From Granulicella sp. (lineage in GTDB: Bacteria; Acidobacteriota; Terriglobia; Terriglobales; Acidobacteriaceae): a DNA stretch of 33,702 nucleotides. The notes beneath the pieces were generated by a model. It searched no databases. It was not told the origin of the DNA and saw nothing but the letters and a program-made list of their open reading frames with translations. The position numbers and the translations under genes are program-made. The stretch covers positions 1 to 33,702 of the forward strand of contig DAHXNO010000166.1 in assembly GCA_027365345.1 (NCBI GenBank). The letters run 5' to 3'. Shown here piece by piece: positions 1 to 33,702 of the stretch (position 1 is its first letter; each line of letters begins with the position of its first letter).

Positions 1-771
1 TGGCGGTATGCCCACCTTGCCTCGGCCAACCGTCGGCATACGCATGCCGAACTCGAATTGAATCTGGTAACCCGGGGGCGGGGTTACTATTTGCTGGGCA
101 ACCGCCGCTATGAGATTCGGCGCGGAGACCTGCTTTGGCTCTTTCCTGCGCAGGAGCACGTTCTATTCGAGCAGACCTCCGACTTCCGCATGTGGATCGC
201 GGTGTTTCGCCGCCGCGCGATCGCCCGGCTCTCTGCGGACAGCTCTGCGCGTGCGCTGCTCAAGCCCAGCATGGCGGGGGAGACCTGCCGTTGCCTGGCG
301 CGGCAGGAATTTGAGCGGCTGGACACTTTGCTGGGCGAGCTAGCCGGTTGTGGCAGGGATCCCTTGCTGATGAACCCCGGTCTGCCGTATGTGCTGGCGA
401 TGGCGTGGCGAAGCTTCCAGCATGCTCCGCAGGCTCCTGCCAGCGACCTCCATCCTGCCGTGGAGCGAGCCTGGCGGATGATGGAGAGTGGTGATGGTTC
501 AGAGGGATTGCAGGATCTGGCTCGCTACTCCGGCCTCAGTGCGGCTCGTCTAAGCCGCCTGTTTCATCAGCAGATGGGTATCACTCTGGTTAGCTTCCGT
601 AACCGCCAGCGAGTGAAGCGGTTCCTTCAGATCTATGGTTCCGGGCAAAGGCAAACCATGCTGGCAGCGGCGTTGGAGGCCGGCTTTGGCAGCTATCCGC
701 AGTTTCATCGCGTCTTCACGCAGGTGATGGGATGTTCTCCGCGCAGCTATCAACAGGCCGAGCTATCCTGA
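1..771 (+). CDS. AraC-family transcriptional regulator (5' end outside window)
   Basis: The reading frame is open from the first base and encodes a cupin-like sensor domain (His-rich stretch followed by ELELNLVTRGRGYYLLGNRRYEIRRGD), so the start lies before the window. A TTG at position 58 would cut this domain and is not the true start. The last 100 residues are a typical AraC double helix-turn-helix: DLARYSGLSAARLSRLFHQQ and a second helix pair ending GSYPQFHRVFTQVMGCSPRSY. Such regulators bind a sugar or other carbohydrate signal in the cupin domain and activate nearby catabolic genes. It converges on the isomerase-like gene, and the two 3' ends overlap by 22 bp. Its target cannot be seen directly. 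The GH79 to GH95 pair, or a gene left of the window, are candidates. Confidence 0.9.
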   Translation, partial: WRYAHLASANRRHTHAELELNLVTRGRGYYLLGNRRYEIRRGDLLWLFPAQEHVLFEQTSDFRMWIAVFRRRAIARLSADSSARALLKPSMAGETCRCLARQEFERLDTLLGELAGCGRDPLLMNPGLPYVLAMAWRSFQHAPQAPASDLHPAVERAWRMMESGDGSEGLQDLARYSGLSAARLSRLFHQQMGITLVSFRNRQRVKRFLQIYGSGQRQTMLAAALEAGFGSYPQFHRVFTQVMGCSPRSYQQAELS

Positions 772-1619
772 GGCACGCTCATGGCCTGCAGCGTGCTGGT
801 CCAGAGCCGATCGATCTTGCCGCGTAGAATCTTCGCCTCTTCCCAACTGTTGGGAAACGTGGAGAGAGCATACCCTCCCTCTACAGGACCAAGCTCTGGA
901 CAGAGGAAGATCTCCCGGCCGTTGTCCCGGTTGCCCTCCAGCCAGCAGTGCAGGATCGCCTGGGCAAAGGGAAGCCACGCACGCAGCTCTGGCGTTGGTT
1001 CGCTGCCATTGCGCGTGACGGGGACCTGAACGTGATGGCCGTTGAAGGGGCGAAGATGAAACTGCTGCGCCTGCTGCACCAGCGCAGGCCAAAGCAGCAG
1101 CCGGCTGGTGAACTGCTCTGGGAGGAGATGCTTGACCACGGCAAAGTGAGAGAAGTCCCAGGAGAGCGGCAACACCCGTCCCGTTGCCTGCTGGTACGCC
1201 TCTACCAGCGCCAGGGTCTTCTCCGGCGTCTCCGTGCAGGTGTTGCGGTGAGTCTCTATGGCCGGCAGCAGACCAAGCTCTTCAGCCTGCTGCATCAGCG
1301 GCAACGCCATTTCCAGCGCCTCCTGGGTGCTGGTATCGTGGCGCCCAAGCTGCACGTTGACCTGGATTGCTCCGGCCGCTTTCAGATCGCGCAGAAGGGC
1401 GGGGAACTCGAGGGGGTTCGCCGACGCCATGCCGCCCAGGAAGATGAGGCCGTAGCGCTGCGCGGCCTCAGCCAGCTCCGCGCTGGGAGCCCAGCACACG
1501 CCATCGAAGCCAGCCTCGCGGATGCGCCGCATCTTCTGATCCAGCGTCCATTCCGCCTCGCGGGATGGATGGTTCATCAGCGTCCAGAGGTTGGCGATGT
1601 GGCGTAGAACAGGCTTCAT
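750..1619 (-). CDS. Xylose-isomerase-like TIM-barrel sugar isomerase/epimerase
   Basis: The protein has 289 aa, usual for the AP-endonuclease-2/xylose-isomerase-like superfamily (PF01261: IolE/IolI, hydroxypyruvate isomerase, sugar epimerases). The expected metal ligands are visible: E122 in AIETHRNT, D155 and H158 in SWDFSHF, H188 in QFHLRP and E242 in CPELGP. There is no signal peptide, so it is cytoplasmic. The start at 1619 has AAGGAG about 12 nt upstream, a rather long spacing. It is divergent from the GH79 to GH95 genes. Members of this superfamily act on hydroxy-aldehydes, keto sugars or keto acids, and some occur in apiose/apionate clusters as isomerases or decarboxylases. It is one of two sugar-isomerase candidates here, the other being the FucI-like protein at 12044. 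The exact substrate is unknown. Family assignment is strong, role weak. Confidence 0.85.
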   Translation of the reverse strand: MKPVLRHIANLWTLMNHPSREAEWTLDQKMRRIREAGFDGVCWAPSAELAEAAQRYGLIFLGGMASANPLEFPALLRDLKAAGAIQVNVQLGRHDTSTQEALEMALPLMQQAEELGLLPAIETHRNTCTETPEKTLALVEAYQQATGRVLPLSWDFSHFAVVKHLLPEQFTSRLLLWPALVQQAQQFHLRPFNGHHVQVPVTRNGSEPTPELRAWLPFAQAILHCWLEGNRDNGREIFLCPELGPVEGGYALSTFPNSWEEAKILRGKIDRLWTSTLQAMSVPQDSSAC

Positions 1620-1655
1620 GGGTGCTGGGCGCTCCTTCGTGATCTCGTCGCGATC

Positions 1656-1684
1656 TTATTGTCCCACCCGGCTTCCTCGCACAA
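1656..1684 (-). promoter_or_regulatory. Putative sigma70-type promoter of isomerase-like gene
   Basis: On the minus strand TTGTGC (1684-1679) is followed after 17 nt by CAATAA (1661-1656), about 37 nt before the start codon at 1619. Match to consensus is moderate. This was read by eye only. Confidence 0.3.
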
Positions 1685-1881
1685 CCTTTCGATTCCCTCT
1701 GTCCCACGCTCCTGGTCTGGCTCTTCCCGTGTGGCGTAACTGTAGCGTGGCATTGGCTTACGCCGAGTTCGGAAGGTTCTGAGAAGGGCGAGCGCTCGCT
1801 TCCCCGAGGCCGATGCTGAACTGCGAACTCGCATATCCTTGCAGCTACTCAAAAACTTCCGTCGGCGATACCTCGGATCCC

Positions 1882-1911
1882 TTGACACGGCGTAGCGCTG
1901 GAGCTTTGCAT
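1882..1911 (+). promoter_or_regulatory. Putative promoter of GH79-GH95, overlapping a TTGCATAA motif
   Basis: A perfect TTGACA (1882-1887) is followed after 18 nt by TTGCAT (1906-1911). The -10 overlaps TTGCATAA (1906-1913), whose reverse complement TTATGCAA recurs upstream of the transketolase operon. If this promoter is real, the transcript starts near 1918, which favours a GH79 start at 2008 or 2026 over the ATG at 1927. Confidence 0.35.
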
Positions 1912-2025
1912 AAGGACTGTTGCGCCATGGCCTTCCTCCGTCTCACGGCTTCATCCAGCGTGGGCGGGAGCGCCAGGTGCGGTCCGGCCGGCCGGCGCAA
2001 CGATTTCATGGTTCATGGAATCCAG

Positions 2026-3540
2026 ATGCCGGGAGAACGAGGTCCGCGTCCCCTGGCACCCTTCCCTCGCCGCCATTTTCTTTCGCTTGCAGCATCCGCG
2101 GCAGCGGGTGTGCTCACCCAGCGCGGCTCTGCGCAGAGCACTTACGCTGCGCAACGCTCCGCCAGGGAGACCGGTGACACGCCAGCAGCTATCCGCGGCA
2201 GTTTGCAGATGGAGCCGCAACGGGAGCTGGCTGCCATTCCGGCCGACTACAACGGGCTCAGCTATGAGTCGGCGCAACTGGCGAACCCAGCATTTTTTTC
2301 TGCGCAGAATCGGCAACTGATTGCTCTCTTCCGGGCATTGAGTCCAGGCGGCGTATTGCGCCTTGGAGGCGGCACCTCAGAGTACACCACCTTTTCGGAG
2401 CAGGCTCCCTCCGGACCTCCGCCCTTTGAAGTCTTCGGGCCAGACACCAGCAAGACGGTCAAGAAGGGTACAGTGACCTCGGCTCTGGCGCTGCGCAACC
2501 TGCGCGCCTTTCTGGATGCAACCGGATGGAGTTGCATCTACGGCCTGAATCTGGGCCAGGGAACCAAGCAGAACGCCGCCGCAGAGGCTGCGGCCGCCTG
2601 CCGGATATTGGGCCCGCGGCTTCTGGCTCTGCAGATCGGCAACGAACCAGACTCCTTCAGCCACTTTCGTCCCAAGGGCTGGGGGCCAGAGGCCTACGTC
2701 CGTCAGTGGCTGGAGTATCACGCAGCCATTGTGGAGCGCACTCCACAGGCGAAGTTCGCCGGTCCCGATATCTCCAACAAGCTGGCGTACCTCACGGCCT
2801 TTGCAGCGATGGCTTCGCAGCGCCCGGACATTGTCCTTCTTACCGTCCACTACTACGCGATGGGGCCGGCGGGAAATCCGTTGGCCACCATGCAGAACCT
2901 GCTCAGTCCCAACCCCAAGCTCACCACCATGCCCTGGGCCAAGGTCTCCATTGTGCAGGAGGCTATGCGCTCCGCCCACCTTCCCTGCCGCATCTCTGAG
3001 GTGAACTCGTGTTGGAACGGAGGGCTCGCCGGGGTTTCGAATACCTTTGCCTCAGCCCTGTGGTGCGCGGACATGATGCTACACTTTGCCACCTTGGGGA
3101 TGGCGGGCGTCAATCTACACGGCGGAGGCAACGGATGGTATTCCCCCATCGTCGGCAGCCCATCCGCGGGGTTTCTGCGCCGGCCGGAGTATATGGGAAT
3201 GCAGTTTGCGCAACGCTTCGCAGGCGCCACCCTGCTCCACAGCAGCCTTGAGTGCAGCAGCGATGGAGTTACGGCCTACGCGGCGCGCGAGCCCGGAGCC
3301 GGGCGGCAAGAGTCTTTGCTGGCCGTGATCAATAAGACGAATGCTCCGGCGGCGATCAAGCTTACGGGAGCACTGAACTCGGCGCGCCACAGCCTGGCCA
3401 CTGCCCTCACCGCTCCCGCACTGGATGCGACCGCCGCCGTAACCCTGCACCAGCAAAGGTTACCGATCGCAGCCGGCGGCGTACTTCATCTGGAGCCCCA
3501 TTCCGCTCTGTTGTGGGGTGCGCAGGCGTCTGTAAGTTAA
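2026..3540 (+). CDS. GH79-type beta-glucuronidase, Tat-exported
   Basis: A retaining (beta/alpha)8 glycosidase of clan GH-A. The motif YNGLSYESAQL after the leader resembles the GH79 beta-glucuronidase of Acidobacterium capsulatum. The expected acid/base Glu is E207 in IGNEPDSF and the nucleophile is E325 in CRISEVNSCWNGG. A C-terminal beta-domain follows. The leader PRRHFLSLAASAAAG is a twin-arginine signal. The frame is open from 1813; I chose ATG 2026 because it gives a compact Tat leader, but ATG 2008 and ATG 1927 (AAGGA 10 nt upstream) are alternatives. Predicted role: release of terminal beta-linked GlcA or 4-O-methyl-GlcA from pectin, arabinogalactan or RG-II side chains. The GH95 gene follows after 20 bp, so the two are co-transcribed. 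GH79 also contains heparanases and hyaluronoglucuronidases, so the substrate is inferred. Confidence 0.85.
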   Translation: MPGERGPRPLAPFPRRHFLSLAASAAAGVLTQRGSAQSTYAAQRSARETGDTPAAIRGSLQMEPQRELAAIPADYNGLSYESAQLANPAFFSAQNRQLIALFRALSPGGVLRLGGGTSEYTTFSEQAPSGPPPFEVFGPDTSKTVKKGTVTSALALRNLRAFLDATGWSCIYGLNLGQGTKQNAAAEAAAACRILGPRLLALQIGNEPDSFSHFRPKGWGPEAYVRQWLEYHAAIVERTPQAKFAGPDISNKLAYLTAFAAMASQRPDIVLLTVHYYAMGPAGNPLATMQNLLSPNPKLTTMPWAKVSIVQEAMRSAHLPCRISEVNSCWNGGLAGVSNTFASALWCADMMLHFATLGMAGVNLHGGGNGWYSPIVGSPSAGFLRRPEYMGMQFAQRFAGATLLHSSLECSSDGVTAYAAREPGAGRQESLLAVINKTNAPAAIKLTGALNSARHSLATALTAPALDATAAVTLHQQRLPIAAGGVLHLEPHSALLWGAQASVS

Positions 3541-3560
3541 AGGGAGTCTGAGGAGAAGAT

Positions 3561-6119
3561 ATGCCCCGAATCACCCGCCGCGTCAGCCGTCGCAGGTTTC
3601 TTCGCGACACCACCCTCAGCGGCGCTGCGCTCTCGTCGGCTAAGCTTCTTGCGCAGCCCAAGCTCACGGCGCAGCCCTCCGGCTCATCCCGCCCATCAGC
3701 AGAACCTGGCTGGGAGGGTCTCCGGCTATTCTTTGACCAACCCGCGGCCACCTGGCAGGACGCTCTGCCCGTGGGAAACGGGCGCTTAGGCGCCATGGTA
3801 TTCGGCAACCCGGATCTCGAACGGATTCAATTGAATGAAGAATCTATCTGGGACGGCGAGTATCGCAACCGGGATAATCCGCGGGCCGGGGAAGCCGTTC
3901 CGCAGATACGGCAACTGCTCTTTGCGGGCAAGGTGCTTCAGGCAGAGGCCATGGCCCTCCGCGACATGCTCTCGATTCCGAACCGGATGCCCTGCTATCA
4001 GACGCTCGGCGATCTCACGCTGGAGTTCTCTGCCTCCGGCTCCGGGAACAACCAGGCGTCCAGCCCTCAGCCGGAAGGCTACCGGCTGGAACTCGACCTG
4101 GACCGCGCCATGGTGACTACGCGCTTTACGCGCAATGGAGTCGACTTTACCCGCGAGATCTTCTCCTCGGCTCCCGACCAGGTGATCGTGATCCGTCTTG
4201 CCGCTTCCCAGCGTGGCGCTCTCTCCGTAGCGGCCTCGCTGGGTCGCCCCGGCAATCATGAGTCCTTTGCAGACGCCTTCGGTGGGCTGGTCCTCTGCGG
4301 AGAGGCACTGCCGGTGAACGACAATCCCGGGCTGCCGGATAAGGAGCGCCAGACCGGCGTTCGATTCTTCTCTTGTCTGCGTGCCCACGCCCAGGGTGGT
4401 AAGGTGAGCACTACTCCCGGGCGCGGCGATCAGCCTGCGCAACTGCTGGTTACCGGCGCGGACGCTGTAACTTTGCTGCTGGACTGCGCAACAAGCTTCC
4501 GCTATCCGGCTGGCGAAGCGGCTATGTCTGCCGCCGTGGAGCGGAATCTGAAGGCCGCCAGCCTGCGCAGCTACGCAGCCCTGCGCAGCCGCCACATCGC
4601 GGACCACCGCGCCATCTTCCGCCGTTGTTCGTTGCATCTGGACACGGGGCCGTCCGATGCGGCCAACGCTCTTTCCTCAATGCCCACGGACCAGCGCATA
4701 CGCCGCATCAAGCAGGGAGCGGACGACCCAGGATTGTTTCCCATCTTCTTTCAGTTTGGCCGCTATCTGCTTATCTCCAGTTCTCGCCCTGGGACGCTGG
4801 CCGCCAACCTGCAGGGCATCTGGAATCAATCGGTGGATCCTCCCTGGGGCTCCAAGTACACCGTCAACATCAATGCGGAGATGAACTATTGGAGCGCGGA
4901 GCGCACCAACCTGGCCGATATCGCCATGCCCTTCTTTGATCTGCTGGATATGACCCGCACGGCCGGCGCCCGCGTGGCGCGCAGCTACTACAGATCGCGC
5001 GGGTTCGTGGTCCATCACAACACCGACCTGTGGGGGGATGCGGGCCCGATTGATGGCCTCGGGGGAGGCATCTGGGCGATGGGCGCCGCGTGGATGTCCA
5101 CCCACCTGTGGGAGCACTATCTCTTCTCTGGCGACACGCAATTCCTGCGTCAGCGCGCGTATCCCCGCCTGCGCGAGATCGCGTGTTTTCTGCTTGATTA
5201 CCTCACGCCTTCTCCTGATGGGCATCTGGTGACCGGGCCCTCCTGTTCCCCGGAAAACTCCTATCGTCTATCGGACGGCAGCGCGGCTCACCTGTGCATG
5301 GCTCCTACGATGGACATTGAGATCACGCGCGCTATCTTCCAGAAGACAGGCCATGCGGCGCGTCTTTTGGGTGTGGACGCCGATCTCTGCCAAGAGATGG
5401 CGGCAGCCGCTGAACGTCTCCCGCCCTTCAAGATAGGCCGCTATGGCAACCTGCAGGAGTGGCAGCAGGACTATGTGGAGGTTGAGCCTGGTCACCGGCA
5501 CATCTCGCATCTGTGGGCGCTCTATCCCGACGACCAGATCACGCTGCGCGGCACGCCAGAGCTAGCCCAGGCCTGCCGCGTCTCTCTGCAGCGCAGATTG
5601 CAGTATGGCGGGGGCAGCACTGGTTGGAGCCGCGCCTGGATTGTGAACTGCTTTGCTCGCCTGGAGGATGGCGATCGTTGTCACCAGCAACTGATGGAGT
5701 TGCTGCGCCGTTCAACACTCGGCAATCTCTTTGATGTCTGCGGCGAGAAGCCAACCTCCTACTTTCAGGTGGACGGCAGCCTGGGCGCACCCGCGGCGAT
5801 GGCGGAGATGCTGCTGCAAAGCCACGGCGGCGTGGTCCGTCTGCTGCCTGCGCTGCCCAGCGCATGGCCTAGCGGCCGTGTGACCGGACTGCGGGCGCGT
5901 GGCGGCCTGGAGGTAGACCTCATCTGGGAGGGAGGGAAGGCCCGGCGCGCGACGCTCTACGCCTCTCTGGACGGAACGATCGCCCTGGCGCTGCCCAGTG
6001 GACAGACGATCCACTCCGTCAATGGCCGGCCTGCGGCGCCGGAACAGGCTGGCGCCGTCCCCAACCAATACCAACTGCAGGTAAGGAAGGGACGCAGATA
6101 CTCGCTGCTGATGGCCTGA
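3561..6119 (+). CDS. GH95 alpha-L-fucosidase / alpha-L-galactosidase, Tat-exported
   Basis: The 852 aa protein has the normal GH95 layout. The leader [15 protein letters not shown] is twin-arginine, followed by an N-terminal beta domain ([27 protein letters not shown]) and an (alpha/alpha)6 barrel. Key residues expected from the bifidobacterial AfcA enzyme are visible: N436 and N438 in NINAEMNYW, the general acid E565 in CSPENSY and D738 in FQVDGSLG. The family inverts and removes terminal alpha-L-Fuc or, in some members such as RG-II enzymes, alpha-L-Gal. The start at 3561 has AGGAG at a good distance. With the GH79 gene 20 bp upstream, the pair could remove an L-Gal cap and then GlcA from RG-II chain A. 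Fucosidase versus galactosidase specificity cannot be decided by eye. Confidence 0.93.
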
Positions 6120-6174
6120 CGGGGCTGCATTCGTCTCAGGGAACGTAGCCGGGTTTCTGCTCGATCGATTCACA

Positions 6175-6190
6175 TCCATATATTTATGCA
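6175..6190 (+). promoter_or_regulatory. AT-rich TTTATGCA site upstream of SorC-type regulator
   Basis: The 154-bp gap between GH95 and the regulator gene holds one AT-rich patch, CCATATATTTATGCA. It contains TATATT (6179-6184), a possible -10, and TTATGCA (6184-6190), shared with sites near 1906 and 7459. It could be the promoter or operator of the regulator gene. Confidence 0.25.
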
Positions 6191-6273
6191 CTACTATGGG
6201 ATCCGGCAGAGGGAAGGACCGGGCGCGCTAGCTTGATTGTGCTCCAGGCCTGGGAACGGCCAGAGGAACGTAT

Positions 6274-7230
6274 ATGGCGCAATCCGACAAGATCCGCCTG
6301 ATGACCAAAATCGCGCGTATGTACTATGCGCAGGGCATCAGCCAAACGGAGATCACCGACCGGCTCAATGTTCACCAGTCCACGGTCTCACGGCTGCTTA
6401 AGCGAGCGCTTGAATCTGGAATCGTTCGCATCAGCGTCACCGCGCCGGGCGGCGTCCACGCCGATCTGGAGGAGGCGCTCGAGTCGCGCTTCGGCCTGCG
6501 TGAGGCGGTGGTGGTAGACTCCGTCTCCAACCATGAGGCGCAGATCGTTCGCGATATCGGCAGCGCCGGAGCTTCCTTCATGGATCTGGCCGTCCGGCCG
6601 GGCCAGATCATCGGGATCTCCTCCTGGAGTTTATCGCTGCTGGAGATGACCAACGCGATGCACCCCGCCAAGACCGGTGACGGAAGCAAGGTGGTGCAGA
6701 TCCTGGGCGGCCTCGGCAATCCGGCCGCGCAGATGCACGCTACCCACCTGACCCAGCGTTTGGCGCATCTGGTCGGTGGTGAGGCGATCCTGCTTCCTGT
6801 GCCGGGAGTGACATCCTCTGCGCAAGCAAAGAAGGTTCTGCTCCAGGAGAGCTATGTGCGCGCCGCGACAAAGCACTTTGACGGCATGGACCTGGTGCTG
6901 GTGGGTATCGGCGCGGTTGAGCCCTCCCGCCTGCTGGCCAGCAGCGGAAACGTGTTTTCCTCCCAGGAACTGAGCCAGTTGCGGAAACAGGGAGCGGTGG
7001 GCGACATCTGCCTCCAGTTCTTTGACTCCGAAGGGGTTCCGGTGCGCACTGAACTTTCAGAACGAGTGATTGGCATGTCACTGCAACAGATCAAGAAGGC
7101 GAAGCGAGTGGTGGCGCTGGCTGGCGGCAAGCGCAAGTTGGAGGCGATTCGTGGTGCGCTTCTGGGCCAATGGATTGACGTGCTCATTACCGACTGTTGG
7201 ACGGCGAAGGCCATCGTGAATCGAGCCTAG
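6274..7230 (+). CDS. SorC/DeoR-family sugar-responsive transcriptional regulator
   Basis: The 318 aa protein has an N-terminal helix-turn-helix at about residues 15-50 (GISQTEITDRLNVHQSTVSRL) and a C-terminal SorC-type sugar-phosphate-binding domain (about 60-315). The domain shows SWSLSLLEMTNAM, VVQILGGLG, DLVLVGIGAVEPS and the terminal VVALAGGKRKLEAIRGALLGQWIDVLITD. Regulators of this family (SorC, DeoR, EryD, CggR relatives) bind a phosphorylated sugar and control an adjacent sugar operon. AGGAA lies about 6 nt before the ATG. The gene sits between the GH79-GH95 pair and the transketolase-kinase-isomerase operon in the same orientation, so it probably controls that operon, and the effector may be a keto-sugar phosphate made by it. 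The effector is an inference. Confidence 0.9.
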   Translation: MAQSDKIRLMTKIARMYYAQGISQTEITDRLNVHQSTVSRLLKRALESGIVRISVTAPGGVHADLEEALESRFGLREAVVVDSVSNHEAQIVRDIGSAGASFMDLAVRPGQIIGISSWSLSLLEMTNAMHPAKTGDGSKVVQILGGLGNPAAQMHATHLTQRLAHLVGGEAILLPVPGVTSSAQAKKVLLQESYVRAATKHFDGMDLVLVGIGAVEPSRLLASSGNVFSSQELSQLRKQGAVGDICLQFFDSEGVPVRTELSERVIGMSLQQIKKAKRVVALAGGKRKLEAIRGALLGQWIDVLITDCWTAKAIVNRA

Positions 7231-7334
7231 CTTCGACCAGACTGGTCCTGGATCGAGCATGGCTTCAGCAGAGATGGCAAGATCGGGGCAAGATGGACGC
7301 TGGCGCGATGGCTCCGCGGACAAGGGGCCGTTTC

Positions 7335-7346
7335 ATTCCTCGGAAT
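7335..7346. promoter_or_regulatory. Palindrome ATTCC-TC-GGAAT, putative operator
   Basis: Perfect 5+2+5 inverted repeat upstream of the transketolase operon. Eleven of its bases, TTCCTCGGAAT, recur exactly at 20556-20566 upstream of the hybrid regulator gene. Binding factor unknown. Confidence 0.35.
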
Positions 7347-7452
7347 GGCGTGATCCTGCCGCAGGCCGGGGTCCAGCAATCGTATCGCCTAAGATGTCAG
7401 TGGTTTGGCCCAATTCTCGCAGGATGCGCGTCTGAAGACCTCATGCCCCAGC

Positions 7453-7464
7453 GCATAGTTATGC
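7453..7464. promoter_or_regulatory. Inverted repeat GCATA-GT-TATGC, putative operator
   Basis: Perfect 5-bp arms around a 2-nt centre, about 100 bp before the transketolase start. It shares TTATGCA with sites near 1906 and 6184, both next to the SorC-type regulator or its likely targets. Confidence 0.3.
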
Positions 7465-7563
7465 AAACGTGGATTGTGAGGGGGTTTTCTGATTCGTTCC
7501 CATGTAAAAATTATTTCGAACGACAGCGCTCGCGGTGAAGAGCAGAAACCATGGGTTGTGACG

Positions 7564-8427
7564 ATGGGTGAAACAACATCTCCTACGGAGGACCGGGATA
7601 CGGAGGAACTGCAGCACCGGCTGCGCGCAGCAGCCCAGCAGGTTCGCATGCAATCCCTGCGGATGGTGCATCACGCCAGGATCGGACACCCGGGCGGCGA
7701 TTTCTCCGCAGCCGATATTCTGGTCACGCTGTATCTCAACGTGCTGCGGCTCCGGCCAACGGATCCGCTGTGGCCAGACCGCGACCGGTTCATCCTGAGC
7801 AAAGGACACTGCTCGGCGGCGCTCTATGCGACCCTGGCCGCAGCAGGGTTTCTTGATGAGAAGGTGTTGGGCATGTTTATGGACCCACTCTCCATCCTCA
7901 ACGGGCACCCTGACCGGAACAAAGTACCGGGTGTCGAGGCCAACACCGGTCCGCTGGGGCACGGTCTTCCGCTGGCCACTGGATTTGCGCTCGCCGCCCG
8001 CATGCGCAAGGCGGAGTGGCGCACCTTTGTGCTTACCGGAGACGGAGAGTTGCAAGAGGGTAGCAACTGGGAGGCTGCACTCTGCGCTGCTCAGTACGGA
8101 TTGGACAATCTGGTGCTCATCGTGGACCGCAACGGAATTCAGCAAGGGGACTTCGTGGACAAGATCATTCGCATGGACCCCATGGCAGACAAGTGGCGCG
8201 CCTTCGGCTGGCAGGTGGAGGAGGTGGACGGGCATGACTACGGCGCGCTGCTTCGCGCGCTTGGATCCACGCCGCTTGTGACCGGCAAACCCACCTGCAT
8301 CATCGCGAACACGGTCAAGGGCCGCGGCGTGTCCTTTATGGAGAACAGTCCAAAGTGGCACCATCACGCGCCCTCCGATGAGGAACTGGAACTGGCGCTG
8401 GCTGAGTTGAAAGGCGCTGCGGTATGA
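7564..8427 (+). CDS. Transketolase, N-terminal (TPP-binding) subunit
   Basis: Half-length transketolase (about 287 aa) carrying the thiamine diphosphate pyrophosphate-binding domain. H42 in GHPGG, H82 in KGHCS and H133 in GPLGHG match transketolase active-site histidines. The TPP/Mg motif runs from GDGE (159-162) to N190, and NTVKGRGVSFMEN follows near the end. The next gene, overlapping by ATGA, supplies the pyrimidine-binding half, so the two form a split enzyme. Split transketolases act as apulose-4-phosphate transketolase (AptA/AptB) in apiose catabolism, but others are ordinary pentose-phosphate or DXP-synthase-like enzymes. The neighbouring kinase and isomerase favour a dedicated catabolic role. 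GTG 7558 is an alternative start; neither site has a strong Shine-Dalgarno. Family certain, substrate inferred. Confidence 0.92.
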   Translation: MGETTSPTEDRDTEELQHRLRAAAQQVRMQSLRMVHHARIGHPGGDFSAADILVTLYLNVLRLRPTDPLWPDRDRFILSKGHCSAALYATLAAAGFLDEKVLGMFMDPLSILNGHPDRNKVPGVEANTGPLGHGLPLATGFALAARMRKAEWRTFVLTGDGELQEGSNWEAALCAAQYGLDNLVLIVDRNGIQQGDFVDKIIRMDPMADKWRAFGWQVEEVDGHDYGALLRALGSTPLVTGKPTCIIANTVKGRGVSFMENSPKWHHHAPSDEELELALAELKGAAV

Positions 8428-9392
8428 AAGATTCCATGGCTGTCGAGAGGGAGACGTTTGACTGCCGCGATGTCTTTGCGGCCACGCTGGAAGAGATGGC
8501 GGCTGCGGATCCGCGCATCTGCGCGGTGGTGAACGATGCGGTAGGTTCCACCAAGCTGGGTGGCTTTCGCCGCCGTTTTCCGGAGCGCTTTGTCAACGTC
8601 GGCATCGCGGAGCAGAACATGGTAGGCGCCAGCGCCGGACTGGCCTCCGGCGGGATGATCCCATTCTGCTGTGGCGCCTCCTGCTTCCTTACCGCGCGCG
8701 CCATGGAGCAGGTGAAGGTGGACCTGGGTTACGGCAAAAACAACGTCAAGCTCTGCGGCATGTCCAGCGGCCTGGCCTATGGGGAGTTGGGGCCAACGCA
8801 CCACTCCATTGAGGATCTTGCCTGGACGCGAGTGATACCCAATCTCACGGTGATTGTGCCGGCTGATCCGGTGGAAACGCGCTCCGCGTTGCAGTGGGCT
8901 CGCGATCATGATGGCCCGGTGTTTCTTCGTCTCAGCCGCATGCCGGTTCCCAAGCTGTTTCCTGGCCACCATCGCTTCGTCCCCGGCCACGCGCCGGTGT
9001 TGCGTCAAGGCGGCGACCTCACCATCTTTGTCAACGGAGTTCTGGTGATCCGCGCCCTTCAGGGGGCGGAACGGCTCAGCCGGCGCGGCATCCAGGCGCG
9101 GGTTGTGAACATGTCCAGCATCAGCCCTCTGGATCGCGAGGCCGTGCTACGCGCCGCGCGCGAGACGGGAGCGATTCTCACGGTTGAAGAGGCCTCCATC
9201 TACGGCGGACTGGGTGGAGCGGTCTGTGAGGTGGTTGCCGAGGAGCATCCGGTGCGCGTGCGCCGACTGGGTGTTCCCGGCGTCTTTGCGCCCACCGGCA
9301 GTGAGGCGTTTCTGCTCAAGCACTTTGGCCTCACCGCGGAGGGCATTGAGAGTGCGGCCGCCGACCTGCTGCGCTCAGGGCAGGCGCCGTGA
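8424..9392 (+). CDS. Transketolase, C-terminal (pyrimidine-binding) subunit
   Basis: The 322 aa protein combines the transketolase pyrimidine domain and C-terminal domain. The TPP-activating Glu is E63 in FVNVGIAEQNM. The active-site His lies in ELGPTHHSIEDLA. The C-terminal domain is recognised by DLTIFVNGVLVIRAL and ILTVEEASIYGGLGGAV. Its ATG overlaps the stop of the N-terminal subunit gene (ATGA), and its stop overlaps the kinase GTG, indicating translational coupling. Together the two subunits transfer a two-carbon ketol group. In the apiose pathway this unit goes from apulose-4-phosphate to glyceraldehyde-3-phosphate, giving dihydroxyacetone phosphate and xylulose-5-phosphate. That reaction is established for AptA/AptB and only inferred here. 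Confidence 0.92.
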   Translation: MKDSMAVERETFDCRDVFAATLEEMAAADPRICAVVNDAVGSTKLGGFRRRFPERFVNVGIAEQNMVGASAGLASGGMIPFCCGASCFLTARAMEQVKVDLGYGKNNVKLCGMSSGLAYGELGPTHHSIEDLAWTRVIPNLTVIVPADPVETRSALQWARDHDGPVFLRLSRMPVPKLFPGHHRFVPGHAPVLRQGGDLTIFVNGVLVIRALQGAERLSRRGIQARVVNMSSISPLDREAVLRAARETGAILTVEEASIYGGLGGAVCEVVAEEHPVRVRRLGVPGVFAPTGSEAFLLKHFGLTAEGIESAAADLLRSGQAP

Positions 9393-10954
9393 AAAGACCC
9401 TCCATTCTGGCCATCGACCAGGGCACCACCAACACCAAAGCCCTGCTCCTGGACTGTGAGGGCAACGTTCTCTTCCGTAGTTCCGCGCCCGTGGAACTGC
9501 TGCAGCCGCAGACTGGCTTCGTAGAGCAGAATCCCCTTGAGCTGTGGCAATCGGTCTGTCGTGCCGCGGAGGATTGCGCCCGTTTCCCAGAGACCTCGAT
9601 CGTGGGCATTGCAATCAGCAACCAGCGCGAGACGGCGCTGGCCTGGGCAAGAACCCGGCCAGGAACCCAGAGGTCATCCCCAACACCATCCCTTGCGCCG
9701 CCTCCAGGGATGGCCAGCCCGTATCCGCAGCCTGCCGGCACGCCCATCGGCAACGCCATCTCCTGGCAGTGCCGCCGCTCCGAATCGGAGTGCGAGCGTG
9801 TTCGCCAACAGGCTCCTTTACTGCAAGAGATGTCTGGTCTTCCTCTGGACCCTTTGTTGACCGCAACCAAGTGGGCGTGGATGTTCTCCCAGCAACCCGA
9901 GCTGCAGGCTCGGGCTGAGGCCGGCGATCTCTGTCTAGGCACTGTGGACAGTTGGCTGCTCTACAACCTTACCGGCGGCGTTGTTCATGCCACGGACCAC
10001 ACCAACGCCTCGCGCACGGCTCTGCTCGGGCTCGGCTCGCTGCAATGGGAGCAGGATCTGCTGCGCTTGTTCGGGATTCCACGCGCCGCCCTGGCGGAAG
10101 TTCGTCCCTCGGCGAGCCTGTTTGGCGAGTGCATCGCCGTAGAATCCCTGCGTGGCGTTCCGGTGGTGGCGATGGTCGGCGACTCGCACGCCGCTCTGGT
10201 AGGGCATGGGGGGCTTACGGCGGGCATGGTGAAGGCGACCTATGGAACGGGATCGTCACTGATGATGCTGACTGCGGCGCTGCCGTCGCCCACCGCCTCG
10301 CTGGCTCGGACGGTCGCCTGGAGCAGTAAGGACTCCGTGCACTACGCGCTGGAAGGCAACATCGCGATGAGCGGTGCGGCGTTGCAGTGGGTGGGTGAGT
10401 TTCTGGGTCTGCCCCATCCGGCCGAAGACGCGGCGGAGCTGGCGGCCACTGTTCCGGATGCGGGCGGCGTGGTGCTGGTGCCCGCCATGGTGGGCTTAGG
10501 AGCGCCGCACTGGGCCAGTGCCGCCCGCGGCCTCATCGCCAACCTGGAGCGCTCCCACACCTCCGCGCATCTGGCCCGCGCCGCTCTGGACGCGATCGCC
10601 GCTCAGGTAGCTGATGTGCTGGAGGCGATGCAGAACTCCAGCGGCAGCCGGGCGACCGCGCTGCTGGCCGACGGAGGCGCCGCCTGCAACGACAGCCTGA
10701 TGCAGATCCAGGCGGACCTGATCGGCTGCGATGTTCTGCGCTCGGCGCAGATGGAACTCTCCGCCCGCGGCGCGGCTATGCTGGGAGGCCAGACTTTGGG
10801 CTGGTGGAGCGCTTCCAGCCAGCCTGCTTCCTCTCTGCAAGCAGCGCACAGATTCCAGCCGCGGATTAGCGCCGGCGAGCGCCACCGCCAGCGCTGCGCC
10901 TGGAGGCTGGCGCTGGAGCGCACTCTCTATCCGCGGAAGGCATCCAGCGCATGA
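9389..10954 (+). CDS. FGGY-family sugar kinase with Pro-rich insertion
   Basis: Sugar kinase related to glycerol kinase and xylulokinase, 521 aa. It shows phosphate motif 1 AIDQGTTNTKALLLD (8-22), FVEQNPLELW, IAISNQRETALAW, NAISWQCRR, the substrate region GTVDSWLLYNLTGG followed by TNASRTALL, and the adenosine motif LLADGGAACNDSLMQ. Between AWAR and GTPIGNAI, about residues 88-116, sits an extra Pro/Ser-rich stretch of nearly 30 aa that is absent from the usual family. It starts at a GTG overlapping the preceding stop and ends in an ATGA overlap with the permease gene. Likely role: phosphorylation of the ketose made by the operon's isomerase, for instance apulose. Glycerol or xylulose kinase activity is the alternative. 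Confidence 0.9.
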   Translation: MKRPSILAIDQGTTNTKALLLDCEGNVLFRSSAPVELLQPQTGFVEQNPLELWQSVCRAAEDCARFPETSIVGIAISNQRETALAWARTRPGTQRSSPTPSLAPPPGMASPYPQPAGTPIGNAISWQCRRSESECERVRQQAPLLQEMSGLPLDPLLTATKWAWMFSQQPELQARAEAGDLCLGTVDSWLLYNLTGGVVHATDHTNASRTALLGLGSLQWEQDLLRLFGIPRAALAEVRPSASLFGECIAVESLRGVPVVAMVGDSHAALVGHGGLTAGMVKATYGTGSSLMMLTAALPSPTASLARTVAWSSKDSVHYALEGNIAMSGAALQWVGEFLGLPHPAEDAAELAATVPDAGGVVLVPAMVGLGAPHWASAARGLIANLERSHTSAHLARAALDAIAAQVADVLEAMQNSSGSRATALLADGGAACNDSLMQIQADLIGCDVLRSAQMELSARGAAMLGGQTLGWWSASSQPASSLQAAHRFQPRISAGERHRQRCAWRLALERTLYPRKASSA

Positions 10955-11973
10955 TCTCCGTTCCTAGCTATGCGGTTGCCGTTCTTCTCTGTGTTCTCAC
11001 CATGGTCTGCTGGGGATCCTGGGCCAACACGCAGAAGCTGGCTGCGCGCTCCTGGCGCTTCGAGTTGTACTACTGGGACTTTGCCGCCGGCCTTTTGCTG
11101 GCCTCGCTGCTGGCCGCACTCTCGCTTGGCTCCATGGGCGCCACCGGCCGGTCTTTTCTGGCCGATCTGGCCCAGGCGAGTCCCTCCAGCATCGGGTGGG
11201 CGCTGCTGGGCGGAGCGGTGTGGAATCTGGGCAACCTGCTGCTGGTAGCGGCTATCGCCGTGGCTGGGATGGCGGTTGGTTTTCCCATCGGCGGAGGCAT
11301 CGCCTGGGTGCTGGGCATCGTCCTGAGCTTCGCTCTGGTGGTTCTGGAGGGCCGGAAGAACCCCGGAAATTCGCGGCTCCTGTTCGCCGGCGCCGCCGTC
11401 ATCGTACTGGCCATCCTGCTCAGCATGCGGGCCTATAAGCGCCTGGCCGGCGCGGTCAAGCGGCCGGGCGCCAAGGGGGTCCTCCTGTCTGTCTTCGCCG
11501 GAGTGCTCATCGCCTTCTTTTATAGTCTGGTGGTCAAGTCCGTCGATCCGCAATTTGTCTCCGGCGGATCCGGTACTCTGATGCCGCTCACCGCAGCTCT
11601 GTTCTTTTCGCTGGGGGCGTTTCTCACCACCTTCCTCTTCAATCCCTTCTTCATGCGGCATCCGGTGGAGGGGTCCGCGGTGAGCTTCACCGAGTACCTC
11701 CGCGGCAGCGCCGCCACCCACGCCACTGGCGTTCTGGGAGGAGCAATCTGGGCGGCGGGCATCACGGCGAGCTTTCTCGCCGTGGGCACGGCCGGACCGG
11801 CGGTGTCTTATGCTCTCTCCAACGCCGCTCCGGTGGTGGCGATTCTTTGGGGCGTGCTTGTCTGGAAGGAGTTTGCCCAGGCTCCGCGCGGTACGGGGCG
11901 GCTCCTGGTGGCGATGTTCCTCTGCTATCTGGCAGGATTAGCTTTGATTACCTGCTCGCGGCTCTCACCCTGA
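10951..11973 (+). CDS. GRP-family (DMT superfamily) sugar permease
   Basis: The 340 aa protein is strongly hydrophobic with about ten membrane segments and no binding-protein or ATPase partner nearby. The N-terminal VCWGSWANTQKLAARSWRFELYYWD, the glycine-rich GMAVGFPIGGGIAWVLG and the paired-repeat layout fit the glucose/ribose porter family (GlcU/RbsU-like, drug/metabolite transporter superfamily). It would be an inner-membrane secondary sugar importer. It overlaps the kinase gene by ATGA and precedes the isomerase, so it probably imports the sugar that the isomerase, kinase and transketolase consume. No outer-membrane TonB receptor is visible in the window. Confidence 0.85.
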   Translation: MISVPSYAVAVLLCVLTMVCWGSWANTQKLAARSWRFELYYWDFAAGLLLASLLAALSLGSMGATGRSFLADLAQASPSSIGWALLGGAVWNLGNLLLVAAIAVAGMAVGFPIGGGIAWVLGIVLSFALVVLEGRKNPGNSRLLFAGAAVIVLAILLSMRAYKRLAGAVKRPGAKGVLLSVFAGVLIAFFYSLVVKSVDPQFVSGGSGTLMPLTAALFFSLGAFLTTFLFNPFFMRHPVEGSAVSFTEYLRGSAATHATGVLGGAIWAAGITASFLAVGTAGPAVSYALSNAAPVVAILWGVLVWKEFAQAPRGTGRLLVAMFLCYLAGLALITCSRLSP

Positions 11974-12043
11974 CCGCGCCGTAACTCACTGCCGGCACAA
12001 CTTCCAAATGAGATTCCAACGCAAAGATCCACAGGAGAGACAG

Positions 12044-13495
12044 ATGACCACCAAGCTCGGCGTAATCCTTGGCAATCGCGACTTCTTTCCCGACGTTCTC
12101 ATCTCCGAGGCGCGCCGGGATCTTACTCGCTTGTTTGCTGAGATGGAGATCGAACCGGTCTGGCTCTCGCCGGAGCAGAGCAAGCTTGGCGCCGTCGAGA
12201 CCTGGGAGGATGCCCGGCGCTGCGGCGACCTGTTTCGGAGCCAGCGCGATCAGATTCAAGGAATCCTGGTCTGTCTGCCCAACTTCGGGGACGAGAAGGG
12301 TATCGCCGACGCCATCCGGATCGCTGACGTGCGTCTGCCCATTCTGGTCCAGGCCTATCCGGATGATCTGGATCAGTTTGGTCTGAGCCGCCGCCGCGAC
12401 GCCTTCTGCGGCAAGATCTCCGTGTGCAACAACCTGCGCCAGTACGATCTGCCTTACACGCTCACGCGGGACCATACGGTGCGCGTGCTGGATTCGCGAT
12501 TCCGCGAGGATCTGGAGCGGTTCATCGGCTCCTGCAAGGTGGTGCGCGGCCTGCGCGGAGCGCGCATCGGCGCCGTGGGAGCGCGGCCCAACGCCTTCAA
12601 CACCACGCGCTACAGCGAGAAGCTGTTGGAGGCTGCGGGCATCTCCGTCAACACCATCGATATGTCAGAGATCTTCGGCAGCGCCGCCAAAATCAGCCCG
12701 TCCGATCCGCGCGTCAAGCAGCGCATCGACCAGATTCGCTCTTACGCGGACGCCTCCACGGTCCCTGAGGAGGCCATGCAGCGCATGGCAAAGTTGGCGC
12801 TGGTGGTGGATGAGTGGATGCAATCCCTGGGGCTTACGGCAACCGCGCTGCAATGCTGGAGCTCGCTGCAGAAGAACTACGGCGTCAACGTCTGCACGGT
12901 CATGTCCATGATGAGCCAGCAACTGTTGCCCTCGGCCTGCGAGGTCGATATCGCCGGAGTCGTGGGCATGTACGCTCTGCAACTGGCCAGCGGCCGTCCC
13001 AGCGCGCTAGTGGACTGGAACAACAACTACGGAGGCGATCCGGACAAGTGCGTCTTCTTCCACTGCGGAAACTGGGCCAAGGAGTTTCTGCCCGACATCC
13101 GCATCTCCACTGCGCCCATCCTGGGCACCGCGCTGGGGGAAGAGAATACCTTTGGCGCGCTGGACGGCCGCACCGATGCAGGCCCCATGACCTTCGGCCG
13201 GGTGAGCACCAACGACCGCGCCGGCAAGATCTTCGCGTACGTCGGTGAAGGCGAGTTCACCGCCGATCCGCTGGAGACCTTTGGCTCCCGCGCCGTAGTC
13301 AAGGCGCCGAACCTGCCGCGCCTGATGCACATCATCTGCTCCAATGGCTTTGAGCATCACGCCGCCATGAATCGAAGCCACTGCGCTGCATCCGTGGCGG
13401 ATGCGCTGGGCCCCTATCTGGGCTGGGAGATCTACCATCACCATCGCCAGCCGGATCTTCCCCCCATCGGGTCTACCAGCATGGTGATTGCATGA
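12044..13495 (+). CDS. L-fucose/D-arabinose-isomerase-like sugar isomerase
   Basis: The protein has 483 aa, shorter than E. coli FucI (about 590) but with the same metal-site pattern: E300 in SACEVDIAG, D324 in LVDWNNNY and H438/H439 in GFEHHAAM. The fold type (two alpha/beta domains followed by a beta-barrel domain) is inferred from the family. The start at 12044 has AGGAG 6-7 nt upstream and is preferred over ATG 12008. It lies 70 bp after the permease and overlaps the GH78 gene by ATGA. As no aldolase is present, the ketose is apparently phosphorylated by the FGGY kinase and cleaved by the split transketolase. This fits apiose to apulose better than L-fucose to fuculose, but conversion of L-fucose, D-arabinose or another aldose is not excluded. 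Confidence 0.87.
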   Translation: MTTKLGVILGNRDFFPDVLISEARRDLTRLFAEMEIEPVWLSPEQSKLGAVETWEDARRCGDLFRSQRDQIQGILVCLPNFGDEKGIADAIRIADVRLPILVQAYPDDLDQFGLSRRRDAFCGKISVCNNLRQYDLPYTLTRDHTVRVLDSRFREDLERFIGSCKVVRGLRGARIGAVGARPNAFNTTRYSEKLLEAAGISVNTIDMSEIFGSAAKISPSDPRVKQRIDQIRSYADASTVPEEAMQRMAKLALVVDEWMQSLGLTATALQCWSSLQKNYGVNVCTVMSMMSQQLLPSACEVDIAGVVGMYALQLASGRPSALVDWNNNYGGDPDKCVFFHCGNWAKEFLPDIRISTAPILGTALGEENTFGALDGRTDAGPMTFGRVSTNDRAGKIFAYVGEGEFTADPLETFGSRAVVKAPNLPRLMHIICSNGFEHHAAMNRSHCAASVADALGPYLGWEIYHHHRQPDLPPIGSTSMVIA

Positions 13496-16383
13496 ACTCC
13501 TTTTCCACGCTGTGCGCGTTGGCCTCGACTCCGTCGTACTCTCGCTCCGGACTCGGACCCAGACTCGGCCCCAGCCCCGAGTTCCCGCGCCAGGCGCTGA
13601 AGACGCGCATCCGTGGGGCTCTGGGGCTCGCTCTTCTTCTCTTCGCCGCCGGGCTGCCTGCCTGTGCAGCCTCATCATTGCAGCCTCCCCATCAGCTTGT
13701 CTGCGAGCTGCAGCACGATCCTCTGGCCATCGCCTCTCCGCACCCGCAACTGGGCTGGCAGTTGGCGGCAAGCCAGGCGCAGGCGCGCGGAGTTGCGCAG
13801 AGCGGCTATCGGGTGCTGGCCGCCTCTTCGCCGGCGCTACTTGCCAGCGGCCACGCGGATCTGTGGGACAGCGGGGAAGTCCGCTCCAACCGCACGACGG
13901 ACGTTGCCTATCAGGGCAAGCCGCTTGCGCCGGAGCAGCAGGTGTTCTGGCAGGTGGAGGTGTGGGATGAGAGTGGCAACCCCAGCGGATGGAGTTCTGT
14001 GGCGCAGTTCACCACGGCGCCGGCGCATTGGAGCGCAGCGTGGATCGCTGCTGCAACCGGAGCCGAGGGCAAAGCCGAAGGGGTCACCGTTCCCATGCCG
14101 GTGTTCCGCACGACGCTCTCCCTGCGCAAGCCGGTGGCCCGCGCGCTGCTGTACATTGCGGGTCTTGGGCAATATGAGGTACACCTGAATGGCGCCAAGG
14201 TAGGCAATCGGGAGCTGACGCCGGCCTGGACGGACTACCGGCGGCGCGTCCTCTACGATACCTACGATGTCACGGAGATGCTGAAACCAGGCGCAAACGC
14301 TATGGGCGTTCTGCTGGGAAACGGCATGTTCAACGTCGTCCGCGTCCCCGGCCGTTACAGCAAATTCTCCGGCTCTTTTGGGCCACCGCGGCTCACTGCG
14401 GAGCTTCACCTACATTTTCGCGACGGCACGCAACAGACCCTTCTGACGGGTCCCAACTGGCAGACGACTCCTGGCCCCATTGTCTTCTCCTCCACCTACG
14501 GCGGCGAAGACTACGATGCGCGCAAACTGCCGAAACGATGGGATCGGCCCGGCCGGATCGCGTCGCGCCGTTGGAGTGACGCCATCGTAATTGCCGGCCC
14601 CAGCAACGCGGGTTCCAGCAGCGCGTTGGAGCCCGATCCAATTCCGCCGATCCGGGTGGAACACGTCTATCAGCCCGTCTCTAGCAGGGTTCTTCCCTCT
14701 GGTGCGCAGGTCTTCGATCTTGGCCAGAACTTCGCCGGCTGGCCGGAGATAGCGGTACGTGGCCGCTCGGGCTCTCAGGTCAAGCTGATCTGCGGCGAGC
14801 TGCTGAATACCGACGGCAGCGTCTCGCAGAAGAGCGCCCACGCGGGACCCGGCCGAGCGCAGTGGTTCAGCGATACGCTTCGCGGCCATGGGGTGGAGCA
14901 CTGGCATCCTCGATTCTCCTACTACGGCTTCCGCTACGTGCAGGTGGAGATCAGCGGCCATGCGCGCCTGCTCTCGCTCGCCGGCGATGCGGTGCACTCC
15001 TCGTCTGCTCCCACCGGAGAGTTCCTCTCTTCCAACACGCTGCTGAACCAGATCCACCGCCTGATTCTGTTTGCCGAAGAGAACAACATGGTGAGCATCC
15101 TCACCGACTGCCCGCATCGCGAGAAGCTCGGCTGGCTGGAGCAGACCCATCTGATGGGTTCGGCGCTCAACTACGACTTCAATCTGCAGAGCCTCTACGC
15201 CAAGATCGAGACTGACATCGCCGACGAGCAAAAGCCAGACGGCGAGGTTCCTACAATCGCGCCCGAGTACGTCGTCTTTCCTGGCCGGCTGAACAACGCC
15301 TTCAACGACTCTCCGGAGTGGGGCAGCGCCGCGGTGCTGGATCCCTGGATCGCGTTCCAGCGTTATGGCGATCTGAACACCTTGCGCGCCCAGTATCCGG
15401 TGATGCGCCGTTACGTGGACTACCTCACCAGCCGCAGCCAGAACAACATCGTTGGTTACGGCCTGGGCGACTGGTATGACATTGGGCCGCGCGGTCCCGG
15501 ACTGCCGCAGCTCACCTCCCCTGCGCTCACGGGAACGGCGATCTACTATCAGGACATCGTGACGCTCTCCGCGGCGGCGCATCAGCTTGGGTACAGCGGT
15601 GAAGAGTCGCGGCTGCAGCCGCTAAGCCTGGCCGTAGCCAAAGCCTTTCAGCAGCGTTTCTATCACCCGGATATCCACCAGTACGAGAAGGGAAGTCAGA
15701 CCGCGGACGCCATGCCACTGGTGGTTGGCCTCACGCCGGCCGCCGATCGTGCAGCGGTTCTGGCCAGCCTGGTGGCGGATATCCGCGCCCACGCGAATCA
15801 TGTGACGGCCGGCGACATTGGCTTCCATTACGTGGTGGATGCGCTGATGAACAACGGCGCGTCGAATGTCATGCTGGATATGCTTCTACGCACGGACAGC
15901 CCCAGCTACGGTTATCAACTGGCGCAGGGGGCAACGTCTCTCACAGAGGCTTGGAACGCGCGCCACGGGAGCTCGCAGGATCACCTGATGCTCGGCGATG
16001 CCGAAGAGTGGTTCTATGCCGGCATGCTCGGCTTGCATGTTGATTTCGCCCGGCGGGCGCCGGAGCAGATCGTGATTGATCCGGCGCTGCTGCCGCAGAT
16101 CAAATCCGCTCAAGTCGACTATCAGTCCGTGAAGGGAGTGATTCGCGTGGCCTGGGATCATCTGCCCGGGCAAACGCGGCTGGATGTGACTATTCCACCC
16201 AACGCGAGAGCCGTGGTCAGGTTACCCCAGGCCGCCGGATCCACGCTGCTGGAGAGCGGGCAACCGGTGGCGCAGGCCGCAGGCGTTACGCCTCTCCACA
16301 GCCACGCGGGCTCAGCCGATCTTGAGATTGGATCCGGCCAGTACCATTTCTCCATCGTGCCCAGCCTGCAGCCGGGCAAGTAG
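13492..16383 (+). CDS. GH78 alpha-L-rhamnosidase, secreted
   Basis: Large (963 aa) multi-domain GH78 enzyme with N-terminal beta-sandwiches (LYIAGLGQYEVHLNGAKVGN, the usual carbohydrate-binding domain), the GH78 linker, an (alpha/alpha)6 barrel and a C-terminal beta-domain. Catalytic motifs: D539 and E544 in DCPHREKLGW (general acid region) and E819 in SLTEAWNA (general base). The export signal core RGALGLALLLFAAGLPAC lies unusually far in, near residues 41-60, preceded by a Pro/Gly/Leu-rich stretch made of 12-nt repeats. The ATG overlaps the isomerase stop (ATGA). It removes terminal alpha-L-Rha from pectic side chains. That a secreted hydrolase gene closes a cytoplasmic sugar-catabolism operon links the pathway to a rhamnose-bearing glycan such as RG-II. 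Confidence 0.93.
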   Translation: MNSFSTLCALASTPSYSRSGLGPRLGPSPEFPRQALKTRIRGALGLALLLFAAGLPACAASSLQPPHQLVCELQHDPLAIASPHPQLGWQLAASQAQARGVAQSGYRVLAASSPALLASGHADLWDSGEVRSNRTTDVAYQGKPLAPEQQVFWQVEVWDESGNPSGWSSVAQFTTAPAHWSAAWIAAATGAEGKAEGVTVPMPVFRTTLSLRKPVARALLYIAGLGQYEVHLNGAKVGNRELTPAWTDYRRRVLYDTYDVTEMLKPGANAMGVLLGNGMFNVVRVPGRYSKFSGSFGPPRLTAELHLHFRDGTQQTLLTGPNWQTTPGPIVFSSTYGGEDYDARKLPKRWDRPGRIASRRWSDAIVIAGPSNAGSSSALEPDPIPPIRVEHVYQPVSSRVLPSGAQVFDLGQNFAGWPEIAVRGRSGSQVKLICGELLNTDGSVSQKSAHAGPGRAQWFSDTLRGHGVEHWHPRFSYYGFRYVQVEISGHARLLSLAGDAVHSSSAPTGEFLSSNTLLNQIHRLILFAEENNMVSILTDCPHREKLGWLEQTHLMGSALNYDFNLQSLYAKIETDIADEQKPDGEVPTIAPEYVVFPGRLNNAFNDSPEWGSAAVLDPWIAFQRYGDLNTLRAQYPVMRRYVDYLTSRSQNNIVGYGLGDWYDIGPRGPGLPQLTSPALTGTAIYYQDIVTLSAAAHQLGYSGEESRLQPLSLAVAKAFQQRFYHPDIHQYEKGSQTADAMPLVVGLTPAADRAAVLASLVADIRAHANHVTAGDIGFHYVVDALMNNGASNVMLDMLLRTDSPSYGYQLAQGATSLTEAWNARHGSSQDHLMLGDAEEWFYAGMLGLHVDFARRAPEQIVIDPALLPQIKSAQVDYQSVKGVIRVAWDHLPGQTRLDVTIPPNARAVVRLPQAAGSTLLESGQPVAQAAGVTPLHSHAGSADLEIGSGQYHFSIVPSLQPGK
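13545..13580. repeat. 12-nt period repeat in the 5' end of GH78
   Basis: ACTCGG recurs with a period of 12 (13551-13556 and 13563-13568) and a third degenerate unit follows. On the minus strand the units read CCGAGT..GGG.. and resemble, in opposite orientation, the 12-mer array at 16656-16691 downstream of the gene. Confidence 0.35.
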
Positions 16384-16554
16384 GTGGACCATGCCCTTCT
16401 ATACGGCGGGATCGCCTCTGCCAACGTATCGCCTGGGCCGAAACGATCCACTACCGATAGCAGGCCATTCCGCAAATCGGATTGCCTGGCTCCAGCCCAT
16501 TGAAGCTCGCTTTGGCGAGCGAGCACGCGGAAGGACAATCTACAGACAGGGTTT

Positions 16555-16575
16555 GGCATGGCCCCGCGCCATGCC
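16555..16575. terminator. GC-rich hairpin, possible terminator or RNA-processing site
   Basis: GGCATGGC (16555-16562) pairs perfectly with GCCATGCC (16568-16575) around a 5-nt loop CCCGC. It lies about 170 bp after the GH78 stop. No T-run follows, so it is not a textbook intrinsic terminator. Confidence 0.3.
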
Positions 16576-16655
16576 GGGCGGGGAGGCGTTGCGTGACAAG
16601 ACTCATCCGTTGAATGGGCTACTCCTGCGGCGAGCTACGGCCTATTCTGTCAGTG

Positions 16656-16691
16656 CCGAACTGGGATCCGAGCTGGGACCCGAATTGGGCT
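16656..16691. repeat. Three tandem 12-nt repeats
   Basis: Units CCGAACTGGGAT, CCGAGCTGGGAC and CCGAATTGGGCT lie head to tail with 2-4 differences between units. Related sequence is seen inverted at 13545-13580 and in part at 33091-33110. Confidence 0.6.
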
Positions 16692-16737
16692 TCGTAGTCT
16701 GCGCCGCGGAACCAGCGGACTGGGAGAAGGGAAACAG

Positions 16738-17841
16738 GTGAATCGACGCACATTTCTCCGCTGCGCCGGCGCAGCAGCATTGGACGCCAGTCCCGCCCCG
16801 CTCAGCGCCCTCAGCGGTGCTCCGAACCCTGAAGCCGATGGCCTGGCTGCGCCCTCTGCGTTGCTCACGCCCTACAAGCTCAATCGGCTGGTGCTCGCCG
16901 GCAGCGGCGTGGCGGGCGACTTCGACCAGAGGTTTGTCGATGGTCCGTTCGTGTTCCGCCACCAGGATGAGTTCCGTCTGACCTACATTGGCTTTGATGG
17001 CATCGGCTATCAGACCGGCATGGCGCGTTCCTCCAATCTCCAGGACTGGACGCGCATGGGCTGCATCCTGCGGCGGAGACCGGACTCTCCCATCTTCCGT
17101 TACAACCTCGCCATGATGTGGATTGTGCGCGAGAACCAGGCGCTGAGCCCGGCGAGGCTCAAGAAGATCCACGGCCGCTATCTGGGCGCCTGGCACGCCT
17201 ATCCCAATCCCGGCATGGAGGCTGGCCCCGCCGTCATCGGCTTGTGCTGGAGCGACGATCTGCTGCACTGGGAACTCGAGCCGCCCTGCCTGCGTCCCGA
17301 CGATCCGGAGGCAACCGCCTGGGAGCAGGGAGGCTTGTACAAGCCCTGCCTGGTGGAGGAGCATGGCGCATTCTATCTCTTTTACAACGCCAAGACTCGC
17401 AATCTACCCAAACGCCAGGGAGGCGGCTGGCATGAGCAGATCGGGCTGGCTACCTCGCGCGACCTCAAGCACTGGACCCGCTCTGCGCTCAATCCCATCA
17501 TCCGCAACGGACCTCCGGGGAGTTGGGATGACCGCTTCGCCAGCGATCCATGCGTCGTGCGCTGGCGTCACCAATGGGCGATCTTCTACTACGGCCTCAG
17601 CAGCCGCGACGGCAAGGCGCGCGATCTGCTTGCGCTGGGCCGCACGCTGGATCATCCGCAAAAGACCAGCACGATCCTGGTCAACGCGGGCACTCCCGGC
17701 TCCATCGACGATGATTATGCCCATAAACCATCGGTCATCGCGTGGCAAGGCGACTTCTACCACTTCTACACCGCCGTCTCCGGCAAGTACCCGCACGATG
17801 TGCGCGGCATCTCCGTAGCCCGCTCGCAGCCGTGGACCTGA
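16738..17841 (+). CDS. Five-bladed beta-propeller glycosidase-like protein (GH43/GH117-like), Tat leader
   Basis: The 367 aa protein starts at GTG 16738 with AAGGG at a good distance and a short twin-arginine leader (NRRTFLRCAGAAA). The body has repeated propeller signatures: DGPFVFRHQDEFRLTYIGFDG, SSNLQDWTRMG, CWSDDLLHWELE, YKPCLVEEHGAFYLFYNAK, TSRDLKHWTR and SDPCVVRWRHQWAIFYYG. Such strings (acidic residue, then aromatic strands, then short-segment DLxxW) occur in the GH32/43/62/68/117/130 propeller superfamily. Possible catalytic acids include the Asp of FVDGPFVF and the Asp of ASDPCVV, but I cannot assign the family. It sits between two GH78-type genes, so a role in pectic side-chain cleavage, for example at arabinose, apiose or an acidic sugar, is plausible. 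The substrate is unknown. Confidence 0.75.
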   Translation: MNRRTFLRCAGAAALDASPAPLSALSGAPNPEADGLAAPSALLTPYKLNRLVLAGSGVAGDFDQRFVDGPFVFRHQDEFRLTYIGFDGIGYQTGMARSSNLQDWTRMGCILRRRPDSPIFRYNLAMMWIVRENQALSPARLKKIHGRYLGAWHAYPNPGMEAGPAVIGLCWSDDLLHWELEPPCLRPDDPEATAWEQGGLYKPCLVEEHGAFYLFYNAKTRNLPKRQGGGWHEQIGLATSRDLKHWTRSALNPIIRNGPPGSWDDRFASDPCVVRWRHQWAIFYYGLSSRDGKARDLLALGRTLDHPQKTSTILVNAGTPGSIDDDYAHKPSVIAWQGDFYHFYTAVSGKYPHDVRGISVARSQPWT

Positions 17842-17957
17842 GCCAGCCAGCCGGAGAACCCAGACGCCGGCCAAGCCCCACCCTGCGAGCCTGCATTGCT
17901 TTTGTGGCTTCACTCCCATTCGCGGCCTTACGTCCTTTGCGCAACAGGAGTTTCCTT

Positions 17958-20486
17958 ATGCAGCAGCACCTCCTTCGCCGTCTGCCGGCTCTGTGCTTTC
18001 TCTTCGCCGGATGCCTTCCGGCACAGCAACGGCCATCGTCGATTCCAGCCGGACAACTCGACCCCACCCGCTCCGTCACCCAACCGCAGTTGTTCTCCGC
18101 GCTGCATACGCCGCTGCCGGAGCAGTACATCTGGACTCGCGAGGACTCCGTGGCCGGCAGCAGCGCCCCGAGTCACTATCACTCGCCCGGCCTGCACCAC
18201 AGCACGGCTCCGCACTACTTTCGCGTCGAATTCCATCTCGATCATCCACCAGCGCAGGCCACGCTCTATCTCGCCGGCCCACGTTCCGTCAGCTTGTACG
18301 TCAACGGAGTGCTCGCCGAGCAGATCTCCAGCGACCTTCTCAACCCGCTGGATATGCACGTCTTTTCTGTGGATGTGGCGCGGCTGCTCAAGCCTGGGCG
18401 CAATGTGCTCGCCATGGAGGTGGTGCGTGGCCGCGGCGTTCCGGGCTTTGTGAACAGCCCGCTCGCCATGCAACAGATCTTCGGTGAGGTGCTGGCCGCC
18501 AAGCTGATCCCCGCGCCGGACGGCGTGGATGCCCCACCCATTCTCATCTCCGGCCCGCAGTGGAAGGGTACGCTGCATGCCTCGGCCGGATGGCAGCAGC
18601 CGCGCTTCGACGACTCCGCCTGGCCGGCCGTTAGATCCCTCAGCTCCATCGAAGGCTCCATCGATCTTTTTCAGTGGAATGCCGATGCCGGACTCTACGA
18701 CTGGCCCGGCTATCAGGGAGTGTCGCCCTTTCTGGCCCACCTTTACCTTCCCGCCGGCAAAGTGGAAGACGTTACGCCCGGGCGCAGCAGTTTTCAGCAT
18801 CTGGAGGCGCTTACCGAGCCGGAGCACGCCTCACCCGGGGAGTTTACCGTCCAGCTCCAGAGCACTGCTCCGGGCAACGAGTATGCACCCGCGCTCACCC
18901 TGGACTTCGGCCGCGAGGTCTCCGGCCGCATCGAACTTGTCTCCGCCATGGATTCACCGGCCACGGTCTCCATCAAGTATGGCGAGTCGCAGGGCGAGCT
19001 GAATCACGATCCCTACCTGGGCGTCAATGTGCTTCGTCTGGCGGCGCACCAGTCCGGCCACGGACCCAAATCCGCCTTTCGCTACGCGCGGATTGGTTTC
19101 CTCTCGGGTGGTCCGGAGCTGAAGTTCAAGGCGATTCGCCTGGAGGACATCTACTACCCTGTCCACTATCAGGGCTCCTTCACATCCTCTGACCCTTTGC
19201 TGAACCGCATCTGGGAGACGGCGGCCTACACCGTCCACCTCTCCATGCAGGACGATATCTGGGATGCGCCCAAGCGCGACCGCGGCCGCTGGATGGGCGA
19301 CCTGGATATCAGTGGACGCGTCAGCGATAGCATCTTCTTCGATCGCTTCCTGCTCAAAGACACGCTCTCCCGGCTGATCGGCCCCGCGCCCGTCCAGCAG
19401 CACGTCAACGGCATTCCCGGCTACTCCTCCTTCTGGCCCACCACGCTGCAAACCTACATCCAGCACACTGGAGATCTTGCCTATCTGCGCCAGGTTCAGC
19501 CGCAACTCCTACAGTTGCTGCAGTTCATGGACCGGGAGTTCGACGCGCAAAACCAGTTCCTGAACCGCACCCACGCCTGGCAGTTTGTGGACTGGGCGCC
19601 GGACCTCTTCGGAGATACTATGCAGACCCGTCAGGCGACTAGCCTGGAGTACGTCCGCGCCTACCTGGCCGGCGCCGATCTTCTGGGTCAGCTTGGCGAC
19701 AGGGCCGACGCGCAGCATTTTCAGCAGCGGGCCGCGCAGTTGAAGCAGAGTCTCCAGGCCACCCTGTGGTCACCGGCGCAGGGTGCGTTTGGCCCGCGCT
19801 GGCAGACCAACGCCATGGCGGTGCTCTCTGGCGTCGCTGAGCCCAGCCAGTTCAACTCCATTTGGAAGAACGTGCTAGCCCAGGTAGGCCAGCCAACCTT
19901 CCGGCCCGATCTTATTACCCCCTACTACGGAGCCTATGTGCTGGACGCCATGGCCCGGATGAATCGCCGCGAAGCTGCGCTGGGCTGGATTCGCCAGTAC
20001 TGGGGCGGCATGATCGCGGAGGGCGCCACCAGCTTCTGGGAGGCCTACGATCCCTCCTGGCCAAAGAACGATCCTCACGCTGACCTGCAGGCTGACGGAC
20101 GCACCGGCTACTTCGCCAGCCTGGCGCACGGATGGTCCGCCGCGCCAGCCTACTGGCTCCTGGAGCAGGTTCTGGGCATCCAGCCGGTGGCCCCGGGGTT
20201 CAGCCAGACCATCCTTCGCCCTGACCTGCTGGACCTCCAGTGGGCGCGCGGTCAAGAGCCCACCCCGCACGGGTTCCTCAAGGTCGAGCTGCGGCGGCAA
20301 AACGGTCTGGTGGCACACATCCAGCTTCCCGCCGGCGTGCATGCAACGGTACTCTTTCCGGTTCCTGCGGGGGCCACGCAGGTCTTGATCAACGGCGCGC
20401 CGCGCACGGGCCGGCTAGCCGAGAACGGCGCCCGCCTGGCCATTCCGCTCGACTCCCCCGGCAACTATACCCTCCGCGTCCCCTAG
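17958..20486 (+). CDS. GH78-type alpha-L-rhamnosidase-like enzyme, probable lipoprotein
   Basis: Second GH78-type enzyme, 842 aa from ATG 17958, which has AGGAG 7 nt upstream; the frame is open further upstream but that part is not protein-like. The leader LLRRLPALCFLFAGC ends in a lipobox-like AGC, suggesting a lipid-anchored protein. Then come beta-sandwich domains (RVEFHLDHPPAQATLYLAG, LYVNGVLAEQ) and the (alpha/alpha)6 barrel. Catalytic motifs are D436 in DAPKRDRGRWMGD and E695 in TSFWEAYD, with HGWSAAPAYWL following. This variant motif (DAPKRDRGRW rather than DCPxRxxxxGW) marks a different GH78 subgroup from the enzyme at 13492, so the two probably cut different Rha linkages. It lies 116 bp after the propeller gene. 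Confidence 0.87.
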   Translation: MQQHLLRRLPALCFLFAGCLPAQQRPSSIPAGQLDPTRSVTQPQLFSALHTPLPEQYIWTREDSVAGSSAPSHYHSPGLHHSTAPHYFRVEFHLDHPPAQATLYLAGPRSVSLYVNGVLAEQISSDLLNPLDMHVFSVDVARLLKPGRNVLAMEVVRGRGVPGFVNSPLAMQQIFGEVLAAKLIPAPDGVDAPPILISGPQWKGTLHASAGWQQPRFDDSAWPAVRSLSSIEGSIDLFQWNADAGLYDWPGYQGVSPFLAHLYLPAGKVEDVTPGRSSFQHLEALTEPEHASPGEFTVQLQSTAPGNEYAPALTLDFGREVSGRIELVSAMDSPATVSIKYGESQGELNHDPYLGVNVLRLAAHQSGHGPKSAFRYARIGFLSGGPELKFKAIRLEDIYYPVHYQGSFTSSDPLLNRIWETAAYTVHLSMQDDIWDAPKRDRGRWMGDLDISGRVSDSIFFDRFLLKDTLSRLIGPAPVQQHVNGIPGYSSFWPTTLQTYIQHTGDLAYLRQVQPQLLQLLQFMDREFDAQNQFLNRTHAWQFVDWAPDLFGDTMQTRQATSLEYVRAYLAGADLLGQLGDRADAQHFQQRAAQLKQSLQATLWSPAQGAFGPRWQTNAMAVLSGVAEPSQFNSIWKNVLAQVGQPTFRPDLITPYYGAYVLDAMARMNRREAALGWIRQYWGGMIAEGATSFWEAYDPSWPKNDPHADLQADGRTGYFASLAHGWSAAPAYWLLEQVLGIQPVAPGFSQTILRPDLLDLQWARGQEPTPHGFLKVELRRQNGLVAHIQLPAGVHATVLFPVPAGATQVLINGAPRTGRLAENGARLAIPLDSPGNYTLRVP

Positions 20487-20519
20487 ACGGCGCTGCAAGG
20501 CCATGCAATCCGAAACTTT

Positions 20520-20534
20520 GGAATTGCCAATTCC
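20520..20534. promoter_or_regulatory. Perfect palindrome GGAATTG-C-CAATTCC, putative IclR-type operator
   Basis: A 7+1+7 inverted repeat about 70 bp before the hybrid regulator gene. Its GGAA..TTCC character resembles the E. coli IclR operator consensus (TGGAAAT-N-ATTTCCA), and the downstream protein carries an IclR-type HTH. Likely an autoregulatory operator. Confidence 0.55.
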
Positions 20535-20555
20535 GCAAGACAGAATGTAGGGTTG

Positions 20556-20571
20556 TTCCTCGGAATAGGAA
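20556..20571. promoter_or_regulatory. Second palindromic site TTCCTCGGAAT, putative operator
   Basis: Contains TTCC-TC-GGAA and also TTCCT/AGGAA arms. TTCCTCGGAAT is identical to the core of the palindrome at 7335-7346 ahead of the transketolase operon. It lies about 35 bp before the regulator start. Confidence 0.4.
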
Positions 20572-20603
20572 ATCGCATCTTTGCGTAATCCTCGGGAGTG
20601 TCC

Positions 20604-21890
20604 ATGGCACAGCATCGGCAAGACGACCACGAACTTGAATGTGAACCCAGTGACGGCCTCGGCACGGAGTTGGCTGCACTGGCCGGGCGCGCGGGGCAGC
20701 GCAGCGGGGAGCGGAATGGGGACCGCAACGAATCGCAGACCGTGCTGCGAGCCTGCGAGGTGCTGAAAGCCTTTCATCATCTCGGCGAGGAGTTGCCCTT
20801 GACGGAGGTGATGCGGCGCACCCATCTGCCCAAGACCACCAGCTTCCGTCTGCTGCGAACGCTCATTCACGGTGGCCTGATTGAGCGGGTAAGCGCCGGG
20901 GTTTATCGCAACAGCTTTGGTCCGGTCTCCGAGCGGCCGTTTCGTATCGGCTTCGCCACCCAGGGCGACACCGAGTTTGCCCGCGAGGTCACGCGCGGCC
21001 TGATCACAGCCGCAGCCCGCGAACACGTCCAGTTGGTCACGTTCAATAATCGCTACAGCGCCCGCGAGGCCCTGCGCAACGCCGACGCCATGATTCGCGA
21101 ACAGGTGGATCTGGTTCTGGAGTTCCAGACTTACGAGCGGGTCGCCCCGGTCATCGCCTCAAAGTTTCTCGCCGCCGATACGCCCGTTATCGCCATAGAA
21201 GTTCCACATCCCGGCGCAACCTACTTTGGAGCCGACAACTACAAGGCTGGACTGATGGGCGGCCGTGCTCTGGGCCGTTGGGCACGCGACCACTGGGATG
21301 GCCGTGTCGATCAACTCGTGCTCCTGGACTTGCCCATCGCCGGATCTCTGCTGGAGCTGCGCAGCGCCGGGCTGGTCGACGGCCTGCGCGCGGAACTGCC
21401 GGAGATCGCCAACACTCCTCTGGTCCGGCTTAACGGCCGCGGAACCTTCGAGCAGGTGCTCGAAGTGCTGCGCAAGTTTCTGCGCCGCCGTGGCGCGCGC
21501 AAAACTCTGGTTGGCGCGGTCAATGACGTCTGCGCACTGGCTGCGCTGCGCGCGTTTGACGAGGCCGGCGCAGCGCAGCTCTGCGCGGTGATGGGCCAGA
21601 ACGCTCTGCGCGGAGCGCGCACCGAGCTTCGCCGCCCCGGCACGCGGCTGGTTGGGTCAGTGGCCTACTTCCCGGAGAGGTACGGCGATGAGCTGATGGC
21701 GCTGGCGCTCAACATCCTGCAGCACAAGTCTGTTCCCGCCACCGTCTTTGTGAAACATCAGCTCCTCACCCCGCGCAACGTCGATCTGATCTACCCGCTG
21801 GACGAAGCCTCCGTGATCGGGTTCGGACGGAGTTCGGCGACGGGGCGGAGGGATTCCGAATACCGGAACCAGCGCGGGGTGCATGCTTGA
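20604..21890 (+). CDS. Hybrid regulator: IclR-type HTH fused to periplasmic-binding-protein-like sensor
   Basis: 428 aa from ATG 20604, with GGGAG 5 nt upstream (GTG 20598 overlaps this site). After a charged 40-residue tail, residues about 46-103 form a winged HTH of IclR type (LRACEVLKAFHHLGEELPLTE...LPKTTSFRLLRTLIHGGLIER). From about 112 to 400 there is a type I periplasmic-binding-protein fold as in LacI/RbsB proteins (RPFRIGFATQGDTEFAREVTRG, REQVDLVLEFQ, ADTPVIAIEVPHPGATYFGADNYKAG, PRNVDLIYPLDEASVIGFG). IclR proteins normally carry a GAF-like effector domain, so this is a swapped architecture. No signal peptide is present. It likely senses a free sugar and controls the downstream genes; its stop lies 59 bp before the GH127 start. 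Confidence 0.85.
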   Translation: MAQHRQDDHELECEPSDGLGTELAALAGRAGQRSGERNGDRNESQTVLRACEVLKAFHHLGEELPLTEVMRRTHLPKTTSFRLLRTLIHGGLIERVSAGVYRNSFGPVSERPFRIGFATQGDTEFAREVTRGLITAAAREHVQLVTFNNRYSAREALRNADAMIREQVDLVLEFQTYERVAPVIASKFLAADTPVIAIEVPHPGATYFGADNYKAGLMGGRALGRWARDHWDGRVDQLVLLDLPIAGSLLELRSAGLVDGLRAELPEIANTPLVRLNGRGTFEQVLEVLRKFLRRRGARKTLVGAVNDVCALAALRAFDEAGAAQLCAVMGQNALRGARTELRRPGTRLVGSVAYFPERYGDELMALALNILQHKSVPATVFVKHQLLTPRNVDLIYPLDEASVIGFGRSSATGRRDSEYRNQRGVHA

Positions 21891-21949
21891 GGCTTCCTGA
21901 ACCATCCTCCCGCTTCTACCCTGAGGAGGAGAAGGAGCGTGAGCAGCCA

Positions 21950-23797
21950 ATGCTTCGCCACCAGACCCGAGCCCAAACCCGTCATCAGACGCGCAGAGAG
22001 TTCCTCGCCGGCGCAGCCGCCGCAGCGCTTGCCGCCGGGTCTGGAGCTTCGTTGGGCGCGGCCATGCCGGCGCCTTCACCTGCCCCAGCGCCTTCACCGG
22101 CTGTCCCTCAGGAGCTGGAAGAATTTGACTTCGGCGCGGTGGAACTCACCGGCGGCCCGCTCAAGGCGCAGTATGACCGCATGCACGCCGCTTATCTCGC
22201 CCTGGACAACGATCGCCTCCTTCGCGTCTACCGTCGCGGCGCGGGCCTGCCGGCTCCCGGCGCTCCGATGGGTGGCTGGTACGGACGCACGGGCTTCGTG
22301 CCCGGTCACTCTCTTGGCCAGTACATCTCCGGCCTGGCTCGCATTGGCCGCACCACCGGCGATCGGGCGTGCCACACCAAGGTGCAGGCGCTGGTAGAAG
22401 GCTTCGCCCTCACCCTGGGCAGCGCCAACCGGGTCTTCGCAGCGCCCAACGCAGAGAGCGTCTGGCCCTGTTACATCCTGGACAAACATCTCATCGGCCT
22501 GATCGACGCTTGCCGCCTTAGCCGCATGGATCAGGCGGGCGCGCTCATTCCCCGCGTCTTCGCCGGGGCGCTACCCTATATCTCCGCCCGTGGCCGCGAT
22601 CGCATCGGCAGGAAGGATCCGCCGTACGACGAAACCTTTGTCCTGCCAGAGAACCTGTTTTTGGCCCATGAACTCACCGGCGAGCAGGCTCTTCTGCGGC
22701 GCGCCAAAGCGTACCTTCTGGACCGCGAGTTCTTTGATCCGCTGGCGGCTGGGGTGGATGTGCTGCCCGGACGCCATGCCTACAGCCACGTCATCGCGCT
22801 CAGCTCGGCCGGCAAGGCGCGCCTGGTGCTGGGGGAAGAGAAGTATCTGCGCACGATGAGCAACGCCTGGAATCTCCTGCGAACCGGGCAGCAGTACGCC
22901 ACCGGCGGCTGGGGGCCGGATGAACTCTTCATCGAACCCGGCCGAGGAGAGCTCTACGCCAGCCTCTCCTCCACCCACAATCACTTTGAAACTCCCTGCG
23001 GAAGCTATGCGGCGATGAAGCTGGCGCGCTATCTGCTCTGCGCCACCGGCGACGCCTGCTACGGCGACGGTCTGGAGCGGGTGGCCTACAACGGTCTTCT
23101 GGCAGCCAAGGACCCTGATGGAGCGGGCGACTACTTTTACTACTCCAGCTACAACGCTCAGGCCAGCAAAGGTTACTACCCGCAGCGATGGCCCTGTTGT
23201 TCCGGGACGCTGGTGCAGGGTGTCGCCGACTATGTGAAAGACGTCTACTTCCGCTCCGCCAGCGGCATTGCCGTAAACCTCTACACCCCCTCGCGGCTGC
23301 GCTGGCGGCTGGGCAACACAGCGGTAGTGCTGGAGCAGCAGACGCTCTATCCGTTGCAGGGCGCGGTCCGGCTCACGCTGGCCTGCGCCCATCCCGTGGC
23401 CTTCACCCTCCAGTTGCGCATTCCGTCTTGGGCGCAATCGGCTCCGCAGGTGCGGTTGAACGGCAGGCCGGCCACCATCACCGTGCGGCGCGGCTTCGCC
23501 ACGCTCGCCCGCACCTGGAAGAGCGGCGATGCGGTGGAGCTGGACTGGCCTCTGCGCCTTCACTCCGAGCCGATCGATGCGCTGCATCCGCAGACGGCGG
23601 CTGTGCTTCGCGGCCCGCTGGTGTATGTGGAACGCAACCCCGGACCCGCTCCGGCCGCCGGCTGCGCGCCGCTCGACATCGGCAACCTGCGGCCGGCTGC
23701 AACCTCGTCCGCGCTGCTCTCCCTGGGACCGCGCACCTTCGCGCCCTTCTATCAGGTGCGGGATGAAACCTACACGATGTACTTTGATCAGGCCTAG
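21950..23797 (+). CDS. GH127-type (DUF1680) beta-L-arabinofuranosidase-like enzyme, Tat-exported
   Basis: From ATG 21950 the protein is 615 aa with a twin-arginine leader (TRREFLAGAAAAALAAG) and an Ala/Pro linker. TTG 21887 overlaps the regulator stop and is an alternative start. The barrel domain includes GWYGRTGFVPGHSLGQYISGL and THNHFETPCGSYAAMKLARYL. The zinc/nucleophile motif WPCCSGT matches the CC pair of GH127 HypBA1. The Glu-Cys motif reads E-T-P-C rather than E-T-C, a subgroup difference. A C-terminal beta-domain follows (LQLRIPSWAQSAPQVRLNG). GH127 and relatives release beta-L-Araf, and one RG-II member acts on aceric acid. The RLP gene follows after 43 bp, tying this secreted hydrolase to the acid-sugar branch. 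Confidence 0.88.
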   Translation: MLRHQTRAQTRHQTRREFLAGAAAAALAAGSGASLGAAMPAPSPAPAPSPAVPQELEEFDFGAVELTGGPLKAQYDRMHAAYLALDNDRLLRVYRRGAGLPAPGAPMGGWYGRTGFVPGHSLGQYISGLARIGRTTGDRACHTKVQALVEGFALTLGSANRVFAAPNAESVWPCYILDKHLIGLIDACRLSRMDQAGALIPRVFAGALPYISARGRDRIGRKDPPYDETFVLPENLFLAHELTGEQALLRRAKAYLLDREFFDPLAAGVDVLPGRHAYSHVIALSSAGKARLVLGEEKYLRTMSNAWNLLRTGQQYATGGWGPDELFIEPGRGELYASLSSTHNHFETPCGSYAAMKLARYLLCATGDACYGDGLERVAYNGLLAAKDPDGAGDYFYYSSYNAQASKGYYPQRWPCCSGTLVQGVADYVKDVYFRSASGIAVNLYTPSRLRWRLGNTAVVLEQQTLYPLQGAVRLTLACAHPVAFTLQLRIPSWAQSAPQVRLNGRPATITVRRGFATLARTWKSGDAVELDWPLRLHSEPIDALHPQTAAVLRGPLVYVERNPGPAPAAGCAPLDIGNLRPAATSSALLSLGPRTFAPFYQVRDETYTMYFDQA

Positions 23798-23840
23798 GCC
23801 AACCCCCTGCGGCGCAGGTGAGCAAGTCGATCGGAGCAGA

Positions 23841-25127
23841 ATGAATCAGCGGGTGCATGCGAGATATTGGATCGAAACCGCCTACCCTCTGGCGGATGCC
23901 GCCGCCATGATGGCCGGCGAGCAATCCACCGGCACCTTCGTACGCGTCCCTGGTGAAACCGACCAACTCCGCGAGCTGTATGCGGCGCGGGTCGAACAGA
24001 TCGTGGAGACTGGAGCCGTAGAGAAGCCGTCCCTCGCCGGTTCGGGCGCGCCCCGAGCGCACTCTGGCCCTCTCACCCGCCGCACGGCGGAGGTCACGCT
24101 CTCCTGGCCATTGGAAAACATGGGGCCGTCGCTGCCCAACCTGCTGGCCACAGTGGCCGGCAACCTCTTCGAGCTGAAACCGTTCTCTGGCCTGAAGCTG
24201 CTGGACGTTACGCTGCCGGCGGCCTTTCTGGGCAGCTATCAAGGGCCGCAGTTTGGCGTGAGCGGAACCCGGCAGCTTACGGGCGTCTACGGGCGGCCCA
24301 TCATCGGCACGATCCTGAAACCCAGCGTAGGCATGACTCCTGAACAGACCGCCTCCCAGGTAAAGATGCTCGCCGAGGCTGGCGTCGACTTCATCAAAGA
24401 CGATGAGCTCCAGGCGGACGGTCCCCACTGCCCCTTTGAGCAGCGTGTGCCCGCGGTTCTCAGCGTGCTGAACGAATTTGCACAAAAGACCGGCAAGCGG
24501 CCCATGTACGCCGCCAACATCACCGGTGAGATGGACCAGATGCTCCGCCGCCACGACCTGGTGCTCTCCCGCGGCGGCTCCTGCGCGATGGTCAGCCTTA
24601 ACAGCATCGGTTTGCCGGCTCTGACCGCGCTGCGCCGCCACGCGCAGCTTGCCATTCACGGTCACCGCAACGGCTGGGGTATGTTCAGCCGCTCGCACGC
24701 CACGGGAATGAGCTTCATCGCCTACCAGAAGTTCTGGCGCTTGGCCGGCATCGATCACGTCCACGTCAATGGTCTGCGCAACAAGTTCTGCGAGGAGGAC
24801 GCCAGCGTCATCGCCTCCGCGCGCGAGTGCCTCACGCCTATGTTCCCATCGCCGCATCCTGGCTGCCAGGTGATGCCGGTCTTCTCCTCGGGGCAATCGG
24901 CGGATCAGGTACCGGATACCTTTCGCGCCCTGAGCGCCGTGGCTCCCGGATGCGTGGACCTCATCTACGCCTGTGGAGGCGGCATCCTTGCCCATCCCCA
25001 GGGACCACCCGCCGGCGTGCGCAGCCTGCGCCAGGCATGGGAGGCGGCAGCAGCCGGCGTCTCGCTCCCAGAGTACGCGCTGCGCCACGCCGAGCTGCGC
25101 GCTGCGCTGGAGACCTTCGCCTCGTGA
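23841..25127 (+). CDS. Form IV RuBisCO-like protein (RLP), putative acid-sugar phosphate decarboxylase/transcarboxylase
   Basis: 428 aa from ATG 23841, preceded by GGAG; the frame is open upstream but that part lies inside the GH127 gene. RuBisCO landmarks are visible (spinach equivalents in brackets): E27 (E60) and T32 (T65) in GEQSTGTF, N108 (N123) in AGNLFELK, K160 (K175) in GTILKPS, K186 (carbamylated K201) with D188 and E189 in FIKDDE, H275/R276 (H294/R295), H308 (H327), K315 (loop 6 K334) and the GGG phosphate loop at 379-381. S162 replaces K177, I158 replaces T173 and W279 replaces H298, so this is not a CO2-fixing enzyme. It overlaps a DUF1537 kinase by GTGA. In apionate catabolism such RLPs (OiaX, OiaT types) act on 3-oxo-isoapionate-4-phosphate. 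That substrate is inferred from the kinase partner. Confidence 0.92.
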   Translation: MNQRVHARYWIETAYPLADAAAMMAGEQSTGTFVRVPGETDQLRELYAARVEQIVETGAVEKPSLAGSGAPRAHSGPLTRRTAEVTLSWPLENMGPSLPNLLATVAGNLFELKPFSGLKLLDVTLPAAFLGSYQGPQFGVSGTRQLTGVYGRPIIGTILKPSVGMTPEQTASQVKMLAEAGVDFIKDDELQADGPHCPFEQRVPAVLSVLNEFAQKTGKRPMYAANITGEMDQMLRRHDLVLSRGGSCAMVSLNSIGLPALTALRRHAQLAIHGHRNGWGMFSRSHATGMSFIAYQKFWRLAGIDHVHVNGLRNKFCEEDASVIASARECLTPMFPSPHPGCQVMPVFSSGQSADQVPDTFRALSAVAPGCVDLIYACGGGILAHPQGPPAGVRSLRQAWEAAAAGVSLPEYALRHAELRAALETFAS

Positions 25128-26416
25128 GCCGCTCTGCTCCGGCAACGCTGCTCTACGCCTGGTATGGCGATGACTTCACCGGCTCAACCGATGTGCTGGA
25201 GGCGCTGGCGCTGCACGGCCTTCCGGCGGTGCTCTTCACCCGCCCGCCCAGCCGGCAGGATCTGGCCGCCTTTGCCCATTGCCGCGCCGTCGGCATCGCC
25301 GGAGAGAGCCGCAGCCGCTCGCCGCAATGGATGGACGAGCATCTGCCGCCGGTCTTCGCCGCCATGCGCTCGCTCGGCGCGCCGGTCAATCACTACAAGG
25401 TCTGCTCAACCTTTGACAGCTCGCCCCACACCGGCAGCATTGGCCGCGCCCTGGAGTTGGGCGCCGGCGCCTTTCCGTCGCAGTGGATCCCGGTGGTCGC
25501 AGCCGCTCCGCATCTAGGCCGGTTCGTCGTGTTCGCCAACCTCTTCGCTCAGGCGCAGGACGCCATCTACCGCATCGATCGCCATCCCACCATGAGCCGC
25601 CATCCGGTGACGCCCATGATGGAGTCTGATCTTCGCCGGCATCTGGCCCAACAGACCAGCCTTCCCCTGGGCAGCGTGGATCTGCCGGCGTTGCGCTCCG
25701 GCCGCGCCCCGGAGCAACTCCGCGCGGAGCAACAGTCCGGTGTGCGCGTCATCTTCTTCGATGGGCTGGACGCGGAGACGCTGGAGCAGGCCGCCTCGCT
25801 GCTCTGGGCGGAGGCCACCCGCCAGCCGATCTTTGCCGTAGGCTCTTCCGGCCTCACCTACGGCCTGCTGAGCCTTTGGCGCAGCATGGATGGAATTGGC
25901 TCTGCGCCGGATCCGCCATCGCCCGGCGCAACTGATCGTCTGCTGGTGCTGAGTGGAAGCTGTTCGCCCGTCACGGCGCGCCAGATTGAAGCCGCGCAGC
26001 AGCAAGGCTTCCGCGCCTGGCGCGTCCGTCCTGAAACAACCTTGGCTGCGGATGTCGAGAGGGCGGTGCGCGAGTTGTCGCGCGGCAGCAGCGTGGTGCT
26101 CTACACGGCGCTGGGCGCTGCGGACGCAGCAAGCCCCTATGGAATGGAGCAAAGCCACGCTCTGGGTGAGATGCTGCGTGAGGTGCTTTTGCGCTCCGGG
26201 GTACGCCGGCTGATCATCGCCGGCGGCGATACCGCCAGCCACGCCATGAGCCCTCTGGGGGCCACAGCGCTCACCTTTGCCGCGCCGCTCACGCCGGGTG
26301 CGCCGCTCTGCCGCCTCCACGCTCCGGGTTCAGCGCTGGATGGGTTGCAGGTGGTGCTCAAGGGCGGCCAGATCGGCCCGGAAGACTTCTTTGCCCGTGT
26401 CCGCGACGGAGCATAA
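25124..26416 (+). CDS. DUF1537 (OtnK-like) acid-sugar kinase
   Basis: 430 aa from a GTG that overlaps the RLP stop codon, a sign of coupled translation. The N-terminal substrate-binding domain opens with WYGDDFTGSTDVLEALA, matching the family ADDFTGATD motif. The C-terminal nucleotide-binding domain has LVLSGSCSPVTARQIEAA, IIAGGDTASHAM and LKGGQIGPEDFF. The family is established as kinases for four-carbon and branched acid sugars (threonate, erythronate, and 3-oxo-isoapionate for OiaK). Its product would be the substrate of the adjacent RLP. No PdxA-type dehydrogenase or class II aldolase, which accompany the threonate/erythronate kinases, is present, which favours the RLP-linked branched acid-sugar role. 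The enzymes making the keto acid (dehydrogenase, lactonase) must lie elsewhere. Confidence 0.92.
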   Translation: MSRSAPATLLYAWYGDDFTGSTDVLEALALHGLPAVLFTRPPSRQDLAAFAHCRAVGIAGESRSRSPQWMDEHLPPVFAAMRSLGAPVNHYKVCSTFDSSPHTGSIGRALELGAGAFPSQWIPVVAAAPHLGRFVVFANLFAQAQDAIYRIDRHPTMSRHPVTPMMESDLRRHLAQQTSLPLGSVDLPALRSGRAPEQLRAEQQSGVRVIFFDGLDAETLEQAASLLWAEATRQPIFAVGSSGLTYGLLSLWRSMDGIGSAPDPPSPGATDRLLVLSGSCSPVTARQIEAAQQQGFRAWRVRPETTLAADVERAVRELSRGSSVVLYTALGAADAASPYGMEQSHALGEMLREVLLRSGVRRLIIAGGDTASHAMSPLGATALTFAAPLTPGAPLCRLHAPGSALDGLQVVLKGGQIGPEDFFARVRDGA

Positions 26417-26420
26417 CGCC

Positions 26421-26475
26421 GTGGCCGAAGTCAGGCCGAAGCCCGTCGAAATCCAGCCGAATCCAGCCGAATCCG
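26421..26475. repeat. Degenerate 10-nt tandem repeats containing GCCGAA
   Basis: ATCCAGCCGA occurs twice in perfect tandem (26451-26470), preceded by degenerate units with GGCCGAAG and followed by ATCCGATTCA. They fill the gap between the convergent kinase and MFS genes. There is no clear terminator hairpin in this gap. Confidence 0.5.
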
Positions 26476-26477
26476 AT

Positions 26478-27773
26478 TCAGCAGGAGGCAGTCTCCGCCG
26501 GGTTCAAACCCGTTGCCTGTTCCACGGTGTGCGTCACATCCACGCGAGAGAAGAGCAGCGCCGCAACGGCCACCATTCCGGCGATGACAAACAGCGGCGC
26601 GTTGTAGCTTCCGGTAGTCTGAACCACATAGCCAAAGCCCACCGTGGCCAAAAATCCGCCTGCCTGACCGGCGGTATTCATCATGCCGGTCGCCGTTCCG
26701 CTCCACTGCCGACCAATCGCAATGCACATTGCCCAGGCGGAGGGCAGCATCAGGTCCATCATGCCGAACCCCAGGCTGGAGAGCGCCACCGTCGCAACCT
26801 TACCGTGGATGGTCGCCATGGCGCACAACAGCGCCGCCGTCAGCGTCAGGCACACGGCCGGGATGGCGCGCAGAGCAGCCTTGGCGCCCCACCGGATCGC
26901 CAGCCAATCGCCCAACTCGCCTCCTGCAAGGTTGCCCGCAACGCCCATGGCAAAGGGCAAGGAGGCCAGCAGCACGCCATTCAGCGAGAACCCCGCGCTG
27001 TGCACCATCCACACCGGGAACCAGGAGAAGTAAAACCAGCTTCCGCATCCGTAGCAGCCATAGGCCAGCACCAGCAGCCAAAGCTGCCGCGAGCCCAGGA
27101 GCGCCCGCCATGGAATCACTGCCGCGCCATGCGGCTGGGCGGGGCCAATCTCCTCCAGTTCTTCCATGCTCACTCCGGGGTGTTCCGAGGGATGGTTGCG
27201 AAAGCGCGCGTACCACACCGCCGCCCACACGACGCCAAGCACGCCCAGCAGCCGGAACACCGCCCGCCAACCCCAGTACCGCTCCACAGGCACAATCAGC
27301 AGGGGCGCCAGCACGCCGCCCAACCGGCTCGCCGCCCAAACCACGCCCTGGCAGCGCGCCCGTTCCCGCGGAGGGAACCAGCGCGCAATCACCCCGGCAG
27401 CGTTGGGATAGGCCCCAGCCGCGCCCACGCCAAACAGAAACCGCACGCTCAGCAGTTGCCAGAATCCACGGCACCAGCCCGTCAGCGCGGTAAACCCTGA
27501 CCACCATGTGACAATCCGGGTCAGCTCCCCGCGCTGGCCGTGCCGGTCGCCCATCGCTCCGGAGGGCATCTCAAACAATCCGTTGGCCAGCACATAGGCG
27601 CTCAGAATCCATCCCCACGCTCGTGGCCCGATGTGGAGATCTCTCTGGATTCCCGGGGCGGCTACCGCAATCGCAAGGCGGTCAAGAAACGTAAGCACAG
27701 AGAGCAGCCCCAGAAGAGTCAGAACCCAACGCCTCTGCCTCCAGCGCCGCTGCCGACCACTGCTCTGCTTCAA
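26478..27773 (-). CDS. MFS transporter of the ACS (anion:cation symporter) type
   Basis: The 431 aa protein has about twelve membrane segments. Family signs are FLDRLAIAVAAPGIQRDL in helix 1, the loop GAMGDRHGQR between helices 2 and 3, GVGAAGAYPNAAGVIARWFPPRERAR in helix 4-5 and GTATGMMNTAGQAGGFLA in helix 10-11. These match the hexuronate/glucarate/galactonate-type ACS carriers (ExuT, GudP relatives). It starts with a TTG that overlaps the stop of the racemase-fold gene (TTGA), so the two are co-transcribed on the minus strand. An acid-sugar importer next to a DUF1537 kinase and RLP fits uptake of apionate or a similar carboxylate sugar. The specific substrate is inferred. Confidence 0.9.
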   Translation of the reverse strand: MKQSSGRQRRWRQRRWVLTLLGLLSVLTFLDRLAIAVAAPGIQRDLHIGPRAWGWILSAYVLANGLFEMPSGAMGDRHGQRGELTRIVTWWSGFTALTGWCRGFWQLLSVRFLFGVGAAGAYPNAAGVIARWFPPRERARCQGVVWAASRLGGVLAPLLIVPVERYWGWRAVFRLLGVLGVVWAAVWYARFRNHPSEHPGVSMEELEEIGPAQPHGAAVIPWRALLGSRQLWLLVLAYGCYGCGSWFYFSWFPVWMVHSAGFSLNGVLLASLPFAMGVAGNLAGGELGDWLAIRWGAKAALRAIPAVCLTLTAALLCAMATIHGKVATVALSSLGFGMMDLMLPSAWAMCIAIGRQWSGTATGMMNTAGQAGGFLATVGFGYVVQTTGSYNAPLFVIAGMVAVAALLFSRVDVTHTVEQATGLNPAETASC

Positions 27774-28507
27774 TCGTCGGCCTCTGCCTGGCTGCCTGCC
27801 TCCAGCGCCAGCTTGGCCCGCATCACCGCCAGCTCCGGACTGGTGAGAACCGGAACACGCAGCGCTCCCGCCGGGAGACCCTCCACCACGCGCGCCATGG
27901 ACGCTTGAGCCAGCACGATCAGATCCACTCCCTCAAGCTCTTCGAGCAACGCCTTGGACACCAGCGCATCGTGTTTCGCCGTATCGCCGGCCAGCACGGC
28001 AGGGAAGGCGGCTTCACAAAGACACTCTATCAGCTTCACCTCTCTGCCGGCCTGCTTCGCCTTCTCGCGCAGCAGCGCCATGGTGGGGTCCAGCGTGGTG
28101 CGCACCGTGGCTGCCACCCCAATCACGCCGGCCTGGCTCACGGCAGCCTCAGCCATCGCGTCGTCCACGCGCAGCACGGGCAGATCAAAGAGCTGCTGCG
28201 CGATGCGCGTGGCCTGTCCAATGGAAGAGCAGGTCACCAGCACCGCATCGGCTCCCGCCGCTTCGGCAGAGCCAACATGGTCCACCACCCGCCGGGCGGT
28301 GGAACGGCGCAGCCTTCCGGCGCGCATCGTCTCCTGAATCAGGCTCTCGTCCACCATATGAAAGACCCTGAACTCGGCAAGATGCTTTTGGCAAAGCCCG
28401 GCAAAAACAGGCACAACCGAAGGGCTGGTATGAAGAAGCGCAAGCGTAGGTACGGAATCGATCGGCACGGTGCGTATCCTTTCCCACTCTGCGCACATCT
28501 GGCCCAT
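27770..28507 (-). CDS. Asp/Glu-racemase-superfamily protein, second catalytic Cys missing
   Basis: The 245 aa protein has the Asp/Glu/hydantoin racemase fold (PF01177). The first catalytic Cys is C93 in AVLVTCSSIGQAT. At the position of the second Cys (normally in a motif like GCT near residue 202) the sequence reads VLAQASMARVVEG, with no Cys, so classic two-base racemisation is unlikely. One-Cys members of this superfamily include arylmalonate decarboxylase; maleate isomerase uses two Cys. The gene is coupled to the MFS gene and faces GH29 divergently. A role as isomerase, decarboxylase or hydrolase in the acid-sugar pathway is possible but unproven. The first 12 residues are poorly family-like, and a later GTG start (VPIDSVPTLALLHTSPS) is possible. 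Confidence 0.8.
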   Translation of the reverse strand: MGQMCAEWERIRTVPIDSVPTLALLHTSPSVVPVFAGLCQKHLAEFRVFHMVDESLIQETMRAGRLRRSTARRVVDHVGSAEAAGADAVLVTCSSIGQATRIAQQLFDLPVLRVDDAMAEAAVSQAGVIGVAATVRTTLDPTMALLREKAKQAGREVKLIECLCEAAFPAVLAGDTAKHDALVSKALLEELEGVDLIVLAQASMARVVEGLPAGALRVPVLTSPELAVMRAKLALEAGSQAEADD

Positions 28508-28674
28508 GGGATCGATGCCGGTGCAGCCGTAGCGGATTCAGCTTCAGCATAGGGTGGGCGCTACGCCTTCGGAACGGCATTTCATCTACCTGCCCGCCGT
28601 TCCGTGGGTCGGAATCATCCGCCCACTGATCTTCCGGGCCGCTGATCCTCCCCGGCCTCTGGTAAGGTCTTGCC
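28508..28674. promoter_or_regulatory. Divergent promoter region with 9-bp inverted repeat
   Basis: The gap between the divergent racemase-fold and GH29 genes holds a perfect inverted repeat CGGAACGGC (28570-28578) and GCCGTTCCG (28596-28604) with a 17-nt spacer. It may be a shared operator or a cruciform/hairpin element. No consensus -35/-10 pair was recognised. Confidence 0.4.
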
Positions 28675-30348
28675 ATGGATGTTGCTGCTCCGCGCCGGCG
28701 CATGGTTCGCCTTGGCGTACCCTTTGCTTCCGCGCTCGCGCTGTTCGCTTATGCCTGCGCCGCTCGCGCCCAATCCAACCCAGCCGTGCAGCGGGAGCTG
28801 CAACAGATTCAAGCGGCGACCCAAGCTGGCCCCTTTCGCCCGGACTGGAACTCTCTGGGCGCCTATCGCGTGCCCGGCTGGTTTCGCGACGCCAAGTTCG
28901 GCATCTTCATTCACTGGGGCGTCTACTCGGTTCCCGCCTTCGGCAACGAGTGGTACTCACGGAATATGTATCAGCAGGGAACCCCTGCGTTCCAGCATCA
29001 GGTGGCAACCTACGGTCCACAGTCGAAGTTCGGCTACAAAGACTTTATTCCGCTCTTTCGTGGCCAGCACTTTGACGCCGCGCAGTGGGTCGATCTGTTC
29101 GTTCGCTCAGGCGCGCGCTACATCGTTCCGGTGGCGGAGCATTGCGACGGCTTCGCCATGTATAACTCCAGCATCACGCCGTGGAACGCTGTCAACCTGG
29201 GCCCTCACCGCGATGTTGTTGGACAGCTTGCAGCCGCTGCGCGCGCCCGTGGCCTGCGCTTCGGCGTCTCCTCGCATCGCGCCGAGCACTGGTGGTGGTA
29301 TGACGGCGGAATGGCCTTTGACTCCGATGTGCGCAGCCTCCGCTACGCCTCTCTGTACGGCCCCGCTCAGCCCATGTGGTTGCCCGGCTCAGTGAGTAAA
29401 AAGGAGCCCAATCCCAATCATCTGGAGCAATGGCGTCCTCCCAACGCCGCCTTCCTGGAGGACTGGCTGGCTCGCAGTGGCGAACTCGCCGCAAGATACC
29501 ACCCCGACTTCTTTTACTTCGACTGGTGGATCGGCCAGCCCTCCTTCCGTCCCTATCTGAAGAGGTTCGCCGCGTACTACTACGATCAAGCAGCGCGCCG
29601 CGGCCAGCCGGTTGTGCTCACCTACAAGGAGCAGGCCATGCCCGCCCATACCGCGGTGTTGGACATTGAGCGCGGCAAGATGCAGAACACCCGGCTGCTG
29701 CCCTGGGAGACAGACACTTCGGTCAGCATCCACTCCTGGGGCTATGTGGCCAACGATACGTATCGTGACGCCGGCTCACTGATCGACGAGCTCGTGGACG
29801 TGGTCAGCAAGAACGGCAACCTGCTGCTCAACGTCGGCCCCCGCGCCGACGGAACCATCCCTGAACCGGTGCAGAACGTCCTGCTGCAGATGGGCGCGTG
29901 GCTGCGCGTGAACGGAGAGGCCATCTACGGCTCTCGCCCCTGGTTTGTCTTCGGCGAAGGTCCACACCTGGACGCCTCATCGGCGATGAATACGGATCGT
30001 CAGCAGTTCAACGCCGCCGACATCCGTTACACCACACGATCCGGAAACCTTTATGCGATCTCCCTCGGCTGGCCGGCCAACGGCCATCTGCGCCTGCAAT
30101 CGCTGTTTTTAGGCACGCCTTATCTGCCAAGCCCCGTCGCCAGCGTAGAGCTGCTCGGTTCCGCAGCGCATCTGGTGTGGCAGCAGCAGAGCGATGGCCT
30201 CTCGATCCAACTGCCGCAGACGCGGCCGCAGGAACAACCGGCGTACGTGTTTCGCATCCGCACCACGGCGGTCCGGCAGAGCGCAACCGCCTCCACCCAC
30301 GCAGGCCCTCAGTCAGAGCCTCAGGCGAGCCCGGACGCGCTTCCTTGA
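28675..30348 (+). CDS. GH29 alpha-L-fucosidase, secreted
   Basis: The 557 aa protein starts at ATG 28675 (AAGG 7 nt upstream) with a Sec-type leader (RMVRLGVPFASALALFAYACAARAQS). The GH29 barrel has WFRDAKFGIFIHWGVYSVPAFGNEWYSRNMY, RSGARYIVPVAEHCDGFAMYNS and the nucleophile D283 in FFYFDWWIG, followed by a typical DVVSKNGNLLLNVGPRADGTIP segment and a C-terminal beta-domain. GH29 enzymes retain configuration and release alpha-L-Fuc, in RG-II, xyloglucan or arabinogalactan. The acid/base Glu is poorly conserved in GH29 and was not assigned. The next gene follows after 74 bp in the same direction and is probably co-transcribed. Linkage specificity is unknown. Confidence 0.93.
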   Translation: MDVAAPRRRMVRLGVPFASALALFAYACAARAQSNPAVQRELQQIQAATQAGPFRPDWNSLGAYRVPGWFRDAKFGIFIHWGVYSVPAFGNEWYSRNMYQQGTPAFQHQVATYGPQSKFGYKDFIPLFRGQHFDAAQWVDLFVRSGARYIVPVAEHCDGFAMYNSSITPWNAVNLGPHRDVVGQLAAAARARGLRFGVSSHRAEHWWWYDGGMAFDSDVRSLRYASLYGPAQPMWLPGSVSKKEPNPNHLEQWRPPNAAFLEDWLARSGELAARYHPDFFYFDWWIGQPSFRPYLKRFAAYYYDQAARRGQPVVLTYKEQAMPAHTAVLDIERGKMQNTRLLPWETDTSVSIHSWGYVANDTYRDAGSLIDELVDVVSKNGNLLLNVGPRADGTIPEPVQNVLLQMGAWLRVNGEAIYGSRPWFVFGEGPHLDASSAMNTDRQQFNAADIRYTTRSGNLYAISLGWPANGHLRLQSLFLGTPYLPSPVASVELLGSAAHLVWQQQSDGLSIQLPQTRPQEQPAYVFRIRTTAVRQSATASTHAGPQSEPQASPDALP

Positions 30349-30422
30349 ACGGATCGGGCCTCGTAAAAACGGCGAGGATTCCGACCAGTGGAATACACTT
30401 TTAAAGCACGAAGGAGAGCAAG

Positions 30423-31562
30423 ATGAAGATTCCCCGCTGGGCGGCGATTGCAGGACTGGCAACAGCGCTTACCGGCGCACTGGCGCAAACAGGCAACGGC
30501 TTCATCTTTCCACCGCTTTCCAGCGGTCATGCGCTTCCTGGAACGCAGCGCGACAACCATGCCTCCACGGTGGTTGAGTTGAAAGATGGCGACGTGATGG
30601 CCGCCTGGTTCGGCGGCACGAGAGAAGGCGCGCCGGACGTAGCCATCTACGGCGCGCGGTTGCACCAGGGCGTGTGGTCCAGGCCGGTGGAACTGGCTCG
30701 CGCCTCAGGCGTGGCCTGCTGGAACCCGGTGCTCTTCCACACCCGCGACGGGCGCCTCTGGCTGTACTACAAATACGGTACCCACCCCAGCACCTGGAAG
30801 GGCGCTCGCAAGTGGAGCTCTGATGAAGGTCTCACCTGGAGCGCCGCGGAGGATCTGCCCAAAGGAATCCTCGGTCCCATCAAAGACAAGCCTCTCGTCC
30901 TCCGGGACGGAACTATCGTGAGCGGTTCCTCGGTAGAGAACGGCAAGTGGACGGCCTGGATTGAGCGCTCCACCGACGATGGCAGCACCTGGACCAGCTT
31001 CGGCCCGATCACCGTTCCGGATAGTCTGGACATCCCCAACGCGGCGGCGCTCGCCGCCGCAGCCGCAGCCGCCGCATCCGCTCCGGGCGCACGTGGTAGC
31101 GTCGGCGTGCATACCAAGCTGTATCCGCCATCCAAGACCACGGTTGGCATCATTCAGCCGGCCATTATCTCTCTGGGTGGGCCGCATCTTCGCTTCTATG
31201 CTCGCAGCCGTACTCGAGCGGCGCGCATCGCCGTGGCGGACTCCATGGATAATGGCGTTACCTGGACCCAGGCCCACTTCATTGACCTTCCCAATCCCAA
31301 CTCCGGCATTGACGCCGTCGGCCTTCGCGATGGCCACATTGTTCTGGTCTTCAACAACAGCTACGATGCCCGCACGCCGCTGAATCTGGCGGTGAGCGCG
31401 GACGGCGAACACTTCGTCGTCGTCAAGACCCTTGATTCCGGTCCCGGCCAGTACTCTTATCCGGCCATTATTCAGGCGGCCAACGGAGACCTGCTGATCA
31501 CCTACTCCTGGCGTCGCCAGACCATCAAGTTTCTGCGCCTGCCCCTGCGCGACCTTCCCTGA
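30423..31562 (+). CDS. Asp-box (BNR/sialidase-like) six-bladed propeller protein, secreted
   Basis: The 379 aa protein starts at ATG 30423 with AAGGAG 6 nt upstream and a Sec leader ending ALAQ. Asp boxes are visible in SSDEGLTWS, STDDGSTWT and SMDNGVTWT. The N-terminal region HASTVVELKDGDVMAAWFGGTREGAPDVAIYGAR and the segment DKPLVLRDGTIVSGSSVENGKW are typical of a bacterial family usually labelled exo-alpha-sialidase without evidence. An Ala-rich insert (about residues 207-220, 31041-31080) interrupts the propeller. Sialic acid is unlikely in a plant-glycan locus. Kdo, Dha or a uronic-acid-linked rhamnose are more plausible substrates, because RG-II Kdo and Dha hydrolases are sialidase-fold enzymes. 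Function unassigned. Confidence 0.8.
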   Translation: MKIPRWAAIAGLATALTGALAQTGNGFIFPPLSSGHALPGTQRDNHASTVVELKDGDVMAAWFGGTREGAPDVAIYGARLHQGVWSRPVELARASGVACWNPVLFHTRDGRLWLYYKYGTHPSTWKGARKWSSDEGLTWSAAEDLPKGILGPIKDKPLVLRDGTIVSGSSVENGKWTAWIERSTDDGSTWTSFGPITVPDSLDIPNAAALAAAAAAAASAPGARGSVGVHTKLYPPSKTTVGIIQPAIISLGGPHLRFYARSRTRAARIAVADSMDNGVTWTQAHFIDLPNPNSGIDAVGLRDGHIVLVFNNSYDARTPLNLAVSADGEHFVVVKTLDSGPGQYSYPAIIQAANGDLLITYSWRRQTIKFLRLPLRDLP

Positions 31563-31669
31563 AGCTTCGTTTGCATCCCGCAGACGGTTGGGATACGGCT
31601 GCGCACCGGCTCCCTTCAGCGCCGCTCCCTCCGGTCTGGCCGGCTCTCCGCCTTCACAGCCGGGCTCGT

Positions 31670-32998
31670 TCAACGCGCCGGTGTCGTGGAGGAGCCATGA
31701 GCGTCGTCCTTGGTGGCGGCGGCAATCGCATCGCGCGCCCATGAGCTGTAGACAAACTCCGTCTTTTGCTTCTCCCACTCCGCCATGGGCAGAACGTTGA
31801 GTTGCTGCGGGGTCAGCTTGGGCACGCCCACATCCAGGGTCAGCAGGCCGGCATCGCGATCGTGGCGCATCGCGCTCTTGTTCAGGCGCACCTGATTCTC
31901 CGCCGCCCACGCGCCGATGCGGATCGTGGGCAGCTTGGGGATGCTCTTCGTCCTCCAGTTGGCGAAGTGAAGATTCGCCGCCAGCCACTCGGCGGCGCGC
32001 GGCGTCACCCAGGCGGGGCGATGGCTGGCTCCGGGATCAAAGTAGGTGGTGAAGACGTTCTTGTCCGATCCATTCAGCGCGATCACCCGTCTGCGCAGGC
32101 CGGCAAAGAAATCCGGGCCGTGTTCAGGAATCGCAACCACCGTGTCGCTGGTTCCATTCCATATCAACGTAGGTCCTCGCCGCGCTTGCAGGGTAAAGAT
32201 CACCGCGGGCCGGTCGCCCAGAAACGCCAGGGCGCGATACGGGCCGCTCTGGCACATCACCATCCTGCTCGAATCCCAGTAACCCCCAGGGCCGTCCAGA
32301 TCGCCTCCGCCGGTCAGAAAGACCGCATGGATCCTGGGATCCACCGCTCCCGCCAGAGAAACCACAAACGAGCCCATCGAGAATCCAAGCACCGCAATGC
32401 GATGCGGATCCACGTCGCGCCGGCTGTCCAGATAAGAGACAGCCTGCATCACGTCCATCACCATGGCTCCGCCCATCCGCTGGGGCACACCGGCGACGGC
32501 GATCACCCGGTCATGCTCTCCGGTTCCATCGTGGTGCTGGTCATTCCGCTCGCCTTCGCCAATGGGATCGTAGGTAAGCACCACGGCTCCAGCCCGGGCG
32601 TACATCACCCCCGTGTACCAGGAGTACCAACTCGTCTTGTCCGCCCCGTGTCCGTTCACCACCACCATGCCCGGCAGCTTGCCCTTCGCCTCTGCCGGCC
32701 GGTAGACAATGGCCGGCACGCGCAGGCCGTACTCCGTCACATAGGTCACGCGATCGGCTGTCACCCCCGGCGCCGGAGAAAAGTTGCCATAGTGCTGCAC
32801 ATCCAGAGACGGCATCCGCTGGGGAAGAAACAGAGCCTCCCGGATTTGTGACCGCCAGGTGCGCACCTGTCTTCCGGAGACCTGCGCGAGGGCAGGGAAG
32901 GCAGCCATCACAAAAGCGGCGGTGATCAGAGCCGCACGCAGGCCGGGAGGATAGGGCCGGAAACGTCGAAGATAGCGGGTAGAAACAAGGAAGGCCAT
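31670..32998 (-). CDS. Secreted alpha/beta-hydrolase, putative carbohydrate acetylesterase
   Basis: The 442 aa protein has a Sec leader (GLRAALITAAFVMAAFPALAQ) and an alpha/beta-hydrolase core. The core has the oxyanion segment VVNGHGADKTSW, TYDPIGEGERNDQ, the nucleophile elbow VLGFSMGSFVVSL and a late His in DPGASHRPAW; an Asp in WNGTSDTVV may complete the triad. It resembles Abhydrolase_7/acetyl-xylan-esterase-like proteins of plant-polysaccharide degraders. RG-II carries O-acetyl and methyl-ester groups, so an esterase fits the locus. It converges on the Asp-box gene across a 107-bp gap in which I see no strong terminator. Other ester substrates, or peptidase-like activity, remain possible. 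Confidence 0.82.
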   Translation of the reverse strand: MAFLVSTRYLRRFRPYPPGLRAALITAAFVMAAFPALAQVSGRQVRTWRSQIREALFLPQRMPSLDVQHYGNFSPAPGVTADRVTYVTEYGLRVPAIVYRPAEAKGKLPGMVVVNGHGADKTSWYSWYTGVMYARAGAVVLTYDPIGEGERNDQHHDGTGEHDRVIAVAGVPQRMGGAMVMDVMQAVSYLDSRRDVDPHRIAVLGFSMGSFVVSLAGAVDPRIHAVFLTGGGDLDGPGGYWDSSRMVMCQSGPYRALAFLGDRPAVIFTLQARRGPTLIWNGTSDTVVAIPEHGPDFFAGLRRRVIALNGSDKNVFTTYFDPGASHRPAWVTPRAAEWLAANLHFANWRTKSIPKLPTIRIGAWAAENQVRLNKSAMRHDRDAGLLTLDVGVPKLTPQQLNVLPMAEWEKQKTEFVYSSWARDAIAAATKDDAHGSSTTPAR

Positions 32999-33442
32999 CG
33001 CGCCACGATCATATAGGACCGGCGGCTCTTGTCCAACCTGATCTTCACAGGACTTTCCCCATTTTTCCAGCCCTCCGAGCCGTCGGGCCTTGAATTGGGC
33101 CTCAGTTGGAGCGCGGGGCTCAATCGCAACAAGGGCAGCGAACGCGAAAAGCCCAGGAAACTCGCGGTTTCACATCGAGCCTGGCTGGTACCGGCCAGCG
33201 GGAGAGGCAGCAATCACGGCCCTTTGAAAGCAGTAGTCCAAACCTGAGGCCGTCCCCTGGTCGGAACGTCTTAGTGTCGTATTTCTTGAATCTCAGCGAT
33301 ATGCACGTCAGAATTCCGGTGAAAGTCCTGATTATTTATGCACGCTACCATACTGCTCATTGACCAAATCGAAGCCGGATTGTCGTCCAGTACTTCTCTC
33401 TGGAGCCGAACAGCGAAACATCGGCAGAGATCGTGGAGGGGC
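32999..33442. other. Non-coding spacer, composition shifts toward AT
   Basis: About 440 bp without a recognisable gene. Near 33091-33110 it carries partial 12-mer units (GAATTGGGC shared with 16682-16690), and TTTATGCAC at about 33337-33345 matches the site upstream of the SorC-type gene. Base composition becomes visibly less GC-rich rightwards. No tRNA, att site or IS end was seen. Confidence 0.45.
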
Positions 33443-33702
33443 TCACTTCGAGCCTGGAGGCACAATGCCGTTCATGCGCAGATACTCGACCATCTGCCCA
33501 TAGTGATCGTATCCGTGAGCAGAGATGAAGGATGCGAGGACCGACCGCGTGTGCAGACCGTCGGCACCTTCAATCGTGGTGTAGGCATTCCCCGGAGTAA
33601 TCGTCGCGAGCGCCTTGTGGGCATAAGCGAAAGAATCCGCGGCAGCCTTCAGGAGTTCCTCTTTCGTCGTCAGACTATCGATGCTTTTCGGATCAACCGG
33701 CA
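33443..33702 (-). CDS. DinB-family protein, C-terminal part (5' end outside window)
   Basis: An open minus-strand frame runs from the right edge to a TGA at 33445-33443 and encodes the last 85 residues of a DinB/DinB_2-type four-helix protein. It shows LTTKEELLKAAADSFAYAHKAL and the late helix SAHGYDHYGQMVEYLRMNGIVPPG with an H..DH metal-ligand pattern. DinB proteins are metal-binding, DNA-damage-associated or thiol-dependent S-transferase-like enzymes. Codon use is less GC-biased than in the genes to the left, and nothing ties it to the sugar island, so it probably marks the island's right edge. Confidence 0.8.
   Translation of the reverse strand, partial: PVDPKSIDSLTTKEELLKAAADSFAYAHKALATITPGNAYTTIEGADGLHTRSVLASFISAHGYDHYGQMVEYLRMNGIVPPGSK

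Follow-up and report, generated by a model that had tools for sequence, protein, structure and literature searches.

A probable RG-II side-chain utilisation island with an apiose cassette in an Acidobacteriaceae-type genome

The 33,702-nucleotide stretch of Granulicella sp. DNA analysed here (the window; assembly GCA_027365345.1, contig DAHXNO010000166.1) is probably a segment of an island for utilising RG-II side chains in an Acidobacteriaceae-type species. As judged from sequence comparison, the link to RG-II and apiose is well supported, since it draws on matches to known apt clusters, the grouping of the kinase, the context of the isomerase, a GH137 relative, a GH140 gene elsewhere in the same genome (G000, estimated completeness 100%) and a comparable island in genome G098.

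Few plant polysaccharides are as complex as RG-II, and most of what is known of how bacteria degrade it comes from Bacteroides of the gut. The available part of the GH139 paper gives over 20 CAZymes for RG-II in these bacteria. A SusCD-free island in soil Acidobacteriaceae, partly repeated in Sphingomonadales, may indicate how other phyla degrade RG-II. It joins trimming enzymes to dedicated rare-sugar routes, names candidate genes for the breakdown of aceric acid and Dha, and includes a RuBisCO-like protein (RLP) clade with a well-bounded substrate question. None of the literature matches listed describes a pathway for aceric acid or Dha breakdown, or RG-II loci of acidobacteria or sphingomonads; one paper among them, in its available part, mentions RG-II only as a pectin component.

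The Pfam scan covered 28 ORFs of the window, of which 22 were taken as genes (Table 1); 21 of these have a Pfam match, the sole exception being ORF 750-1619. No match to SusC or SusD was found among the 28 ORFs, in agreement with the preliminary description, and all the genes which that description listed are present. Two transporters, three regulators, a racemase-like protein and the TIM-barrel gene 750-1619(-) were seen in addition. An acidobacterial host is likewise supported by the family sample, which includes Terriglobus albidus (the match coordinates in G148 and in G156, to which locus L061 belongs, are identical).

Table 1. Genes of the window, with the basis of each assignment.
Gene product	Position	Strand	Basis
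AraC-type regulator	1..771	+	Pfam HTH_18; 5' end truncated by contig end
TIM-barrel sugar epimerase/isomerase-like protein	750..1619	-	predicted fold and neighbours
GH79-like glycosidase	1813..3540	+	Pfam Glyco_hydro_79n, below cut-off
GH95 family glycosidase	3561..6119	+	Pfam
SorC-type sugar-sensing regulator	6274..7230	+	44% to E. coli SE15 apiose-cluster regulator
Transketolase N subunit (TK-N), AptA-like	7558..8427	+	45% to SE15 AptA
Transketolase C subunit (TK-C), AptB-like	8424..9392	+	41% to SE15 AptB
FGGY kinase, AplK-like, candidate apulose kinase	9389..10954	+	41% to SE15 AplK; tree
DMT/ureide-permease-type sugar permease, candidate apiose importer	10951..11973	+	Pfam; homologues
COG2407 isomerase (Fucose_iso_C), candidate apiose isomerase	12008..13495	+	homologues in apt clusters
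GH78 family (alpha-L-rhamnosidase)	13492..16383	+	Pfam
GH137-like propeller, candidate beta-L-arabinofuranosidase	16738..17841	+	NCBIfam and PDB matches
Divergent GH78-like enzyme	17958..20486	+	Pfam; ORF from 17742, 17958 the likely start
IclR-HTH and periplasmic-binding-domain regulator	20598..21890	+	Pfam
GH127/GH146-like glycosidase, twin-arginine-like N-terminus (read by eye)	21887..23797	+	Pfam
RLP, GH127-linked clade of OiaX relatives	23841..25127	+	NCBIfam and tree
DUF1537 kinase, OiaK-like	25124..26416	+	GTG start at 25124; NCBIfam
MFS transporter, D-galactonate type	26478..27773	-	TIGR00893
Asp/Glu-racemase-fold protein	27770..28507	-	Pfam; one invariant active-site-type Cys
GH29 family (alpha-L-fucosidase)	28675..30348	+	Pfam
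BNR/Asp-box (sialidase-like) protein	30423..31562	+	Pfam
Acetyl-xylan-esterase-like alpha/beta hydrolase	31670..32998	-	Pfam

The isomerase-kinase-split transketolase route for apiose, proposed in the preliminary description, stands up to comparison with characterised clusters. In E. coli SE15, the apiose cluster encodes a SorC regulator, AptA, AptB and AplK; all four have orthologous counterparts in the window, at 41-45% identity, with the genes for TK-N, TK-C and the kinase adjacent to each other; the other TK-C match within the genome is at 35%. Other strains carrying the SE15-type cluster grew on apiose, as stated in the available part of PMC13001218. Grouping with housekeeping homologues had been named beforehand as an outcome that would speak against this assignment. 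In the kinase tree, 14 apt-linked kinases lie on one side of a branch with support 96/92, while four GlpK or GlpK-like rows and a distant FGGY row from the same genome lie on the other. On the basis of this tree we reject the idea that the kinase derives from a glycerol kinase or another housekeeping enzyme; the genome's own GlpK-like copy, on contig C56, is at 39%.

The isomerase is 50% identical to isomerases of Rahnella and Sodalis whose genes are flanked by those for AptB and AplK, the comparison set consisting of these cluster members, with the characterised Pectobacterium ApsI sequence outside it. Judged by cluster position only, it is a candidate for the dedicated aldose isomerase of the apiose route. 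A general fucose/arabinose isomerase was considered and set aside; the family at about 50% identity has no transketolase neighbour in the four regions examined (G000:C193, G064, G035 and G117). An isomerase/transketolase route of the sulfoquinovose type was also rejected, because the SftI model reaches only 88 bits (cut-off 700) and because both kinase and regulator have their matches in the apiose cluster. The SorC regulator, TK-N, TK-C, kinase and isomerase occur together in four further genomes of the family, the isomerase being 71-76% identical across these cassettes. This recurrence, like that of the GH127-RLP-DUF1537 order described below, goes beyond a chance arrangement. The permease has an 80% homologue in one of them (G008), none was found in the other three, and a 58% homologue adjoins the ApnO-type cluster at locus L100. 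Counting either the COG2407 type at 64% identity or more or a xylose-isomerase-like type, an aldose isomerase is present in all 12 genomes or records of the RLP clade (see below) whose TK-C reaches at least 60%, and in two whose TK-C is at 43-45%.

From these comparisons we infer the following activities and products, with RG-II as the substrate. The glycosidases of the window would trim RG-II side chains, and the GH140 enzyme encoded on another contig would release apiose, which the DMT permease would import. The COG2407 isomerase would then convert apiose to apulose, AplK would phosphorylate it, and the two-subunit transketolase would cleave the product to DHAP and xylulose 5-phosphate, the route being under the control of the SorC regulator. 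A second putative operon comprises the IclR-type regulator, GH127, RLP and DUF1537, and by chemistry of the OiaK/OiaX type would phosphorylate and decarboxylate a branched beta-keto sugar acid. The genes for the putative acid-sugar MFS transporter and the racemase-like protein lie behind it in the opposite orientation.

The RG-II side-chain theme of the preliminary description is borne out by the GH95, GH78, GH127 and GH29 genes of the window, the GH140 gene elsewhere and the five-bladed propeller. This propeller had been left unassigned and, by its sequence matches, is a relative of GH137, an RG-II enzyme family. It matches the NCBIfam BT0996-type model at E 1.7e-27, far below the cut-off of a model set for a 1400-residue two-domain protein, and PDB entry 5mt2 at E 4.4e-19. 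Both E159 and E240 of 5mt2, which we take to be its catalytic residues, align with Glu in the propeller. The GH79-like protein scores 19.2 bits, below the Pfam cut-off of 23.1, and has a 62% homologue in the G098 island and a 52% homologue near the G008 cassette. Several of the glycosidases (GH95, GH79-like, GH29, two GH78, GH137-like, GH127 and BNR) have signal-peptide-like N-termini. The sub-threshold GH79 score and the breadth of the GH95, GH29 and GH78 families weigh against the RG-II reading, as does a GH127 that is not closest to BT1003 (see below). Our comparison of RG-II families, among which GH138, GH139 and GH141-143 are special to RG-II in B. thetaiotaomicron, covered GH137 and GH140.

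The GH140 apiosidase gene lies on a separate contig (G000:C55; 71 bits against a cut-off of 26.5), near genes for an HpaI-type aldolase, an Fe-ADH, a threonate-kinase-like protein and PdxA, a set that Dha breakdown would need. In G098, the GH140 counterpart is found in a single island with the RLP module, GH79, GH78, GH29 and BNR; by analogy with this one genome, the window and the GH140 contig may belong together.

Compared with the apt route of E. coli SE15 and Pectobacterium, the window shares the SorC regulator, AptA, AptB and the GlpK-like AplK, and its COG2407 isomerase is as in the Rahnella and Sodalis apt clusters, but it has a DMT permease in place of the ABC transporter and its cassette is surrounded by glycosidase genes as part of an island. 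The E. coli cluster, as described in the available part of its source, lacks the isomerase that the window has. With the OiaK/OiaX route of rhizobia and haloarchaea, the window has in common an adjacent RLP and DUF1537, the RLP being 55-60% identical to those of L050-L052; it differs by an RLP in a clade of its own, by GH127, MFS and racemase-like neighbours and by a genome in which neither ApnO nor ApnL is matched. GH137 and GH127 are shared with the RG-II loci of B. thetaiotaomicron, in which GH95, GH78 and GH140 also occur. Unlike these loci, the window has no SusCD and carries GH79-like and GH29 proteins and built-in monosaccharide catabolism.

The best NCBIfam models for the RLP and the DUF1537 protein are OiaX and OiaK, with 439 and 464 bits, respectively, neither reaching the cut-off of 700. 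In the RLP tree, the window's protein belongs to a clade of 21 loci (SH-aLRT 99). Residues that set the clade apart include Thr31, found in all 21 clade members vs. 1 of 50 ApnO-type rows; the gene order GH127-RLP-DUF1537 recurs at 16 other loci, and an IclR-HTH regulator at 60% or more is present at 6/21 clade loci vs. 0/64 others. No RLP relative was found in a scan of viral contigs. The preliminary description had ascribed to this pair a second, oxidative route for apiose. In the window's genome, we found no match to ApnO (9-row profile, E 1e-10) or ApnL (E 1e-20; three of nine ApnO-type controls also lack one), and these results, the low model scores and the separate GH127-linked clade leave that route unsupported in the window's island. 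The two-route idea is right for some such islands, since the oxidative route exists in six clade relatives. The pair may consume a second odd sugar acid; its candidate substrates are apionate, via a putative replacement step, and aceric acid.

That the pair is a true OiaX/OiaK, so that apiose would also be oxidised via apionate with unrecognised enzymes replacing ApnO and ApnL, is a tentative but real possibility. Besides the best models, it agrees with six of the 21 clade members, which carry ApnO and ApnL on the RLP's own contig; the sole RLP of OiaX type lies 14-24 kb away from ApnO. It also agrees with three of these six, G164-166, where ApnO, an ABC transporter, Gfo/Idh and ApnL are clustered (the RLP lying outside that cluster) and TK-C has no match; with the ApnO-type control G171, where a GH127-clade homologue adjoins an ApnO copy; and with the racemase and MFS genes at three ApnO-type loci. 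However, in addition to the missing matches in the window's genome, ApnO is unmatched in 14 of the 21 clade genomes or records (one a plasmid record only), 12 already have the Apt route, and two MAGs (G167 and G168) carry the RLP module while nothing in them matches Apt, ApnO or ApnL.

It is somewhat unlikely, in our estimate, that the pair consumes aceric acid freed by GH127, in which case the acid would be isomerised to the 2-ketose, phosphorylated at C1, decarboxylated by the RLP to 5-deoxypentulose 1-phosphate and split by an aldolase to DHAP and acetaldehyde. The ketose form of aceric acid is the methyl homologue of 3-oxo-isoapionate, one methyl group away (our own chemistry), and the acid-sugar-type MFS is distinct from the sugar permease. 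GH127 adjoins the RLP at 17/21 clade loci vs. 0/64 others (at 44% identity), and its subfamily profile scores at least 859 bits in 20/21 clade genomes vs. 0/9 ApnO-type controls; the profile was built from 14 of those 20, and six of the seven non-contributors score at least 859 bits. The known aceric acid hydrolase BT1003 belongs to GH127, and GH137-like, GH78 and GH42 neighbours suit side chain B, where aceric acid is located according to the available part of the source. Against this, 5mqo ranks only fourth of nine PDB matches to the window's GH127, with the family profile, and fourth also with the single sequence. We take 5mqo to be BT1003, which is in the same Pfam domain family and is not the closest relative of solved structure. 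Moreover, no isomerase for aceric acid was identified, an adjacent GH127 is missing at 4/21 loci, the ApnO-bearing clade members have a single OiaX-type RLP, one ApnO-type control has such a GH127 (793 bits) beside ApnO, and a distant GH127, at 30-31%, is present at two other loci, L094 and L113. The available part of the GH139 paper also reports GH29 to be inactive on the 2-O-methylfucose of chain B. The reading of the pair as serving aceric acid only is weakened by ApnO/ApnL in six clade islands and by a GH127 that is not most like BT1003. A scheme of separate modules for apiose, aceric acid (GH127-RLP-DUF1537 and the transporter, the RLP decarboxylating phosphorylated 2-keto-aceric acid) and Dha (C55, near GH140) is likewise somewhat unlikely. 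Lactate was considered as an RLP product, as two islands (L047 and L068) contain a gene for D-lactate dehydrogenase. It was dropped because, by our stereochemistry, aceric acid of the L series should yield L-lactate, whereas the gene's best model is that of a D-lactate dehydrogenase. Finally, an island that serves plant glycosides carrying apiose, or pectin rich in rhamnose and arabinose, rather than RG-II would fit the breadth of GH78, GH127, GH29 and GH95 and the presence of apiose in over 1,200 plant metabolites (PMC10602602, available part), but the GH137-related propeller, the GH140 gene in the same genome and the Dha-type breakdown genes near it make this distinctly unlikely.

The modules of the RG-II/apiose island are found together and apart in other genomes. 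A Croceibacterium plasmid shares GH95-AptA-AptB-AplK, GH29, a GH137-like protein, GH127-RLP-DUF1537 and BNR, and has GH106 and GH42 in addition. Cultured relatives with the modules include Terriglobus albidus (locus L061) and Sphingopyxis sp. GW247-27LB (locus L066). Counting against a joint island, two of five genomes with the isomerase in the family sample (G008 and G102) have no RLP match, and two of five with the RLP (G052 and G098) lack an isomerase orthologue of at least 70% identity. The two modules of G128 and G148 are far apart or on different contigs.

The MFS transporter matches TIGR00893 best, at 205 bits (cut-off 395), and Foldseek with the predicted racemase-like model returned the general Asp/Glu racemase fold. 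The TIM-barrel gene, with no Pfam or NCBIfam match, has a D-tagatose-3-epimerase-like predicted fold (mean pLDDT 79). It occurs in five genomes of the family, the window's included, only two of which have the RLP, and a role as RLP partner is thus weakened. In three of the four relatives that carry this gene it adjoins DUF1537b-PdxA, and the AraC regulator adjoins it in three of the four, lying 8 kb away in the fourth.

The window is the complete contig C92 (33,702 bases) of the Granulicella sp. genome G000. Comparing its main ORFs with Pfam and NCBIfam models bore out the gene list of the preliminary description and added further genes. Its GH79 call corresponds to a weak Pfam match (19.2 bits vs. 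a cut-off of 23.1), and its five-bladed propeller is present but need not be left unassigned. The propeller matches an NCBIfam glucuronidase/arabinofuranosidase model (positions 31-350 of 1400) and the solved chains 5mt2 and 5mui (E = 4.4e-19 and 1.1e-18, respectively), which we take to be the N-terminal GH137 domain of BT0996. Two Glu residues of these chains, presumably catalytic, both align with Glu in the window propeller. GH137 and GH142 comprise RG-II beta-L-arabinofuranosidases (PMC10850190).

The single GH140 match in G000 lies on contig C55. Homologues of all ten C55 genes occur in the relative G098 on one contig with the RLP (RuBisCO-like protein) island genes, over ~47 kb; thus, the window and C55 are probably two parts of one island. 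An RG-II-like gene set is also found within ~40 kb of a Croceibacterium plasmid (Alphaproteobacteria), and the islands of genomes G160 and G161 hold GH140 homologues as well. By sequence, the reading as an RG-II/apiose island is a well-supported one.

Positions and gene content of the features discussed
Feature	Position	Content or remark
TIM-barrel protein	window 750-1619	conserved Glu, Asp, His, Glu (read by eye)
Isomerase, COG2407 type	window 12008-13495	
RLP	window 23841-25127	
DUF1537, OiaK-like kinase	window 25124-26416	
Racemase-fold protein	window 27770-28507	one Cys invariant in 21/21 rows
C55, + strand, in order		DUF1537b, PdxA, SSF symporter, HpaI-type aldolase, Fe-ADH, GH65/MGH1-like GH, SUMF1-BNR protein, arabinosidase-like protein
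C55, - strand, after + strand genes		887-aa protein, GH140
C55 gene run	L042:1513-16646	DUF1537b, PdxA, HpaI-type aldolase, Fe-ADH, SUMF1-BNR, GH140
G098 island, beside the ten C55-gene homologues		GH29, two GH42, racemase-like, MFS, DUF1537, RLP, GH127, GH78; further, IclR-type regulator, GH79, BNR, TIM-barrel gene, AraC
Croceibacterium plasmid		GH95-AptA-AptB-AplK, GH106, two GH42, GH29, GH137-like, GH127-RLP-DUF1537, esterase, BNR protein
ApnO gene with directly adjoining GH140 apiosidase, G157:C3	L173:9803-12075	genome of L062, Bryobacteraceae
Xylose-isomerase-like TIM barrel	L053:32413-33393	near transketolase genes

A contig profile search, for which the RLPs of the window and of Croceibacterium were aligned as the query, gave 551 confirmed loci, of which the best 80 were compared together with four plasmid loci and the window (85 in all). 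Before the tree was built, 21 loci had been set apart by GH127 or MFS/racemase neighbours and the absence of the oxidoisomerase ApnO from the flank. In the RLP tree (quick search) these 21 form one side of a branch with SH-aLRT 99, and their near neighbours are acidobacterial rows of ApnO type. Within flanks of up to 10 kb, some contigs being short, GH127 (at 44% identity) occurs in 17/21 clade loci vs. 0/64 others in this best-80-of-551 sample plus five, GH42 in 12/21 vs. 0/64, MFS in 18/21 vs. 3/64, racemase-like genes in 18/21 vs. 4/64 and ApnO in 0/21 vs. 50/64. The clade loci L056, L057, L060 and L062 have no adjoining GH127; L094 and L113, among the 64 others, have a distant one (30-31%). 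RLP-DUF1537-ApnO clusters were also seen in the haloarchaeal loci L052 and L111, one of them plasmid-borne.

The cluster genes of E. coli SE15 are given as aplK, aptA and aptB in PMC13001218. The same paper reports that apiose supported growth of cluster-bearing E. fergusonii and of three cluster-bearing E. coli strains other than SE15, which was not itself grown. The window resembles the SE15 apiose region in its regulator (44%), AptA (45%), AptB (41%) and AplK (41%), both kinases being glycerol-kinase-like. In a tree of 19 kinases, a 96/92 branch separates the 14 apt-linked ones, which come from Acidobacteria, Sphingomonads and Enterobacterales, from three plasmid GlpK, a GlpK-like copy of G000 itself and one distant G000 FGGY row on a long branch. 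Rahnella and Sodalis carry a gene of the isomerase family between those for AptB and AplK, and in a small Klebsiella record such a gene adjoins AplK. Among 150 sampled family genomes, the isomerase is found at at least 70% in five, including G000; in each of the four others a stretch of no more than 10 kb holds the kinase, both transketolase halves (AptA-like TK-N and AptB-like TK-C), the isomerase and SorC, and the permease was seen in one of the four. The RLP also occurs in five, and both in three (hypergeometric 1.8e-4, relatedness ignored), two of which share a genus and do not have the modules adjacent. The cassette occurs with no RLP in G008 and G102, and the RLP with no isomerase orthologue in G052 and G098.

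Whole-genome checks covered 21 clade members (20 genomes and the plasmid record) and, as controls, nine genomes from the 64 other loci, all picked as ApnO carriers. TK-C is found at at least 60% in 12/21 clade members vs. 0/9 controls, and each of these 12 has one of two isomerase types. In seven, among them G000, it is the COG2407 isomerase at at least 71%; in five, counting its source record, it is a xylose-isomerase-like TIM barrel at at least 81%. G155 and G158 combine TK-C at 43-45% with one of the two isomerases. Since six controls carry TK-C at 36-44% with neither isomerase, a low-identity TK-C match, taken alone, says little. The TIM barrel, also seen near transketolase genes in the Sphingomonad-type genomes G158 and G160-G163, is apparently a non-homologous replacement of the COG2407 isomerase.

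The GH127 subfamily is present at at least 859 bits in 20/21 clade members vs. 0/9 controls; its profile was built from 14 of the 20 positives, and six of the seven clade genomes outside the profile have it. Control G171 has GH127 at 793 bits beside an ApnO copy. There is one OiaX-type RLP per clade member, with a second match at 33% in G168. ApnO is found in 7/21 clade members and 9/9 controls, and the lactonase ApnL (E 1e-20) in 6/21 and 6/9, the curated ApnL cut-off being exceeded in four of the 30. ApnO and the RLP are 14-24 kb apart in six of the clade genomes, and a G164 cluster of genes for ApnO, ApnL, glycolate oxidase, Gfo/Idh and an ABC transporter contains no RLP; in such genomes the RLP pair thus most likely serves apionate. 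The ApnO-GH140 adjacency in G157 ties ApnO to apiose release. In G167 and G168, both MAGs that may be incomplete, the RLP module is present and Apt, ApnO and ApnL gave no match.

The preliminary description had proposed a second, apionate route. The genes of the RLP pair are there, but G000 (estimated 100% complete) has no match to ApnO or ApnL. In this strain the substrate of the pair is probably something other than apionate formed by known enzymes. Apiose-pathway RLPs decarboxylate or transcarboxylate/hydrolyse 3-oxo-isoapionate 4-phosphate (PMC6302742). Without ApnO, the pair in G000 must draw such an acid from another source. The structure of 3-oxo-isoapionate is HOCH2-CO-C(OH)(COOH)-CH2OH. 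Aceric acid (3-C-carboxy-5-deoxy-L-xylose) may be one such source: by our own chemical reasoning its 2-ketose, HOCH2-CO-C(OH)(COOH)-CHOH-CH3, is one methyl apart from 3-oxo-isoapionate. It occurs in RG-II side chain B alongside Gal, Arap, Rha, Araf, MeFuc and apiose, and the B. theta aceric acid hydrolase BT1003 belongs to GH127. However, 5opj, 4qjy and 6ex6 match the clade GH127 profile better than 5mqo, which we take to be BT1003, no isomerase candidate was identified for aceric acid, and chain B methylfucose is reportedly not taken by GH29 enzymes. We regard apionate and aceric acid as about equally probable substrates of the pair.

The C55 gene run reads like a candidate pathway for breakdown of Dha, an RG-II side-chain sugar acid, via D-threonate. 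Its HpaI-type aldolase, whose best models are enzymes acting on C6-C7 2-oxo-diacids, its Fe-ADH and its D-threonate-kinase-like DUF1537 all fall under the model cut-offs, and the PdxA homologue in the same run exceeds its own. On the Croceibacterium plasmid, Fe-ADH, PdxA and DUF1537 are accompanied by an aldolase of the DapA family. No literature joining heptulosaric with threonate was found. The TIM-barrel protein at window 750-1619, which has an epimerase-like predicted fold, is encoded in 5/150 family genomes; of the four besides G000, three have AraC next to it and three have DUF1537b-PdxA there. The racemase-fold protein has Ala-Ser at the position that usually holds a second Cys, and accompanies RLP-DUF1537 in 18/21 loci of the clade, in three loci of ApnO type and in L113.
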